A DNA stretch of 64,000 nt from Calothrix anomala FACHB-343 (GTDB taxonomy: Bacteria > Cyanobacteriota > Cyanobacteriia > Cyanobacteriales > Nostocaceae). A model generated the notes under the pieces. It was not told where the DNA came from. It saw only the letters and a list, made by a program, of their open reading frames with translations, and made no database searches. The DNA is taken from contig NZ_JACJQG010000038.1 in the NCBI RefSeq assembly GCF_014696435.1, forward strand, positions 1 to 64,000. The letters run 5' to 3'. This document shows, piece by piece, positions 1 to 64,000 of the stretch (positions are counted from its first letter, which is position 1; the number at the start of each line of letters is the position of its first letter). The translations under genes and the position numbers were made by a program.

Positions 1-87
1 CTGCCCGGTTGGCAGACCTTATGGCGAGGCTGGTTGCGATTACAGGATATGTGTTGGGCTGCTGATTTGATTACCCAATCACTTTAA
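1..87 (+). CDS. 3' end of an unidentified gene, possibly a transposase (partial)
   Basis: The first base starts an open frame of 28 codons that ends at TAA (85-87). It is rich in Trp, Arg and Leu, with the stretch LWRGWLRLQDMCW. This resembles, from memory only, the C-terminal tail of cyanobacterial IS4-type transposases. The beginning lies outside the window, so neither the family nor whether the gene is intact can be judged. It could also be a chance open frame. Confidence 0.35.
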   Translation: MPGWQTLWRGWLRLQDMCWAADLITQSL

Positions 88-662
88 AAGATGTTGGTAA
101 TGACAAGCCCTTATAGGGTGAGGGCGTTTTTGCACATTTGGGATGCTCCCAACCGCAGAGGCGCAGAGAACACAGAGATAAGAGATTACAGAGGAATTGA
201 TGGTAATAAAATTTTTATTCAACCAGGAAATGGCTAATTAATCTCAGTATTGACAAAATTACCAAATATTGTCTTTAAAAACACATTTATTGGATAGTTA
301 GATAATTTTAATATCGAATCAATCATAAATCAGGTTAATAAACTCTCAACTAAGACAAAAAATGAGTAACCATAATTGCTTAATTAAAGCAGATCGTAGG
401 GCCATGGCAGTGCCATGCCCCCCATAGGTGTAAGGCTGCGTCAGGGTTTGGGATTGCAGCAATAATAATAAAAATAAGCTGGAAATCAGATAAAAAATCT
501 AGATTTTATCAAGTACAAGCTTAAAAATATTTCAATAGATTCTGGAACTTAATAAAATTTTTGGTTACAAACTAACGGTTATGATTATATAATTTTTGAA
601 AAACTTTATTCTAAAATTGCTTTATCGTCACTGATTTATCAATATAAAAATAAAAAAATAAT
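88..662. other. 575-bp intergenic region, AT-rich
   Basis: No gene is recognised. The part near 150-180 (an AACCGCAGAGGCGCAGAG-like sequence) resembles a dispersed intergenic repeat familiar from Nostocales genomes. A strong hairpin lies at 399-421. The last 180 bases before the ATG at 663 are strongly AT-rich and could hold the promoter of the RTX gene, but no clear -35/-10 pair is proposed. Confidence 0.5.
399..421. repeat. Palindromic hairpin repeat, dispersed type
   Basis: ATGGCA (404-409) and TGCCAT (411-416) pair perfectly around a single G. The stem is extended by GGGCC/GCCCC with one mismatch. It is not followed by a T-run, so it does not look like a terminator. Hairpins of this GGGCATGGCA type occur dispersed between genes in Nostocales. 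Confidence 0.5.
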
Positions 663-3065
663 ATGATTGCGCCAAGAATAAATAGTACTAAATTATACTT
701 ATGGAATGAACCGTTCTTTGCATCACCCATCATTGCGCGTGCGGATATCTTGACAATTAATGATGGCGGTTGGACAACTCAGGATCGCTATTTTCGCCAA
801 TTAGCGGATGTTAACGGCGATGGACGGGCTGATATTGTGGCTTTTGGGCTAGATGATGTTTTAGTCTCGCTAGGAAACAGTAATGGTACTTTTGCCAATC
901 CCTTTATCGGTCGTTCTGATATCTTTACAATTAACGATGGCGGTTGGTCAACTCAGGATCGTTACCCCCGTCAGCTAGCGGATGTTAATGGGGATGGACG
1001 GGCTGATATTGTTGGTTTTGGCTTAGATAATGTCTATGTCTCATTAGCTAACAGCAATGGTACTTTTGCCAATCCCTTTATCGCTCGCGCTGATAGCTTT
1101 ACAGTTAACGATGGTGGATGGCTAACTCAAGATAGCTATTTTCGCCAGCTAGCGGATGTAAATGGCGATGGAAGGGCTGATATTGTTGGTTTTGGCTTAA
1201 ATAGTGTCTATGTTTCATTAGCTAACAGCGATGGTACTTTTGGCAATCCCTTTGTTGGCTTGGCGACAAACGATGGGGTATTAATTAGTCAAGATGCTTA
1301 TCCCCGCTTGCTAGGAGATGTTAATGGTGATGGACGGGCTGATATTGTTAGTTTTGGGACAACCGATGTTTGGGTAATTCTCGGTCAAAGTAATGGCACT
1401 TTTGCTAATCCTATATTAGGTATTAAAAACTACTTTACCGCAAGTAATAATTGGACTAGTCAAAATCTTACTCCCCGTCAATTAGCGGATGTTAATGGTG
1501 ATGGAAGAGCGGATATTGTCGGTTTTGCTCAAGATAAAGTTTATATCTCTCTAGCTAATGCCAATGGTACTTTTGCTACTCCTACTGTCGGGATTAATAA
1601 CTACACAGTTAATAGTAATTGGACAAGTCAAAATGTAACTCCTCGCCAAGTCACCGATGTTAACGGCGATGGTCATGCTGATATTATCGGTTTTGGTGCA
1701 GATAATATTTATGTTTCCCTCGCAGCTACCAATAAAGTAGAAATTGTTGGCGGTGCGGGTAATGATGTACTCAATGGAACAGCGCAAAACGAGCTGTTAA
1801 AGGGGGGAAGTAGCCCCAATAGCGATTATATAAAAGGTTTAGCAGATTTGCGCACTGCTGGCGTAGCGATCGCAGGTTATGTCTGGACTAATTACGGCAA
1901 ACGCGATATTGCCGAAGTAAAAGCAGATATTGACTTATACCAAGACTACTACAACGTCAATAGCATCTTTCTGGATGAAGCGGCAAATACTGCCAGTCAA
2001 GTGAACTACTACAAAGAATTACACGACTATATCATCAACACCAGCAGACTAGACAAAGTTATTCTCAATCACGGTACTCAACCAGACAGTCGTTATTTAT
2101 CAGAATTACCCAACGCTAACTTAGTAATTTTTGAGAATCAAATCGGTTGGACTACAGCGCCAACTCCACCTAGCGGCTATAACTCCGATCGATTTTCCAG
2201 CTTAATATATTCTGTCACCGATCCGGCGGTGATGAAAAACTATATAGATATTGCAGTTAGTCGCAATGTGGGGTACATCTACGTTACAGATGATGGCGCA
2301 GATAAAAATCCTTGGGATAGACTAGCTTCTTATTGGCAAGAACAAGTTAATTACATTGATTCTTTACCAACAGCTAGCAACCTCAACATTTTATTGCCAC
2401 TATACGCCTATCCTAATTGGTATAGTACCAGCTATCTTTGGGATGATGTGGCAGCTGCTAACGCTAAAGTACCGATTACCGCAATTATCAATCCTAATCA
2501 CGGCCCACAAACGGGGAACGATACCCTTAATGGCGGTAATGGAAATGATACCCTAATGGGTTTTGATGGCAATGACTCTCTCAACGGTGGTGGCGGTAAC
2601 GATTTGCTCATCGGCGGTGCGGGTAATGATATCTTGTACGGTGGATCTAATACCGATACCCTTAAAGGTGGTAGCAATGACGACAAACTTTATGGTGATA
2701 GTGGTAGTGACTTCCTTGAAGGTAGTTATGGCAATGATACCCTCAGTGGCGGAGGTTATTCGGTAACTAGCACGGAAATAGATACTTTAACTGGTAATAG
2801 TGGCGCAGACAGATTTATCGTAGGAGATCAATCAGCGTTTCTCTATATTGGCTCCAGTTATGCCAAAATTACTGATTTTAAAGCTTCTGAAGGTGATGTG
2901 ATTCAGTTAAAAGCCTCTGCTAATGTGAATGAATACACTTTTACCTATGAATCTACTAAATATGGTAGTGCAGCGATTTCAGACTCATTAATTTATCGAG
3001 GTAACGATTTGATTGCAGTGGTGCAAGATGTTTTAGTGACGACACAAAATATTATATTTGTTTAA
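663..3065 (+). CDS. RTX-type secreted protein with VCBS repeats and spherulin-4-like domain
   Basis: 800 residues, no Sec signal peptide. Residues ~25-345 hold FG-GAP/VCBS-type repeats of about 57 residues with six DVNGDG calcium-loop motifs. Residues ~362-377 have an RTX-like GAGNDVLNG motif. Residues ~385-610 resemble the spherulation-specific family 4 fold ([13 protein letters not shown], then SIFLDEA, where the acidic pair may be catalytic). This family includes GH135 glycosidases of the Sph3 type. Residues ~614-700 contain GGxGxDxL nonapeptides typical of type I secretion substrates, followed by a C-terminal region suited to a secretion signal. Export through the ABC/MFP pair at 8.3-13.1 kb is plausible but inferred. 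It may act on amino-sugar exopolysaccharide outside the cell. The DNA of the VCBS part is itself repetitive (~170-bp units). Confidence 0.85.
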
Positions 3066-3068
3066 ATG

Positions 3069-3099
3069 GGGTATTGGGCATTGGGCATTGGGCATTGGT
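3069..3099. repeat. Heptameric short tandem repeat (GGGCATT)n
   Basis: About three copies of a GGGCATT heptamer follow the stop codon of the RTX gene. This is the short tandemly repeated repetitive sequence type characteristic of heterocystous cyanobacteria. Confidence 0.7.
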
Positions 3100-3120
3100 G
3101 AAAAAAGGATAAGCAAGGTA

Positions 3121-3303
3121 ATGCATTAACAATGCCAGGCGATGCATTAACAATGCCAGGCGATGCATTAACAATGCCAGGCGATGCATTAACAATGCCA
3201 GGCGATGCATTAACAATACCAGGCGATGCATTAACAATACCAGGCGATGCATTAACAATACCAGGCGATGCATTAACAATACCAGGCGATGCATTAACAA
3301 TGC
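3121..3303. repeat. 21-bp tandem repeat, eight full copies plus a partial ninth
   Basis: The unit is ATGCATTAACAATGCCAGGC plus G, repeated without indels. The first four copies carry AATGCC and the next four AATACC, and the ninth is truncated in AATGC. Because 21 is a multiple of three, the repeat is open in several frames on both strands, which creates spurious open frames. No protein-coding role is supported. Confidence 0.9.
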
Positions 3304-3320
3304 ACACAGATCCACCCCGT

Positions 3321-3343
3321 AGGGGCGGGGTATCCCCGCCCTT
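3321..3343. repeat. GC-rich hairpin downstream of the 21-bp repeat
   Basis: AGGGGCGGGG (3321-3330) pairs with CCCCGCCCTT (3334-3343) around a three-base TAT loop, with one G-T wobble. No T-run follows on either strand, so it looks more like a dispersed palindromic element than a classical terminator. It could still terminate the RTX transcript. Confidence 0.5.
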
Positions 3344-3448
3344 AGCGACAATCCGTATGTCACAATCATTAATTGAACCCGTATAACCTAAGGAAATTGC
3401 TAAACTGAGAGAATTCCTGGAACTTTGTTCAGTCTGAAAACTACAGCG

Positions 3449-6403
3449 ATGGCAAGACCGAGTTATGGCCCAGAAGCAAAAAAGCGATCGCGCCGCTTAT
3501 TAGAAGTATTATTAACTTATGCTAATGATGCGATCGCCACTCAGGATGAAGCGACTTTAGAAGCACTGCGTCCTCAAATCCAAACTCGCTGGTTATCAGA
3601 ACATCGTCTAGTTATCAGAACTAAGCTGAGATTTTTGCAAGCATTAACAACCTTAGCGCCAGGGGAAATTCAATTAAACGCCGAACATATTAAAGAAGCT
3701 TTAAAACGATTTACCGATTTCTTAGAAATTTTAGAAGATAATCGTCCTGCTCGTAGCGGTTCGGAAACTTGGCATTTTACCCTCAATCTTTGGCATACAC
3801 GCCATGATATTGCAGGGAATTTACAAAAATTTGATGTTGAATGGGAAAATCGTCGTCCTGAAAAATCGAAGCAGGTAGCAGGAGGGGAAGGGGGAGAAGG
3901 GGGACAAGGAGGACAAGGGGGACAAGGGGGAGAAATAATAGATTGGTGGGGAATTTGTCGTGATGCTTTAATGGCACAAAATCACCAACGACTGACAACT
4001 AATCCCCTGACTAGTGCTGATGGTGTGAGTTTTGAATTAGATCAAGTATATGTGCCGTTGGGATTGGTGGAACGCAAACATCGTCGGCGTTATGGTAGTG
4101 ATGTCAATCCTCAAGAAGGTTCGCGGTTGTATGAACCTGAAGATACGGAAGTTACCCAGATTTTTAATCATGAGGAATTTCTCCAACAATTACTCAGAGA
4201 ACAACAAAGTCAGCGCATTGCAATTGTTGGCGAACCAGGCGCAGGAAAAACAACATTACTGCAAAAAATCGCCGCTTGGTTGTTAGAGAATACTCAAGAT
4301 TTGCCGATTTGGGTTGATTTGGCAGATTTACAAGGTAAAACTTTAGAGCAATATTTAATTCAAGCTTGGTTACCTGCTGCTGTTCGTAAGCTTCGCGTTC
4401 CCGGAGAAGTTGAAGAAGCATTTTGCGAACAATTTAATCAAGGAAGAGTTTGGTTATTCTTAGATGCAGTCGATGAAATGGCTTTGGAATCTAGCCAAGC
4501 TTTAGCAAAAATTGCGAGTTATCTGACAGGTTGGGTAGCAGATGCGAGGGTAATTCTCACCTGTCGGTTAAATGTGTGGGATGGGGGTAAGAATGCGTTG
4601 CAATCTTTTCAAACCTACCGCAATCTTAATTTTAGCTATGGGGAAAAATCTGCGCTCAATTCTTCAGATTCATGCAATCAAGTAGCGCAATTTATTCGTC
4701 GCTGGTTTCAAGATAATCCCAATTCTGCTGAGAGTTTACAAGCTGAGTTAGCGCAACCAGAACGACGACGGTTAAAAGATGCGGTGAAAAATCCTTTGCG
4801 TTTAGCTTTATTGTGTCGCACTTGGGGATTAACTCAAGGAAGATTACCCACAACTAAAGCGATGCTGTATGAGCGATTTGTGGAATCAATTTATGAATGG
4901 AAACAGGATCGATTTCCCACAACTTCCACCCAGCGACAACAATTAAATCGCGCTTTGGGAGAATTAGCGCTGTTAGCAATTTCTCAAGAAGAAACCAAGT
5001 TTCGTTTGCGACACCGTTTTGTCTGTCAAGTTTTAGGCGCGCCTGATGATGGCATGTTTCAATTAGCGCTACAGTTAGGCTGGCTCAATCATGTAGGCAT
5101 CTCAGAAACTCAAGGCGAAAGAGTTTATGCTTTTTATCATCCCACCTTTCAAGAATATTTCGCCGCTCAAGCTATTACTGATTGGCGTTTTTTCTTTAAT
5201 TGCAATTCATCTCATCCCAGTTATCGCATTTTTGCACCCCAATGGCGAGAAGTAATTTTATTGTGGTTGGGTAGAGATGACATTTCCCCAACGTATAAAG
5301 AAGAGTTTATCCAAGCTTTAACAGCATTTAATGATGGTTGTGGCGGATATTATAGTTATCAAGCTTATTTTGTCGCCGCACAAGGCATTGCTGAGTTTAC
5401 AGATTGTCAACAGGCACAGAAAATTGTGCAGCAGTTGGTAAAATGGCGATTTGGCTATTACAAATTTAACGCGCAACAGCAATTAAGATATCTCGCGCCG
5501 ATTGTGGAATGCGCGCGGGTATCCTTATTAAAAACCGATCGCCCAAAAGCGATCGCGGCTTTAGAACAATTCGTTACATCTAGTCAAAACGAGTTCGATA
5601 TCTGGAATGCAGCTTATAGTTTAGGTAAAGTCTTCGATCCTGGTAATCAAATTGCGATCGCAGGTTTAGAAAAGATTTTGCAAACTGTACGCTATGAAGC
5701 ATTGCGCTGGCAAGCAGCGTATAGTTTAGGTAAAGTCGATCCCGGTAATCAAATTGCGATCGCTACTTTATTAGAAATTATTACCTCAACCAAGAGTGAA
5801 TCTACTCGGCGCAAAGTTGCTTATAGTTTAGGCAAAATCGATGCTAAAAATGCCGTTGCTATTTCTACATTAGAGAAAATTGCTGCATCTGCAACCGATC
5901 CATCCCAAAGTCGTCAAGCATTAGAAAATTTAGCCACCCTACACAGCGATAAATTATCTTCTGTCGTTAATTCTATCCCCGCACAATTTCCCAAAACTAG
6001 AAGACGTAAGCGCAAAACCAAGCCACCATCATCATATTACTCGCTCAATTTTCAAATAGCCGAATTAACTCAAGGTATCGCCTTAGCAGAAGATGAAGAT
6101 ATCCAAAGAAGAAGAGCATATAAATTAGCACAGCTTGTTCCCGGTAATTTAATTGCACTCAATACCTTATTACAGCTAATCAAATCCAGCAAAAACGAAA
6201 CACTGCGCAAACGTACAGCAGATAATATCAAAGAAATTTTACTTCCCGAACAATTCCCAAACGCGATCGCATCATTGAAAAATTGTAGCTGTCAGCAATT
6301 CATCAATGATGAACGAGAACGCTGTCGCGACTGTTATAAACTAATTTGGCACTGTGCAGACAATATGGATTATTTAGATTTTTCCCAAATTTGGCATCAA
6401 TAA
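3449..6403 (+). CDS. NACHT-domain STAND NTPase with HEAT-like repeats
   Basis: 984 residues from the ATG at 3449 (MARPSYGPEAKKRS, a start typical of this cyanobacterial family). A TTG eight codons upstream is less likely. Residues 1-~140 are a helical N-terminal domain of unknown effector function. It is joined to the NTPase by a Gly-rich linker (GGEGGEGGQGGQGG, ~residues 145-162). Walker A GEPGAGKTT lies at ~258 and the Walker B/acidic motif LFLDAVDEM at ~334, as in NACHT proteins. Residues ~716-830 hold HEAT/PBS-lyase-like repeats (AAYSLGKVDPGN). The C-terminus has a CxC, CxxC and further Cys/His cluster (~945-970) that could bind metal. NACHT proteins are signalling switches, and many bacterial ones are anti-phage sensors. 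That role is inferred here. Confidence 0.85.
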   Translation: MARPSYGPEAKKRSRRLLEVLLTYANDAIATQDEATLEALRPQIQTRWLSEHRLVIRTKLRFLQALTTLAPGEIQLNAEHIKEALKRFTDFLEILEDNRPARSGSETWHFTLNLWHTRHDIAGNLQKFDVEWENRRPEKSKQVAGGEGGEGGQGGQGGQGGEIIDWWGICRDALMAQNHQRLTTNPLTSADGVSFELDQVYVPLGLVERKHRRRYGSDVNPQEGSRLYEPEDTEVTQIFNHEEFLQQLLREQQSQRIAIVGEPGAGKTTLLQKIAAWLLENTQDLPIWVDLADLQGKTLEQYLIQAWLPAAVRKLRVPGEVEEAFCEQFNQGRVWLFLDAVDEMALESSQALAKIASYLTGWVADARVILTCRLNVWDGGKNALQSFQTYRNLNFSYGEKSALNSSDSCNQVAQFIRRWFQDNPNSAESLQAELAQPERRRLKDAVKNPLRLALLCRTWGLTQGRLPTTKAMLYERFVESIYEWKQDRFPTTSTQRQQLNRALGELALLAISQEETKFRLRHRFVCQVLGAPDDGMFQLALQLGWLNHVGISETQGERVYAFYHPTFQEYFAAQAITDWRFFFNCNSSHPSYRIFAPQWREVILLWLGRDDISPTYKEEFIQALTAFNDGCGGYYSYQAYFVAAQGIAEFTDCQQAQKIVQQLVKWRFGYYKFNAQQQLRYLAPIVECARVSLLKTDRPKAIAALEQFVTSSQNEFDIWNAAYSLGKVFDPGNQIAIAGLEKILQTVRYEALRWQAAYSLGKVDPGNQIAIATLLEIITSTKSESTRRKVAYSLGKIDAKNAVAISTLEKIAASATDPSQSRQALENLATLHSDKLSSVVNSIPAQFPKTRRRKRKTKPPSSYYSLNFQIAELTQGIALAEDEDIQRRRAYKLAQLVPGNLIALNTLLQLIKSSKNETLRKRTADNIKEILLPEQFPNAIASLKNCSCQQFINDERERCRDCYKLIWHCADNMDYLDFSQIWHQ

Positions 6404-6435
6404 TGTTAAGTAGCCATCATGAACATCTGTCTTTT

Positions 6436-6459
6436 CCAATGCCCAATGCCCAATGCCCA
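6436..6459. repeat. Heptameric short tandem repeat (CCAATGC)n
   Basis: Three copies of CCAATGC, the reverse complement of the heptamer found after the RTX gene at 3069-3099. Confidence 0.7.
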
Positions 6460-6554
6460 TTTTTAAGCTATTCGCACAGATGACATAATACTGTCACCCC
6501 AATGTCACCAAATAGTGAGATATTGTAAATAGATGGATTGTTAATTTTCTTCCC

Positions 6555-6580
6555 AAGGCAGGAGAACCTGCCTTTTATTT
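6555..6580 (+). terminator. Rho-independent terminator candidate for the NACHT gene
   Basis: AAGGCAGG (6555-6562), loop AGAA, CCTGCCTT (6567-6574), then TTATTT. The 8-bp stem is perfect. It lies about 150 bases after the NACHT stop codon. Confidence 0.6.
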
Positions 6581-6779
6581 AAGTTATTTCTCAATCAATA
6601 TCAATAAGCTATTTATTTACGTTCCCTGCTGTTATTGGGCAATAAATAATTTCAATCAAAATTATAATTTGATCGGGCAATATTCTCATCCGGAGCATTT
6701 ACAAAAATTAACCGTTTTTGGCGATCGCGGATGACGAAAACCGAGCCAAAATTGGTAAATACTAGTAACTGAAAAATAG

Positions 6780-6816
6780 CAATAAAACATCCTACTCAAC
6801 ATTCATTGAGTAGGAT
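6780..6816 (-). terminator. Terminator candidate for the GrpB gene
   Basis: A perfect 11-bp stem, ATCCTACTCAA (6789-6799) and TTGAGTAGGAT (6806-6816), with a 6-base loop. Read leftward it is followed by a T-rich run (GTTTTATTG). It lies about 140 bases beyond the stop codon of the leftward gene at 6954. Confidence 0.6.
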
Positions 6817-6953
6817 TAAAATCAAAATATTTCTTTAAACCCAGTTTTATTTTACACTGCTATACGCATAGATTGTAGGGGGGTATTACCCCTCACTATT
6901 CCTAAGTAATTATACCGATGCTCAATTTAAATATATTGAGTGACTTTGCGCCA

Positions 6954-7502
6954 TCAATCAAGATTAGGTTTAGATGAGTTAGGTTGAAGCAATTGCTTCC
7001 ATTCTATGGCTTTTCTTTCCATCTCCTTGATAAATCCGTCTTTACCATTCACATATCCTTCGATATCATTTGGGTATTGCTTGGCTAATTCCCGCTTCAA
7101 ATCGCTGTATTTAATTGCATCTTCTGGATGTGCAATCATGTAATCGCGAAATGCTAAGTGTCTTTGAACTTCAGCAACATTAATCTTGAAGAAATGAACG
7201 TGATGTGTTCTGATTCCTTCCTCATTATTTTTACGAAAGAAACGACGACCAGGGAGACCAAATTCACCCATATTTTTATAACCTAATGCAGTCATCACTG
7301 AACTTTGCTCATCTATCTTAGCAATGTCCTTAACCTGAACTAATATATCAATAATTGGTTTCGCATAAATGGTAGGAATCGAAGTACTACCAATATGATG
7401 AATATCCACGATATTATCGCCCAATGCTGATAAAATCAGTTTGGCTTCAGCTTCAAACTTACCTCGCCATGATGGATCGTGGGGTACAACTTCTACTTTC
7501 AT
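6954..7502 (-). CDS. GrpB/UPF0157 nucleotidyltransferase-fold protein
   Basis: 182 residues from the ATG at 7502 (MKVEVVPHDPSW, the usual family start). A start nine codons upstream would add MYLQFFKSL, which is atypical. The family motifs HHIGSTSIP and KPIIDILVQV, near residues 30-55, correspond to the nucleotidyltransferase-like GS and D-x-D region. RTHHVHFF and the C-terminal AFRDYMIAHP region are also standard. Family members are widespread, and their biochemical role is not firmly known. It stands alone, with a terminator downstream and nothing in the context to suggest a partner. Confidence 0.85.
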   Translation of the reverse strand: MKVEVVPHDPSWRGKFEAEAKLILSALGDNIVDIHHIGSTSIPTIYAKPIIDILVQVKDIAKIDEQSSVMTALGYKNMGEFGLPGRRFFRKNNEEGIRTHHVHFFKINVAEVQRHLAFRDYMIAHPEDAIKYSDLKRELAKQYPNDIEGYVNGKDGFIKEMERKAIEWKQLLQPNSSKPNLD

Positions 7503-7705
7503 GAGAGACTTGAAAAATTGCAAATACAAAACTCAAAACAGTTTTTCTGGAGGTATAAATAAGTAAGCGATTGTACACAATTAAGATACAAAACGTAAAC
7601 AAATTTGAAACCCTTATCAATGACAAATAACCAATGACCAATGACAAATGACAACCCTGACTAGTTATCTTTAATTGCGCCGACTTACTTAGTTATTGAT
7701 GATAA

Positions 7706-8209
7706 TTACCATCCCCAACTACCAGGAATCCCCTTAAAAGGCCCAACTATATCGCTAGTAATCCAACCACCATAAAAGTTACCAGGTTGGGGTTGTACTT
7801 GTTCGCCATCAACATAGCAAGCATCCATTGTATGCGCGTAAAAGGCAACATAATCTTTCATAGCTACAAAAGCCGATGTCGGATGGGGATAAAACCAAGC
7901 AGTATTCTCAACTGCTTTGTCACCAACCCGAATGCTGTAATAATTGGCGATTCCTTTCCATTCACAAAAACTAGACTTTGATGTCAGGAAAAGGTACTCC
8001 ATTTTAATATCTGCAGGCGGAATATAATATGTAGGCGGGTGGCTAGTTTCTAGAACCCGTTTTGCTGCGTGAGTATCAACAATAGTTACCTGATTGAAAA
8101 TAATTTGAATATGTTTATTTGTATCCTCAAGACGTGGGGGACGAGGATAATCCCAAACAGATTCTTGTCCGGGAGAGGGTTCAATGCGTTGTGGATAAAC
8201 CATAATCAA
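7706..8209 (-). CDS. DUF427 domain protein
   Basis: 167 residues; an in-frame ATG two codons later is an equally possible start. The fold signatures of DUF427 are present: an N-terminal PRPPRLEDT stretch, then TSHPPTYYIPPADI, SSFCEWKGIANYYSI with a conserved Cys-Glu-Trp-Lys, and TAWFYPHPTSAF in the second half. The family forms small beta-barrel proteins of unknown function that are common in cyanobacteria. The C-terminus ends YGGWITSDIVGPFKG, as in cyanobacterial members. Soluble, no signal peptide. Transcribed alone, between GrpB and the secretion genes. Confidence 0.85.
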   Translation of the reverse strand: MIMVYPQRIEPSPGQESVWDYPRPPRLEDTNKHIQIIFNQVTIVDTHAAKRVLETSHPPTYYIPPADIKMEYLFLTSKSSFCEWKGIANYYSIRVGDKAVENTAWFYPHPTSAFVAMKDYVAFYAHTMDACYVDGEQVQPQPGNFYGGWITSDIVGPFKGIPGSWGW

Positions 8210-8352
8210 ATTGACAAATGTGAATAAGTAAGCTGAAAAATAAGATTAATTCCCTAAATAAAAAAACAACACAAATGGTCTGATTAAACATCTGTGACCG
8301 TTTGCGTTTATAGAGGAATTAAACATAGGGGAATGCACCCTGAAAAGCTAGC

Positions 8353-9954
8353 CTAACGTACTTCTTTGAGACTTTCAACCTGTTTGGTGAACAACTCAGT
8401 GAATAAACTCAGTACAGAACGTTCTTCGCGGACTTTAATATTAGCAGTTAACGACATACCAGACTGCAAGTTGATTTTTTTATCCCTGACTGTCAAGTAT
8501 TGTTTTTCTAAACTCACTCTGGCGGGAAAGCGATAAAACTGATGTGTTTGATCTGGCGGTAATGCATCAGAACCAATACCAATCACTTTTCCTTTAATAT
8601 CTCCAAATTCACTAAAAGGAAAAGAGTCAATTCTCACATCGACTTTCATGTCTTCCCTCACAAAACCAATATCTCTATTAGTAATGAAAACTTCAGCAAT
8701 AAATTTGTCATTGGGTACTATTTGCATGAGTTTTTGTGTGGGGTTAGCCACATATCCTGCTGTCTTCGCTTGCAAATCAAAAATTGTACCGCTTACAGGC
8801 GCTCGCAGTTCTTGATATTTAATATTCTGCCTAGCTTGAGCAATTTTGCTATTAATATCTGATAATCGTTGTTCATTTTCTAGCAAAATTTTCGAGAATT
8901 GACTATCAATATCCGCAATGCGCTGTTTGTTTTGCGAAATTCTCTCTAAAATATCTTTATCGGAAGCGGCTACAGTATTGACTGACTGCTGTTGTCCTTT
9001 TTGAATCTCAAATTGCAGGCGTTTTTCTTCTTCCGCTAACTGCGCGATTTCCGCTCTGAGATTTTGTACCTGTTGCTGCTGGTTGAGATATTGTAGTTGG
9101 GAAATCCCACCTTCTTCAGCTAAGATTTTCACCCTACCTAAAATAGTACTTTGGATTTCTAAACTTTTTTGCGTATCTTCTTTTTTAACTTGAGTTTGTG
9201 CTAGTTGTTTGCGAGTTTTTTCGACTTCCAACTGTGCCGCTAAAGAGCGTGAATCTAACTCTCTGCGTGCTACTGCTAGGCGTTGTTGCTCATCAGAGCC
9301 TAGTCCAGCTTCTGAGCCATTTTTGTTTAATTGATTGCGTAACAAGTCATTTTCGGAAACTAATTCTCTGCGACTTTTAAGCAGAAAAGCTGTATCTTGA
9401 GGTAAGCGACTGCGCAAAAATTCTAATTCCGATGCTGTCGCCGAACTTACACCCATCAAGCGCCGATAAATTTGGTTTTCTTGAGTGATAGCAGCGCGAA
9501 TTTGGTTTAAAGAATTTAATTCCGCACGGCTAGCAATGGAGTCAAATGTTAACAGTAAATCTCCCGCTTGTACTTGTTGACCATCTTTCACAAAAACTTC
9601 TTTCACAACTCCATTAACTGGAGCTTGCACATCTTTAACTGTTCCTTCTGGCTTTAATTGACCTGTAGCTGGTACTACTTGCTCAATTTTGGCTAAATAT
9701 GCCCAAGCTAGTCCAAAACAGGCGATGAGCATGAGAGATACCATAATGGTACGCGACCAAATCGGAGATTGACGCAAGATGACTGCTTGCTCAAAGTTAG
9801 GCTCGCGGAAGTTAAATTGCGGTTCTTTGACAGGTTGAACATCAACAGATTCTACAGATGTTGTCACTACTTGCTGTGAATCTGATTGTGTTTGAGTACG
9901 TTGTTTGCCGTTACTGTTTGTATCGTTAAAGCTATTATCGTTCAGTTGAGTCAT
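8353..9954 (-). CDS. HlyD-family membrane fusion protein of a type I secretion system
   Basis: 533 residues. A cytoplasmic polar N-terminus is followed by one membrane span at ~67-87 and a barrel-sandwich half (TVKDVQAPVNGVVKEV) near residues 103-135. A long coiled coil covers ~150-380, then comes the second half-motif (YQELRAPVSGTIFDLQ), followed by a beta-barrel region. This is the usual adaptor that links an inner-membrane ABC exporter to a TolC-type outer-membrane channel. It follows the ABC gene by 85 bases on the same strand, so the two are probably co-transcribed. The pair resembles the Synechocystis sll1180/sll1181 arrangement, from memory. No TolC gene lies in the window. Confidence 0.9.
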   Translation of the reverse strand: MTQLNDNSFNDTNSNGKQRTQTQSDSQQVVTTSVESVDVQPVKEPQFNFREPNFEQAVILRQSPIWSRTIMVSLMLIACFGLAWAYLAKIEQVVPATGQLKPEGTVKDVQAPVNGVVKEVFVKDGQQVQAGDLLLTFDSIASRAELNSLNQIRAAITQENQIYRRLMGVSSATASELEFLRSRLPQDTAFLLKSRRELVSENDLLRNQLNKNGSEAGLGSDEQQRLAVARRELDSRSLAAQLEVEKTRKQLAQTQVKKEDTQKSLEIQSTILGRVKILAEEGGISQLQYLNQQQQVQNLRAEIAQLAEEEKRLQFEIQKGQQQSVNTVAASDKDILERISQNKQRIADIDSQFSKILLENEQRLSDINSKIAQARQNIKYQELRAPVSGTIFDLQAKTAGYVANPTQKLMQIVPNDKFIAEVFITNRDIGFVREDMKVDVRIDSFPFSEFGDIKGKVIGIGSDALPPDQTHQFYRFPARVSLEKQYLTVRDKKINLQSGMSLTANIKVREERSVLSLFTELFTKQVESLKEVR

Positions 9955-9994
9955 AGGGACTTTAGATTGTAAATTAGTAAATGTTTTTATTTAA

Positions 9995-10034
9995 GAGTTA
10001 TCAGTTATTTAATGTGTTTGATAACTGATAACTC
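9995..10034. repeat. 14-bp inverted repeat between the ABC exporter and HlyD genes
   Basis: GAGTTATCAGTTAT (9995-10008) pairs exactly with ATAACTGATAACTC (10021-10034) across a 12-base loop. It is built from the heptamer TAACTGA, so it may be a repeat-derived element. In the leftward transcript it would form a stem between the two genes and could tune their ratio. Confidence 0.6.
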
Positions 10035-10039
10035 CATCA

Positions 10040-13000
10040 TTACAGATTGACTTCTTGCTGCTGATAAAGGTAAAAATAATGACCTTTTGCATCCATTAAC
10101 TCTTGATGGCTTCCTTGCTCTTTGAGCCTACCGCTATCCATGACGATAATTTTATCTGCATGACTCACAGTACTCAGACGGTGAGTAATAAAAAACACCG
10201 TACTTCCTTTAAAGCCTTGAGCTAAGTTCAGACAGACTTGTCTTTCTGTTGGGTAATCGAGAGCGCTAGTTGCTTCGTCTAATACTAATAATTTTGGTCG
10301 TTGCAAAACCGATCGCGCGATCGCAATTCTCTGTCTTTGTCCCCCAGAAAGTGATGCACCTCGTTCGCCTACACGGGTATTGTAACCATTAGGCAATCCC
10401 ATGATAAACTCGTGGGCAACGGCGAGACGAGCCGCTTCGATAATTTCTTCGGTGGTAGCTTCGGGATTAGTTAAAGCAATATTTTCTTGCACTGTACCAT
10501 CAAATAACAGTGGATCTTGCGGTACTACACCCAGCTGTCGCCGCAGGGAATACAGTTCTACTTTGGAAATATCATAACCATCGATGAGAATTCTCCCAGA
10601 CTCGATATCATAGAGTCTTAGCAGTAATTTCATCATCGTACTTTTACCCGATCCACTCTGACCGACAATACCCACAAATTGTCCGGCGGGAATATCCACA
10701 TTCACACTCGAAAGTTGTAAGGGGCCGCTAGGTGCAAAGCGGAAGGAAACATTTTCATATTTGACTGCTCCCTTAATTGCAGGTAAGGGGATGTTGTCGC
10801 GATTAGTTTCGGCTTCTTCGGGTGTATCCACAATATCGCTTAACCGCTCTAAAGATAAGGCAGTTTCTTGGAAGTTTTGCCACAGTTGCGCTAAACGTAA
10901 TATTGGGCTGGTAACATAGCCAGAGATAATTCTAAAGGCGATTAATTCTCCTAGAGTTAATTCGTTTTGCAGTACTAAATAAGCACCTACCCACAACACT
11001 AATAAACTACTGAGTTTGTTGAGAAAGTTACTCGTAGAATTGGCTAGAGTCGAGGTGACAACGGTTTTAAACCCTGCAGCCACATACTTTGCATAACGCT
11101 CTTGCCAAGAAAAGCGCGATCGCAATTCGATATTTTGCGCTTTTACTGTTTGAATCCCCGACATCACCTCAACTAAATAAGATTGAGTTTCGGAGTTGCG
11201 TTCCGCTTTACTACGTAACTGTCTGCTGACAGTGGGCGAAGCAATTAAGGTGATAATCACAAAGATGGGAATTGTACCTAAACCCACCAATGTCAATTGC
11301 CAACTGTAAAACAGCATAACGATGATATAAACCACCGAAAATACTGCATCTAATCCCACCGTTAAAGCTGTACCTGTCAGAAATTGGCGGATATTTTCTA
11401 ATTCGTTAATCCGTGTTGATAATTCACCTACCGGTCGCTTTTCAAAATATCTGAGTGGTAAGCGCAGTAGGTGGTCGATAATTTCCGACCCCAAACTCAT
11501 ATCAATGCGGTTGGTAGTATCAACAAATAAGTATGTCCGCAAGGTAGTTAATACGGCTTCAAATATGCCCACTACTAATAGCAATACCCCCAAAACATTC
11601 AGCGTATTAATGCTATTTTGGACAATGACTTTATCAATAATTAGCTGAATAACTAAGGGATTAGCTAATGCCGCCAATTGCACAAAAAAGGAAGCGATAA
11701 AAACTTCTATGAGTACGCGACGGTGGCGCGATAAATAGGGAATAAACCACCGCAAGCCGAACCGCTCTTGAGGTGTTTCTTTAGTAGCAGCTACCAGCAA
11801 TATCCGCAGTTGAGGCGGCATTTTGCTTTCATCCACATCCAAACCTGCGACTAATTCAGCTGGTTTGCAGCGCAAAATCCCTTGAGATGGGACACCCACC
11901 ACTACAGAATTAGCATCGGCTGCATATAAAACCGCAAAACTATCACCATAGCGAATCAATGCTGGTGTGGGAATCCTGGTAATGGCGCTGACAGGGATAT
12001 CTACTAAATGAGCTTTGAGTCCAATTAACTCTGATAGGTAAGCACAAAGCTGATATGAGAGAGTACCCTGTTTTCGCATTTGCTCTGTTAAGATGCGCCG
12101 CACGACTTCTCGCCGAAAGGGAATGTTGAGGTGTTTGCAGAGCATCTGAAAACAGGCAAAGGTGGTATTTACCTCCCCAGTTCCCCGAAAGAAGGGAAAT
12201 TTCTGATTTTTTTGCTTACCCTTGGAGCCTACTGCTGGTTGGGAAACCTCTTCTACAGAGGCATAGGGAATATCTACTGACTCAAGTGAGTAGCGCGGTT
12301 GCGAGTGAGAGCGAGATATAGATTGAGATTGAGACTGAGACTGAATCGTCGTTACTTGCTCTTGTACCGGCTCATCCTCAAGGAAATACAAATTTGCCGG
12401 ATCTAAACCGAGTATCCGGATAGCATTTGGCCCTTGGACTTCAATGTTGCTGCCATCACTAAATTGCAAGCGCGAACATGTAGCTAAATTATCCACTGAA
12501 CCACTACCACTGACAAACCAAACGCTGTCATGATTGAGTTGATTCAGTCTGGTTCTTCCTGGCGGAATGTAATTTACTTTCGCCTTGGGTAAAGCTTGAT
12601 CTGATAGTTCTTTGAGATTAGCACTGGCTAAAGCTTGCTTTTCTAGTTGCCAGCCAATAACATCAAATATTTCAATAATATGGGGGCGATTTCTGCGCAC
12701 ATTGGCAAAAGCTGGGTAGGAAGACAGCAGCCGTAAGTATTCAACAGTACTTAACGTTACACATACTGTTTCTGTGGATGCGATCGCTGTTTCACAACCC
12801 ACTTGACGCAAAAAACCGATTTCTCCTAGTACTTCTCCTGGTTGCAATAACCTCAAAGTTATTGGCATTTGGGTTTGCGGATCGTATCCTAAAAGGCGTA
12901 CTTGTCCTTCATAAATAATTGTGATTTTGTCAGGAACAACTTCCTTACCGATAATTTTTTGACCTATGCGGTAGCGCCACGCTTGTAATTGTTGCGCGAG

Positions 13001-13084
13001 TTCGACGATTTCCTCTTGGGGTAATTGGTCAAAACCTTCGATAGTAGGAAGAAATTCTTCAAAGGCGTTCTTAATATAAGTCAT
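10040..13084 (-). CDS. Type I secretion ABC exporter with cNMP-binding and degenerate C39 domains
   Basis: 1,014 residues. Residues ~10-130 resemble a cyclic-nucleotide-binding domain (IYEGQVRLLGYD, LLQPGEVLGEIGFL). Residues ~300-430 are a C39-like domain: in NTTFACFQML a Thr stands where the catalytic Cys of C39 peptidases is expected, and the usual His position reads as Ser (GDSFAVLY), so peptide cleavage is unlikely. Transmembrane helices follow at ~455-720. The ATPase at ~770-1010 has GQSGSGKST, LSGGQRQRIAIAR, LLVLDEATSALD and the His of ITHRLS. This domain order matches cyanobacterial exporters such as HetC or sll1180 as I recall them. A non-proteolytic C39 domain fits RTX-type substrates, such as the protein at 663-3065. 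It is the first gene of the pair. Confidence 0.92.
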   Translation of the reverse strand: MTYIKNAFEEFLPTIEGFDQLPQEEIVELAQQLQAWRYRIGQKIIGKEVVPDKITIIYEGQVRLLGYDPQTQMPITLRLLQPGEVLGEIGFLRQVGCETAIASTETVCVTLSTVEYLRLLSSYPAFANVRRNRPHIIEIFDVIGWQLEKQALASANLKELSDQALPKAKVNYIPPGRTRLNQLNHDSVWFVSGSGSVDNLATCSRLQFSDGSNIEVQGPNAIRILGLDPANLYFLEDEPVQEQVTTIQSQSQSQSISRSHSQPRYSLESVDIPYASVEEVSQPAVGSKGKQKNQKFPFFRGTGEVNTTFACFQMLCKHLNIPFRREVVRRILTEQMRKQGTLSYQLCAYLSELIGLKAHLVDIPVSAITRIPTPALIRYGDSFAVLYAADANSVVVGVPSQGILRCKPAELVAGLDVDESKMPPQLRILLVAATKETPQERFGLRWFIPYLSRHRRVLIEVFIASFFVQLAALANPLVIQLIIDKVIVQNSINTLNVLGVLLLVVGIFEAVLTTLRTYLFVDTTNRIDMSLGSEIIDHLLRLPLRYFEKRPVGELSTRINELENIRQFLTGTALTVGLDAVFSVVYIIVMLFYSWQLTLVGLGTIPIFVIITLIASPTVSRQLRSKAERNSETQSYLVEVMSGIQTVKAQNIELRSRFSWQERYAKYVAAGFKTVVTSTLANSTSNFLNKLSSLLVLWVGAYLVLQNELTLGELIAFRIISGYVTSPILRLAQLWQNFQETALSLERLSDIVDTPEEAETNRDNIPLPAIKGAVKYENVSFRFAPSGPLQLSSVNVDIPAGQFVGIVGQSGSGKSTMMKLLLRLYDIESGRILIDGYDISKVELYSLRRQLGVVPQDPLLFDGTVQENIALTNPEATTEEIIEAARLAVAHEFIMGLPNGYNTRVGERGASLSGGQRQRIAIARSVLQRPKLLVLDEATSALDYPTERQVCLNLAQGFKGSTVFFITHRLSTVSHADKIIVMDSGRLKEQGSHQELMDAKGHYFYLYQQQEVNL

Positions 13085-13543
13085 GCAAGCTTATTAATCA
13101 CTTTTATATAGGTTTTACTTATTTGTAATTGGCTACTAGGCCTTAAGAAACATATCTCCTGGCATACTACACATTATGCAGGGTAAAAGTTACAATCTTT
13201 GCGAAGTTTTACTTAAAAAAGTTACTCTTGGTGTCATTTTGCGAGAAAATCGACAAGTTACAGTGATGTCTTGTTAAATATAATACTTAATGCCAAGGTA
13301 ATTTCATATTGTGGTGCTATTTTGGTTGCAGGTAATTTTTGATGCTCTATATTTATCTAGCTAACTAAGCGATCGCTTCTGCAAATAGCTTCAATGTTGT
13401 GTAACCTACATATAAAGAAACTCCAGATTGTCTCTCAGGATTTCTGGAGCTGTCTGGAGTGGTTACAGATGCTTAATACGAATCAATTTTTACCTGCTTA
13501 TCGCCCAATGTCTTTAGGGTATATACCGAAGTTGCTGAAATTG

Positions 13544-13613
13544 GGTCAATGGTCAATGGTCAATGGTCAATGGTCAATGGTCAATGGTCAATGGTCAATG
13601 GTCAATGGTCATT
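13544..13613. repeat. Heptameric tandem repeat (GGTCAAT), nine perfect copies plus one variant
   Basis: Nine uninterrupted GGTCAAT units are followed by GGTCATT. This is the longest heptamer array in the window. Confidence 0.9.
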
Positions 13614-13631
13614 AGTTACCCAGCACTAGCT

Positions 13632-13660
13632 ACTGACAACTGACAACTGACAACTGACTA
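13632..13660. repeat. Heptameric tandem repeat (ACTGACA), about four copies
   Basis: Four consecutive ACTGACA-type units end in ACTGACT, a few bases after the GGTCAAT block. Confidence 0.75.
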
Positions 13661-13700
13661 ACCCAAAATAAAACCTCGGCCCGATGCGGAAGCCGAGGTG
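13661..13700 (-). terminator. Rho-independent terminator candidate, leftward
   Basis: ACCTCGGC (13673-13680) pairs with GCCGAGGT (13692-13699). Read leftward the stem is followed by TTTTATTTTG, a good T-tract. It lies 214 bases past the stop codon of the small membrane-protein gene. It could be that gene's terminator, or that of a short unannotated transcript in between. Confidence 0.6.
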
Positions 13701-13854
13701 AAAGAAGAAAACTCCGAGATACCCAAATGTCAGATTTTTCTTCTGCGTTGTCGTTGTTCTAAATATTGAGATTTCTTAGCTTTGTAAGCTTATATTAATA
13801 TATTTAACATATTCTTCATAAAACGTCAATCATTTGAAGTTTTTGTAAAGCCAG

Positions 13855-13877
13855 ACCCCCAATAATGGCTTGGGGGC
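13855..13877 (-). terminator. Possible weak terminator just after the small membrane-protein gene
   Basis: CCCCC (13856-13860) and GGGGG (13872-13876) enclose an 11-base loop, about 37 bases beyond the stop codon at 13914. The T-tract on the leftward strand is poor. Confidence 0.35.
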
Positions 13878-13913
13878 TATATCTATTGTCATGCTAATGC
13901 GCCACCTTAACTT

Positions 13914-14147
13914 TTATTGAGGCAGGTTGCGGCTGGTGTAGGCATCCGTTGCATAAGCATAAGCAGGAGTGCGTTCAGCATAATCAGTATCTTGCCCTGT
14001 AATTGATTTCGCCAACTTTTCAAAAGCATCTGAGCGCCAGTTACGCTCGTGGATGGGCTTGCTTTGCTCTCCCAAAAAATAAGCCAAAGTACCAATAACT
14101 GAAGCAGCTACCCAACCCACAACCAATAATGCAATTAAGATAGTCAT
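13914..14147 (-). CDS. Small single-span membrane protein, probably Psb35-like
   Basis: 77 residues. Residues 2-24 form one hydrophobic span (ILIALLVVGWVAASVIGTLA), followed by a conserved-looking polar region with GEQSKPIHERNWRSDAFEKL and an acidic, Tyr-rich tail. This pattern matches a small cyanobacterial membrane-protein family that I associate with Psb35 (Ssl2148), reported to stabilise CP47 of photosystem II. The match is from memory and not proven. It lies alone on the same strand as petA but is separated from it by a terminator. Its short length and strong conservation pattern argue for a real gene. Confidence 0.75.
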   Translation of the reverse strand: MTILIALLVVGWVAASVIGTLAYFLGEQSKPIHERNWRSDAFEKLAKSITGQDTDYAERTPAYAYATDAYTSRNLPQ

Positions 14148-14272
14148 TTCAAACCTCTACTTAAGCTTTGTAACTTTATGTAAATAAATATAACTTTCTT
14201 GTTACAAACATTGCAATATACAAACTAACGTGCATACCGATATTAAAAGTGGGGTAATCCACACCTAATACC

Positions 14273-14312
14273 AATTCAAAATTCAAAATTCAAAATTCAA
14301 AATTCAAAATTA
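14273..14312. repeat. Heptameric tandem repeat (ATTCAAA), about five copies
   Basis: Five consecutive ATTCAAA units, a heptamer familiar from Nostocales intergenic DNA. Confidence 0.8.
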
Positions 14313-14411
14313 AGAAACCAAACACAACAAGGGTTTGGGGCTGTGCATCTGTCGCAATCATTTTTCAAATTGGTATAAGAGTGCGATTGTGAGCGTGCTT
14401 TTAGTCGGATC

Positions 14412-14443
14412 GGCAATAAAAAAGACAGGCGATACGCCTGTCT
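14412..14443 (-). terminator. petA transcription terminator
   Basis: AGACAGGCG (14423-14431) and CGCCTGTCT (14435-14443) form a perfect 9-bp stem with a 3-base loop. Read leftward it is followed by TTTTTTATTG. It starts 26 bases after the petA stop codon, the classical arrangement. Confidence 0.88.
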
Positions 14444-14468
14444 GAAAATAAATGAATTCGCAAATCAT

Positions 14469-15470
14469 TTAGAAATTCATTTCAGCCGCTTGGACTTTCT
14501 CAACCTGCTTCTTCTTCAAGACGAGCATGACTTGAGCTAGCATCACCAGTGCGATGAATGCAATCAACCATTTAATGCGATTAGCATCTTGCAATACAAT
14601 TTCTGCATCTCTTTGACCAAATCCACCAACGTTGGGATTATTTGTCAAAGCATCGCCAGATTTTACTGCTTGTCCTTCAGAAACAATTAATTCTGGGCCT
14701 ACAGGAATTGTCTCAGTGACAACTTCACCAGATTCGGTTTGGATGCTCACTAAATATTGGAGGTTACCCTCGTCATCTTCTTCTTTAGCAATCTTGGTAA
14801 TGGTACCAGCAGCAGAAGCGTTATAAACGGTGTTATTGCTCTTTTCGCCAGTTGGGTAAACTTGTCCGCGTCCCCGGTTACCACCTACATGCACTGAATA
14901 TTTACCAAAGTGGATATTTTTATCAGTTGCGGGGTTGGGGGAGAGAACTGGGAAGATTATTTCCTGATACTGTTCGCCAGGTAAGGGGCCGACGATGACG
15001 ACGTTTTCTTTCTCTTCGCTATAGGCTTGGAAGTAAGTATCGCCAACTTCCTCTTTCAGTTCTTCAGGAATGCGGTCTTCGGGAGCAATTTTGAAGCCTT
15101 CGGGGAGCATCAATACCGCACCGACGTTTAAGCCGACTTTAGAACCATCAGCACCTACCTGCTGGACGCTGGTATCGTAGGGAATTTTCACTACAGCTTT
15201 AAACACAGTGTCAGGTAGAACTGATTGGGGAACTTCCACTTCTGTCGGCTTTGCAGCTAGGTGACAGTTGGCGCAAACAATTCGCCCAGTAGGTTCGCGG
15301 GGGGTTTCTGGATATGTTTGCTGGGCCCAAAAAGGATAGGCAGCAGCAGATTGGGGCAGAGCTAAATCGCTGGTGAAGTAGAATGTCACTGTAGCGATCG
15401 CCACGAGCAATACTTTAACTATTGCTCTGGTATTGCGAGTTAACCTCGCGATTATCGAAGCATTTCTCAT
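14469..15470 (-). CDS. petA: Cytochrome f of the cytochrome b6f complex
   Basis: 333 residues. An N-terminal Sec signal peptide ends in SAAA before Tyr45, whose free amine becomes the axial haem ligand of mature cytochrome f ([19 protein letters not shown] region). The haem site is C66-A-N-C69-H70. The large lumenal domain follows, and the C-terminal span [19 protein letters not shown] anchors it in the thylakoid membrane with a short stromal tail. The length and all signatures are those of intact PetA. It accepts electrons from the Rieske protein and passes them to plastocyanin or cytochrome c6. It lies 125 bases downstream of petC, the conserved petCA operon, and has a strong terminator. 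Confidence 0.98.
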
Positions 15471-15499
15471 CTCTATAAGGGCAACGATTCTCTCATGAA

Positions 15500-15550
15500 T
15501 TAGTCATTAGTCATTAGTCATTGGTCAATAGTCAATAGTCAATAGTTAAT
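15500..15550. repeat. Heptameric repeats (TTAGTCA/ATAGTCA) in the petC-petA spacer
   Basis: Three TTAGTCA-type and three ATAGTCA-type units lie inside the petC-petA intercistronic region and are therefore transcribed with the operon. Confidence 0.8.
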
Positions 15551-15595
15551 GGTTTACACTATGGACTTTTGACTATGGACTTTTGACTAAAATAA

Positions 15596-16135
15596 TTAAG
15601 CCCACCAAGGTTCTTCGCCTGTGCGGAAGTCGGTTTCAGTCCAAGGACTAATGACGACTTTATCGTCTTGTACAGTGGTGTGAGCCAAAGGCAAAGACTT
15701 AGGTGCTGGGCCGCGAACAACTTTACCGGTGGCGTCATATTGGGAACCATGACAAGGACATTTGAATTTGTTCTCGGCTACGTTCCAGGGGACAACACAA
15801 CCTAAGTGGGTACAGATAGCATTAATCCCGTAATCACCTATAGCTTCTTTGCTTTCTACAACAAGATAAGTGGGGTCGCCTTTAAGTCCCTGAACTAGGG
15901 CGCGATCGCCTACATTATGGCTTGCTAGAAATTTGCTGACGCTCACATCGTTGCCCAGTTCGTCTTTTGCTGTTGCACCGCCACCAGCGCCACCACTAGC
16001 TGGTGGAATAAAATACTTGACCACGGGATACAATGCACCCAGAGCCACTCCAGTGACGGTTCCAAAAGTGAGCAGATTCATGAATTGACGACGCCCCATA
16101 TCGGGCACGTCTGCTGATTCAGAAAATTGAGCCAT
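15596..16135 (-). CDS. petC: Rieske iron-sulfur protein of the cytochrome b6f complex
   Basis: 179 residues. The twin-arginine motif GRRQFMN (Arg15, Arg16) precedes a single membrane anchor at ~21-43, then a Gly-rich hinge ([10 protein letters not shown]). The [2Fe-2S] ligands lie in C108-T-H110-L-G-C113 and C126-P-C128-H129-G-S, with C108, H110, C126 and H129 as expected cluster ligands and C113-C128 as the disulfide. It transfers electrons from plastoquinol to cytochrome f. It is the promoter-proximal gene of petCA and is divergent from the DUF3067 gene, a conserved cyanobacterial arrangement. The length is normal. Confidence 0.98.
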
Positions 16136-16365
16136 AATCTACGCGCTCTTTCGTGTATTTTGTTAAGCATTTTGATAAGAGTACTAGTAGGTGAGCAACT
16201 CTTATCTAAGTCGAAATGTTAATGCCCACAAAAATGCCATACTTCTCTGTTCCAAGATATTTCTAGCATCTTTTCTGTTAGCATTACATTTCTTTATATC
16301 CTTATCATACTTGAGTTACGGAACTTAACATCATAACTAAATGTAAATTCTAATTGAGACAACCT
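16136..16365. promoter_or_regulatory. Divergent promoter region between petC and the DUF3067 gene
   Basis: A 230-bp AT-rich spacer between oppositely oriented genes must hold the start signals of both. No individual -10 or operator could be assigned with confidence. Confidence 0.5.
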
Positions 16366-16674
16366 ATGACAGGACAGGAATTACGTCAACTGTTGGTTGA
16401 TAAATGGGGCTATTCCTACGATGTGCAGCTGCGGCGCTCTCAAGGGAAAATCTTTCTCCAAGTCATGTGGAAATATCTAGAGCAGGCTTCTTTTCCTTTG
16501 AGTGAAGAGGAGTACCAGTCCCATCTAGATAGCATTGCCAATTATCTCCATGCTTTAGGAGGAGCATCCCAGGTACAGACATTTATTACACAGACAAGGG
16601 AGCGTCCCCGCTTAGGCAAGGCTGTGAGCATTCCCCTTGATTTAGGCGAACGCAGCTCCGAATGGATATTATGA
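16366..16674 (+). CDS. DUF3067 family protein
   Basis: 102 residues from the ATG at 16366 (MTGQELRQLLVDKWGYSYDV, the usual start); a TTG four codons upstream is unlikely. The sequence is recognisable as the cyanobacterial/plastid DUF3067 family, with a conserved WGYSYD motif, the KIFLQVMWKYLEQASFPL stretch and a C-terminal RPRLGKAVSIPLDL segment. It is soluble with no signal peptide. Its function is unknown. Its conserved position divergent from petC suggests a role connected with the b6f complex or thylakoid electron transport, but this is inference from gene order only. Confidence 0.9.
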   Translation: MTGQELRQLLVDKWGYSYDVQLRRSQGKIFLQVMWKYLEQASFPLSEEEYQSHLDSIANYLHALGGASQVQTFITQTRERPRLGKAVSIPLDLGERSSEWIL

Positions 16675-16713
16675 CTTGATTGGGCGCAAATTGCACGCTT
16701 TTTGCTGTTGAGT

Positions 16714-17313
16714 TCACCAAAACATCGATTCTGTGAGTTGCTCACCCCCTGCTTTCCGTCCTAGTAGAGAATGAGCGATCGCAAATCCAATGACTATTGG
16801 GACTGAACAAAAGTGAGCAATTCGCAGTCCTTGCCAACTTCCAAATAAATTAACTATCCAAGGAAACTGTGCAGGTTTATACATACCTATGCCTGTAAAT
16901 ATAGCGATAAGCAAAATAGGAATAATCGCTGTATATACTAGGCGATGCCAAGCATAAATTAGCCGCTTGGAGTTGTGGCTTTTTTGTAATGCTTTCATAT
17001 CGTTCCCACCCACAAATCGATGTCGCCAACGACGGGTAATTAAAATATAAACTCCATACCACAATAAATTTACAGAAAAAAACCACATGGCAAAAAAATG
17101 CCAGTGTCTACCTCCTGCTAACCAACCTCCTAAGGTAAATATGGGCGGAATATGTAAACCTGCACGTCCGCCAAAAACCGGATTAGCATTGTAAATTTGT
17201 AGTCCACTGGTAAGCATAAGAAATAAGCTAATAATATTTCCCGTATGGAAAATCTTAGCCCCTATGGCTTGTTTGGGTAACTTACCTCTTTGCGTGGGAA
17301 TGGTCGAACTCAT
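16714..17313 (-). CDS. Cytochrome b561-like membrane protein
   Basis: 199 residues from the ATG at 17313 (MSSTIPTQRGKLPKQ); a TTG 14 codons upstream is possible. Four hydrophobic helices carry His residues spaced as in di-haem b-type cytochromes: AKIFHTGNIISL, GRHWHFFAMWFF, IYAWHRLVYTAI, and RIAHFCSVPIVIGFAIAH. Such proteins usually serve as the membrane electron carrier for a molybdopterin oxidoreductase or hydrogenase, transferring electrons to or from quinone. No catalytic partner is encoded nearby, so the redox partner is unknown. It ends 40 bases from the convergent DUF3067 gene. Confidence 0.85.
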   Translation of the reverse strand: MSSTIPTQRGKLPKQAIGAKIFHTGNIISLFLMLTSGLQIYNANPVFGGRAGLHIPPIFTLGGWLAGGRHWHFFAMWFFSVNLLWYGVYILITRRWRHRFVGGNDMKALQKSHNSKRLIYAWHRLVYTAIIPILLIAIFTGIGMYKPAQFPWIVNLFGSWQGLRIAHFCSVPIVIGFAIAHSLLGRKAGGEQLTESMFW

Positions 17314-17397
17314 AGATATTTGATCTAGCCGCGATTGTCTATTTCCTACCTCCAAAATAATTTCACAACTTGCATCAAATAGCTATAGATCTAATTT

Positions 17398-18741
17398 TTA
17401 AGTAATCTTATTCGCCGCCCCACGTGTCAATTTTACTCCAGCCCAAACAATCAATGGTTGTCCCACAGATTTATAGAGCAAACTCTCCAGAATTAGCCCG
17501 TTATTATTAGCTGTTAAAGCTTGATTTATTTGCTTGATAGACTCATAAAAGCCGTTGTACCAGCCTTTATTAGACATGAGATTTCTTTGGACAAAATTAA
17601 ATAGCTGACGAGTGTAAGCAGTGTTATACAATACATGCCAGCCAATCGCCGCCTTGGTACTCAAAAAGCGTAAATCATGGTGTTTTTCGAGATTTTCTGT
17701 AATTGTCGCCCAAGGTTCTTTATTCACAAACAAACTACTGTAAACAAAGTAGGGAGGACGATCTATATAGTCGGCGGTTAATGCTGTTAATTGTTTTGTC
17801 GTTAAATAACGAGCTTCTTGGGCGGCTAAAACTCTATCGGCGTAAGCTTTTGGTACAGTTTGAAATCCGGTTTCAATCCCATCGAGAATATAAGGTTCGC
17901 TGACAACGTAATTATTCGCTCCCGAATTTTCGTGATTGCGTTCGTCATAGGGTACGCCCTTACCGTAAAGATTTACAAACGCGACATGAGACTGATAATT
18001 TAAGGCTTCCTTGACAGGTAGTCCCCAAAGTTTTAACCCAAAGGCAGCATAATTTTCATAACCTAAACGTCCTTCTTGGTGGTACTGTTCTTTACCATTA
18101 ATTATGGTAGTACCGTACAATTGTCCGTTTTTGGTGAGGCGTTGTACTTGCCAATGCTGCCAAATAGCTTCGGTTTGCTGTTGAAATTGGGGATATTTTG
18201 TGCCTAAAATCTTCAGCCAAATGGCCAAGCGTCCGATATCAATGGCTGACCAGCCAATTTCTTGTTTTTGCTCTAGCTGACCGTAATTTATTGGTACTAA
18301 AGTTTGAGAATTATAAACTTTGTTAGGTAGTTCGCCTTTATACAAAGGTAGAGATGCTAGAGTTTGCAGCATTCTGCCAATTTTGACTTCAAATTCATAT
18401 CCAGAGACAAATTTGAGTTCTCTAGCACTAATTAAAGCAGCGATCGCCACCGCTTGATCGGACATGGTCACAGAAGTCACGCCATCAAGGGAATTAACTA
18501 AGCCTGTTTGCTCATTCCAGTTGCGTTGGAAATATAACCAAGCTTGATGAGCGATCGCCGTTTCTTCCAGACTTAACGATCCGGCTTGAGGCGCGATATA
18601 AGGAGTTTTAGCGATTGTCGCCTGACTAGGACTAATAGGCGTACCTGGTAAGGCTAAGGATTGAGCATCAAATGTGGCAATGGCTTGGGCAGCATTGCCC
18701 GTAGTATCAGAGTGAGATGTAGAAATTTCCGTTTTTAGCAC
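17398..18741 (-). CDS. DUF3131 domain protein
   Basis: 447 residues from a GTG at 18741. A stop lies upstream in frame and no ATG lies between, so the GTG is preferred. The DUF3131 region covers most of the protein: WLYFQRNWNEQTGLVNSLDG, then EIGWSAIDIGRLAIWLKIL and GYENYAAFGLKLWG. The last part (WYNGFYES, LILESLLYKS) resembles all-alpha (alpha/alpha)6-barrel proteins related to glycoside-processing enzymes. The family is frequent in cyanobacteria, and its function is not established. No clear signal peptide is visible, as the N-terminal 45 residues are polar. Upstream lies a 700-bp gene-free stretch. Confidence 0.85.
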   Translation of the reverse strand: MLKTEISTSHSDTTGNAAQAIATFDAQSLALPGTPISPSQATIAKTPYIAPQAGSLSLEETAIAHQAWLYFQRNWNEQTGLVNSLDGVTSVTMSDQAVAIAALISARELKFVSGYEFEVKIGRMLQTLASLPLYKGELPNKVYNSQTLVPINYGQLEQKQEIGWSAIDIGRLAIWLKILGTKYPQFQQQTEAIWQHWQVQRLTKNGQLYGTTIINGKEQYHQEGRLGYENYAAFGLKLWGLPVKEALNYQSHVAFVNLYGKGVPYDERNHENSGANNYVVSEPYILDGIETGFQTVPKAYADRVLAAQEARYLTTKQLTALTADYIDRPPYFVYSSLFVNKEPWATITENLEKHHDLRFLSTKAAIGWHVLYNTAYTRQLFNFVQRNLMSNKGWYNGFYESIKQINQALTANNNGLILESLLYKSVGQPLIVWAGVKLTRGAANKIT

Positions 18742-19458
18742 AGTATCAGTACTATTAAGCTGGTTGTAATTAATAATTTAGACTAAAAAAGCTATTATAG
18801 CTGTAACTCTTATTTACACAGAAGCTTTGATAGATAAGCCTTTGGGTATTGGTTTTACATCATAGAATATATATTAGTTAGCAAGTATGTGTTAAATGCT
18901 ACTTTTTGCGATTAAATCCGGAATTTCTAGGAGATTACAGCAGAAATTAATACAAATTAATCAAGAAAAGAGTACCGATATCATTACAGTGCATAAATCA
19001 TTACAAAATTAAACAGGATTTACGCAAAAATTACCAAAAATCTTAATTTATTAACAGGGAACAAGATTTGTATGGCGAGAATAAACTTGGAAACTCAGAG
19101 CGGTTATAAGCCTTGATTTTTCGTTTGATATCGAACATGCTCGAAAAAATAAAGTTGGAAACTCTAATTTAATTAGTCATAGATTTGGACTTCGCTACAA
19201 ATAATAAAGTTGGAAACTGTCACACAGGTATAAGTACTTATCAGTGCCCATTAATTGAGCTTTTGTTTGAGAACATAAAGAGCGATCGCACTCAATCTAT
19301 ATCTACGAGAGAAAATTTTCTGCCATCACTATATCTGGTTCAGATTCTAAAAGCTCACCAGGTTGACAATTCAATACCTTGGAAATCTTGTTTAAGTGTT
19401 ATGGATTTAGTTTTAGCATTAAATTATACTTAAAAAGCTAGTACAATTGAAAACCAAG
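18742..19458. other. 717-bp gene-free region with a three-copy repeat
   Basis: AT-rich. A short open frame at 19185-19433 starts inside the repeat block and has no family resemblance. A degenerate direct repeat with core ATAAAGTTGGAAACT occurs three times (19081-19218). No other structure is recognised. Confidence 0.5.
19081..19218. repeat. Three spaced copies of ATAAA(G/C)TTGGAAACT
   Basis: Copies lie at 19081-19095, 19149-19163 and 19204-19218, all in the same orientation, with offsets of 68 and 55 bases. Each is preceded by a GAT(T/A)TxG-like sequence 20-30 bases upstream, so the unit may be longer but degenerate. They could be protein-binding sites, a decayed repeat array or a transposon end. 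Confidence 0.6.
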
Positions 19459-20649
19459 CTAATTTTTGACATTTGCTGAATTAACTGCGGTTTTCTTGAG
19501 TCTTTCTATCCGGCGTTGGAGAACCTCTACCAGTCCTGAATCTCCCAGGAAAATATAGCCTACTTTTGCTTGACTATAATGCTCCAACGCCTGCTGAGGT
19601 TCATTAATCGCAGCATATACCTGCCCTAAACTATACTGAGCTAATGTCCAATCTTCCATATCTTCTAATCCTTGAACTGAGTCGATCGCTTTGAGATAAT
19701 TGGCTTCTGCTAGACGCACAAGCCCAGTTTGCCAGTAGAGATCGCCTAAAGTACGGTAAATTAGAGACGATTGTTTTCCTTGCTGAATCAAAGATTCTAA
19801 AAGCGCGATCGCTTCACTAGTTAAGCTATAAGTTTTGTAGGTATTGGCAGGCAATTTATAAGCAGAAATCACAGATTCAGGTAAAACATAGTTACCATAA
19901 AAATTCGCCAAACTTAAAGCAGATGCTTCGTTACTCAAAGGTGTAGGAGAAATCTTAGCAGCTTGCGCTTTGACTAAAGTGGCTTCAGATTGACGTAAGA
20001 TAACAAACTCTAGGTTAGAAGCCTTTTGCTGACGATTGGGGGCGATATCTTCCTGAGAAGATTTTCCGGTATTGGTGCTGACAATTAGAGAATAAGGTAG
20101 TCCAGCCTCTAAAGGCTTACCAGCATAAATGATTTGATTTGCCTTGGTTTTGGTTCTCCACATTAAACCTTTTGGCCCTGTTACCTCAACGTTGTATTCT
20201 GTAACTGTAGATACTGGGTTCCAGCGAAGTAGGGGAGTAGCACTCAGCAACAAAGCATGGCGGGGAGTAATTATGTAGGGTATGGAAGCATCAACTCCAC
20301 CCAAAGTTTCCGCAGCTTGAGAACCTCTAAACTCAGTATTTGCCCACTTAATACAAAGCGAACCCATACCTGATACTATCCCTGCTCTAACCAGTACAGG
20401 AGTACCCACACCCGGACATTGAAGATAAACTCTAACTCCTTTGTCTGGAAATATTTGATCGCCTTGATATAACTCCGTTGCGGGGCGAACAGGAAGCCAA
20501 TCTGTGCGTTTTTCGCGTTGGACTCTCACTTTACCTTTGCCAGCAATAGATTGGATGCGGGCAGTTTGGGCAATAGCAGATAATGGTAGGGTGATGATAG
20601 CCAATGTTAGTACCAAAACTGTGAATTTCGGCATTTTCCTGTGATACAT
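19459..20649 (-). CDS. Exported FecR-like/TPR protein
   Basis: 396 residues. The N-terminal signal peptide (VLVLTLAIITLPLSAIAQ) is followed by a FecR-like region (IQSIAGKGKVRVQ, ELYQGDQIFPDKGVRV) at ~32-95. A middle Ig/fibronectin-like part contains LLSATPLLRWNPVST. C-terminal TPRs sit at ~280-390 (YRTLGDLYWQTGLVRLAEAN, QYSLGQVYAAINEPQQALEH). The ATG overlaps the preceding stop codon by one base (TAATG), so the gene is translationally coupled to the TPR membrane gene. Last gene of the caspase/CHAT operon. Function unknown; it is probably a periplasmic scaffold or sensor for the cluster. Confidence 0.85.
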   Translation of the reverse strand: MYHRKMPKFTVLVLTLAIITLPLSAIAQTARIQSIAGKGKVRVQREKRTDWLPVRPATELYQGDQIFPDKGVRVYLQCPGVGTPVLVRAGIVSGMGSLCIKWANTEFRGSQAAETLGGVDASIPYIITPRHALLLSATPLLRWNPVSTVTEYNVEVTGPKGLMWRTKTKANQIIYAGKPLEAGLPYSLIVSTNTGKSSQEDIAPNRQQKASNLEFVILRQSEATLVKAQAAKISPTPLSNEASALSLANFYGNYVLPESVISAYKLPANTYKTYSLTSEAIALLESLIQQGKQSSLIYRTLGDLYWQTGLVRLAEANYLKAIDSVQGLEDMEDWTLAQYSLGQVYAAINEPQQALEHYSQAKVGYIFLGDSGLVEVLQRRIERLKKTAVNSANVKN

Positions 20650-22091
20650 TATTTACCTGTCTCCTGGGGTGTTAAACGCTTTTGAGCGATCGCAGCCCAT
20701 TCATCTTGTTCGGGGATGGTAATATTGGCATACTGGTTGCAAGTTTTCCACTCTGTTAGTGCTGATTTTGGCTCTTTCTGAGCTTCCATCACTTGGGCGA
20801 GGAGACAATGAGGAGCAGCTATTTCATACTTTTCTAAGTTAATTTTTGATTGCAAGTTGATTGCTTCTAATAACTTCGCTTCTGAGTCTGGGTAATTTCC
20901 TTGCTTAAGTCTTGCCCATCCAAGATTTTTGAGAACTGCATATTTAGTTTTCGTATCCAAGGGTTGTTTTTTCTCTGTATCTAATGCTTTGAGTAATAAA
21001 GAAATAGCAGCCGGATAATCTTTTTTCATAATATTAAGTCTTGCCAAATTATTAGTAGCTCCAAGAATGCCTCCTTGAATTGCTAGTTGATATTGAGGGC
21101 GAGCTTTATCTATTAGTTGTAAGTCTTCGTAAAGTAGACCTAATTGAAAATGTGCTTGAGCATCATCGGCGTTGAGTTGAATTGCTCGGTTAAATTGTTC
21201 TTCAGCGCTACTCCAATCACCATTTTTACGGCTTTCAATTCCGGGATTTGTATAAAATTTTGTGGCAATTTGTGGTAAGGATTGCCGAAGGCTAAAGAAA
21301 ATACATACTAGTAGTAATGAACCAAATGCACCTAATTCATGCCAATACTTTTCTGGGATATTAATAGCTTTGAGAAAATTTTTGAGGGCTTCTTGTCCGG
21401 CTTTTGTGAGTGCGCTCCCTGCTACTAACAAGGTGAGAACACTTTGGGCACTGACTGTAAAGGCTCCAAAAGAATCGGGGCCACCTGTAAGAAAGCGAGG
21501 GGCTATATCGCCCATTAAGCCCAAGGACATTGTGAGGAAGGTAACAGAAACAGCACTCCATAGCCAATCAAGGCGATCGCTCCAGGGTGTTGTGGTAGCT
21601 CTGAGAAACCACCACCAATAGGCTTCTTTGGGGCTAAAGCTGGCTCGCCAATCAGCAGATTGGGTAAAAGGTGCGATCGCTCCTGCTTGTTTCCTCAAGG
21701 TTTCATCGAGTTGGCTCAGTTTTTCTAAGCTTTCCCCAGTGGGAGGAGGTAATTCTGGTGAGGTTTTGCTGTTTTCTATTGCAGCCTGGACGCGATCGCG
21801 CGCAATTAGCACATCCAATACCAGAGCAGATAGAGATTGATTATCAGCCGCAGTTCCATTAACAGGTGTTATTGGCGATAATTGATCTGGAGAATTATCT
21901 GTGTCTAGTTTCTCAGCTTCTACAGTTGCCAGCAACTTCTCCTTGGCAGGCTGTTCGGTATCTTCAGATTTAGGGGGAGTGATAGCAGATGGCGTTGCTG
22001 GCTTTGTGGCTTGCACCAATCTTTGTAAGACAGTCGAATACTGTTCAATTGCCTGTTCTAAGGTTGTGGGAGAAATGTTTGGTTCGGGCAT
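20649..22091 (-). CDS. TPR-containing membrane protein
   Basis: 480 residues. Residues 1-~150 are polar and predicted cytoplasmic-type. About three hydrophobic segments lie at ~165-270, including WLWSAVSVTFLTMSLGLMG, VLTLLVAGSALT and LGAFGSLLLVCIFFSL. TPR units follow from ~285 to the end (SAEEQFNRAIQLNADDAQ, HFQLGLLYEDLQLIDKARP, KNLGWARLKQGNYPDSE). The start lies three bases after the CHAT gene stop. TPRs are protein-interaction repeats, so this may be the membrane anchor or receptor for the CHAT and caspase proteins of the operon. That is inferred from position only. Confidence 0.82.
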   Translation of the reverse strand: MPEPNISPTTLEQAIEQYSTVLQRLVQATKPATPSAITPPKSEDTEQPAKEKLLATVEAEKLDTDNSPDQLSPITPVNGTAADNQSLSALVLDVLIARDRVQAAIENSKTSPELPPPTGESLEKLSQLDETLRKQAGAIAPFTQSADWRASFSPKEAYWWWFLRATTTPWSDRLDWLWSAVSVTFLTMSLGLMGDIAPRFLTGGPDSFGAFTVSAQSVLTLLVAGSALTKAGQEALKNFLKAINIPEKYWHELGAFGSLLLVCIFFSLRQSLPQIATKFYTNPGIESRKNGDWSSAEEQFNRAIQLNADDAQAHFQLGLLYEDLQLIDKARPQYQLAIQGGILGATNNLARLNIMKKDYPAAISLLLKALDTEKKQPLDTKTKYAVLKNLGWARLKQGNYPDSEAKLLEAINLQSKINLEKYEIAAPHCLLAQVMEAQKEPKSALTEWKTCNQYANITIPEQDEWAAIAQKRLTPQETGK

Positions 22092-22094
22092 AAT

Positions 22095-25000
22095 CTACAA
22101 TCCATTACCAATGAGAATAAATGGTGCCCAATAGTAGGGATGGCTGAGATTACGAGAAATGCTTGCATCTTGTCCGCTATTACCTGGTGTTAATCTGACA
22201 CTGCTGCGGTCTTTATTGTTGTTGTTTTGCTGATTACCTGCAATCATGGTGAGTTGTGCTTGCCGTAGAGCTTCTGTTTTAGTTATCTTGCCAGTGGCGA
22301 GATTTTGATAAAGATATCGCATTAATTGGCTGGTACTAGCATCATTCACTAACCACAGAGAAGCAATCACAGATTTAGCGCCACTGGTAAGAAAGTAGTA
22401 GCTCAAGCCAGATACTTCAATACCTTCTTTATCTTCTCCACCCCGCGCCGTTTCACAGGCAGATAGCACTACTAGATGAATTCCACCTAAATCAGTTAAG
22501 GTTTTCACTTGGGGAATTTTGAACGGATTACCATCTCCTAAAAGTAGAAAAGAATCATCTGGGTTTTGAGAAATAAATTGAGCGTGGGTAGCAACATGTA
22601 AAATCCGATGATCGATTAGATATTTAAAAGCATCTTTGGTGAAATCTTTGTTGATTAAAGACAAACCTGGATAAATACCATTGGGATTGACTTGACTGCG
22701 GATAATGCCATTAATTTCATCTTGAACATTTGGGAGTGATTTGAAATCGCCAACCTGCTCAGATAAACCTAAAGCCAGTACAGGATCGTTATCAATTTTG
22801 GGCGAAAGTCTATCGCTGGTGTCGGTTAACCCCGCAGTCAAAATTGTCGAAGTATTGAACGATTCAATTAAATATTTTTTACCGTCAAACAGCGCCGCCA
22901 TTGGGATGTAGCGGGTGGAACGGTCAAGAGAAAACACCAAATTCTGAATATGATTACTGTCTAACTCGGCTCGTAACGGTGCAACTAACCACTGATAAAG
23001 TTTTTGGCTGACTTTTTGTAACTCTTTGACATCTCCTGGCTGTTCCAGCAATTGCCGAAACTCCACAACTGTTGTAGCTAGTTCCTTGCGTCCTACTGGT
23101 ACAACTTTGCTGTTAAAAACAACTCCTTGTTTCCCGGCTTGAGTACCCCAAACCAGCCAGAGTTTATCTTCCAGCACTAAGGGATAAATTAACACCGTCT
23201 TGGGTTGGGATTGAACTACTTTTTGGGCTGCAACTGTGAGTTCTTCTTGCTGAATTTGAGCCGGATCTCTTTGGCGTTGTTGCTTGGCTAAAGCTCTGAG
23301 TTTGTCTGCTTCCTTGTTAAATTCTGCATTAGCTTGATCCCGTAAAGCTCGCAGTTGCTCGCGTTCTGAGCAATAGGGGGGTTTGCGTTCGCATTCAGTT
23401 AGTTTTAGGCCCAGATTCACCAGATTATTGTAAGGTGGAACTACACGCGATTCCACCGGAGTTAGGGGACTGCCTTGAGTTTCGCCACCTGCTCTAGTAT
23501 CTCTGGTATAGTCTCGCAGTTCTTGAATTTTTAATAGTTCCAAGACTTGTTGGGCTTCGAGAACTCGTCCTTGGGAGAGTAACAAGTCAGCTAAACTGCG
23601 ATAACTATTTGCCACAGTTTGAGTATATGACTCTTGCTGCTCACGGGGTAATGTACGGATATCCTGTCGGATACCTTCACGCACATTCACTGATTGTTTG
23701 TAGAAGACAATGGCTAATTCTAGTTCTTTGTGTTTTTCTAGTGTTAAGCCAATGTTAGCTAGTGTAAGTCCTTCTCCTGCGCGATCGCCGATTTCGCGAA
23801 AAATAGCCAGAGACTGCTGGAAGAACTCGATGGCTTTGGCATATTGCCCCAGGTAATTGTAAGCATTGCCCAGATTCATCAGCGAGTTGGATTCGCCATT
23901 TTTATCGTCGATGTCGCGCATAATCACCAGAGACTGCTGGTAGAATTCGATGGCTTTGGCATATTGCCCTAGGAATATATAATCATTGCCCAGATTCATC
24001 AACGAGGAAGCTTCGCCATTTTTATCGCCGATATCGCGCACAATCACCAGAGACTGCTGGTTAAACTCGATGGCTTTGGCATATTGCCCTAGAAATATAT
24101 AAGCAGTGCCCAAATTATTCAGCGAGGAAGCTTCGCCATTTTTATCGCCGATATCGCGCACAATCACCAGAGACTGCTGGTAGAACTCGATGGCTTTAGC
24201 ATATTGCCCTAGGTAATTGTAAGCATTGCCCAAATTATTCAGCGAGGAAGCTTCGCCATTTTTATCGCCAATATCGCGTCTAATCACCAGAGACTGCTGG
24301 TAGAACTCGATGGCTTTAGCATATTGCCCTACGGATCTATAAGCATTGCCCAGACCCATCAGCGAAGAGGCTTCGCCATTTTTATCGCCGATATCACGAA
24401 AAATTACCAGAGACTGCTGTAAGAACTCGATGGCTTTGGCATATTGCCCTAGAAATATATAAGCAGTGCCCAAATTATTCAGCGAGGAAGCTTCGCCATT
24501 TTTATCGCCAATATCGCGTCTATTCACCAGAGACTGTTGTAAGAACTCGATGGCTTTGGCATATTGCCCTAGGGATATATAAGCATTGCCCAGATTCATC
24601 AACGAGGAAGCTTCGCTCTTTTTATCGCCGATATCGCGAAAAATTACCAGAGACATCTGTAAGAACTCGATGGCCTTGGCATATTGCCCTTGGGATTGGT
24701 CAACAGTGCCCAGATTCATCAGCGACTTAGCTTCGCCATTTTTATCGCCGATATCGCGAAAAATCACCAGAGACTGCTGGTAGAACTCGATGGCTTTGGC
24801 ATATTGCCCTAGGTAATTGTAAGCATTGCCCAAATTATTCAGCGAGGAAGCTTCGCCATTTTTATCGCCGATATCGCGAAAAATTACCAGAGACTGCTGG
24901 TTAAACTCGATGGCTTTGGCATATTGCCTTAGGGATATATAAGCAGTGCCCAAATTATTCAGCGAGGAAGCTTCGCCATTTTTATCGCCGATATCGCGCA

Positions 25001-26189
25001 CAATCACCAGAGACTGCTGTAAGAACTCGATGGCTTTGGCATATTGCCCTAGGTAATTGTAAGCATTGCCCAGAACCATCAGCGAGGAAGCTTCGCCATT
25101 TTTATCGCCGATATCGCGCACAATCACCAGAGACTGCTGTAAGAACTCGATGGCTTTGGCATATTGCCCTAGGGATATATAAGCATTACCCACATTCATC
25201 AGCGAGGAAGCTTCGCCATTTTTATCGCCGATATCGCGAAAAATTACCAGAGACTGCTGGTTAAACTCGATGGCTTTGGCATATTGCCCTAGGGATATAT
25301 AAGCATTGCCCACATTCATCAGCAACTTAGCTTCGCCATTTTTATCGCCAATATCGCGAACAATCACCAGAGACTGCTGGTAGAACTCGATGGCTTTGGC
25401 ATATTGCCCCAGGTAATTGTAAGCATTGCCCACATTCATCAGCGAGGAAGCTTCGCCATTTTTATCGCCAATATCGCGAACAATCACCAGAGACTGCTGG
25501 TTAAACTCGATGGCTTTAGCATATTGCCCTAGGTAATTGTAAGCATTGCCCAGACTCATCAGCGAGGAGGCTTCGCTATTTTTATCGCCGATATCACGAA
25601 AAATTACCAGAGACTGTTGTAAGAACTCGATGGCTTTGGCATATTGCCCTAGGTAATTGTAAGCATTGCCCAGAACCATCAGCGAAGAGGCTTCGCCATT
25701 TTTATCGCCAATATCGCGAAAAATCACCAGAGACTGCTGGTTAAACTCGATGGCTTTGGCATATTGCCCTAGATAATTGTAAGCATTGCCCAGATTCATC
25801 AACGACTTAGCTTCGCCATTTTTATCGCCGATATCGCGAAAAATCACCAGAGACTGCTGGTTAAACTCGATGGCTTTGGCATATTGCCCTAGGGATATAT
25901 AAGCATTGCCCAGATTTCCTAGCGACTTAGCTTCGCCATTGCGATTTTTCAGTTCTCGATAAATTGCTAACGCCTGTTGCCAAGATTGAATAGCCGCTTG
26001 ATATTGACTGATATAAAATTGTTGGCGTCCTTGCTGCAATAGCCTGTCAGCCTCTGCTGTTTTGTCTTGGCTCGTCTGTGCTTGTACTGAGTTAGAGAGG
26101 GGATAAACGTAAGTTAGCAACAGTGAGGGAATCAGCGCCAGCAGCAGTTGCAATGTGAATAAGCCAACCAGCTTGAGTTTGAAAGACAT
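22095..26189 (-). CDS. Exported TPR-CHAT caspase-like protein, long repeat array
   Basis: 1,364 residues from the ATG at 26189 (MSFKLKLVGLF); a TTG five codons upstream is possible. A signal peptide ends near NSVQAQTSQ. About 19 TPR units of exactly 40 residues follow, with consensus GQYAKAIEFxQQSLVI-RDIGDKNGEASSL. Then comes an alpha-helical linker and a C-terminal CHAT domain (caspase HetF associated with TPRs). Its catalytic pair is the second His of HVATHAQF and the Cys of LSACETARGG. CHAT domains are cysteine proteases of the caspase/separase fold. TPR-CHAT proteins can be activated by partner binding, as in the type III-E CRISPR protease. Second CHAT gene of the operon, 97 bases after its paralogue. 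Confidence 0.93.
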   Translation of the reverse strand: MSFKLKLVGLFTLQLLLALIPSLLLTYVYPLSNSVQAQTSQDKTAEADRLLQQGRQQFYISQYQAAIQSWQQALAIYRELKNRNGEAKSLGNLGNAYISLGQYAKAIEFNQQSLVIFRDIGDKNGEAKSLMNLGNAYNYLGQYAKAIEFNQQSLVIFRDIGDKNGEASSLMVLGNAYNYLGQYAKAIEFLQQSLVIFRDIGDKNSEASSLMSLGNAYNYLGQYAKAIEFNQQSLVIVRDIGDKNGEASSLMNVGNAYNYLGQYAKAIEFYQQSLVIVRDIGDKNGEAKLLMNVGNAYISLGQYAKAIEFNQQSLVIFRDIGDKNGEASSLMNVGNAYISLGQYAKAIEFLQQSLVIVRDIGDKNGEASSLMVLGNAYNYLGQYAKAIEFLQQSLVIVRDIGDKNGEASSLNNLGTAYISLRQYAKAIEFNQQSLVIFRDIGDKNGEASSLNNLGNAYNYLGQYAKAIEFYQQSLVIFRDIGDKNGEAKSLMNLGTVDQSQGQYAKAIEFLQMSLVIFRDIGDKKSEASSLMNLGNAYISLGQYAKAIEFLQQSLVNRRDIGDKNGEASSLNNLGTAYIFLGQYAKAIEFLQQSLVIFRDIGDKNGEASSLMGLGNAYRSVGQYAKAIEFYQQSLVIRRDIGDKNGEASSLNNLGNAYNYLGQYAKAIEFYQQSLVIVRDIGDKNGEASSLNNLGTAYIFLGQYAKAIEFNQQSLVIVRDIGDKNGEASSLMNLGNDYIFLGQYAKAIEFYQQSLVIMRDIDDKNGESNSLMNLGNAYNYLGQYAKAIEFFQQSLAIFREIGDRAGEGLTLANIGLTLEKHKELELAIVFYKQSVNVREGIRQDIRTLPREQQESYTQTVANSYRSLADLLLSQGRVLEAQQVLELLKIQELRDYTRDTRAGGETQGSPLTPVESRVVPPYNNLVNLGLKLTECERKPPYCSEREQLRALRDQANAEFNKEADKLRALAKQQRQRDPAQIQQEELTVAAQKVVQSQPKTVLIYPLVLEDKLWLVWGTQAGKQGVVFNSKVVPVGRKELATTVVEFRQLLEQPGDVKELQKVSQKLYQWLVAPLRAELDSNHIQNLVFSLDRSTRYIPMAALFDGKKYLIESFNTSTILTAGLTDTSDRLSPKIDNDPVLALGLSEQVGDFKSLPNVQDEINGIIRSQVNPNGIYPGLSLINKDFTKDAFKYLIDHRILHVATHAQFISQNPDDSFLLLGDGNPFKIPQVKTLTDLGGIHLVVLSACETARGGEDKEGIEVSGLSYYFLTSGAKSVIASLWLVNDASTSQLMRYLYQNLATGKITKTEALRQAQLTMIAGNQQNNNNKDRSSVRLTPGNSGQDASISRNLSHPYYWAPFILIGNGL
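23821..25980. repeat. 120-bp tandem repeat array within the CHAT gene (18 units)
   Basis: Eighteen consecutive 120-bp units run without a single insertion or deletion, encoding 40-residue TPRs. Many neighbouring units differ at only a few positions, which suggests recent amplification or gene conversion. Confidence 0.92.
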
Positions 26190-26285
26190 TGCATTTAATA
26201 CCAATAAAATTACTAGTAATTTTATTTACATTATATCTTAAGTGGGCTTTAGTTGTGTTATGCTGTCGCTCACACAGTTCCTGAT

Positions 26286-29200
26286 TTACAACCCATTGCC
26301 AATAAGAATAAATGGTGCCCAGTAGTAAGGGTGACTGAGATTGCGAGAAATGCTGGCAGCTTGTCCGCTATTTCCTGGTGTAAATCTCACACTACTTCGG
26401 TCTTTGCTGTCGCTGCTTTGGTTCTTACCTGTAATTAGGGCAATCTGAGCCTCGCGGATGGCTTCAGCTTTGGTGATGTTGCCTGATTTCAGCCGTGCAT
26501 ATAAAGTATCCATCAAAGTTTGAGTACCGCCATCATTCACTTCCCACAAAGAAGCAATCGAAGCTCTAACTCCTGTGCGCTGGAGTTGGTAGCCAAACCC
26601 CAGTATTTCCAAACCAGTACCCAGTTCTCCACCCAGCGCTGTTTGGCAAGCACTCAGTACCACCAGGGTAACATCGGGCAACTTCCACTCCTCAATTTCT
26701 TTGAGGTTAATCCGATTTCCATCACCCATAAGGATAAAAGAATCTTCCGGCGCACCTTTAACAAAAACAGCATGGGTTGCCATGTGAATAATGCTGTAAT
26801 TTTTAATTTGGGATAAGATGGCATCCCGGTTAAAAGCTTTGTCAAAGAGTTTGGTAGTGTTAGGAATTGCTGCACCTAATCCCTCAACTTCCGTCTTCGC
26901 AAAGCGCAATCCTTGAAAGTCGTAGGTTTGACCTGCTACCTGAACACTATAGCTACCTTGTGTAAATGCTCCTGCCAAAACACGAGGAGCGTTAGTAGGT
27001 TCAGGCTCAAGTTTAGTCAATGCTAAAGCAGTCAGGTAGTTGATTTGATAGCGTTGGGTCAGCCATTGCTTACCGTCATAGAGTGCAGCTAAGGGAATAT
27101 AGCGCATTTGACCGTCAGGTGCATAGATAATTGTCTGCACATCTGCTTGTTGAAGGTCGCTTTCAATTGGCTTAATCAAATGCTCATAAAGCTTTTGGGA
27201 GGATTGCTTAACCTCAGAATTGGGATTTTGCAAATCTTGACGGAAAGTTTGAATCATTTTTTCTAGTTCCGTCCGTTTTATTGCCACCGAACGACGAATT
27301 GGTGGTTTCCCAGGGGGTAACAGCACTAATTCTAGGCGATCGTCCAAAACCAGGGTATAGAATAGGGCGATGCGTTTTCCTAAGCGCTGCAATCGGGTTT
27401 GCAGGTCTTGATAAGCGGGTAAGCTGAGATTTTGCTGTGGGGCAGTTTGTTGTATTTGTTGAGATAGAGCTACCACAGCAGGACTTTTGAGAAACTCGCT
27501 CATCTTTTGGTTAGTCTGCGCCTGGATTTTTTCAATTTCCTGAAGGCGTTGCTGTTGAGTAGGAGTGCGATTTTGCAGTTTGCGGAGGTCGGCTAGTTCA
27601 GCGCCCAGTCGAATGGATGGAGTTTGAATATCTGTATAGTCTTGTAAGATTTTTTGTTCTTGTGGGAATAACTCAATTCCTTTTACAGTTCTCTCGTTGC
27701 CTTGTACATTGCGTAAGTAGTCCTGTAGTTCTTGAACTTTGAGCAAGTCTAGAACTTGCAATGCCTCCATTACTCTATTTTTTTCGAGTAAGAGTGAAGC
27801 TAGATCGCGATAGTTTTGAGCAATAAGATTTCTAGTATAAGAAAATTGATCTTCGCGGGGTAATGTACGAATATCTTGCCGGATATTTTCACGCACATTC
27901 ACTGACTGTTTGTAGAAAACAACTGCTAATTCTGACTGCTTTTGTTTTTCTAGTGTTAAGCCAATGTTAGCTAGTGTAAGTCCTTCTCCTTCGCGATCGC
28001 CGATATTACGTTTAATCACCAGAGACTGCTGGTAGAACTCAATGGCTTTGGCATATTGCCCTAGGAACAAGTAAGCATTACCTAGATTATTCAGCGAGCT
28101 GGATTCGTCATTACGATCACCGATATCACGCTGAATGCTCAGAGACTGTTGGTAGAACTCGATGGCCTTAGTATATTGCCCTAGGGACAAGTAAGCACTG
28201 CCCAGACTTCCTAGGGAGTTGGATTGACCTTGAAGATTGCCGATATTGCGTTTAATAGCCAAAGACTGCTGGAAGAACTCGATGGCTTTGGCATATTGCC
28301 CCAGGGATCTGTAAACACTGCCTAGACCCATCAGTGAAGAAGCTTCGCCATTCTTATCGCCGATATCACGCTGAATACTCAGAGACTGCTGGAAGAACTC
28401 GATGGCTTTGGCATATTGCCCTAGGGATTTGTAAGCAGTACCCAGATTATTCAGCGAGTTAGATTCCCCATTTTTATCGCCGATATCGCGGTAAAGGTTC
28501 AGAGACTGTTGGTAAAACTCGATAGTTTTGGCATATTGCCCTAGATAACTGTAAGCAGTGCCCAGATTTCCTAGCAAGGAAGCTTCACCATTCTTATCGC
28601 CGATATTGCGTTTAATAGCCAGAGACTGTTGGTAAAACTCGATAGTTTTGGCATATTGCCCTAGATAACTGTAAGCATTGCCCAGATTTCCTAGCGAGGA
28701 AGCTTCGCCATTCTTATCGCCGATATCACGCTGAATGCTGAGAGACTGTTGGTAAAACTCAATGGCTTTGGCATATTGCCCTAGATAACTGTAAGCATTG
28801 CCCAGATTTCCTAGCGAGGAAGCTTCGCCATTCTTATCGCCGATATTGCGTTTAATAGCCAAAGATTGCTGGAAGAACTCGATGGCTTTGGCATATTGCC
28901 CTAGAGATCTGTAAGCACTGCCCAGATTATTCAGCGACTTGGCTTCGCCATTCTTATTGCCGATATCGCGCTGAATGCTCAGAGACTGTTGATAAAACTC
29001 AATGGCTTTGGCATATTTTCCTAAGGAACTGTAAGCATTGCCCAGATTATTCAGCGAGTTAGATTCACCATTCTTATCGCCGATATTGCGGTAAATGCTC
29101 AAAGACTGTTGGTAAAATTCGATGGCTTTGGCATATTGCCCTAGCAATCTATAGGCAATGCCCAGATTATTCAGCGAGTTGGATTCACCATTCTTATCGC

Positions 29201-29561
29201 CGATATTGCGGCAAATGCTCAGAGACTGCTGGTAAAACTCAATGGCTTTGGCATATTGCCCTAGGGAAGTGTAAGCACCACCCAGATTATTTAACGATTT
29301 GGCTTCGCCTTGGTGATTTTTAAGTTCTCGATAAATTGCTAACGCCTGTTGCCAAAATTGGATAGCCGCTTGATATTGACTAATATTAAATTGTTGATTT
29401 CCTTGTTGCAAAAGCCTATTAGCCTCTGCTGTTTTGTCTTGGCTCGTCTGTGCTTGTACTGAGTTAGAGACGGAATAACCGGAAGTTAATAGCAGTGAGT
29501 GAATAAGCGTCAGCAGCAGCTGCGATGTGAATAAGCCAACTAGCTTCCCTTTAAAAGACAT
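26286..29561 (-). CDS. Exported TPR-CHAT caspase-like protein, second paralogue
   Basis: 1,091 residues from the ATG at 29561 (MSFKGKLVGLF); a TTG three codons upstream is possible. It has a signal peptide to NSVQAQTSQ, nearly the same as in the neighbour. About 12 TPRs of 40 residues (AKAIEFYQQSLSIQRDIGDK) are followed by a helical linker with a QQRLQEIEKIQAQTNQK stretch and a CHAT domain with the His of HMATHAVF and the Cys of LSACQTALGG. The CHAT linker differs from that of the neighbouring paralogue (different middle domain), while both ends are alike, so recombination between paralogues is likely. It follows the caspase gene by 76 bases. Confidence 0.93.
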   Translation of the reverse strand: MSFKGKLVGLFTSQLLLTLIHSLLLTSGYSVSNSVQAQTSQDKTAEANRLLQQGNQQFNISQYQAAIQFWQQALAIYRELKNHQGEAKSLNNLGGAYTSLGQYAKAIEFYQQSLSICRNIGDKNGESNSLNNLGIAYRLLGQYAKAIEFYQQSLSIYRNIGDKNGESNSLNNLGNAYSSLGKYAKAIEFYQQSLSIQRDIGNKNGEAKSLNNLGSAYRSLGQYAKAIEFFQQSLAIKRNIGDKNGEASSLGNLGNAYSYLGQYAKAIEFYQQSLSIQRDIGDKNGEASSLGNLGNAYSYLGQYAKTIEFYQQSLAIKRNIGDKNGEASLLGNLGTAYSYLGQYAKTIEFYQQSLNLYRDIGDKNGESNSLNNLGTAYKSLGQYAKAIEFFQQSLSIQRDIGDKNGEASSLMGLGSVYRSLGQYAKAIEFFQQSLAIKRNIGNLQGQSNSLGSLGSAYLSLGQYTKAIEFYQQSLSIQRDIGDRNDESSSLNNLGNAYLFLGQYAKAIEFYQQSLVIKRNIGDREGEGLTLANIGLTLEKQKQSELAVVFYKQSVNVRENIRQDIRTLPREDQFSYTRNLIAQNYRDLASLLLEKNRVMEALQVLDLLKVQELQDYLRNVQGNERTVKGIELFPQEQKILQDYTDIQTPSIRLGAELADLRKLQNRTPTQQQRLQEIEKIQAQTNQKMSEFLKSPAVVALSQQIQQTAPQQNLSLPAYQDLQTRLQRLGKRIALFYTLVLDDRLELVLLPPGKPPIRRSVAIKRTELEKMIQTFRQDLQNPNSEVKQSSQKLYEHLIKPIESDLQQADVQTIIYAPDGQMRYIPLAALYDGKQWLTQRYQINYLTALALTKLEPEPTNAPRVLAGAFTQGSYSVQVAGQTYDFQGLRFAKTEVEGLGAAIPNTTKLFDKAFNRDAILSQIKNYSIIHMATHAVFVKGAPEDSFILMGDGNRINLKEIEEWKLPDVTLVVLSACQTALGGELGTGLEILGFGYQLQRTGVRASIASLWEVNDGGTQTLMDTLYARLKSGNITKAEAIREAQIALITGKNQSSDSKDRSSVRFTPGNSGQAASISRNLSHPYYWAPFILIGNGL
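28021..29340. repeat. 120-bp tandem repeat array in the second CHAT gene (11 units)
   Basis: Eleven indel-free 120-bp units encode TPRs with the GQYAKAIEF consensus. The sequence is related to, but distinct from, the array at 23821-25980. Confidence 0.9.
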
Positions 29562-29637
29562 TGCATTCAATTTCAGTAAAATTACCGATGATTTTATCTA
29601 CAATATATCTTAAGCGGGCTTTAGTTGTGTGATGCTG

Positions 29638-31929
29638 TCAGCCGATGATTTCAAACGTCATAGATAACGCCGCCATCTGTTGAACATCAAACTGGCGAAT
29701 ATTTTTTTTGGTTTCACCGCGAGTCCCACTAGCAAGATCATCAAGTAAACTAGCGATCGCATCTTCTGCCTTTTGAGCTACTTCACTGGCAGTTCTTTTT
29801 TCATTTTTGTGTTCCATTATCAATGCCTGTAACGGTTTCAAGGCTTTATCAATTGGTGCTGTACTCGCCACAATCAGCACCTCTACAATCCCCAATGGTT
29901 TAGTAAAAAGTAACTGTACTCCCTTCTGAATTTGAGCCTCATTTGGGATTTGTAGTGTCTCCCCTGCTGAAACCAGTGCCGCATTTTTGCCGTCACTCAA
30001 CGGAAACAAAATATCAATATCCCCATCAGGACTAAAGATTAATACTCCAATATGCAAATCGCGTTCTTCTCGATTTTTAACTGAGATTTGTACGGGTTTG
30101 TCAATCTCAATCTGAGCAATCGACTGAGTTTGAGATTTTACCGTTGGCGGAATTCTTGGAGATTGACTTTTACCCCCACGCACTGTAAATGACTCTGCTA
30201 GCAAAGATTGAGTATTAGCAGTTGTAAGACTAGCAACAACATTTAACCGAGATGAACTGGTATTGAGTGTAAGTTTGATCAATCGGGCTGCTAGCAATAA
30301 CTTAAATTTTGTCTGTAGCCGATTGACTGCTGCATCAATACTTTCATCTGCTACATCAAAGGAGCCAGGAATCGGCTCCAATCCCACCGAGAATAACCCA
30401 ATACTATTTACAGGTGGTAAATCTGCGATCGCTCTTTTCTCTAAATCCTGGCGGTAGGCTGGGAGCATTTTACCCAAAATGTAATGTACCTCCTGCTCTA
30501 GTAAAGGTACTACTTCAATTCGTGGGAGCGCTTGCAATGCTTGTTTTGAGGCTTCACTGTCGAGTGATTTATCTAACCCAATCTTTAATTTAAGATTACT
30601 AGGAATTACCCGGACTTGTTCTTGCAAGGCTGTTCCTGGAGCAATTTTGGCTGCGGAATTAGTTTGCAGTAAGCCAGTTGCATTCAGGCGATCGCGTGAT
30701 TCAATTTTTACAGTACCTTGTGTTTGTCCGCGATCGTCCACAACAGTGAATATTGCCCCTTTACCCAAAGCTTCTATAACTTGCGGTTCTGCACCAGTCA
30801 GTAGAAGTTTGACAGCATTTCCCTTGACTTCAGTAATCACAGCCTCTGCTGCTGGTTTCTGCATTGGGGCAAAATACATTGGCTGCTGATCGTCAGTGCT
30901 ATCGGACTTTACCTCAATGCCTGGCTTTTGCCCACGAGAATTTTGTCCAGTTTTCAGAAATTGCTCAGTTTTAGCAGCCGCAGCTATAACTACTTTACCC
31001 ATTGCCTGATTGCTGGTTAACTGCCAAAGCTGTCGAGTTAGCGCATAAGTAAACACACCTGCATGAACATCAGGCGCAAATGTTACATCAGCCGCTTCCT
31101 GATTGCGCTGTGCCGCAAAGATAGCTGCGCCGTTGACCAGATTCTTTCTCCGTCCCTCAATCCATTTTTCTTTGGAGATGTCCAGGTCTTTGAGCCAGCG
31201 TTGCTGATAATCTAGTTCTTCTTGGCTTGATTCTAATTGCGTCGTTTGGGTATCGCCTCGCAATTCTACATGACCAGGGCGCGACCTGATAATCAAATTT
31301 CCCCGCACTCCACCGCCAGCGTAGCAACTATCGAGAATGAATGTAACGTTTTTAGTTTTGCGACCAAGCGCTGACCGGAGTAGAAAGATTGTACCTGCTG
31401 TAATATCATTAACTTCACCACCGTTGTTGGGATAGCCAGGAGGTAAATCTGCGTCAAAAGGAACTATGGTTCCGTTCAGCTTATCTGTGAATACCTGATT
31501 GGGATCAATCACATTCGAGCCATGTCCTGAGTAGTGAAAGACTACTACATCATCTGGCGACTTCACCCATTGAATTAGGTGCTGCTTAAAGTTTTCCAGA
31601 ATGTTTTGACGAGTTGCTTGGCGATCCGGCAACACCAGAACATCATCTGGATGAAAACCAAAGCGATGAATTAACAGTTCTCGCTGAAGCTCCACATCAG
31701 TTACAGCCCCTTTTAACCGATACCATAATCCTCGCTTTTTAAAATCTTCGTCACTAGTTCCAGGGTATTCATTAATGCCCACCAACAGCGCCCGTTTACG
31801 GCGTGTATCCTGTGCGATAACCTTGCCGTAATTCCAAGCCGCTTGCTGTATACCCAGTTGATTGATACCCACAATTGTCAGGGATGCACCTAGCGATTGT
31901 AGAAACTGGCGACGCTTAATGGAAGACAT
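29638..31929 (-). CDS. Tat-exported caspase-family protease (orthocaspase) with C-terminal DUF4384-like region
   Basis: 763 residues. The N-terminus MSSIKRRQFLQSLGASLTI carries a twin-arginine motif (Arg6, Arg7), so folded export is predicted. The p20-like caspase fold (RALLVGINEYPG at ~46-57) contains the catalytic His136 in HYSGHG and Cys202 in LDSCYAGG. The C-terminal half (~560-750) resembles DUF4384 (HIGVLIFSPDGDIDILFP). Metacaspase/orthocaspase enzymes cleave after Arg or Lys. The full catalytic dyad suggests an active protease. It is the first gene of a leftward operon with two CHAT genes and two TPR genes, and is divergent from the third CHAT gene. Confidence 0.93.
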   Translation of the reverse strand: MSSIKRRQFLQSLGASLTIVGINQLGIQQAAWNYGKVIAQDTRRKRALLVGINEYPGTSDEDFKKRGLWYRLKGAVTDVELQRELLIHRFGFHPDDVLVLPDRQATRQNILENFKQHLIQWVKSPDDVVVFHYSGHGSNVIDPNQVFTDKLNGTIVPFDADLPPGYPNNGGEVNDITAGTIFLLRSALGRKTKNVTFILDSCYAGGGVRGNLIIRSRPGHVELRGDTQTTQLESSQEELDYQQRWLKDLDISKEKWIEGRRKNLVNGAAIFAAQRNQEAADVTFAPDVHAGVFTYALTRQLWQLTSNQAMGKVVIAAAAKTEQFLKTGQNSRGQKPGIEVKSDSTDDQQPMYFAPMQKPAAEAVITEVKGNAVKLLLTGAEPQVIEALGKGAIFTVVDDRGQTQGTVKIESRDRLNATGLLQTNSAAKIAPGTALQEQVRVIPSNLKLKIGLDKSLDSEASKQALQALPRIEVVPLLEQEVHYILGKMLPAYRQDLEKRAIADLPPVNSIGLFSVGLEPIPGSFDVADESIDAAVNRLQTKFKLLLAARLIKLTLNTSSSRLNVVASLTTANTQSLLAESFTVRGGKSQSPRIPPTVKSQTQSIAQIEIDKPVQISVKNREERDLHIGVLIFSPDGDIDILFPLSDGKNAALVSAGETLQIPNEAQIQKGVQLLFTKPLGIVEVLIVASTAPIDKALKPLQALIMEHKNEKRTASEVAQKAEDAIASLLDDLASGTRGETKKNIRQFDVQQMAALSMTFEIIG

Positions 31930-32058
31930 ACTTCACTCTCTCAAACCTAAATTAAGGATTAAACGGTATCTCAAAATACAGATTGCCATACTCTCAAGTC
32001 TCCCATCCTGGCAATGCATTAGGTAAAATCTTCAGTAATATCCCCAATTTTAACTGTA
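31930..32058. promoter_or_regulatory. Divergent promoter region between the caspase and third CHAT genes
   Basis: A 129-bp spacer separates the start codons of the two divergent units, so both promoters lie here and could be co-regulated. No operator was identified. Confidence 0.55.
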
Positions 32059-35000
32059 ATGTCCTTGCACCTCAGACTAGTTAGCTGGATCGCGCCACCT
32101 CTACTGCTGGTGTTTTTTCCCTACTTGTTACCCATTCACACTTACATACTCTCTACGCCAGCACAAGCACAGACCAGCCAAAACCGTAAAGCAGAAGCAG
32201 ACAAACTTTTCCAACAAGGAATTCAACAATTTAATACAAGTCAATTTGAGGCAGCTCTTCAGTCTTGGCAACAAGCGCTCAAACTGTATCAACAAATCAA
32301 AGACCGCCAAAGTGAAGGAGCCGCTCTGGGCAATCTGGGACTTGCTTACTCGTCTTTGGGCAACTATGCCAAAGCCATTGAATATCAACAGCAAGATTTA
32401 GCGATCGCCAGAGAAATCAAAGACCGCCAAAGTGAAGGAGCCGCTCTGGGCAATCTGGGACTTGCTTACTTTTCTTTGGGCAACTATGCCAAAGCCATTG
32501 AATATGGACAACAAGATTTAGCGATCGCCCGAGAAATCAAAGACCGCCAAGGTGAAGGTCAGGCTCTGGGGAATCTGGGAATTGCTTACTCTAATTTGGG
32601 CAACTATGCCAAAGCCATTGAATATGGACAACAAGATTTAGCGATCGCCCGAGAAATCAAAGACCGCCAAAGCGAGGGTATAGCTCTGGGCAATCTGGGA
32701 CTTGCTTACTCTAATTTGGGCAACTATGCCAAAGCCATCGAGTATCAACAGCAATGGTTAGCGATCGCCCGAGAAATCAAAGACCGCCAAAGCGAGGGTA
32801 TAGCTCTGGGCAATCTGGGACTTGCTTACTCGTCTTTGGGCAACTATGCCAAAGCCATCGAGTATCAACAGCAATGGTTAGCGATCGCCCGAGAAATCAA
32901 AGACCGCCAAAGCGAGGGAGCCGCTCTAGGGAATCTCGGAATTAATTACTCCAATTTGGGCAACTATGCTAAAGCCATTGAGTATGCAGAGCAATACTTA
33001 GCGATCACCCGAGAAATCAAAGACCGCCAAAGTGAGGGAGGCGCTCTGGGCAATCTCGGAATTGATTACTCCAATTTGGGCAACTATGCTAAAGCCATTG
33101 AGTATGCAGAGCAACACTTAGCGATCGCCCGAGAAATCAAAGACCGCCAAGGCGAGGGTAAAGCTCTGGGCAATCTGGGAAATGCTTACTACAATTTGGG
33201 CAACTATGCTAAAGCCATTGAGTATGCAGAGCAAGTATTAGCAATCGCCCGAGAAATCAAAGACCGCCAAAGCGAGGGTAAGGTTCTGGGCAATCTCGGA
33301 CTTGCTTACTACGGTTTGGAAAACTATGCTCAAGCCATTGAGTATGCAGAGCAATGGTTAGCGATCGCCCGAGAAATCAAAGACCACCAAAGCGAGGGTA
33401 AGGCTCTGGGCAATCTCGGACTTGCTTACTTGTATTTGGGCAACTATGCTAAAGCCATTGAGTATGCAGAGCAATACTTAGCGATCACCCAAGAAATTAA
33501 AGACCGCCAAGGCGAGGGTAAGGCTCTGGGCAATCTCGGACTTGCTTACTTGTATTTGGGCAACTATGCTAAAGCCATTGAGTATGCAGAGCAATACTTA
33601 GCGATCACCCGAGAAATCAAAGACCGCGAAAGCGAGGGTGAGGCTCTCAATAATATTGCCTTGTCGCTAGAAAAACAGGAAGAACCAGAATTAGCTATTG
33701 TCTTCTACAAGCAATCAGTCAATGTGCGAGAGAGCATCCGTAACGACATTCGCACATTACCCCGTGAGCAACAAGAGTCCTACACCCAGACTGTAGCAGA
33801 TACCTATCGCCGTTTAGCTGACTTGCTACTCTCCCAAGGACGACTACTAGAAGCTCAACAAGTCCTAGAATTATTAAAAATTCAAGAATTACGCGACTTT
33901 ACCCGTAATGCTAGAGCAGGTGGTGAAACCTCTGGTATTGCCTTAGCCCGCATTGAAGAAGAAATCCTCAATAAATACGGCACTCTAATTGTCTTTGGGC
34001 AACAGGTTTACGAATGCGAGCAGAAAAAATGTAATACCCTCAGCCAACTACGAGATCAGCTCGATGTCTTGACGCAAAAATTTCAGCAAGACGCTAATGC
34101 TTTTCGTAAAACTCTGCAAGACCGACTTGCCAAAGACCCCGCACTCCTCGAACCCGAACAACTCCGCAGTACTGCTGCCAAAATTGTCACGACCCAACCA
34201 GGTACAATCCTCATTTATCCCTTGGTTTTGAAAGACAAAATTCGGATTCTTTTAGCTAGTAGAGCCGGAGAAAAGGGAGTAGTCTTCCGCAGCTTTGAAA
34301 CACCTGTTGACCAACAACAACTCTGGAAAACGGTAAACCAATTTAGAACCCAACTATCCAACCGTGACGATGAGACAGCCATCAAAACCACAAGTCAACA
34401 ATTATATAAATGGTTGATCCAACCCTTAGAAAAGGAAATTAAAAATTCTAATGTCCATCATTTAGTCTTTTCCCTTGACCGTTCTACTCGCTACATTCCA
34501 ATGGCAGCCCTATTCGATGGGCAAAAATATTTAATTGAGCGTTATGCAGTTTCCACAGTTTTGAATGCTGGTTTAACAGATGCTAAAGACCGCCTACCAA
34601 AAAATAAGCAAGAGGTTCGTGTTTTAGCAATGGGAGTCTCGAAAGCTTTTCCAGGATTTAATGCTTTATCTTATGTCCCAGATGAATTAGCCACAATCAT
34701 TCAGCAGTCTGGAAAAGCACAACAAGGGATTTTTCCAGGCTCAGAGTTTCTCAATGAAAATTTTACTTTTAATTCTTTACGCGACAATCTCACAGGTAAT
34801 AAAGTTTTGCACCTAGCTACCCACGCTAAATTTGAATCTGGTCGTCCAGAAAATTCTTACCTGCTTTCTGGTAGCGGTGATAAATTAACCGTTGATAAAA
34901 TTCAAACATTAGGCAACTACATGGCAGATACTCATTTAGTTGTACTTTCTGCTTGTGAAACCGCTTTGGGTGGAGTAGATGCTGATGGCTTAGAAATGTC

Positions 35001-35307
35001 TGGTATGAGTTTTTACTTTCTTACCAATGGCGCTAAATCTGTGATTGCCTCACTTTGGCTAGTTAACGATGCCAGCACCAGCCAACTCATGCAGCGATTT
35101 TACCAGAATCTTTCTACAGGTCAGATGACCAAAACAGAAGCTCTGCGACAAGCGCAACTGGCTATGCTCAAAAGCAACAGCCAGGGCAATAACAGCAATC
35201 GTAGTAGTGTTAATTATAAATTGGGGCAAGGTGAACAATCTATTTCCCGTAATCTTAATCATCCCTACTACTGGGCACCGTTCATCCTCATTGGCAATGG
35301 GTGGTAG
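32059..35307 (+). CDS. Exported TPR-CHAT caspase-like protein, third paralogue
   Basis: 1,082 residues. The signal peptide (LVSWIAPPLLLVFFPYLLP) ends near TPAQAQTSQ. Twelve to thirteen TPRs of 40 residues (AIAREIKDRQSEGIALGNLG, YSNLGNYAKAIEYGQQDLA) are followed by a helical linker closely similar to that of the 22095-26189 paralogue (RESIRNDIRTLPREQQESY). The CHAT domain has the His of LHLATHAKF and the Cys of LSACETALGG. All three CHAT proteins of the region end in SRNL-HPYYWAPFILIGNG. It is transcribed away from the caspase operon but is likely to act with it. The stop is followed by 130 bases without a gene. Confidence 0.93.
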   Translation: MSLHLRLVSWIAPPLLLVFFPYLLPIHTYILSTPAQAQTSQNRKAEADKLFQQGIQQFNTSQFEAALQSWQQALKLYQQIKDRQSEGAALGNLGLAYSSLGNYAKAIEYQQQDLAIAREIKDRQSEGAALGNLGLAYFSLGNYAKAIEYGQQDLAIAREIKDRQGEGQALGNLGIAYSNLGNYAKAIEYGQQDLAIAREIKDRQSEGIALGNLGLAYSNLGNYAKAIEYQQQWLAIAREIKDRQSEGIALGNLGLAYSSLGNYAKAIEYQQQWLAIAREIKDRQSEGAALGNLGINYSNLGNYAKAIEYAEQYLAITREIKDRQSEGGALGNLGIDYSNLGNYAKAIEYAEQHLAIAREIKDRQGEGKALGNLGNAYYNLGNYAKAIEYAEQVLAIAREIKDRQSEGKVLGNLGLAYYGLENYAQAIEYAEQWLAIAREIKDHQSEGKALGNLGLAYLYLGNYAKAIEYAEQYLAITQEIKDRQGEGKALGNLGLAYLYLGNYAKAIEYAEQYLAITREIKDRESEGEALNNIALSLEKQEEPELAIVFYKQSVNVRESIRNDIRTLPREQQESYTQTVADTYRRLADLLLSQGRLLEAQQVLELLKIQELRDFTRNARAGGETSGIALARIEEEILNKYGTLIVFGQQVYECEQKKCNTLSQLRDQLDVLTQKFQQDANAFRKTLQDRLAKDPALLEPEQLRSTAAKIVTTQPGTILIYPLVLKDKIRILLASRAGEKGVVFRSFETPVDQQQLWKTVNQFRTQLSNRDDETAIKTTSQQLYKWLIQPLEKEIKNSNVHHLVFSLDRSTRYIPMAALFDGQKYLIERYAVSTVLNAGLTDAKDRLPKNKQEVRVLAMGVSKAFPGFNALSYVPDELATIIQQSGKAQQGIFPGSEFLNENFTFNSLRDNLTGNKVLHLATHAKFESGRPENSYLLSGSGDKLTVDKIQTLGNYMADTHLVVLSACETALGGVDADGLEMSGMSFYFLTNGAKSVIASLWLVNDASTSQLMQRFYQNLSTGQMTKTEALRQAQLAMLKSNSQGNNSNRSSVNYKLGQGEQSISRNLNHPYYWAPFILIGNGW
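32281..33640. repeat. 120-bp tandem repeat array in the third CHAT gene
   Basis: About 11-12 indel-free 120-bp units. At least seven of them carry the HIP1 octamer GCGATCGC at the same place, and others carry one-base variants (GCGATCAC, GCAATCGC), so the octamer recurs with 120-bp spacing. Confidence 0.9.
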
Positions 35308-35440
35308 AGTCAAGTTTCTTCCTCTGTGACAATTTTGCGATCGCTTTTTTGCGTAGGCTTGCAGGGTGAGAAAGAAAATTAGCGATCGCTGCTTTAATTG
35401 CTGGTCAAACCAAAGAAAATAACCTTATGGCTAGCCAATT

Positions 35441-35635
35441 TCAATTACTTTGGTCTTGCTGCTCCAACGCCACATTGAAAATTACTGTAAAACTAACGTT
35501 TGGAATCAGTCGGTTTAAAACTTGTAGATGAGCTTCCGCATCACTGCGACGACGAAAACGGCCTACAATCCTGTGCTGCATATCAGGAAAAAGCCGAATA
35601 ATACACCAAGGATTGAGCTTTTCAGAATAAGTCAT
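35441..35635 (-). CDS. Small conserved-type protein of unknown function
   Basis: 64 residues. A good Shine-Dalgarno (AGGAGAA) lies six to seven bases before the ATG at 35635, which supports a real gene. The sequence has IIRLFPDMQHRIVGRFRR and SDAEAHLQVLNRLIP, followed by a hydrophobic beta-like strand (SFTVIFNV). It resembles small accessory proteins found in cyanobacterial islands, but I cannot name a family. It lies in the same orientation as the two following HTH-region genes and may belong to the same accessory set. Confidence 0.6.
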   Translation of the reverse strand: MTYSEKLNPWCIIRLFPDMQHRIVGRFRRRSDAEAHLQVLNRLIPNVSFTVIFNVALEQQDQSN

Positions 35636-35738
35636 AGAATTCTCCTGGTCATATTTGTACTTTCCAAGACAAAAGCCAGCCTACTGTGATGGTGGCTGGC
35701 AGAAAATATCAGAATGATATTGAAATTGGGTTTAAGTC

Positions 35739-36041
35739 CTACTCACTCTTGTCCGGGAAACAAAGCTTCTGCAAAAGTTCTTCGGGAATCTCCTCAAAAT
35801 GTTCAAGCAAAAAGTTCATCAGAGCAAGGTGGCGTAAATCAGTAGGCATGGGGCGGCGGTAGTTGCGTCCCCTAGAAAACCAGCGCCGAACAGTGGAAAG
35901 TGAGCGAGAGCAGATTTGAGCAATTTCTTCGTAATTTACCTGCCACTTGGAGTAAAACTGCTTGGGAGTCATCCCTAACTGACAGTAACTGTAGAGTTTA
36001 ATCAAATCTTGCTCTCGTTGCTTCAATGGATGAGGATTCAT
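35739..36041 (-). CDS. Small helix-turn-helix protein
   Basis: 100 residues. The middle (EEIAQICSRSLSTVRRWFSR, ~35-57) reads as a helix-turn-helix of the kind used by transposase-type or phage regulators. It is followed by a basic stretch (GRNYRRPMP) and an acidic helical C-terminus. Its ATG overlaps the stop of the preceding gene (36038-36595) by four bases, so the two are coupled. It is probably a DNA-binding regulator or targeting factor of an accessory module. The exact family is not recognised. Confidence 0.7.
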   Translation of the reverse strand: MNPHPLKQREQDLIKLYSYCQLGMTPKQFYSKWQVNYEEIAQICSRSLSTVRRWFSRGRNYRRPMPTDLRHLALMNFLLEHFEEIPEELLQKLCFPDKSE

Positions 36042-36595
36042 AAGGTTGATTCCTCGTTAAGTGGTTCCAAATCCTCTTCCCAAGCAATATCAGCAGATGT
36101 CCAAGCAGCACTGGGACTGTCTTTGCTCAACCAAATCAGGTAACACCATGCCCAGGAGCAACGATGTGAAGCATAGCTATAAAATCGACCAATGACAATA
36201 CCCCAGTCAGTATCACTTTCAGCAGAGAGCCAACGCAAGCGATCGCCATATAAAAAGCGCGGTGTCTTCGCTATATCCGGGAAATTGGCTGGAAGCTCAA
36301 TGGATGCGTCTGGGAATTTTAGATTAATCAAGCCAGGGACTACATCCTGGTTAATATGTCGGATGAGATTGAGATAATCAGCAATCAATTTACCATCGAT
36401 GCTACCAGTCAACTGAGAAATTAGAATTGCTGCTAACGTTTCTATTTCTTGCTGCTTGAGTTGCATCCAAGTGCTATCAAAGTCAGCATCAGAGTAGTTG
36501 CTGAGTTTTGCCAGTAATTCTGTGATACCGAAATCATCTAGAGCTTGTTGATAAGCTCTGTGTTGATCTGTTTTGTAGCTAACAGGCTTTAACAT
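36038..36595 (-). CDS. Protein of unknown function in an accessory gene pair
   Basis: 185 residues. A Shine-Dalgarno (AGGAGA) lies about eight bases before the ATG at 36595. Residues 1-~90 are helical (QALDDFGITELLAKLSNYSD, AAILISQLTGSIDGKLIADY). The second half contains FLYGDRLRWLSAESDTDWGI and CSWAWCYLIWL, suggesting a small beta domain. I do not recognise a family. It is translationally coupled to the HTH protein downstream, so the two probably form one functional unit. The pair lies divergent from an RHH gene, with a palindromic operator candidate in between. Confidence 0.7.
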   Translation of the reverse strand: MLKPVSYKTDQHRAYQQALDDFGITELLAKLSNYSDADFDSTWMQLKQQEIETLAAILISQLTGSIDGKLIADYLNLIRHINQDVVPGLINLKFPDASIELPANFPDIAKTPRFLYGDRLRWLSAESDTDWGIVIGRFYSYASHRCSWAWCYLIWLSKDSPSAAWTSADIAWEEDLEPLNEESTL

Positions 36596-36721
36596 GGGAA
36601 ATGTCTCCTGTGATAGGGGGCCGAAAGCCAGCGTCGTCTCTGAGAAAGTTGATGGCTGGCTTTTGACTTATAAGTAATTATACGCAATTTTAGTGTGTTT
36701 TTGTGTTAATTTATGTATTTA

Positions 36722-36746
36722 TGTGTGTTTAATATAAAAACACACA
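36722..36746. promoter_or_regulatory. Palindromic operator candidate upstream of the RHH gene
   Basis: TGTGTGTTT (36722-36730) and AAACACACA (36738-36746) are perfect inverted arms around a 7-base AT spacer. It lies 20 bases before the ATG of the RHH gene and in the divergent intergenic region, where an autorepressor site is expected. A second GTGTGTTTTTGTGTT half-site series lies just to the left. Confidence 0.65.
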
Positions 36747-36766
36747 ATAGCGCTTATGATAATCAC

Positions 36767-36943
36767 ATGGGAAAAGTAACAGTGACTCTTTACATGGAAG
36801 AAGAAGACAAAGAAGCTCTGCAACAACTTGCAGATGCAGAGGAGCGTTCTTTGTCTCAAATGGCGGTGTTAATTCTGAAACGAGCGATTAGAAAAGCGCA
36901 GGATGAAGGACAAATCCTTTCAGATCGAGGGAAAGGCCAATAA
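36767..36943 (+). CDS. Ribbon-helix-helix (CopG-like) DNA-binding protein
   Basis: 58 residues from the ATG at 36767; an upstream in-frame ATG at 36713 would read through the palindrome and is rejected. The strand VTVTLYMEEEDKEALQQLAD is followed by the two helices of RHH regulators (EERSLSQMAVLILKRAIRKA). RHH proteins are mostly antitoxins or autorepressors, and the palindrome upstream fits autoregulation. No toxin gene follows: the next 80 bases end at the stop of the leftward tniQ gene. It is therefore an orphan antitoxin or a plain repressor. Confidence 0.75.
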   Translation: MGKVTVTLYMEEEDKEALQQLADAEERSLSQMAVLILKRAIRKAQDEGQILSDRGKGQ

Positions 36944-37023
36944 TGGAATCATGCAGTATATGAGGTATTGATCTATGTTCAAAGCGTGACCTTAATTTTG
37001 CCTTCTGCATCCTCATCTGTACT

Positions 37024-38949
37024 CTACTGGTTGAAAGAGTCCAAAGCAGTTGCGATCGCTTCCTTGACTAAAAGCAACTCTCTTGTGTTTGGGCGTAAAC
37101 CTGCTCGGCGTACCAATTGCCACCTTTGGGGAACAATCTTTTCTTGGCGGAAATAATCTGCTGCCCATTGAACTCTTCTAACAGCGAATTCTTCTCGGCT
37201 TTCACTCAGTTCAGCTAGAACTTTTGCTGTTTTTGGGAGCCTTTTGAGATGTCTTTTAACCCATGCACTGGCAGGATGAGGAAGGGAGTTAGCGATCGCT
37301 GTTTTGCTAATCCAAGTGGGGCGGTTCTTATCTTGTTTCAACCGCTGTACTACCTCCTTGACAGTTTCGATTGTTTGCTCATCTCTACTATCCCAATCCA
37401 CATCTGGAGTGCCATTGTTTGTTTTTGGTGATGGTAAATGCTCCTTTAACCACTCCCGGTCATAGTTATATAACTGACTATAAATTGCTGGAGCTTTACT
37501 TCGTAATCGGGTTCTTCCCATGCCTGGATTTGCTCTCATTAATTTCAACCATTTTTTTCGGGACGATTGAATAACATCTTTGTTGAGATTCAGTGCCTTT
37601 TTACGAGGCTGGAGAGAGGGGCATAATTCTGTTGCTGTAGCCTTAGTATTGGGTCGTGGGAAATTCAACTGCAATCTACTTGCTTGACGTAGAACTGTTT
37701 TAAACTCAACTCCAAGATGGTGACCCATCTGCTTGAGGGTCAAAGATGAATCTTCCCAAAGAGCTTTCAAAGATTCTTCCCATACAGAACCATAAAACTT
37801 GACCTTGGAGTATCGGAAACTATCTTCTGGCGATCTATCAGGGCCACTTCGACAATAGACAAAACCACAGATACAGCTAAAAGTTCCTACAGGTTTAAAA
37901 TTCTTTTGATTATATGTAATTTGACATTCTTTAACTTGCAGTTTTTTGTAGTGTTTGCATACGGGATTCAAGCATGGCCAAGGAGCAAGACCAAATGGAG
38001 GTAGCGCTTCTTGTAGCTCAAAGAATTCTTTGGTCGTATAGCCCAAAAACTGGATAAGTAGGAGATGACGTAAGGGATGGTGAACCCTTTGTGGAAAGCG
38101 CACTAATTGGGCGAGCCAGTGATCGCGAATCTGTTCATCAAGTGGGCATTGAACCCTATCTAAAACTCCCAAAGGATAGTGATTTTTGAATGCTTTCAAT
38201 AATTCCTGAATACGAATTCTGCCTGCGTAAGTTACCCACTGTGGATTTCTCATCACTAAAGATTGGTACCTCTTATGTAAGCTCTCCAAACCAATAACGA
38301 TGTGGCAATGGTTTAAAAGCCAGTCTACCTCTCTAGCTATGCTCAACAGAACTTTGTGAATAGGATTCAAAGAGTCTATTCGGTAAGGCGATACTACTTG
38401 GGATGACTGTTCTGCCGAAATAAATTCATATATACGTCTACGATTGTGCGTTAATACACTACTGTTCTCTAAAAAAACTTCATGAATAGGGCAGACTTCA
38501 ACACCAGGTAGTTGATGAAGACGATGCCAGTAGCATTCACCAAATTGCTTCCTATCATCTTCTATGCATAAAGGACAAAAGCGCAGATGCTCAGGCATCT
38601 CAATAATGCCAGCCACAATTCCTAGCCTTGCATGAATTTTCGAGCCATTATCCCCACCCATATCTTCCTGAATCAGATGAAGTCTTTCAGGGGGTAGAAA
38701 AGGCCTGTAAAAAGGTAATAGGGTGTGATTATCTATGAAATATTCAACTGTATAGCCTGAGTTAGGAGGTAAGCCAGCAATAAGTTTATTCAGCTTACTT
38801 GGTAAATCAAAAATTGCGATCGCGCTTTTTGTTTGAAATAGATCCACAACTATTGACTTCTGACTAGGGTACTGTAGTCTATTTTGAAATCGAGCGCAAA
38901 TACTGTAGAGCAATTCATCTGGGTAAGGTTCGGGAAATAAACCAAGCAT
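37024..38949 (-). CDS. tniQ: TniQ/TnsD-family target-selection protein, second copy
   Basis: 641 residues from the ATG at 38949 (MLGLFPEPYPDELLYS, with AGAGGA five bases upstream); a TTG seven codons earlier is less likely. The N-terminal TniQ domain has PDELLYSICARF and HTLLPFYRPFLP, then a zinc motif C125-x2-C128, H142, H145, C153 and H156. A further Cys set is at ~333-375 (NPVCKHY, SCICGFVY). The C-terminal half is basic and helical, suited to DNA binding. TniQ/TnsD proteins bind the attachment site and recruit TnsC. The length (641) is TnsD-like rather than the short TniQ of CRISPR-associated elements. It starts 48 bases after its paralogue's stop. Confidence 0.9.
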   Translation of the reverse strand: MLGLFPEPYPDELLYSICARFQNRLQYPSQKSIVVDLFQTKSAIAIFDLPSKLNKLIAGLPPNSGYTVEYFIDNHTLLPFYRPFLPPERLHLIQEDMGGDNGSKIHARLGIVAGIIEMPEHLRFCPLCIEDDRKQFGECYWHRLHQLPGVEVCPIHEVFLENSSVLTHNRRRIYEFISAEQSSQVVSPYRIDSLNPIHKVLLSIAREVDWLLNHCHIVIGLESLHKRYQSLVMRNPQWVTYAGRIRIQELLKAFKNHYPLGVLDRVQCPLDEQIRDHWLAQLVRFPQRVHHPLRHLLLIQFLGYTTKEFFELQEALPPFGLAPWPCLNPVCKHYKKLQVKECQITYNQKNFKPVGTFSCICGFVYCRSGPDRSPEDSFRYSKVKFYGSVWEESLKALWEDSSLTLKQMGHHLGVEFKTVLRQASRLQLNFPRPNTKATATELCPSLQPRKKALNLNKDVIQSSRKKWLKLMRANPGMGRTRLRSKAPAIYSQLYNYDREWLKEHLPSPKTNNGTPDVDWDSRDEQTIETVKEVVQRLKQDKNRPTWISKTAIANSLPHPASAWVKRHLKRLPKTAKVLAELSESREEFAVRRVQWAADYFRQEKIVPQRWQLVRRAGLRPNTRELLLVKEAIATALDSFNQ

Positions 38950-38997
38950 TATGTCCTCTTTTGATATCAAAATTAGGGAACAATACGTTGTGATTTC

Positions 38998-40986
38998 TTA
39001 ACTGTGAAAGTATTTTTTAATGATTGACTCTCCTCTGTGCCACCTATCTATGGGACTGAGTAATGCTAGAGCTTCTAAAGCAGCATCAATAGCATCTTTA
39101 ACCTGCGGTACCTCTTTAAAATCATAAACACAAGCTAAAATCACAAGTTGAGACCATGCAGGACTTATATTCTCTTGATGAAAACACTCAGCAGCCCATT
39201 TAACCTTGCGAACTGCAAACTCCTCACAAGTTTCAACTACCTCAGTCAAAGCTTGTTTTGTTTTCGGTAACTTATGAAGGTTGTGCTGAATCTGTCCTCT
39301 TTTATCTAAATGTTTACAAATCGCCCCTTTAGTTACTTTCTGTGGTCGTCCTGCTTGGCTTTTAATCTGCAAAGCTGATAACCTAACAGCATTTTCCAGT
39401 TCTGCATCACGATTTTCCCAGTCTACAACACGTTTTACTCCACCGCATTTAGCCAATGGAAGGTGGGCTTTCAACCATTCAGTATCGTACCTGCGGAGCC
39501 ATAAATAAGTACTAGGAAATTCTTTCATAAGTTTTCTTCTTCCAAATTCTGGCTTCTCTTCTCGGATAGAAAGCCAATTTCTTCGGTAAGTTTCTAACTC
39601 GTCTGATGTTGGTACTTTTTTAGTTTTGGCTTTACGATTGATAAATTTATTCTTGCGAGTAGATTCTCCTGTTGGCCCTAAGCGAGGAAATTTTAAGTCT
39701 AGTACAGCACCATGTTTGATAATTGCTCGTTCTTCAACTCCCAACTGGCGTGTCATTTCTATCCAAGTCACTGAAGAGTCTTCCCATAAATTCTTCAAGG
39801 CCAATTCCCATACTGAACCATAAGACTTAATCCTCGTAATTTTAAATTCATCTTCTGGATATTTATCAGGGCCTCTACGGCTGTATACAAAACCACAACT
39901 ACAACTGAATATACCAATTGGTCTTTGTGACTCCCAACTATTCTTAGTAATTTTGCATTCTTTGATTACCAATTGATTGTAGTGTTCGCTAACTTTATTT
40001 AGACAAGGCCAAGGCCCATCTCCAAAGGGTTTCTTAGGTATGGGTATTTGAAAGAATTGCTCGATTGTGTATCCTAAAAATTGGATTAGCAATAAGTGAC
40101 GTATGGGGTGATGTGCTTGGTTTTGCTTCAAATCTTTAATTATGCAGGATAACCAATTACTATCCTTTTCTTCATCTACCTCAGCTTGTAATTCCTTCAA
40201 AAAGCTAAGTGAGTAATAATCGTTAAACGCTTTTTTGAGTTTTTTTACATGTACATGATAAGTGTTATAAGCAGCGAATTCATGTTCAGCCAGTAAAAAT
40301 CCATAGCGCTCTTTCAGCAAATTAAAACCAGGATTAAAGTTCTTTTGATTTAATAACCAAACTACATCCTTAGCTATATTCAATAAATCTGTGTGGTGTG
40401 GTTGTGATAAATCTAAACAACGTGGTGGTATGGTTGTTAGATTTTCTTCTGCTGCAAATAATTTATAGCTATGAATTTGATTCCGTGCGGCTACTGTGCT
40501 ATCTTCTAAAAAAACCACATGAGTAGGACAAACCTCGACACCTGATATTTGATGAAGCCGATGCCAATATGTTTCACCGAACTGCGTCCTATCTTCTTCT
40601 GCACATAAAGGACAAAATCGTAGAAAGTTTGGTGAACGAATTATACTGGGTGAGATGCCTGATGATTGATGGATTCCTCGCTGATTACTTCTTTCCATAT
40701 TTTCACGGATAATCTCAACTCGCTCTGTGGGTAGAAAGGGAGAATAGAAAGGCAGTAATGTATGATTATTTATCAGTATGTCAACAGTATATAGATGTCC
40801 TTTTGGTAAAACCGAAACAAGGTGATTCAAATGCCTTGGTAAATCGATAGTTAGTTTAGCTCCCCAAGTTCCACATAATTCTTGTGTTGTTAAGCAAGTG
40901 TTTGGATATTGCGTTCTATCAGAAAAACGCGCACATATACTGTAAAGTAATTCATCAGGATATGGATCTGGAAAAAAAGCAATCAT
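38998..40986 (-). CDS. tniQ: TniQ/TnsD-family target-selection protein, first copy
   Basis: 662 residues. The start ATG overlaps the tnsC stop by four bases and has GAGGAGA upstream. It shares with the neighbour the motifs FPDPYPDELLYSICARF and NHTLLPFYSPFLP and a zinc motif whose residues fall at the same positions (C125, C128, H142, H145, C153, H156). A second Cys/His region with SCSCGFVYSRRGPD is also shared. The two proteins are clearly paralogous but diverged along their length, so they are not a recent duplication. Two TnsD-type proteins suggest two target sites or a heteromeric complex. Confidence 0.9.
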   Translation of the reverse strand: MIAFFPDPYPDELLYSICARFSDRTQYPNTCLTTQELCGTWGAKLTIDLPRHLNHLVSVLPKGHLYTVDILINNHTLLPFYSPFLPTERVEIIRENMERSNQRGIHQSSGISPSIIRSPNFLRFCPLCAEEDRTQFGETYWHRLHQISGVEVCPTHVVFLEDSTVAARNQIHSYKLFAAEENLTTIPPRCLDLSQPHHTDLLNIAKDVVWLLNQKNFNPGFNLLKERYGFLLAEHEFAAYNTYHVHVKKLKKAFNDYYSLSFLKELQAEVDEEKDSNWLSCIIKDLKQNQAHHPIRHLLLIQFLGYTIEQFFQIPIPKKPFGDGPWPCLNKVSEHYNQLVIKECKITKNSWESQRPIGIFSCSCGFVYSRRGPDKYPEDEFKITRIKSYGSVWELALKNLWEDSSVTWIEMTRQLGVEERAIIKHGAVLDLKFPRLGPTGESTRKNKFINRKAKTKKVPTSDELETYRRNWLSIREEKPEFGRRKLMKEFPSTYLWLRRYDTEWLKAHLPLAKCGGVKRVVDWENRDAELENAVRLSALQIKSQAGRPQKVTKGAICKHLDKRGQIQHNLHKLPKTKQALTEVVETCEEFAVRKVKWAAECFHQENISPAWSQLVILACVYDFKEVPQVKDAIDAALEALALLSPIDRWHRGESIIKKYFHS

Positions 40987-42581
40987 TTTTCTATCTCCTC
41001 TAGAAGATATTCAGTAGCAGAGCGGATATATCCTTTTTGCTTAAGAGCTTCATATGCAACCATACCTTTTTCTACCCCAGTAGAAATAATGTCTCTTAAG
41101 CTATTTTTATCTGAAATAGTTTTACTGATATGATATTTCTTTTTTAAACTCTTATTTTGAGCGATATTTATAGGTTCTTCAGAAATTGCCTTGACTTCTG
41201 GCTGGGAAGGATTATTTGCCATATTTTGAGTATCAGTATTGGTATCCTCACTATTTGTTATATTTTTATTAACTAGAGGTGAGGAATTGATTTTACCTAC
41301 AATTTTTAAATTATTTTTCATCTCCTCTATCAAAGATAGATAATTTATTGGGTAAACATCTTCTATATTTTTCAGTGATTGAATATTACCTGTTTTTAAA
41401 GCTAACAAAATTGGTTGTGCTAAACGAAGACTATCCTGTGCAACAGACCTAATGATACTTTCAGTAATAACTTCTTTTTCTGTTGTTATTGCTCTTACTT
41501 GTGCCAGCATATAAACTTTGACAGCAAAGTCAGTGATACCTTGAGTAACTTCATACAAAGCATGACAAATTTTTGGGTTTGGCAAACATGATCTCCGAAC
41601 AAATTGGTATCGCCAAAGTGATTCAACAAATAAATCCCAAACCTCATCCTCCGCCATTCTGTCCCAAACTAAATCTCCTTGACCACTACCTCTACGAGTT
41701 TGTCGAAACTCGCCACTCAAAACAGACATAGCTTTATAAGTCCCAACTAAAACCACAGGAATGCCAATTGTGTTGACAAGTTGAACAAAGAAATTGAGCA
41801 TTTTTTTATAACCACCGCTTTTAGCTTCGTTAAGATGCTGAATTTCATCTATTACTAAAACTCCAATACAGTGTAGTGAAGCTATACGAGCCATAAAGGG
41901 TATTAACTCATCAACTGTGCGTTTACTTCCTCCGTAGTGTTTAGAGTAGTGTGTTCCCAGCAGGTCATCAATTGCGTGAAAAAAGTTAAGGCACAGACCT
42001 TTAATTGAGCCATCAAAAGGGCAATCAAGTTTCAGCCAAACAATTTGCATGAGAGTGAAATTTCGATTGCGATATTGGCTGTGAACAATTACTTGGGGAT
42101 AGAGTGAAAGAATAGCTTCAATAGCAGTTGTTTTACCAACACCACTAATACCAATTATTGTGAAACCTGTAGCTGTTGAGCGCAGATGGTTTTTAGGCAC
42201 AGCCTCAGGATTCAAATTATCTATCCGCTGTTGAAAATCTCTCCAAAAATCTGCTGTTAAAGGATTGCGTGCCTGATAGCCTGCTCGAATCATTCGTGAA
42301 AACCGCTGCTCCAAGTCTAAATGGATTGGTAATGGTTCAAAGAATTGGAGTACGTTCTGTACTAGATGTAGACGTAGGTGATTTGGTAGTAATCGCTCTT
42401 CCTCAGCATATTGAGGATAACGTGCTAGAAAGTTCATAGCTTCTTCTTCCGATAATATTGAGGGCAAAGCCTCGATAAGTGGATTGTCGCGGTAGCTGGC
42501 AATTAATGGGTCACGGTATGAAGCTGGTACGATCTGTCCCTTACCAACTAAAAGTGACGGTACGGAATTATTACTTGTCAT
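40983..42581 (-). CDS. tnsC: TnsC-like AAA+ transposition regulator
   Basis: 532 residues from the ATG at 42581, which overlaps the end of tnsB by 11 bases; the longer frame starts at a TTG. Walker A GISGVGKTT at ~144-152 and Walker B GVLVIDEIQH (Asp245, Glu246) define the AAA+ core. The following VLVGTYKAM and SGEFRQTRRGSGQGD stretches are typical of TnsC/TniB-type ATPases. The C-terminal ~150 residues are polar and probably flexible (the part that usually contacts TnsA/TnsB). TnsC filaments bridge target recognition and the TnsAB transposase. The gene is intact and translationally coupled to both neighbours. Confidence 0.93.
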   Translation of the reverse strand: MTSNNSVPSLLVGKGQIVPASYRDPLIASYRDNPLIEALPSILSEEEAMNFLARYPQYAEEERLLPNHLRLHLVQNVLQFFEPLPIHLDLEQRFSRMIRAGYQARNPLTADFWRDFQQRIDNLNPEAVPKNHLRSTATGFTIIGISGVGKTTAIEAILSLYPQVIVHSQYRNRNFTLMQIVWLKLDCPFDGSIKGLCLNFFHAIDDLLGTHYSKHYGGSKRTVDELIPFMARIASLHCIGVLVIDEIQHLNEAKSGGYKKMLNFFVQLVNTIGIPVVLVGTYKAMSVLSGEFRQTRRGSGQGDLVWDRMAEDEVWDLFVESLWRYQFVRRSCLPNPKICHALYEVTQGITDFAVKVYMLAQVRAITTEKEVITESIIRSVAQDSLRLAQPILLALKTGNIQSLKNIEDVYPINYLSLIEEMKNNLKIVGKINSSPLVNKNITNSEDTNTDTQNMANNPSQPEVKAISEEPINIAQNKSLKKKYHISKTISDKNSLRDIISTGVEKGMVAYEALKQKGYIRSATEYLLEEIEK

Positions 42582-44766
42582 TGTTCCAATTTTTCTCCCG
42601 AAGTTTGCGTAATTTATCAACAGGTTTTGGTGGAGCTACATAGCCTTCGTCATCCTCTTCTGGTTCAATGGCTGAAGGCATTGAAATTACTTTCCCTGAT
42701 TGATCGGAAGTTTCTTTAACTCCTAGTTGCCATGCTTGTGATTCTCGTTCGTTCTCACGCTCCAACTTGCGATTGTCTCGAATGCTTTGGAGGCGTGATC
42801 GTTTACTCTGTCCAGTAAGTGCTTTCTCAGTCTGCTCTTTAGCTTCAGCAACAATTTTGTCTATTTGCGCATGGAAATTTGCTTTTGCTTGGTATTGGCG
42901 AGTTTTAGCTGATTCTTTGGCTTGTTTTTGTAGTTCAAAGTAATCAATGGCTTCATACCAGTCTCGGTGCTGAAATGTCTTCTGAGTTTCAATAAGTTGG
43001 CAAGACTCTAATTTTCTACTGTCATCAAGGCGTAAGTAGATTATTTCAAGCTTCCGAGGATCGTAGGCAATAGGAATTTTCCACCTGCCATTGACTCTAG
43101 CTTTGACAAACCACTGTTCCCGTAGAGCTAATTCGCATGTGTAGTATAGGCCTTTATAGTAGATACCTTGATGAGTCACAGAAGCCTCATCTGTTGGTAG
43201 CAGATTTAAGCGCACAATATCAGGTGCTATTTGGCGCAGATGACCACTCCGATTTTGGACTCCCCAGTACCAGAGGTCGATTGGGTATGGGTCAACATAT
43301 TCTTGGATCATGAAATCGTCCATTCGATACCAGTCCATCCGGGTGTCTGTATTATGCTCAAGAATGCAAGTGATTATCAGTTGCCGAAACTGCCGAAGGT
43401 CTAAACTTGCTTCCAGCCGATAGTCACGGTCACCTCTTTCTCTTTTTCGATAGACTGCTCCAGGCATCCAACGAATCATCTTGTCATTACTGAGACGGAA
43501 ATTTCTCTCCACAATGCCTTTCCAGTCGGCTCTGTATGGAGGTGTATTAGATACCCTTATGTTGAGAGCGTTTACCAGATTATCAGCGTTGTAACCTTCG
43601 AGTTCACCTCTATCCGCGAGGATGGCTTCAGGAAGGTGATGACTAGGCCAATCACTTTCATTAATGTCAATGTCATACTCTTTGCAAAAAGCTACCTTAT
43701 CAGTAGCAACATTTTCGAGAGCTAACATAGCACCTAACCAACTCGGGCCTTCTAGGCTTACGCTAAATCCTACTATGAGTCGGCTAAAAGTATCGATGAC
43801 AAAGTAAATGACAGGACGACCAATAATACGGTTTCTGTCTAAGGAACTAACTAAGTAAATGTCGCCGATAGTAGCATCAATTTGATAGACTGACCCTGGC
43901 CCATAGGCCATCTGTGTTGAATCTCCAAGTACAGATCTGTGGCGTAAATTGAATCGACGCTTACCTTCACGCGAAATTTTTTCTTGAGTTATGTCTCTTT
44001 CTTTTTCATACCAATATCGGAACTGAGCAAATGTGGGAAGCTGAGTAGCCGGCGGTAGCATGGGAACTAATACCCCATTCCGCATTTCATAGCCTTGATG
44101 AAAAAACTTTTCCAATGTCAGTTGAAATGCATCTTTTAAAGTTCTTCCTTGACGATTTTCATAAAATGCTTTAATACCGCGATGAAAGCATTTCTTCATT
44201 TCATCGTCAACGTTGACTCCAATGGGCATCTCCATTGCTTTTGACAGCTTACTTGGACGACCACGCTTACAATTAGAAGGCTTCCTTTCTTTACCCTTTG
44301 CACCACATCTATCAAAGACAGGAAGAAGGGCATTTTTCATTTGTCCTCCTTGCCAGTAACGACGCAAATAATTGTAAATAGTCTTTTTTATGCAACCTGT
44401 GCGTTCGGCTGTAGCTTCTACAAGCGGGCCACGATCGCGGGGATTAAACATTAGCTCAGTATTTCTCTCAACAAGTGGGCCAATGACTTCCCATGCCCGA
44501 TCCCTACGATTGAGGTGATTCTGTGAAATTGAATTTTCCGGACGAAGCAACCCAGCGTATGGATCAACTTCAAGGATGCGAATTTCTCTAGAAGCGATCG
44601 CTGTTTCTAATTCCTTAGATTTTTGCCATTTTGGAAGAGCTTTTGAGTTATTAATCTCAATGGTCACCACATCTGTACCAGACGGATCAATCCAAAGTAC
44701 GCGCTCGATATAAATTTCACTATCGGTATTTTGCCACTCCAGCAGCATATTTACAAAAAGACTCAT
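42571..44766 (-). CDS. tnsB: TnsB-like DDE transposase
   Basis: 731 residues from the ATG at 44766, which overlaps the tnsA stop (ATGA) and has GGAG just upstream. The RNase H-like catalytic triad is visible: Asp297 in QIDATIGD, Asp385 in AILADRGE, and Glu420 in KGIVERNF. An N-terminal region with an HTH-like part (GCIKKTIYNYLRRYWQGG) recognises the transposon ends. A basic C-terminal tail (ALTGQSKRSRLQSIRDNRK) likely contacts TnsC. TnsB cuts and joins the 3' ends; TnsA cuts the 5' ends. The presence of both predicts cut-and-paste movement. Confidence 0.95.
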   Translation of the reverse strand: MSLFVNMLLEWQNTDSEIYIERVLWIDPSGTDVVTIEINNSKALPKWQKSKELETAIASREIRILEVDPYAGLLRPENSISQNHLNRRDRAWEVIGPLVERNTELMFNPRDRGPLVEATAERTGCIKKTIYNYLRRYWQGGQMKNALLPVFDRCGAKGKERKPSNCKRGRPSKLSKAMEMPIGVNVDDEMKKCFHRGIKAFYENRQGRTLKDAFQLTLEKFFHQGYEMRNGVLVPMLPPATQLPTFAQFRYWYEKERDITQEKISREGKRRFNLRHRSVLGDSTQMAYGPGSVYQIDATIGDIYLVSSLDRNRIIGRPVIYFVIDTFSRLIVGFSVSLEGPSWLGAMLALENVATDKVAFCKEYDIDINESDWPSHHLPEAILADRGELEGYNADNLVNALNIRVSNTPPYRADWKGIVERNFRLSNDKMIRWMPGAVYRKRERGDRDYRLEASLDLRQFRQLIITCILEHNTDTRMDWYRMDDFMIQEYVDPYPIDLWYWGVQNRSGHLRQIAPDIVRLNLLPTDEASVTHQGIYYKGLYYTCELALREQWFVKARVNGRWKIPIAYDPRKLEIIYLRLDDSRKLESCQLIETQKTFQHRDWYEAIDYFELQKQAKESAKTRQYQAKANFHAQIDKIVAEAKEQTEKALTGQSKRSRLQSIRDNRKLERENERESQAWQLGVKETSDQSGKVISMPSAIEPEEDDEGYVAPPKPVDKLRKLREKNWNNDK

Positions 44767-45605
44767 CCTACACTCCATAATCCCTGTGACTGCACCAGTG
44801 GGTTGGCTAGAAGAACTAGAGGCTGACTAGGTTTAATTGGTTGATTCATGTCAACCACCCACTGCCGATTGGCAATAAGATGACGAGCAACAGAAAGCCC
44901 CATACCTGGCTCTAGACCCAGTTTGTCATCACAATTAGCAGCTATTTTTGCTAGTGACTCTTTACCTTCTGCTACTCCCAGTGTTAAGGCTGTTGCAATT
45001 CGACGAATATCAGATTCTGACAGGGGTGACAGGTCTTCAAGGTTGAGGAAAGGGTGTAGCCAATGAACATTTCTGGCGAATGTTTCAGGAATTTCATTTT
45101 CAGTGACAATTCCCCAATTAATCTCTCTGGAATGCCAGTATTGACGCTCAATTTCTAACTTTTGGATTGTGCGTTCTGATTGCAAATCTTTTGCAGACCT
45201 AAGCGTGCGGATTTGTTCGGTAACTCCAATATTTTGGCGGACAGTGATACAGAAGTCCGCGACCATCACTAAGGGTTCTTGAGTTTTTGGATCTTTGGGA
45301 TGAGGTATACCGCTCTGTTCTGCGATCGCTAGTGTTTCTTCTAGAGGTAGTAGAGGATACTGCTCTCGAATATCACAAACAATAGACGACCAATCCAGTA
45401 GATAAAAATAGTTCAGTTCAAAATTGCTGTGTAAGTGATGAACTCGATTGGTTTTCCAACCTTTGATTCTGCTAGCAAGACCTTGAGATGCTACATCTTG
45501 AATCAAAAGCCAGGGTTGGTACTCAGAACCTCTACCCTGCCCACGACCTTCTTTAAGATATCTATCAATAACTATCTGATTTGCTGTTCTTTTGCGTTTA
45601 GCCAT
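44763..45605 (-). CDS. tnsA: TnsA-like endonuclease with substituted catalytic-region residues
   Basis: 280 residues from the ATG at 45605, with GGGAGG upstream; the open frame extends six codons further. The endonuclease fold motifs are HHLHSNFELNYFYLLDW (Glu63) and VMVADFCI (Asp117). The third motif, QxK in Tn7 TnsA, reads TLRSAKDL here, so Thr134 stands for Gln and Arg136 for Lys if the alignment by eye is right. The C-terminal half (RRIATALTLGVAEGKESLAK) resembles the TnsA winged-helix domain. TnsA nicks the 5' ends of the element together with TnsB. Position first in the operon is as in Tn7. Confidence 0.92.
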   Translation of the reverse strand: MAKRKRTANQIVIDRYLKEGRGQGRGSEYQPWLLIQDVASQGLASRIKGWKTNRVHHLHSNFELNYFYLLDWSSIVCDIREQYPLLPLEETLAIAEQSGIPHPKDPKTQEPLVMVADFCITVRQNIGVTEQIRTLRSAKDLQSERTIQKLEIERQYWHSREINWGIVTENEIPETFARNVHWLHPFLNLEDLSPLSESDIRRIATALTLGVAEGKESLAKIAANCDDKLGLEPGMGLSVARHLIANRQWVVDMNQPIKPSQPLVLLANPLVQSQGLWSVG

Positions 45606-45747
45606 TCCCGCCTCCCAATTCAATTACTAGGGTTATTCTTCAGACTGGTTTTTACACACATGTTGCGGTTGCAGTGCTACCCACAGCGTCAACTGCATTT
45701 TGCCTATGCTACAAGTTCTGAAGTGGAAGGCTACTCAATGGCTTTCT

Positions 45748-46458
45748 TCAAACAGATGCTAAAAATTTTTTAATTTTGTTGAGTTGCTCTTCATTCAAAA
45801 CTTGTTTGAATTTTTCCGCCACCATCTCCTTTTGTTCTGGCAAGGCGGTCATAAGTAATGCTACAAGTTCGATGAAATCCTCCTGTTTAAAGGTTTTTTT
45901 CAGCTTAGTTGCTGCCCGATGAGGATCTACAAAAACTGTTACTTGCTTAGTTCTCAATCCAGCTTGAACCATAGCAGCATTGACAGTTAACTCACCAGCC
46001 AGAACTTTAGCGTGTAACTCTGGATTTTTCCTACGCAACTGGCGTAGTCCAGCTTGCTTGCTAGTACCAGAAGGTCTCTCTGGTTGTTCGTAACTGTGTA
46101 TATCATCAACATTTTTTTGGTAATTGTCAATCCTTGGATTTTTTTCTGGTGCTCCAGGTTCTCTCTGGACAGCTCGATCAAGGAGATCCAGAAGCAATGG
46201 GTCATGATCAGACAATCGCCAAAGTGTATCAAAATCTGTCCCTAGTCCTGCGGGTGGAGGAGTTTGGATAAAATCTACAAAAGACTCAAATCTCACAACT
46301 TCCCCAGTTTCTGGGATAATTCGTTCTTGCCATAACTCTTCTTCCAGGACTTGGTGAAGCAGTTGCGGCACGTTACTCAGTTCTATAACTCCTTCCATCA
46401 GCGCTGAGTGAAGTAAGGTAACAATTTGATTTGTATCTAATGGGTTTCCGTTGGACAT
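45748..46458 (-). CDS. Cyanobacterial mobile-element-associated protein of unknown function
   Basis: 236 residues. The N-terminal part (NQIVTLLHSALMEGVIELSN) is helical. A central segment with KQAGLRQLRRKNPELHAKVL is followed by GELTVNAAMVQAGLR. It ends in a basic helical tail (KLKKTFKQEDFIELVALL). Proteins with this RRKNPELHAKVLAGELTVNAA type of motif are frequent next to cyanobacterial mobile elements and plasmid-like regions, and some resemble DNA-binding partition-type proteins. No function is established. It lies 142 bases upstream of tnsA on the same strand and could be part of the transposon or of the adjacent island. Confidence 0.7.
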   Translation of the reverse strand: MSNGNPLDTNQIVTLLHSALMEGVIELSNVPQLLHQVLEEELWQERIIPETGEVVRFESFVDFIQTPPPAGLGTDFDTLWRLSDHDPLLLDLLDRAVQREPGAPEKNPRIDNYQKNVDDIHSYEQPERPSGTSKQAGLRQLRRKNPELHAKVLAGELTVNAAMVQAGLRTKQVTVFVDPHRAATKLKKTFKQEDFIELVALLMTALPEQKEMVAEKFKQVLNEEQLNKIKKFLASV

Positions 46459-46706
46459 GTCAATTTCTGCTATTTTTTGAAGACTCTATTCATCTTCGCA
46501 ATAGCTAAAAATTTAAGCTCACTTAGTCCTTTCTCAATTGCTACCTAAATCACATTTGACTGCTGATATCAAAAATATTCAATTTTGCATAACTAGAGGC
46601 AAAGGTTGGGGTGATGACTCAGTATGGCAAAATCATAAGGTAGTTTCTGGAGTGCCAGATTTGATAGTACTACCGTTAGTGGGAATGAAGAGAAGTGCTG
46701 TAAAGA

Positions 46707-48173
46707 TTAAAGCACACCAATAGCATTAAATTTGTCCAGCTTTAATTTTGCCCACTGATCATTAGGCACAACCTTTGCATATGCACGTAAAAAAGCAATT
46801 GCTTTCCCTGCATCTCTCATTTGCTCGAAAACCATAACAAGACGCTTAAGGATGGCGGGATGGTTTGGGTGCTGGCGGTTCAACAATAACAAAATCTTTG
46901 CAGCATCCTCGTACCTTGCCAGTAAACCTAGCAGTGAAGCTTTCTTCAGTAGTAAATCTGGCAAATCGCCTTCAATTACTAAACACTTTTCTACCATTCC
47001 AAAAGCTTGAGGAATCTGCCGAGTTTGTATATAGGCAGTTAAGGTGATACGACAAAGGTCGCGGCCTACAGGAGACTCAACATTTAAAAAATATGGATGT
47101 GCTTCAATATCTCTTAAGCAGTCAAAAAACCTTCCGTCTCTGTATGCTGCGGTGATCATTAGTAAGAAAGCATGGGGGTCAGAGCTACTTGCAAACTCTG
47201 AGTGCGCCACATTTTTTGCTTGAGAGTACGCTCCAGCTTCTAACAAGCGCAAAGCCTGAGTTGACCAATCTTCTGAAGGCTGTTGCCGAGGTGGCAAGAT
47301 ACGAATTGGTTGGTAATCGATTTGGGCACGCGCAACCCGTTTAAATGCGATCGCCATTTCTGAGAGTGATTCCCAGCGTTCTACTGGCTCAAGGGCAAGG
47401 CAACGCAAAATAAAATGCTCTAAAGCAGGCGAAACTGAGGAGTTAATCTCACGAGGACGAGGAAAAGGTGTATGCCGAGCAACTTGGCTAAGAGTATCGT
47501 GAGGCAATCGGGCTGTTACTAGATGGTAAATTAAAACACCTAAGCTGTAGATGTCTGCTTTAAACAGAGATTCAGCACTACGTCCTTTGACACTTGAGCC
47601 AACTATTTCAGGTGCTGAGTAAAGAATTGTTCCACCATTTTCGCGGGTTCTAGCATATATATCATCAGGTAACACACTGCATCCAAAATCAGTCAATTTG
47701 ACCTGATCTCCAGAGACAAGAATATTTTGGGGTTTAATATCCCCGTGGGACATTCCCAGTCGGTGGAGATGTTCTATTCCAGCTAAAACTTGTTGGTAAA
47801 TATCGAGAATTCGCTTGTAACTAGCAACAAATCCTTGCTCTCCCTTATCCAGTAACTGAGATAAGGTCAGGCTAGGGAAATATTCCATTTCAATGACGTA
47901 CCATTCACGCTCAGGAGGTACTCGTCCCATCCAAAAGACTTGAATAACGTTGGGATGAAGTTCTGCTCCCACCAAGGCTGAACCCTCGGCAAGTTCTTCA
48001 TTGGTTGCACTTTGCTCTTTTGGTATTTTTACCGCCACAATTTGATTATCTTCTAGGCGTTGCGATCGCCAAACCCAACCATAAGAACCATCGCCTAAAC
48101 ATTCGAGCAGTTCATAGCGATCGCCTAACCGCCGATCTGGGCGTGGAATAAAAAATTTAGATTTGCGACTCAT
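46707..48173 (-). CDS. Hanks-type Ser/Thr protein kinase with TPR-like C-terminus
   Basis: 488 residues. Kinase motifs: Gly-loop G27-D-G-S-Y-G32, VAVK with Lys49, catalytic-loop S-H143-G-D145-I-K-P-Q-N150 (HGD instead of HRD, so Asp145 and Asn150 are kept but the preceding Arg is absent), DFG at 162-164, then APEIVG. The catalytic set is complete, so activity is expected. Residues ~300-488 are helical repeats resembling TPRs (ALRLLEAGAYSQAKNVA), probably for partner binding. The ATG overlaps the stop of the upstream gene by one base (TGATG). It is the last gene of the island and may set the activity of the other proteins by phosphorylation, as PglW does in Pgl systems. Confidence 0.92.
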   Translation of the reverse strand: MSRKSKFFIPRPDRRLGDRYELLECLGDGSYGWVWRSQRLEDNQIVAVKIPKEQSATNEELAEGSALVGAELHPNVIQVFWMGRVPPEREWYVIEMEYFPSLTLSQLLDKGEQGFVASYKRILDIYQQVLAGIEHLHRLGMSHGDIKPQNILVSGDQVKLTDFGCSVLPDDIYARTRENGGTILYSAPEIVGSSVKGRSAESLFKADIYSLGVLIYHLVTARLPHDTLSQVARHTPFPRPREINSSVSPALEHFILRCLALEPVERWESLSEMAIAFKRVARAQIDYQPIRILPPRQQPSEDWSTQALRLLEAGAYSQAKNVAHSEFASSSDPHAFLLMITAAYRDGRFFDCLRDIEAHPYFLNVESPVGRDLCRITLTAYIQTRQIPQAFGMVEKCLVIEGDLPDLLLKKASLLGLLARYEDAAKILLLLNRQHPNHPAILKRLVMVFEQMRDAGKAIAFLRAYAKVVPNDQWAKLKLDKFNAIGVL

Positions 48174-48763
48174 CAGTTTTCTCGCAGAATAATGTCCGAT
48201 AGGTACAATAGATTTTTGCTGTTTTCTCTCATGACGAATTCAAGCAGTACAAACTGACCCTTATTGGCTCCTCTGACTCTTTCTTTTGCTTGAGTTTCAA
48301 ATCCTTCTTTAATAATTTTCAGCAAATTTGTGTGATTGGGGGATGAAACAGTTGTTTTTCTCCAGTAAGCCAACAATAAGAGTTCTGCTGTCTCGCTCCA
48401 ACGGTGCTGTGCCAGCAGTAGGTTTTTCGCTTTATCCTCTAATTTCCACTGTTCGTTCTTGTTGCTGTAACGCTCAAATTCAGCAATTAAAAAAGGTGAA
48501 TGACTAATTTTGTCGAACCAAACCGCATCTGAACGCACATCATCCCCAATATGAGCGTAATTGCCTTGTTTAAAAGCTGGAACCTCTGCAACTCCCACAT
48601 AGCCTAGACGATTGCCCAGTAAGGCTAAAAAGGTTGTTCCTAGGCTGTGAATTGATAAACCAAAATCTGGAAATCCCCAGTTATTAGTCCAGATTGGTAG
48701 CAGTTCTTGAGCCGTTGTCAAATTTTGCAGTTCTGTCATGGTGTGTTCAAGGGAATTAGCCAT
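48173..48763 (-). CDS. Protein of unknown function in the HerA-kinase island
   Basis: 196 residues; an internal ATG at codon 9 is another possible start. It overlaps the HerA gene end by eight bases and the kinase start by one. No known motif stands out. The sequence has aromatic-rich stretches (IWTNNWGFPDFGLSIHSLG, SDAVWFDKISHSPFLIAEF) and a C-terminal helical part (KGQFVLLEFVMREN). The HSPFLIAEFERYSN stretch is reminiscent of nuclease-like beta-strand cores, but not enough to call one. Tight coupling on both sides says it works with its neighbours. Confidence 0.7.
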   Translation of the reverse strand: MANSLEHTMTELQNLTTAQELLPIWTNNWGFPDFGLSIHSLGTTFLALLGNRLGYVGVAEVPAFKQGNYAHIGDDVRSDAVWFDKISHSPFLIAEFERYSNKNEQWKLEDKAKNLLLAQHRWSETAELLLLAYWRKTTVSSPNHTNLLKIIKEGFETQAKERVRGANKGQFVLLEFVMRENSKNLLYLSDIILREN

Positions 48764-50441
48764 TAAATCTTCCCCAGAGATTTAAAACTTCTGGTGATTG
48801 CCCACCATGAACAAGTGCCTTAGTACCAATTTTGACTAATAGTGGTGCAGGAATTGAGCGTCCGCAAATCAATGCTTCCCCAGTAGAAAGGCTGGGTAAT
48901 TCCTCAATGTCAGCTTTGCTCACCATATCCGAAGTTTTAGTAATAAACCTCTGGTCATCTGGGTTTTTCAAGCGCATCGCAATTAAAGTATTGCATTGGG
49001 ACGTAACATCAGAATCTAGTTTTGAAGGACGCTGGCTAACAATGGCAAACCCCACCCCAAATTTGCGTCCCTCACTGGCAATTTTCTTAATAATGCGGTG
49101 GCTTACTGCTGCTTCTCCTGCGGGTGCAAAGTTGTGTCCTTCTTCGTAAACTAAAAAACAAGGACGAATGCGGTCTGTTTTACTTGCAGCAGCGCGGAGA
49201 ATTTCACTAGAAATTAAGGCTGTAATAATTTGTTTTGCTGTATCGCTTAAACCTTGTAAGTCAATTACTACAAGTCTGCCGCGTTTATCACTGGGTCGTC
49301 CTACCATATCATATATATCTGTAGGTCGTGCTAGGGCTGCGGAGTAAAAACTTTGGGCTTCATTCAAGACCCGTGATAGCTTCATAGAAGCAACTGCTGC
49401 ACTACGACTATTAAGGGCGGTAGCCTCAGCAGAACTTAGTTCTTCCCACTCACGTAACTTTTCTATGCCATCTCCCAGGTAGTACCGTAAAGAGTTAATA
49501 TCTCTAGGTTCGGTAGTTTCCTGAATTTTCCAGTAACGAATAGCTACATCAAGAACACGCTGTTGTGGCTCTGTTAAACCAGGAAGAATTTCGGTCACAT
49601 CATCCATTTCAAAGCGGTCAAATTGCAGAGCTAGTTCTTTATTTTTCCCTGCATATTTTTCCCGAAATGAAGGATTTTGGGGCGTGTAAACTACTATTCC
49701 CGCACCAGCTTCAATTAATCGCTTAAAGTTTTCTTGGATTTCGGGAATAGTTTTGCGATCGCGGGGGTCATCAAGATTGTTAAAGTCAAGGTTGAATTGC
49801 AAATTGCCACCTTGCAAAGCACGGCCATATTCGCCGTGAGGGTCAAATACAACAACTGTGCCATTATTAAGGGTGACAATACGCTCAATAATCCGGCCGA
49901 CCGTGTAAGATTTACCAGAACCTGTCATAGCTAAGACTGCCAGATGTTCTGTAACCAGGCGGTTAACGTCTAAATATACAGGAACAATATTCTCGCCAGA
50001 TTCATAACCTACTAAGTTGCCTATATGTAAACTGGTTTGTTCATCAAATTCGTAGAATGAGCTAAGAAATTGATAGTCTACAGTTTCCACTTTTGCACCA
50101 GGGTCAAGCGCACGGCGAGGGATTTTGATTTGACCAGTGTATGAGTCTTTGTAACCAACAAGTTCTAGTTTGGCAGCTACTCGTTCTCCTGTAATTTGTG
50201 CGCCAGGTAGTAGCTCTAAATCTGTGAGCGATTGCCCCATCTCTGAGTTATAGAGAACATTGGTGCGGATAATACTATTAATTCTCCCTAAAACATTAAT
50301 TTCTGGCTCCTCTTGGCATTCTTGGTGACGGATGCGAACAAATTCGCCGCGTCTACCAGCAAAGGATGAGGAAAGAATCATTGTTAGGTTGTTGGGATCA
50401 CCAGTGTTACCTACTAATTTCCCTAGAATTTGATGTTTCAT
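48756..50441 (-). CDS. HerA-like (DUF87) DNA-translocating ATPase
   Basis: 561 residues. An N-terminal HAS-barrel-like region (~1-120) precedes the FtsK/HerA-type ATPase: Walker A in LAMTGSGKSYTVGR (Gly174-Ser178), Walker B-type strand VVVFDPHGEYG (Asp200-Glu204), a second acidic motif (FLVYEEGHNFAP) and the GVGFAIVSQRPSKLDSDV sensor-like stretch. HerA forms hexameric double-stranded-DNA translocases, usually working with NurA nuclease or other effectors. The next gene upstream in the operon is a NurA-like protein, which supports this pairing. Spacing to that gene is 18 bases. Confidence 0.92.
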   Translation of the reverse strand: MKHQILGKLVGNTGDPNNLTMILSSSFAGRRGEFVRIRHQECQEEPEINVLGRINSIIRTNVLYNSEMGQSLTDLELLPGAQITGERVAAKLELVGYKDSYTGQIKIPRRALDPGAKVETVDYQFLSSFYEFDEQTSLHIGNLVGYESGENIVPVYLDVNRLVTEHLAVLAMTGSGKSYTVGRIIERIVTLNNGTVVVFDPHGEYGRALQGGNLQFNLDFNNLDDPRDRKTIPEIQENFKRLIEAGAGIVVYTPQNPSFREKYAGKNKELALQFDRFEMDDVTEILPGLTEPQQRVLDVAIRYWKIQETTEPRDINSLRYYLGDGIEKLREWEELSSAEATALNSRSAAVASMKLSRVLNEAQSFYSAALARPTDIYDMVGRPSDKRGRLVVIDLQGLSDTAKQIITALISSEILRAAASKTDRIRPCFLVYEEGHNFAPAGEAAVSHRIIKKIASEGRKFGVGFAIVSQRPSKLDSDVTSQCNTLIAMRLKNPDDQRFITKTSDMVSKADIEELPSLSTGEALICGRSIPAPLLVKIGTKALVHGGQSPEVLNLWGRFNG

Positions 50442-50459
50442 TGCTATTTGTGCAGATAA

Positions 50460-51623
50460 TTAAACAAAATCATCTAAATCTGATAGCCATAAATCCTCAA
50501 CTTCACGCCGTTTAATTTCTACTTGTAGGCTTTGGCTGTAATATTCGAGGAAATTATCTAAAGCGTTTTGTTCTCGTTCTGCCAACTGGATTGGTAAAGG
50601 TGCGGCTTGTGACCCACCAGTTAGTGTGAGTGCCATGATTTGAGAACAAATTCTGTCTAAGTTTTTTTGGTTCCAGTGAGGTTCATCCCCAATTAACTGG
50701 AGTAATTGCGGAGTATTTGTTTGTGCCGCTTTGAAATGATAACCAAGCACTCCTAATGAAGTGACATCGCTGGGTTCCATGCGAGGTGTTTGTACACTCA
50801 TACGGAAAGCTGCGGTGCGCGTGTAACTGTTGAGAATGCCGTAAATAAAACGTCTTTCACCAATGCCTGCGATCGCGTCTTCTGATCCGATAATTTGATG
50901 AGTTAGATTTACATCAACTCCCTCATTATTCAGTATGTGTTTGCGTCCCTCGGCTGTGCGTAAGTCTTGTTGGGCAATATGAACTATGGCACCGTAACGC
51001 TCTGATGCTAAACCCACAACAGCAGTACCATTAGGATTCCAAGGCTGAAGTTTTTCGCGGTGCTTTGACCAGAAATTAGAAATTGCCTGAATTGCACTAT
51101 CAAAAGCAGCGCGATAACTTGCGTAACTTTCTGCTTCTCGTAGCGGAACCATGCTCCGGTCTAGCACCAGAGGACAATCGAGCAAAATCAGGTCATAGGG
51201 ATTTTCCGATCGCATTGCCCGGTCTGCCATCTCGTAAGCCTGACGCACACCAATAAGCTGCAACCGTTTTGACTGATTTTCATAGTTGATATCATCTAGT
51301 TCGCAAGTGCTATCCTGACCAACTGTGGATATTACATTGTCATCAACAGCTAAATCGACACGAACCGCAGCCGCAGCATATAGAAAACCCCCGATGGTTT
51401 TTGTAGTTGTGGCTTTAGTAGATATTCCAGCTACGCGAACATTTAAGGGATTAGGGCGGTCAACTGAACGTACTAAGCCTGCTTGGAAGAATAGGGGGGC
51501 GACACGTTCAATATCTCTAATTTGCTTTAATATGCGACCAACGGTTCCTGGCAGGTTAATCTGTGATTGAATAGCCAGAGTTTGTACCAGCGATCGCCCC
51601 TGTGTGTTAAATGTTAGTGTCAT
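50460..51623 (-). CDS. NurA-like nuclease-domain protein, active site possibly altered
   Basis: 387 residues. The region ~62-160 follows the NurA pattern: VRVAGISTKATTTKTIGG, then FLYAAAAVRVDLAVDD, YEMADRAM, and DLILLDCPLVLDRSM (Asp149). The first motif, DGS in NurA proteins, appears as AGIS (if the alignment is right), so one metal-binding Asp may be absent while Glu131 and Asp149 remain. The C-terminal half is unremarkable apart from a possible helical tail. It starts with a four-base overlap on the upstream gene and ends 18 bases before the HerA gene. The HerA neighbour is the main support. Without it I would say unknown. Confidence 0.6.
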   Translation of the reverse strand: MTLTFNTQGRSLVQTLAIQSQINLPGTVGRILKQIRDIERVAPLFFQAGLVRSVDRPNPLNVRVAGISTKATTTKTIGGFLYAAAAVRVDLAVDDNVISTVGQDSTCELDDINYENQSKRLQLIGVRQAYEMADRAMRSENPYDLILLDCPLVLDRSMVPLREAESYASYRAAFDSAIQAISNFWSKHREKLQPWNPNGTAVVGLASERYGAIVHIAQQDLRTAEGRKHILNNEGVDVNLTHQIIGSEDAIAGIGERRFIYGILNSYTRTAAFRMSVQTPRMEPSDVTSLGVLGYHFKAAQTNTPQLLQLIGDEPHWNQKNLDRICSQIMALTLTGGSQAAPLPIQLAEREQNALDNFLEYYSQSLQVEIKRREVEDLWLSDLDDFV

Positions 51624-52444
51624 CTGGCTAATGCCTCCAGTTCTTCTGCATAAGCTAAATAGGGACTTTGACGAATTACATCTATGCCGCTTTCTGTTAA
51701 CTGAACTCCCTTCACCAACCCCTGAGATTGCAAATCGCCTAAACAGGTTTGGGCTGTGTTTCTATCTAGAGAAAAAATAGTTGAACTTTGTAATGCCGTT
51801 AGTGCTGTTGCTGCATCAACAAATTTTTGTGAGACTAAGTGAAGCATGACTATAACGTGTTCTTCTTTTAGTTGAAATGAAGTTTGGTCTACAGCTTGGT
51901 TCTCAACCGGTTGACCAGCCAAACTGTGTAATGTCTCTAGCCATTTTTGCAATTCTTGTTCTTTGTCAAGAACGGCTAAAGACCATATTGGTAGACAGGT
52001 GATAGCAAAAATTCCAGAGTGGGGATGCTTGCGATAGTAAGCAGTATTGATGCTCATGTCTTCCCAAGCACCACCAATTTCACTGGCAATTTGTAATTGT
52101 CCTTGCAGCTCATAATCTACTTCTGGAGCTAGCGCTTTAACTAGCGGTGAATCTTGTTGTGGTTTGACACCGGAACGCCGCCTTATTTCCCAGTTACAGG
52201 GAATAGAAGATTTTTTGGTTTCAAAGGGAGGAATTAACAATAATGTTCTTCCTGGTTCCTGTGACCAGTTGTACCAGTCTTTTTCTTGTGATTCAGCAGC
52301 TTCTTGAAAATCAATGCCAAACATTAGGCACAAACCAAAAGATGGTAGTTGATTTTCAACAAGTTGAGCAGCAATCACATTTTGTAAAATGCGCTGGCGG
52401 CGATGGGTTGCTAGAGTCCCGACTAACCAGATGCTGGTATTCAT
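51620..52444 (-). CDS. Unknown protein with winged-helix-like C-terminus
   Basis: 274 residues. It overlaps the giant ATPase gene and the NurA-like gene by four bases each. The N-terminal two thirds have no recognised motif (SFGLCLMFGIDFQEA, SGIFAITCLPIWSLAV). The last 60 residues (NTAQTCLGDLQSQGLVKGVQ, then TESGIDVIRQ) look like a winged-helix or helix-turn-helix end with the usual wing-strand Leu/Val pattern. It may be a DNA-binding or regulatory subunit of the island. Function unknown. Confidence 0.65.
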   Translation of the reverse strand: MNTSIWLVGTLATHRRQRILQNVIAAQLVENQLPSFGLCLMFGIDFQEAAESQEKDWYNWSQEPGRTLLLIPPFETKKSSIPCNWEIRRRSGVKPQQDSPLVKALAPEVDYELQGQLQIASEIGGAWEDMSINTAYYRKHPHSGIFAITCLPIWSLAVLDKEQELQKWLETLHSLAGQPVENQAVDQTSFQLKEEHVIVMLHLVSQKFVDAATALTALQSSTIFSLDRNTAQTCLGDLQSQGLVKGVQLTESGIDVIRQSPYLAYAEELEALAR

Positions 52445-55400
52445 AATGTTTTTCCTCCTAGCCGATAGGTGCGAACGAGGAAGCCTTGATTAACCAGCTT
52501 ATCTGCTTCATCTGCTGTTAATTGGGGGTCACTTCCTGAGTTAATGGCGGTAATAATGTGTTGCCATCGTTCAAAGTAAATGCCTGTAGTATCAAGGATT
52601 TCTGCTGCTGTTTGTAAGAATTTTTCACGGTGTTGTTCTTTGAGTGCGATCGCATCCTTTAAACTTCCTGTTGCTTCTAACTCTGCCAGAGTTAATGGAT
52701 TAAACAAAGGTTTCCCTTGTATTTGTAGTAAAGCATTCACACTCTGTTCTGTGGATTGCAGGCTGGTGTCATTTAAGAGTTGCTTGTAATAACGTGTAAT
52801 TGCGTTCTCTAAAGTGGTAATGTCGCCTAAGAGAACATCTAATCTGTTTTTTGCTTCTTTTGGAAGTTCAACGGCTACATCCATTAACGGTTTGAAGTTA
52901 CCCAGTTTTGCTGGTTTATCATAGATGGAGTCATTCCGAAGACGTTCGGCTTTTTCTTCTTGGATGTCGAGCAAAGCGTCTTCAACCAAACTAGGTTGAT
53001 TTGATAATTTGCTAATTGGTGGTAAATTCTGAGGGTAATCGAAATTTCCAGGCACATTATCTAGTGCAGTTTGCAATTTTTGCAGCCTATTTTTGACATC
53101 ATCAAATCTGCTTTTGATTTGTTCATAGGCTTGTTTAGTGCGACGGAATCCGCTCACAATTGACCCGTCTATTTCTCCTAAAGGAGTTAATTTTTGAATG
53201 CTGAGGTCAATACCTACTTCTCGTCCTAGCTGTGATAACTTTTCAGTAGCTTCAGCAACTTTTAAATCTTTGAGATACTGGCCAAGGGTATCTACTTCCG
53301 TTAACTGTTGGCGACCTGTACTGCCTTGGGGAGGGCTAGAGTGCAATGCTCCATTTAAAATACCACGAATTTTTTCTAAAGTTAGAGTAAACAAAGATGT
53401 AGGAAAGTAAGTTATTTCTTGAACTTCTACCTTCATTTCTTCTTTGAGTAAATCAATGCGATCGCAAATTATTTCTGCAACATCCTGTACTTGTTTGGCG
53501 AAAATTTCAGCGCGGCGAATGCGTTCCCATAAGGGTTTTGAATCATCCTCAAAATTGAGGGTTTTAATGTTGTAATCCGATTGCAGGCTTTCGTACTCAT
53601 CCCGCAAATAAACAGAACTAATATTTTGCAGTAATGATAGACGATGCTTTGCTGCTGTAATCAGAATGTTTTGTTGATTTTCAAAATCAGTAGCATGAGA
53701 GTATTGATTGATTTCATCTGCTTCTAATGCCGATAAAGACTTTTTAGCTTCTGCGATTTTTGCTTTAGCCTGTCTAGTTTTTGAACCTATATAGGAACTG
53801 TTTAAAGGCGCAAAAAAATCACGTACTTTTCCTTCACCAAAAACTAGTTCCATATCTTGAACTATTTTTGGGTAGTCATTCTGTAACCAGTTTTCAGCTT
53901 CGTTAATGAGATTGCCTAACTCACTATGAGTTTTCAGGCTATATTTTTTATCTTTACCGCCTGTAACATCTGGGTCAATTTTGGCAACCTCTAGCTCACA
54001 GGCTAAAGCCATCCAATCAATGAAAATATCTTTGGGTTTTGCACCTTCCCATATATAACCCCAAAACCATTCTTTTTCTGCTACTTCTAAAGTCCAAACC
54101 CAGTTTTTTTCCTGTAATAGACGGCCAATAATTTTTTTCATAAAAGGTGGAAATACTGCAATAGCTGCATCATCTAACCCATCAAATAGCCAAGCACGCT
54201 CTTTTGGTTCATAGCCTTGTTTTTGGGCTTTAGGAGTAATTCCCAATTTGCTCAAAACAGCTACTAATTTTTCTAAATCTATGCCACTGCTGCGGTCTAA
54301 GCGTATTACTTGAGGTGAATTTTGTTCTATCAGTAAATAACGCCAAGCCTTAAATAATAATTCTTTCTCGTCATCTTTTAATTTACCGCTAGGACGAAGC
54401 GGAAAAGCGATCGCACCTTGTTCATGTAGTTTTCTCCGCCATTTGTGAACTTCTTGCATTAAAGGGCGAGATAAAGATAAAATCCGGTTATAAAATGCTG
54501 TGGTAAAACCTTGAATATCTATTTTGAACCCCAGAAAAGCTGAAGTAGAGATTCCGATTTGATGCAGTACAAATTCTTCGCTATCTGATAGCTGATAAAG
54601 TAACAGGTATTGGTGGGCATTTTTGAGAACATCTGTTGAGGGTTTAGCAAAAAGATCAACCAAAGCACGGGAAGATGTAAAAGCTAAAATAGGGGTTCGC
54701 CCTTCCTGAATAAACTGTGTTGCTGCTTGGCTACACAGTAGCTCTAGTTCTTCTTCATTGTTTACCCAAGCCAAAATCAGTCTACCTTGAGGATGCAGCT
54801 TGAGTGCATCACAACTCATCAGCCCTCCATTTTTTCCGCTAGGAGTAGTAATTGCTACAACATATTTTAGCCCTGAGCTAACGGGGTTGTAGTTCCAGTT
54901 CTCATCTAAAAGACGCATCGCTCCTGTAAGAATTTGGATAGCTTTGTCAGAGCGAGATTGCGGCTCAAGCTGCTTTATTGCTTTTTCGTGAGCATTATTA
55001 AAGTCTGGATCTCGAAAAATCAGAGAGTTGCGGCTCTGTTTGCGATAACGCAAATTCAGCCGTCCTAACATAGCAATACTGGGGCCGATATGTGTTGCTT
55101 GGGATTCTTCTAAGTCTTGTTCACCTATGAGATTTCGCCACAACGCCCGTGCGGCATCTTCAGCCGCAGCATGGGGATAGAGTAAGCTGACTAATTGAAC
55201 AAAATCATTTCTTCGTAGAGGAATTAAAAGATTGTATTTACCCTGGTTATTCTGGCTATTGCGGCTTTCGTGAATAGCGTAGGTGCTGAGGTTAGCTAAT
55301 AGTTGTTTCAGGTCGAGGGGCTGATCTACACCGTTTAATTTCCAAGTGCTGAGATCGCGAGTAAACTTGCCTTCTCTTAGAGCTTTAGTGCAATCGACTT

Positions 55401-56778
55401 CATCCCAATCTACCCGACGATAGCGCAAAGCGATCGCTTCATCATACTCATTCACGCCTGTTAACAGAGCATTCAGTTCTTCTGGTAGCCATTGTGTCAA
55501 AGGTATTGGTAATTGCCCGTAGAGTAACTTTTGGGCTGCTGGTAAATAAGCTTTATCGATTTTCAGTTCATTAATAGCGTTATGGTCTAGGATGTATTGG
55601 CTAATGCGGTTAGATTTTGTCACCGCATCATCAAAAAGTTCCGCAACTGTTGGCGGATCTGCTTGATTGTGGGAAGTAGGTTTGTTTTGTCCTGCGTTAA
55701 TCCGAAGGCGGCGATCGCGTAGAATTTGATCTACGTTAGCCATGATCACATTAAACCAGCCAAAGTTACCTCCACTCATAGCGTAAGCAGCTTCAACTAA
55801 GCCGTCAGGATAAGTTTCGCTTAAACGTCCTCGTTGTTTCAGTAAGTCTACAAAATCGCTAACATCAGCAAAAGCATTCTGTGAAAGTTCTACTATTTCA
55901 AACCTTCGTGCTGTGGATTGAATCTCTCGCAGTTCATCGCCAATAGCTGGAGAACATAAAGCTACGTATCGCAACCAAGGTAATTTACGCCGGGGGTCTT
56001 CTTCTTTAATGGCTTTCCCCATCAGTTTAATCGCCCGTCCGTCTAAGTGCTTAATATCTTCATCTTCTAAGCCGTAGGTAGCAGCTTCGGCAGCAGTTTC
56101 TAGTTCATCAAGGGCAATTAATATATATTTGATTCCAAATTGGCTTAAGTAATCGTAAGCAGCTTGGCAGAGATTTGTTACTAAATACGGGTCTTCATAC
56201 AAAGTTTCATCAGAGTAATTTTTATCAACTTCCAGTGCTGCTGCTAGTTTACTTTCCTCAAAACCTTTCACAATTAAGCGGTCGTAGGCTTCCTTCGCAA
56301 TACTGGCTTGAATTGAATTATCAAATGTACTTTTAGCTAAGGGTAAAAGGGCTTTATACAAACCATAGCCAAACCAGTTGTCAACGTTATGATATTCATT
56401 AGCAATTTGGCTATAGCGGATGTAAAGACCAAGGTATTGTTCGCGGTCTGCGTCATCATTAAAAAGTTTGGCATTAATTAAAGACCCTGCTGGGTCGCGT
56501 ACTACCCAACCAGGGGAAGTATCGTTAATTTGGCTGATGAGTTCATAGGCGAGACGAGATTTACCTACACCCCATTGGGCGATAATGGCAAAAACATGAG
56601 CGAAGCGTTCATCTTCTTGATCTATGAGATGGATAAAATGCTGGAATTTATAGAAGAAATCTCCTTGTCCAACAATGGGATGAGTTAAAGGATAGGAAGA
56701 AATACCAGTAGCAGCCCAGTGATAGGATGCAATTGTTTGATTATTATTTAATAATTCTGAATTATCCATACTTTTCAA
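52441..56778 (-). CDS. 1,445-residue P-loop ATPase with long coiled-coil C-terminus
   Basis: Walker A in IIAQWGVGKSRLAYE (residues ~65-79) and Walker B in YILIALDELETAAE (Asp224, Glu225) are visible. An arginine-rich sensor-type stretch follows at STARRFEIVEL. A long region to ~1000 has no recognised motif. Residues ~1000-1430 are helical with many charged heptads (RRAEIFAKQVQDVAEII, FDDVKNRLQKLQTALDN), likely coiled coil. Size and architecture resemble large defence ATPases such as BrxC/PglY, but no specific family is claimed. The start is ATG at 56778 or, three codons later, 56769. It follows the GHKL gene by 62 bases. Confidence 0.85.
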   Translation of the reverse strand: MKSMDNSELLNNNQTIASYHWAATGISSYPLTHPIVGQGDFFYKFQHFIHLIDQEDERFAHVFAIIAQWGVGKSRLAYELISQINDTSPGWVVRDPAGSLINAKLFNDDADREQYLGLYIRYSQIANEYHNVDNWFGYGLYKALLPLAKSTFDNSIQASIAKEAYDRLIVKGFEESKLAAALEVDKNYSDETLYEDPYLVTNLCQAAYDYLSQFGIKYILIALDELETAAEAATYGLEDEDIKHLDGRAIKLMGKAIKEEDPRRKLPWLRYVALCSPAIGDELREIQSTARRFEIVELSQNAFADVSDFVDLLKQRGRLSETYPDGLVEAAYAMSGGNFGWFNVIMANVDQILRDRRLRINAGQNKPTSHNQADPPTVAELFDDAVTKSNRISQYILDHNAINELKIDKAYLPAAQKLLYGQLPIPLTQWLPEELNALLTGVNEYDEAIALRYRRVDWDEVDCTKALREGKFTRDLSTWKLNGVDQPLDLKQLLANLSTYAIHESRNSQNNQGKYNLLIPLRRNDFVQLVSLLYPHAAAEDAARALWRNLIGEQDLEESQATHIGPSIAMLGRLNLRYRKQSRNSLIFRDPDFNNAHEKAIKQLEPQSRSDKAIQILTGAMRLLDENWNYNPVSSGLKYVVAITTPSGKNGGLMSCDALKLHPQGRLILAWVNNEEELELLCSQAATQFIQEGRTPILAFTSSRALVDLFAKPSTDVLKNAHQYLLLYQLSDSEEFVLHQIGISTSAFLGFKIDIQGFTTAFYNRILSLSRPLMQEVHKWRRKLHEQGAIAFPLRPSGKLKDDEKELLFKAWRYLLIEQNSPQVIRLDRSSGIDLEKLVAVLSKLGITPKAQKQGYEPKERAWLFDGLDDAAIAVFPPFMKKIIGRLLQEKNWVWTLEVAEKEWFWGYIWEGAKPKDIFIDWMALACELEVAKIDPDVTGGKDKKYSLKTHSELGNLINEAENWLQNDYPKIVQDMELVFGEGKVRDFFAPLNSSYIGSKTRQAKAKIAEAKKSLSALEADEINQYSHATDFENQQNILITAAKHRLSLLQNISSVYLRDEYESLQSDYNIKTLNFEDDSKPLWERIRRAEIFAKQVQDVAEIICDRIDLLKEEMKVEVQEITYFPTSLFTLTLEKIRGILNGALHSSPPQGSTGRQQLTEVDTLGQYLKDLKVAEATEKLSQLGREVGIDLSIQKLTPLGEIDGSIVSGFRRTKQAYEQIKSRFDDVKNRLQKLQTALDNVPGNFDYPQNLPPISKLSNQPSLVEDALLDIQEEKAERLRNDSIYDKPAKLGNFKPLMDVAVELPKEAKNRLDVLLGDITTLENAITRYYKQLLNDTSLQSTEQSVNALLQIQGKPLFNPLTLAELEATGSLKDAIALKEQHREKFLQTAAEILDTTGIYFERWQHIITAINSGSDPQLTADEADKLVNQGFLVRTYRLGGKTL

Positions 56779-56840
56779 TTCATTACCAATAGATTTTGTA
56801 ATTAGTTAAGCCAGTATTTTTTATGTTTAATTTATTATTT

Positions 56841-58109
56841 TTATTCTCCAATATTAGTATTTTCATCCATAATAAAATCAATGGTTTCTCTAATCTCAGG
56901 TGCAGCATTGATTATCTTTATTTTTTTATATGCTGCCATACCATATTGACGAATCGGAGTAGCTAATAAAGCATTCAAAAAGCTATGAGGGGCAGAAATA
57001 ATATCATCAAAGTCTATTGTTAAAGACTTTCCCTCAGCAATTGCAGGCATAAGTTTTTCATCTCTAATACGAATTGCTGTCATCTTATCCTCAGCATATT
57101 TACCAAAATAATTACGTACATTGATATAAAAATTTGTCTTGGCTTCGATATTAGAAGCTTCGGAAAGCTCTTGCGTGGCTGCTGAACGAAACTCAGACAT
57201 CATCCTTTGTAGATTGATATCCTGCGAAATACCTAGTTTAATAGTGACGTAGACTAATGTACCTGGCCAGTATGATTCTATTTTTCTTCCCGTTACATCA
57301 GTTGGTGAAATATGTACAACTCCATCACCAGAAACAATGTGCATATCGGCATGAAGTTTACGAATAATATTACTTGAAATATATAAGCCAATACCAGCAT
57401 TATTTTTAGCTTGATATGGGTTGTTTTTAAAAAAAGTACCGGAAACTTGAGGCTTCAAAGCTTTTTTAATAGCTGATACATTATCATCAATTTCCGGATA
57501 AACTTGCCGGAGATGTTTTTTAATACCAATTCCAAGGTCAGCTATAATAAAAGATATTTCATCTTTTTCTCTATACCAAGAAAACTGTATTATTGATGGA
57601 ATGTCGGGGTTGTGTCCATGTTCTAAAGTATTGTATAGTAATTCTGAGAGAACATAACGTAGAGTTTTTTCATACTCAACATCAAATCCATGAGTATAGC
57701 TTTCAGCTTTTTCTAAAGCTGTTCTAAAATCTAAGCTATTCCTAATGGCGAAAAGAGGCTTAGAATTGTGACTAATAAAATTATCTTCAGGTGATTCAAA
57801 AACATAAAATAAACCATTCGCACCCATCATCCGCCACATTTTTGATGCGCCTTTACTCTGCCATTTATCTACATTGTCATAATAAAATTTCACCTTACAT
57901 CCATTAGTTCTTAAGTGCCAAACATAAAGTACAAATAATGACAAAGCTTGATAATTAGCTCTTAAACACTGGCTAAAGTCTATTAAAACATCTTGATTTT
58001 TTAACTTCCAGTCAAATATAGATAAAACTCTATTAAAGTCATATGTCCCATGATAAGTAAATGCCAAACTATAAGGAAGATTAATGATAAATTCTTCTGA
58101 TTTATACAT
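56841..58109 (-). CDS. GHKL ATPase with flanking STAS-like domains
   Basis: 422 residues. N-terminal ~1-110 has a STAS-like pattern (DVLIDFSQCLRANYQALSLF). The central GHKL ATPase shows an N box (ELLYNTLEHGHNP, ~157-169), a G1 box (ADLGIGI, ~190-196) and a G2 box (NAGIGLY, ~237-243). The C-terminus (~350-400) resembles the DUF4325 STAS-like domain (SLTIDFDDIISAPHSFLNAL). No histidine phosphoacceptor or sensor region is visible, so this looks like an anti-sigma-type or signalling ATPase rather than a two-component kinase. In the same operon as a Ser/Thr kinase, it suggests a phosphorylation-dependent switch. It starts two bases before the end of the upstream gene. Confidence 0.82.
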   Translation of the reverse strand: MYKSEEFIINLPYSLAFTYHGTYDFNRVLSIFDWKLKNQDVLIDFSQCLRANYQALSLFVLYVWHLRTNGCKVKFYYDNVDKWQSKGASKMWRMMGANGLFYVFESPEDNFISHNSKPLFAIRNSLDFRTALEKAESYTHGFDVEYEKTLRYVLSELLYNTLEHGHNPDIPSIIQFSWYREKDEISFIIADLGIGIKKHLRQVYPEIDDNVSAIKKALKPQVSGTFFKNNPYQAKNNAGIGLYISSNIIRKLHADMHIVSGDGVVHISPTDVTGRKIESYWPGTLVYVTIKLGISQDINLQRMMSEFRSAATQELSEASNIEAKTNFYINVRNYFGKYAEDKMTAIRIRDEKLMPAIAEGKSLTIDFDDIISAPHSFLNALLATPIRQYGMAAYKKIKIINAAPEIRETIDFIMDENTNIGE

Positions 58110-58111
58110 AG

Positions 58112-59170
58112 TTAATTAATAGGTTTAAAAACTTGAAATAAAGTGTCAAATTCTGGGTGAATACTCCAGTTAACTAATTTGCGTTGTCTGTCGCCAAATA
58201 GTCCTCTGCCATGTCTTGCTTGCCCTGGTTCGGCGGCGTGTAGTTCAATTGCGCCTTTTGTCAAAGCTGCACCCAGCAATTCATCCATCCATTTTTCAAA
58301 GCTACTGCCAGTTTCTAAAACTGAGGCGATCGCAGTTTTTTCAGCCAGCGATCGCATAACAGGTTCAACGGGCGAAAATCCGCGAATATCGGCGTAGGTG
58401 CTGGTAGCAGACTGAAGTTGAGTGCTGGGAGAATTAGCGAATGGCGATAAAATAGCTATTTCTGGTTGTTGTGCTAAATATGACGGTAAAATTAATTGCC
58501 CATTTCGCAGCCAACCCATGCTATCAAGTAGATATAACGGTGCTTTTAATGATGTTAGAGATAATTTATTTTCTGTAAATTTAAGATTTATGTTGTAGCT
58601 ATTATTGCTTTTAATTTTAGTATTTTTACTTTGGTTGTTTTGTAGCAGAGGGCTAGAAGCTGAAGTCAGCCAAGCACCAAGGCTGGCGTTTTCTATATCT
58701 TTTGTCCAATTTGAGGATGTAGAATTTACCTGAATGGGTTTGTGCCAATGAATCAGTCGCCAATCGCCTAAAGTCAGGTGCAGCAGTAGAACACGTAACC
58801 AAACACTCCATTGCAATAAATGAACGGCTAGGGCTTCGAGGGTTTTTTGGGTGTCGTTGTCGCGCCAGAGGTTGAGGAGTAATTCGGCTTGTTCAGATAA
58901 TTTCCAGTTTTTACTGTCGGGGATTTGTTCTAAAAAGCCCACACCAAGGATTTTGGTGGGTTTATTTGTCCTGTCCAACCCAAAAAGACCGGGAGTGCTG
59001 CGGCGGGAAATTGTATTGGTAAGATGTTGTTCCCAGGTTGACCAGTAACCGGAGAATGTGGTTGTTTCTGACTTTGCCAGAATAGCTAATGCCCGTAACC
59101 AAGCTTCTGGGTCGCGGGGTTCTGACCAGAAGGAGGGAGGCACAAGTAGGATTGACATTTTCTGGCTCAT
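58112..59170 (-). CDS. Unknown protein of the defence-like island (HPEF-type C-terminus)
   Basis: 352 residues. The start overlaps the stop of the upstream gene by four bases. The N-terminal half has Trp-rich helical stretches (DPEAWLRALAILAKS, LLQWSVWLRVLLLHLTLGDW). A central low-complexity Asn/Lys stretch at ~185-205 (NNQSKNTKIKSNNSYN) suggests a linker. The last 25 residues have RQRKLVNWSIHPEFDTLFQV, similar to the end of the next gene's product, which points to a shared small C-terminal domain. No family recognised. Confidence 0.68.
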   Translation of the reverse strand: MSQKMSILLVPPSFWSEPRDPEAWLRALAILAKSETTTFSGYWSTWEQHLTNTISRRSTPGLFGLDRTNKPTKILGVGFLEQIPDSKNWKLSEQAELLLNLWRDNDTQKTLEALAVHLLQWSVWLRVLLLHLTLGDWRLIHWHKPIQVNSTSSNWTKDIENASLGAWLTSASSPLLQNNQSKNTKIKSNNSYNINLKFTENKLSLTSLKAPLYLLDSMGWLRNGQLILPSYLAQQPEIAILSPFANSPSTQLQSATSTYADIRGFSPVEPVMRSLAEKTAIASVLETGSSFEKWMDELLGAALTKGAIELHAAEPGQARHGRGLFGDRQRKLVNWSIHPEFDTLFQVFKPIN

Positions 59171-60390
59171 GTGCTAATAACCTCCAACAGCGCAGTATTG
59201 CCAGTAGTAGCAAGTTTTTCTTTCACCCAGCGATCGCAGGTATTGCGAATCGCAGAGGTGATATGATTACTCAGGCGAATAAAAGATTTACTGCCTAAGA
59301 CGCGATAGCAGCTATCAGAAAACTCCGGGTGAATGACGTAACCAGAACGTTGTCTACTTGTACCAGTTTGGAAACGCCAAACTTTCTGATGCAATAAGTT
59401 TTTAATCAAGGGTGCAAGTTGGTTATCAAGTTCTGTTGTGGATAAGTTGGGTGTAATTATGTCAACTCCTAGCTGATTTAAGACCAGCAGTAGTAGTTCA
59501 GCAAGGCTACCGCAAATCACCTCTTCCCCAAGCGGCGTAGTAATGACTACTAGCACTTGGGTAGGTTCGTAAAATTGGGAAAGTTGGCTTGATTCAAGTT
59601 CTAGAGATAATTTGCCAGAGATGCGTTCTGCTGCCCAGGCTTCTTGTGTAAAAACAATCTGTGCTAAAAGAAACAACCAAGGGCGGTAAAGTACCCAGCG
59701 CATGATAGCTTGGTCTGGGGTGTCTTCGGTTTTGATTTCCGCAGGGGTTAATTCTCCGCATTCACCAAATAGCACCGAGGAATTTTGAGTGAGTAATTTA
59801 GGGCTTTCCGCAGTGGGTAAACGCAGCAACCGTCCCCGCACCCAATTAATCCCAGGGTTGAGGGGGTTGATATCTGGGAGAGAATTTGCAGGTGTTCCCT
59901 GTTTTCCTTCTACTAAGGAGGCGGTAGCACCGAAGACGCGCAGCAATTTTGGTGTAGCTTGGGCTTGTTCGGCTGGGACTTCAAAAATGATGCGTTCTAT
60001 TTCGGAGTATTTGGTAGCGGTGAGGGCTGCTTGGGGCAATAATTTCAGTAATGTTTCAGCAGCTTGTCCCAAGGTGGTGATAGCTTCGCAAAGTCCTTGA
60101 GTATCCCGTCTTGTACCTAGTTCTTGCAGTCGGGCGGCGATAATTTTACCCCAGGCTTGGCGGATTTCTGGTTCGCAACTGAGGAGTGCGGCGACTGTTT
60201 CCGAGAGGCTGGGTAAGGTTTGCAATAATTTAACAGTAGTGGGGGTAGCGACAGCGCGGTTAGTATTGGCGGATGTTGTCCACAGTCCCAGAGTTTCACC
60301 TGTTTTCAAGGGGCTAATGTCTGTAGTGGGGGCTTCGCCTGTTGTCAGAAATTCTTCTAGGGCGCGGATGGTAGAAGTGGAAACATTCAT
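59167..60390 (-). CDS. Unknown protein of the defence-like island (HPEF-type C-terminus)
   Basis: 407 residues. A helical N-terminal part (LQTLPSLSETVAALLSCE) is followed by a central region with GINWVRGRLLRLP and WVLYRPWLFLLAQIVF. The C-terminal part has RQRSGYVIHPEFSDSCYRV, resembling the end of the neighbouring protein, then a helix with IRNTCDRWVKEKLA. It starts nine bases after the PIN toxin stop, so it is probably co-transcribed with the toxin-antitoxin pair. No catalytic motif was seen. Function unknown; it may be a structural or target-recognition subunit. Confidence 0.68.
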   Translation of the reverse strand: MNVSTSTIRALEEFLTTGEAPTTDISPLKTGETLGLWTTSANTNRAVATPTTVKLLQTLPSLSETVAALLSCEPEIRQAWGKIIAARLQELGTRRDTQGLCEAITTLGQAAETLLKLLPQAALTATKYSEIERIIFEVPAEQAQATPKLLRVFGATASLVEGKQGTPANSLPDINPLNPGINWVRGRLLRLPTAESPKLLTQNSSVLFGECGELTPAEIKTEDTPDQAIMRWVLYRPWLFLLAQIVFTQEAWAAERISGKLSLELESSQLSQFYEPTQVLVVITTPLGEEVICGSLAELLLLVLNQLGVDIITPNLSTTELDNQLAPLIKNLLHQKVWRFQTGTSRQRSGYVIHPEFSDSCYRVLGSKSFIRLSNHITSAIRNTCDRWVKEKLATTGNTALLEVIST

Positions 60391-60399
60391 GTTCTCAAG

Positions 60400-60828
60400 T
60401 TAGATGGGGTTGGGATTCCAAAACTCAAGGTCGCTAAAGCTGCCAAAGTCTCGATAATTAATTGTCCATACAGGACATTTACGTTTACGCGCAGCCCAAA
60501 TCACCGTTGCATCTTCTAAGCTTCCTTGCCAATTGGGAATAGTGGTTAGTAAGGAGCAGATTTCGAGTAAGTCTACTTCGTTAATGGGGATGAGGTGTAA
60601 GCTTTCTACCATGATGTTAAGACTGGCTTGGGCTGTCGTGGGGTTGGTTGTGTGTAGCAACCATTTATACACTTCAAACAAAATAGGAATGGGAATATAA
60701 ACTCTGACATTTGCTTGAGTCAGTTGTTCAAAACCGCTTGTGCATTCTGCGTGTTGGGGGTCTTTGGCGTATAACAGGGCGATTAAGGGGCCAGCATCAA
60801 TTACAAGTTGGGAAAGGGGCGTTAGCAT
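60400..60828 (-). CDS. PIN-domain toxin (VapC-like)
   Basis: 142 residues. The PIN acidic residues are in place: Asp11 in LVIDAGPLI, Glu52 in LFEVYKW, Asp106 in LEDATVIWAA, and Asp127 in NYRDFG. PIN proteins are Mg-dependent ribonucleases, usually the toxin of type II systems. It overlaps the antitoxin gene by seven bases. It lies inside the island, not at its edge, and may be a separate stabilisation module or a component. Confidence 0.88.
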   Translation of the reverse strand: MLTPLSQLVIDAGPLIALLYAKDPQHAECTSGFEQLTQANVRVYIPIPILFEVYKWLLHTTNPTTAQASLNIMVESLHLIPINEVDLLEICSLLTTIPNWQGSLEDATVIWAARKRKCPVWTINYRDFGSFSDLEFWNPNPI

Positions 60829-61049
60829 GGATTAATGATATCTATCGAGTCTTCAGGGTTATTGCTGGCATTTGTGGGAGATTCGCTGACAATTCCGGCT
60901 AAGTTAAGCAGTTTAGACAAGTTTTTGTTAGTCAGTTTTTCTTCTAGTGCTTCTTGAATGAGGCTATCTAAGGTTTGGTTGGGATTATCTTTTAAGTATT
61001 GCTCTAGTTGTTGGGCTAGGGTATCAGGTAGGTTGATTGTGCATTTCAT
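60822..61049 (-). CDS. Ribbon-helix-helix antitoxin (VapB-like)
   Basis: 75 residues. N-terminal MKCTINLPDTLAQQLEQYL followed by a helical part (QTLDSLIQEALEEKLTNKN) fits an RHH DNA-binding antitoxin. The C-terminus is acidic and Ser/Asn-rich, the usual toxin-binding tail. It precedes the PIN toxin, overlapping it by seven bases, in the standard order. It starts 59 bases after the end of hsdS. Confidence 0.85.
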   Translation of the reverse strand: MKCTINLPDTLAQQLEQYLKDNPNQTLDSLIQEALEEKLTNKNLSKLLNLAGIVSESPTNASNNPEDSIDIINPC

Positions 61050-61108
61050 AGATTTGGGGGATAGGGAATGGGTGATTTTTCTGTGATTCTCTGTTTTGAA
61101 TTTAAAAT

Positions 61109-62647
61109 TTATTCGCCTTGTTCATCAGCGTATAATTGGTCAATTGTTTGATAGATAAGGTCTAAGTCGGGAAATAAGGGTGGTTCGTCTTTGATGTCGT
61201 AGCCTTTGCGGGTGAGGCGTGAGAGGATGGCTTTGTCTGGTTCTCTGTCGCCTTTTTGTAGTGCTTCTTGGGCTATTTTGAGTTCGTCTTCGGTAAGTTT
61301 GCCTTCAATGAGGGCTTCGACTAGGAGTTTAGCGGCGGTGGTGAGACATATTGACAAATCTTCTCCTATGAACTTGATTAACCACCGTTTACCTTGTTCC
61401 TCAACTATCTCGTCTGGATATTGGGGAACTAATGTAGAAATTGCAATATCATCATCAATTGCTGGATAAGAACCGCCTGCGTTCCATCGCATTAGCTGCT
61501 GTGTAGCAGCATCAGAACGAAGCCAACAGTGATAAAAAACTGTTTCGGCTTTTGATTTGAACCTTAGTACAGAAAAGCCAGTAGAAGCAACTATGGGAAA
61601 ATCTAAATCTACATCTGGCACTAAGGCAATATTTTTGCGGTTTGGGCGAACAGTTGATACTAATACATCCCAAGGTTTAACTAATAATTTTGCACGAGAA
61701 GGAGCCTCTTTTGTAAATAATATTTTTGGCGCAATTGAACCATTACTTAAATTAATTTCTCCAATCTCAAGGTAGTAAAAAATATGAGAACTTTTATTCC
61801 ATGTCTTTTTAACTTGATTAGCTAATTTAGAAAGAGGTATAGCTCTATTTCTATACAATACTTCTTTAAGATTTATGTGGGCAGGATCATAAAAAGCTGT
61901 ATCCAATCTTTCGGGATGAATGATTTCTGATTTTGTTCTATATGAACGATACATTCCAACTTTTTCCTCATTCCAATAAGGAATTGAGAAAAACTGTTTA
62001 ACTTCTGTTTCTATTTTCTGCGATCGCTCTCTCAACCTCTCCGCCAACCTCACCTTATCCCCTATGTAGGTTTCAGCTTGTTTATCAACTTTAGGTAACA
62101 GGACAGTCTTAGTATCACTTACTCCTAAATACTGAATAATACTTCCAAGAGAGCGTCTTACAAGCTGCCGCCTTCCATATCCTGAAAATAAAAAAGCAGC
62201 GATAAAATCAATATCAAATTTGCCGTTAGGTCGTAAAGCAATGATGTGTTGAGTAATATTAGCTTTTGGTATATTTTCAGGTATTTTACAAATTTTTTCT
62301 CCTACACTAGCTTTTACAATTAGTAAATCACCTGGTAGAACTTCTGAAGCTTTTAATTCTGCATGAACAGACGGATGAAGATAAGCCATACCGCTAAAGT
62401 CAACTTGCATAGCCCCAATATTACTGATTCGGAAAAGTGGTATTATTCCTTTATCCAAATACAGTGAACTAGGAAGCTTTGAGCCAAAAGGTCCTACAAA
62501 AAAACGTCCTGCTTTACCAAGATATTCTGATCCAAATTCCTCTAAACGATCCTCATCGCTAAGGTATTGAGGATGATAGTATTCTGGATCAAGTCGTTCA
62601 GTTACTAAGCGACGGGCTTTTACTCGATTTTTGTGCATTCTATTCAC
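61109..62647 (-). CDS. hsdS: Type I restriction-modification specificity subunit (HsdS-like)
   Basis: 512 residues from a GTG at 62647, overlapping the hsdM stop; an ATG at 62638 is also possible. Two target-recognition halves are suggested by repeated patterns: YLGKAGRFFVGPFGSKLPSS and GIIPLFRISNIG in the first, AIPLSKLANQVKKTWNKS and WDVLVSTVRPNRKNIALV in the second. A helical spacer (VRLAERLRERSQKIETEV) lies between them. The C-terminal ~90 residues form an extra helical region (LVEALIEGKLTEDELKIAQE). HsdS determines which sequence the methylase modifies. Confidence 0.85.
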   Translation of the reverse strand: MNRMHKNRVKARRLVTERLDPEYYHPQYLSDEDRLEEFGSEYLGKAGRFFVGPFGSKLPSSLYLDKGIIPLFRISNIGAMQVDFSGMAYLHPSVHAELKASEVLPGDLLIVKASVGEKICKIPENIPKANITQHIIALRPNGKFDIDFIAAFLFSGYGRRQLVRRSLGSIIQYLGVSDTKTVLLPKVDKQAETYIGDKVRLAERLRERSQKIETEVKQFFSIPYWNEEKVGMYRSYRTKSEIIHPERLDTAFYDPAHINLKEVLYRNRAIPLSKLANQVKKTWNKSSHIFYYLEIGEINLSNGSIAPKILFTKEAPSRAKLLVKPWDVLVSTVRPNRKNIALVPDVDLDFPIVASTGFSVLRFKSKAETVFYHCWLRSDAATQQLMRWNAGGSYPAIDDDIAISTLVPQYPDEIVEEQGKRWLIKFIGEDLSICLTTAAKLLVEALIEGKLTEDELKIAQEALQKGDREPDKAILSRLTRKGYDIKDEPPLFPDLDLIYQTIDQLYADEQGE

Positions 62648-64000
62648 CCCTCACATAAGCCCCAACAATAGCCGCCAAATCATTTGTTACACCAGTACTG
62701 TAATCTTCCACATTATTCTTAACCAAATACCCCAAAGTATCTGCCACCGCCATAAACACATCCGGCTGTGGTACATCCTGAAAACGCTGTGGATCTTGTT
62801 CCCTTGCTTGACGTTTTTGTAAATATAAAATACTCGTTTTCGCACCAGTTCCCGACAACTTAAACGTATCCGATGGCAAACTAATTACCGCCTTAACTAT
62901 CGCCTTCCCACCATGAAATTGACCCGTCGCCTCATCTTTTGTACCCATAATGTACTCACGCACATATTTGTCCCCAGAGTTACAAAGCACCCCATCAGGT
63001 AATACGATTAATAACCTTCCTCCCGGTTTCAGCATTTGTAAACAACGGTCAATAAATAAAACTGCTGGGTCAATACTCGCAGATACAGGCTTCCATAAAC
63101 CCTTACTATCCGGCTTTCCACCCATCGCCAACCCAGACACAGAAGGCTCATAAGTATAAGTTCCCGCTTTCTTGGGATTCTCTACTAAATCAGAGCGAAA
63201 CAGTTGTAAAATCTTTTCTCTCGCTTCCTCATAACTTTTTTTAGCCTTTTCCTGACCCTTGCTAAACTTCGGCGTACCAAAAGGCGGGTTAGTACAAATC
63301 AAGTCATAGCTACAGGGTTTAAATTGGGCAGTAATTAACGAGTCATAGGTACGAAAAATTTTTGCTTTTGGCGCACCCAACAACGCCATATTTACCCGCG
63401 CCAACGTCACCATATCTTGGGAATTATCCGCACCAATAAAACTGTACTGGCACATATCCTGAAACAGCTTGTCACGACGCACATCTTCAGAAGTTTCCTT
63501 ACCCAATATTTCTAGTAACGCCCGTTCTAAATAGCCCATCGCCACTGCACCAAACCCGTAACTTCCACAAGCAGGGTCACAAAAGCGAAAAAGTGGCTTC
63601 CCCTCTTCATCCCGCGCTGTTAAAAGTTCCGGCGTTTCTTCTTTAATATCGTGAAAAGCAATAGCCAACATCGCCTGTTTTACAGGTGCAGGAGTCAAAT
63701 ATACTCCCATCCCTTCCGGTTTAAACTTAGCCCGCAGAAATACATCTAACAACCGCCCCAGCACATCCGCCGCAATATCTGCTAATGTACCTTGGGTTTT
63801 CACCACCTGATCATAATTATTAGTAACAGCCCCCAAATTTTGAATTAAATCTAGTAAGGTTTCATAGTTGCGGGGTTGTCCTAGTCGCAGGTGAGTTTGT
63901 TCATCAAAAATTGCGTGAGACTCGCCATTATCATCTGTCACCACATAGTCAGCGTGAGATTTAAAGTGGTCAAATGCCGCCTGAATTTGTGCTACTGCTT
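62640..64000 (-). CDS. hsdM: N6-adenine DNA methyltransferase (HsdM-like), 5' end outside the window
   Basis: 453 codons visible; the reading frame is open to the window edge (residues reading AQIQAAFDHFKSHADYVVTD), so the N-terminus is missing. Motif I reads FCDPACGSYGFGAVAM (DPACGSGGF in relatives). Motif IV is NPPFGTPKF, the adenine-binding motif of gamma-class N6 methyltransferases. The FIGADNSQDMVTLARVNMAL stretch is the usual AdoMet-binding follow-on. The C-terminal region (GGRLLIVLPDGVLCNSG) matches Type I HsdM. It is followed by hsdS. No HsdR appears downstream. Its presence upstream, beyond 64 kb, is unknown. Confidence 0.92.
   Translation of the reverse strand, partial: AVAQIQAAFDHFKSHADYVVTDDNGESHAIFDEQTHLRLGQPRNYETLLDLIQNLGAVTNNYDQVVKTQGTLADIAADVLGRLLDVFLRAKFKPEGMGVYLTPAPVKQAMLAIAFHDIKEETPELLTARDEEGKPLFRFCDPACGSYGFGAVAMGYLERALLEILGKETSEDVRRDKLFQDMCQYSFIGADNSQDMVTLARVNMALLGAPKAKIFRTYDSLITAQFKPCSYDLICTNPPFGTPKFSKGQEKAKKSYEEAREKILQLFRSDLVENPKKAGTYTYEPSVSGLAMGGKPDSKGLWKPVSASIDPAVLFIDRCLQMLKPGGRLLIVLPDGVLCNSGDKYVREYIMGTKDEATGQFHGGKAIVKAVISLPSDTFKLSGTGAKTSILYLQKRQAREQDPQRFQDVPQPDVFMAVADTLGYLVKNNVEDYSTGVTNDLAAIVGAYVRGE

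What the first reader, a model, noticed from the sequence alone, without database searches (positions are those of the whole stretch)
46707..64000. Possible undescribed kinase-regulated, methylation-linked anti-phage island (12 colinear genes)
The leftward unit runs hsdM, hsdS, RHH antitoxin, PIN toxin, unknown, unknown, GHKL/STAS ATPase, 1,445-residue ATPase, winged-helix-like unknown, NurA-like, HerA, unknown, Ser/Thr kinase. Genes overlap by 1-8 bases or lie 2-62 bases apart, implying one transcript and a joint function. The ingredients (modification without visible restriction, HerA-NurA DNA processing, a giant ATPase, a phosphorylation module) recall BREX/Pgl and the methylation-associated system MADS in type. 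No PglZ phosphatase was seen and I could not match gene by gene. The five or six unrecognised proteins make it a good candidate for a new or divergent system.
Basis: partly seen in the sequence, partly recalled or inferred. Interest (0 to 1): 0.92.

Follow-up and report, generated by a model that had tools for sequence, protein, structure and literature searches.

The report
Undescribed ten-gene putative defence operon
A cyanobacterial jumping element carries a ten-gene operon that also occurs, in the same gene order, in other bacteria including the laboratory strain E. coli W; it looks like an unstudied anti-virus machine that marks the cell's own DNA and attacks unmarked DNA with a motor-driven nuclease controlled by a protein kinase.

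The parts
62640..64000 (-). HsdM-type N6 DNA methyltransferase (core gene; 676 aa, continues to contig position 64670)
   Evidence: Pfam N6_Mtase 70 bits, PADLOC MTase_I 647 bits for the window part; full frame in L003; NPPF motif in 25 of 25 family members kept by a length filter
61109..62647 (-). HsdS specificity subunit (core; most diverged part)
   Evidence: PADLOC Specificity_I 166 bits; mean pairwise identity 30% over 18 loci against 86% for HerA
60822..61049 (-). RHH-like antitoxin candidate, local insert, not core
   Evidence: no family hit; absent from the Calothrix copy; a similar frame sits at the same junction in L034
60400..60828 (-). PIN-like toxin candidate, local insert, not core
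   Evidence: TIGR00028 18.5 bits, below its cutoff; PADLOC PDC-M07B 18.1 bits; absent from the Calothrix copy
59167..60390 (-). u407, core protein without Pfam family
   Evidence: 32% identity with E. coli homologue, E 5e-38; only scattered weak Pfam matches and no convincing PDB relative
58112..59170 (-). u352, local insert
   Evidence: no hit in any of 34 loci, nor in G486 or the Calothrix copy
56841..58109 (-). GHKL ATPase with STAS-like DUF4325, local insert
   Evidence: DUF4325 45.9 bits, HATPase_c 34.9 bits; no hit in any of 34 loci, nor in G486 or the Calothrix copy
52441..56778 (-). 1445-aa KAP-like P-loop ATPase with long C-terminal part (core)
   Evidence: weak KAP_NTPase match in 15 of 21 members, below the curated cutoff for the window copy; Walker A pattern in 31 of 32, Walker B pattern in 28 of 32; 39% identity with E. 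coli over 1454 columns
51620..52444 (-). wH274, core protein, winged-helix label unproven
   Evidence: 27% identity with E. coli homologue, E 1e-16; no Pfam match above cutoff
50460..51623 (-). NurA-fold protein, motif-I Asp apparently replaced (core)
48756..50441 (-). HerA-type DNA translocase (core)
   Evidence: DUF87 150.6 bits; 74% identity with E. coli homologue over all 561 residues
48173..48763 (-). u196, candidate BamHI-like restriction nuclease (core)
46707..48173 (-). Ser/Thr kinase with TPR-like C-terminal half (core)
   Evidence: PknB_PASTA_kin 152.7 bits, PADLOC mad6 154 bits, weak TPR-family match at 375-475; HGDxKxxN in 32 of 32
37024..45623 (-). Tn7-like transposition genes: TnsA-, TnsB-, TnsC-like frames and a TniQ-like frame at 37024-38970; the frame 38998-40986 between them was not examined
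   Evidence: TniQ_IB 99 bits for 37024-38970 and TnsB 39 bits for 42571-44778; TnsC frame had no PADLOC hit; TnsA and TnsC labels rest on gene order and appearance
19069..19217 (+). Left end of the 48,516-bp Tn7-like element (TGTAT start, three repeats); right end at contig 67584
   Evidence: three TAAA(C/G)T(T/C)GGAAAC repeats at each end in inverted orientation, AGATT on both flanks, no such insertion in relative G657

Best explanation
A ten-gene, horizontally moving defence operon works as one modification-dependent restriction machine. HsdM with HsdS methylates host DNA at a type I-like site and so marks self. Unmarked DNA is recognised, probably through HsdS/HsdM together with u407, wH274 and u132, and the KAP-like ATPase. 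The HerA hexamer on its NurA-fold dimer pumps that DNA. The cut is made mainly by u196, a BamHI-like nuclease, with NurA either altered or serving as an inactive adaptor. The Ser/Thr kinase gates the machine or reports infection. Shown here: gene content, order and parallel divergence; homology of the core families from cyanobacterium to E. coli (weakest for u132, 39 residues); the folds of u196 and NurA (as models); intact kinase, methylase and P-loop motifs. Inferred: antiphage function, division of labour, direction of the kinase's control, oligomeric states and NurA inactivity.
Confidence: 0.55

Rival explanations
1. Abortive, kinase-effector system: methylation marks self, HerA-NurA and the ATPase sense foreign or broken DNA, and the kinase is the effector that shuts the cell down, as proposed for other kinase-bearing systems.
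For: Kinase catalytic-loop motif in 32 of 32; the best PADLOC kinases are defence kinases, mad6 and PD-T4-6. PMC12839542 (passages) suggests that PglW kinases may act suicidally.
Against: A candidate nuclease is present and invariant in its catalytic set. PADLOC holds only defence proteins, and the general library ranks PknB first, so the nearest PADLOC hit says little.
Confidence: 0.2
2. Divergent MADS system.
For: M, S, kinase and HerA are all represented; best PADLOC hit of the kinase is mad6; NCBIfam MAD6 143.7 bits.
Against: The NCBIfam MAD6 cutoff is 460. MADS proteins from one Pseudomonas locus score 646 for mad6, 415 for mad2 and 160 for mad5, against 154, 50 and 64 here. hhalign finds no counterpart above 20% of mad1, mad3, mad4 or mad7, and none for u132, u407, ATPase, wH274, NurA or u196; the mad alignments hold only 2-3 sequences, which limits its reach.
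Confidence: 0.05
3. Member or offshoot of BREX or of the HerA/FtsK capture systems, with the giant ATPase as a BrxC- or Orc/CDC6-like part.
For: PMC10853773 section 22 (read) and passages of PMC12839542 section 36 describe HerA plus Orc/CDC6 ATPase plus wHTH plus nuclease neighbourhoods. The giant ATPase is a P-loop protein in a HerA operon.
Against: No PglZ or BrxC hit in the rows shown for the 13 window proteins (PADLOC, at most 25 rows a protein; Pfam for 10 of 13), and no Pfam match of the ATPase family except weak KAP and stray ones. No profile-profile test against BrxC or Orc/CDC6 was made.
Confidence: 0.15
4. Not defence: a DNA repair or end-resection operon (HerA-NurA) that happens to sit beside an hsdMS pair.
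For: HerA-NurA complexes resect DNA ends (PMC9960219 passages).
Against: Patchy distribution (207 of 5,426 E. coli; rare in cyanobacteria), mobile context, parallel divergence with HsdM r 0.93, altered NurA motif.
Confidence: 0.05

Closest known systems
MADS (mad1-mad8)
   Same: Type I-like M and S, a Ser/Thr kinase, a HerA-like region, one operon
   Different: MADS fetched from Pseudomonas has a 1383-1402-aa mad6, a 1804-1895-aa mad8 with a weakly matching C-terminal HerA region, mad3, mad4 and mad7; none of six core families here has a counterpart above 20% (mad1 and mad8 labelled by position only)
HerA/FtsK capture systems and BRC (PMC10853773, PMC12839542)
   Same: HerA motor with large ATPase and a nuclease
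   Different: Here an hsdMS pair, NurA-fold protein, kinase and BamHI-like nuclease; no PglZ, DUF6079, DUF4007, TGT or GNAT match in the rows shown
BREX / Pgl
   Same: Methyltransferase, giant ATPase and (type 2) kinase in one operon
   Different: No PglZ hit; HsdM/HsdS rather than PglX by best hit; HerA and NurA-fold pair
HerA-NurA complexes, including TdpAB
   Different: Motif-I Asp apparently absent in 35 of 35; HsdMS partners rather than phosphorothioation (the nature of Tdp is recalled)
Type I restriction-modification
   Same: HsdM and HsdS
   Different: No HsdR hit in the rows shown; nuclease and motor are separate proteins

Membership tests
MADS | MAD6 equivalog score (NCBIfam NF047741, cutoff 460) | tested here: not met
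   143.7 bits
MADS | mad3, mad4 and mad7 proteins present | tested here: not met
   no PADLOC hit in the rows shown; hhalign of 10 core families against 8 mad alignments (2-3 sequences each) shows nothing above 20% for these
MADS | mad8, giant protein with HerA region | tested here: not met
   HerA here is a free-standing 561-aa protein; hhalign with mad8 39.9%, E 3e-4, over 114 columns
BREX | PglZ | tested here: not met
   no PglZ row for the 13 window proteins in PADLOC (lists capped at 25 rows for M, S and STK); Pfam scan of 10 of them likewise
BREX | BrxC/PglY-type ATPase | tested here: inconclusive
   no PADLOC or Pfam match; no profile-profile or fold comparison made
HerA/FtsK capture system | HerA/FtsK motor with a nuclease partner | tested here: met
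   HerA DUF87, REase-fold u196; whether the wH274 partner binds DNA is unproven
HerA/FtsK capture system | Orc/CDC6 ATPase with inserted inactive REase | tested here: inconclusive
   only weak KAP matches; structure not predicted
Type I restriction-modification | HsdM and HsdS | tested here: met
Type I restriction-modification | HsdR | tested here: not met
   no HsdR row for the 13 window proteins (lists capped at 25 rows for M, S and STK)
NurA | NurA fold | tested here: met
NurA | motif-I catalytic Asp (Asp49 in T. kodakarensis, essential: PMC12977600 passage) | tested here: inconclusive
   no VDG motif in 35 of 35; V-S/A/G/V-G-I/V there instead; the place of the motif was judged by eye, not by superposition
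BamHI-like PD-(D/E)xK nuclease | restriction-endonuclease fold with E...D...ExE | tested here: met
   the BamHI residues Glu77, Asp94, Glu111, Glu113 are recalled (search 108 found no fitting paper); activity not tested
Tn7-like transposon | TGT/ACA ends with repeated sites and 5-bp target duplication | tested here: met
   19069-67584, three repeats per end, AGATT at both flanks

The most novel reading that the evidence does not exclude
A distinct, widespread class of defence machine, parallel to BREX, MADS and Dnd: methylation-guided recognition feeds a HerA motor whose NurA has lost its own catalysis and serves as docking ring for a BamHI-like nuclease, all under control of a non-RD Ser/Thr kinase and a giant KAP-like ATPase. 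It has been present and overlooked in a standard laboratory strain, E. coli W, which its genome paper calls restriction-minus.
Probability: 0.4. Interest if true: 0.92.

Novelty: new variant of a known kind. Interest (0 to 1): 0.82.

Why it matters
If true, a multi-gene restriction machine whose HsdM-to-kinase stretch is at least 80% covered in 207 of 5,426 complete E. coli genomes, and which also occurs in cyanobacteria, Vibrio, Acinetobacter and others, has no name. It separates marking, pumping, cutting and signalling into ten proteins, so the question of what kinases and giant ATPases do in BREX-like immunity could be tested one gene at a time. E. coli W, described as one of four strains designated safe for laboratory purposes (PMC3032704, abstract start), holds an unbroken copy by annotation, so the experiments are easy.

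Tried and rejected
Divergent MADS: rejected by direct comparison with fetched Pseudomonas MADS loci.

Chance assembly: rejected.

Core status of RHH/PIN and u352/GHKL: rejected.

Cyanobacterial ATPase hits dropped before counting copies: G374, G429, G434 and G442 (26-29% identity over 137-164 residues of the C-terminal part) and G498 (62 residues); these are 5 of the 8 hits in 388 genomes. The influenza HA2 matches of the ATPase profile were dismissed as coiled-coil resemblance, by judgement. SfsA, Card1, NucC and acetyl-CoA carboxylase also match the u196 model.

Empty searches: ATPase, NurA, u407 and wH274 against 72,556 plasmids; two viral-contig scans made with shallow alignments. The GTDB scan used two short peptide patterns, so 34 loci is a lower bound. 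A pattern for HerA Walker A was wrongly written and gave 0 of 33; it says nothing, and the TGSGKS letters are invariant in 4 of 4. The 337 E. coli genomes are no operon count, because that query includes part of the integrase. An earlier count said 5 cyanobacterial and 29 other loci; the list gives 4 and 30.

Not done: structures of u407, wH274, u132 and the ATPase (both prediction jobs used); family scans of u132 and the second HsdS; a profile-profile test against BrxC or Orc/CDC6; a CRISPR search in the element.

Literature: searches. None of the rows listed is a description of this operon as far as title, abstract start or passages show, but listings were capped (20 of 89, 20 of 24, 20 of 168, 0 of 0, 20 of 1,624, 20 of 26, 1 of 1, 12 of 513, 10 of 228, 8 of 35, in that order). 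None of six E. coli protein accessions occurs in the library's full texts. The MADS paper was not held. Papers seen: PMC10853773 (abstract, sections 22 and 26, passages); PMC12839542 (abstract, passages); PMC13092281, PMC8649781, PMC12255303, PMC9519451, PMC3032704, PMC9960219, PMC12977600, PMC12926258, PMC12322248 (passages, and abstract starts in listings where listed).
Full report
What is in the window. Searches confirm thirteen colinear minus-strand genes from 46707 to the window end. The contig continues: HsdM is a complete 676-aa gene, followed by u132 and a second HsdS-like gene, then a ruvC-like gene. PADLOC, Pfam and NCBIfam recognise HsdM, HsdS, HerA, the kinase and GHKL/DUF4325; u407, u352, wH274 and u196 get nothing convincing.

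Recurrence in cyanobacteria. The giant ATPase is rare: 1 of 292 genomes drawn from the phylum (the window's own), and 8 of 388 from the order, of which the window's own and G486 are full copies, G479 a fragment and five were dropped. The NurA profile found G486 and G479 in 2 of 27 genomes of the G486 family, and the own genome plus G662 in 2 of 193 genomes of the own family. G662 (Calothrix sp. NIES-4105, named) has the compact order S2-u130-M-S-u409-ATPase-wH-NurA-HerA-u195-STK, with only u407 between HsdS and the ATPase. G486 (a Xenococcus MAG) has other small genes between HsdS and u407 and no hit for u352 or GHKL.

E. coli. A tblastn of the kinase against plasmids gave an E. coli plasmid with a frame-broken copy. 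Megablast then led to chromosomal operons. These carry u128, HsdM, HsdS, u428, 1428-aa ATPase, 282-aa protein, 385-aa NurA-like, 561-aa HerA, 180-aa u196 and 489-aa kinase; in strain M9 an IS3 interrupts HsdS. All ten match the window proteins: HerA 74% over 561 residues, HsdM 52%, NurA 46%, kinase 43%, ATPase 39%, u196 36% (E 1e-27), u407 32% (E 5e-38), wH274 27% (E 1e-16), HsdS 25% in its best piece (E 6e-19), u132 only 39 residues (E 1e-7). The nine-gene, 15-kb stretch HsdM to STK matches in 271 of 5,426 genomes, with at least 80% coverage in 207; the other 64 are partial, some only tiny. E. coli W has it at 100% coverage, and all ten genes are annotated without a pseudogene flag, six of them as hypothetical. 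The E. [quoted passage not shown] that this is the same island is inferred from the McrBC genes beside the operon and from the tRNA-Leu near the operon in two other strains.

Wider spread. A GTDB scan with a five-sequence NurA alignment gave 34 loci from 132 pattern matches: four cyanobacterial (including the Calothrix, Xenococcus and G479 copies already seen) and 30 others, proteobacterial by title (the classification is recalled) apart from one Desulfobacteraceae MAG. Blast labelling of their frames and an order check found no break of order in 33 of 34 (L032 holds only NurA, so it says nothing); L044 was flagged only because of a second HerA 4.5 kb further on. All nine genes M to STK are seen in 23, or 24 with L044, often with HsdM cut by the locus start. 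L035 shows only 122 residues of HsdM, and L036 has HsdM, ATPase and HerA in two frames each. The others are cut by contig or locus ends or are incomplete: L054 shows no M or S within 3.7 kb upstream, and L055 has a broken ATPase and no M, S or u407. Eighteen loci with all nine proteins of accepted length show distances that follow HerA (M 0.93, u407 0.85, ATPase 0.91, wH 0.82, NurA 0.97, u196 0.93, STK 0.93; HsdS 0.41), each above all 200 label shuffles; host phylogeny may contribute.

The kinase. HGDxKxxN occurs in 32 of 32, VAxK in 31 of 32. The catalytic loop lacks the usual Arg, which marks a non-RD kinase (recalled concept).

Not MADS. mad7 was found in 3 of 298 Pseudomonas-genus genomes. 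Two loci gave mad1 to mad8 (mad1 and mad8 by position), and the PADLOC scores of mad2-mad7 in one of them served as positive control. hhalign of ten core families against eight mad families gives M-mad2 99.6%, S-mad5 99.8%, kinase-mad6 99.5% over about 256 columns of the kinase domain, and HerA-mad8 39.9% (E 3e-4); no other pair exceeds 20%. The mad alignments are shallow (2-3 sequences).

Mobility. A relative of the same genus (G657, 98% identical beside ruvC) lacks the region: its DNA passes from the position equivalent to contig 67578 to 19061 across about 211 bases that do not match there (coordinates right of 64000 are one too high in 128). The insertion has ends TGTAT at 19069 and ATACA at 67584, three TAAA(C/G)T(T/C)GGAAAC repeats in inverted orientation at each end, and AGATT on both flanks; 48,516 bp. 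The Tn7-like genes lie in the middle; other cargo includes three TPR proteins and a caspase-like protein. The Xenococcus copy also lies beside Tn7-like genes (TnsB-like match; frames); the E. coli copy lies beside a tyrosine integrase.

Mechanism. Established from sequence: one recurrent unit with a marking module, a motor, a nuclease candidate and a kinase. Inferred: that unmarked DNA triggers pumping and cutting, and that the kinase gates it. The best-supported reading is a methylation-guided, motor-driven restriction system. An abortive, kinase-effector reading is the main rival.

Novelty. In the capped listings of the library searched I saw no description, and RefSeq annotation of E. coli W still calls six of the ten proteins hypothetical. 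The library lacks preprints and most subscription papers, so prior description cannot be excluded.

Noticed in passing
window 22095-35307: Other cargo of the same element: three large TPR-repeat proteins and a caspase-like protein (29638-31929, PADLOC caspase 75 bits), possibly a second, separate defence cluster.
   Followed up: partly
window 19069 to contig 67584: Complete 48.5-kb Tn7-like element with exact ends, three repeats per end and a 5-bp duplication; no CRISPR search was made.
   Followed up: partly
L003 3146-4543: A second HsdS-like gene upstream of u132, also in the Calothrix and Xenococcus copies but not annotated in the E. coli operon; may give a second specificity.
   Followed up: partly
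L013 12206-13286; L034 1889-3526; L057 1910-3100; L062 1666-2871: The HsdS-u407 junction is a spot for inserts: genes that look like toxin-antitoxin genes in cyanobacteria, a 396-401-aa protein in Methylobacter.
   Followed up: no
L054 905-3725: The Thiodictyon copy has a 396-aa protein and two frames that look Fic-like where M and S would be expected.
   Followed up: no
L026 1-2400: E. coli plasmid pZ0117ECO0116-1 carries the end of u196, a frame-broken kinase and an integrase, while the same strain's chromosome has a 98.9% matching stretch: perhaps a piece moved to a plasmid.
   Followed up: no
NZ_CM135829.1 2377478-2392498: A record labelled DH5alpha holds the nine-gene stretch at 100% like E. 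coli W; the strain label may be wrong.
   Followed up: no
L003 4809-5069: A short frame between the second HsdS and the ruvC-like gene looks like a helicase remnant near the right end of the element.
   Followed up: no
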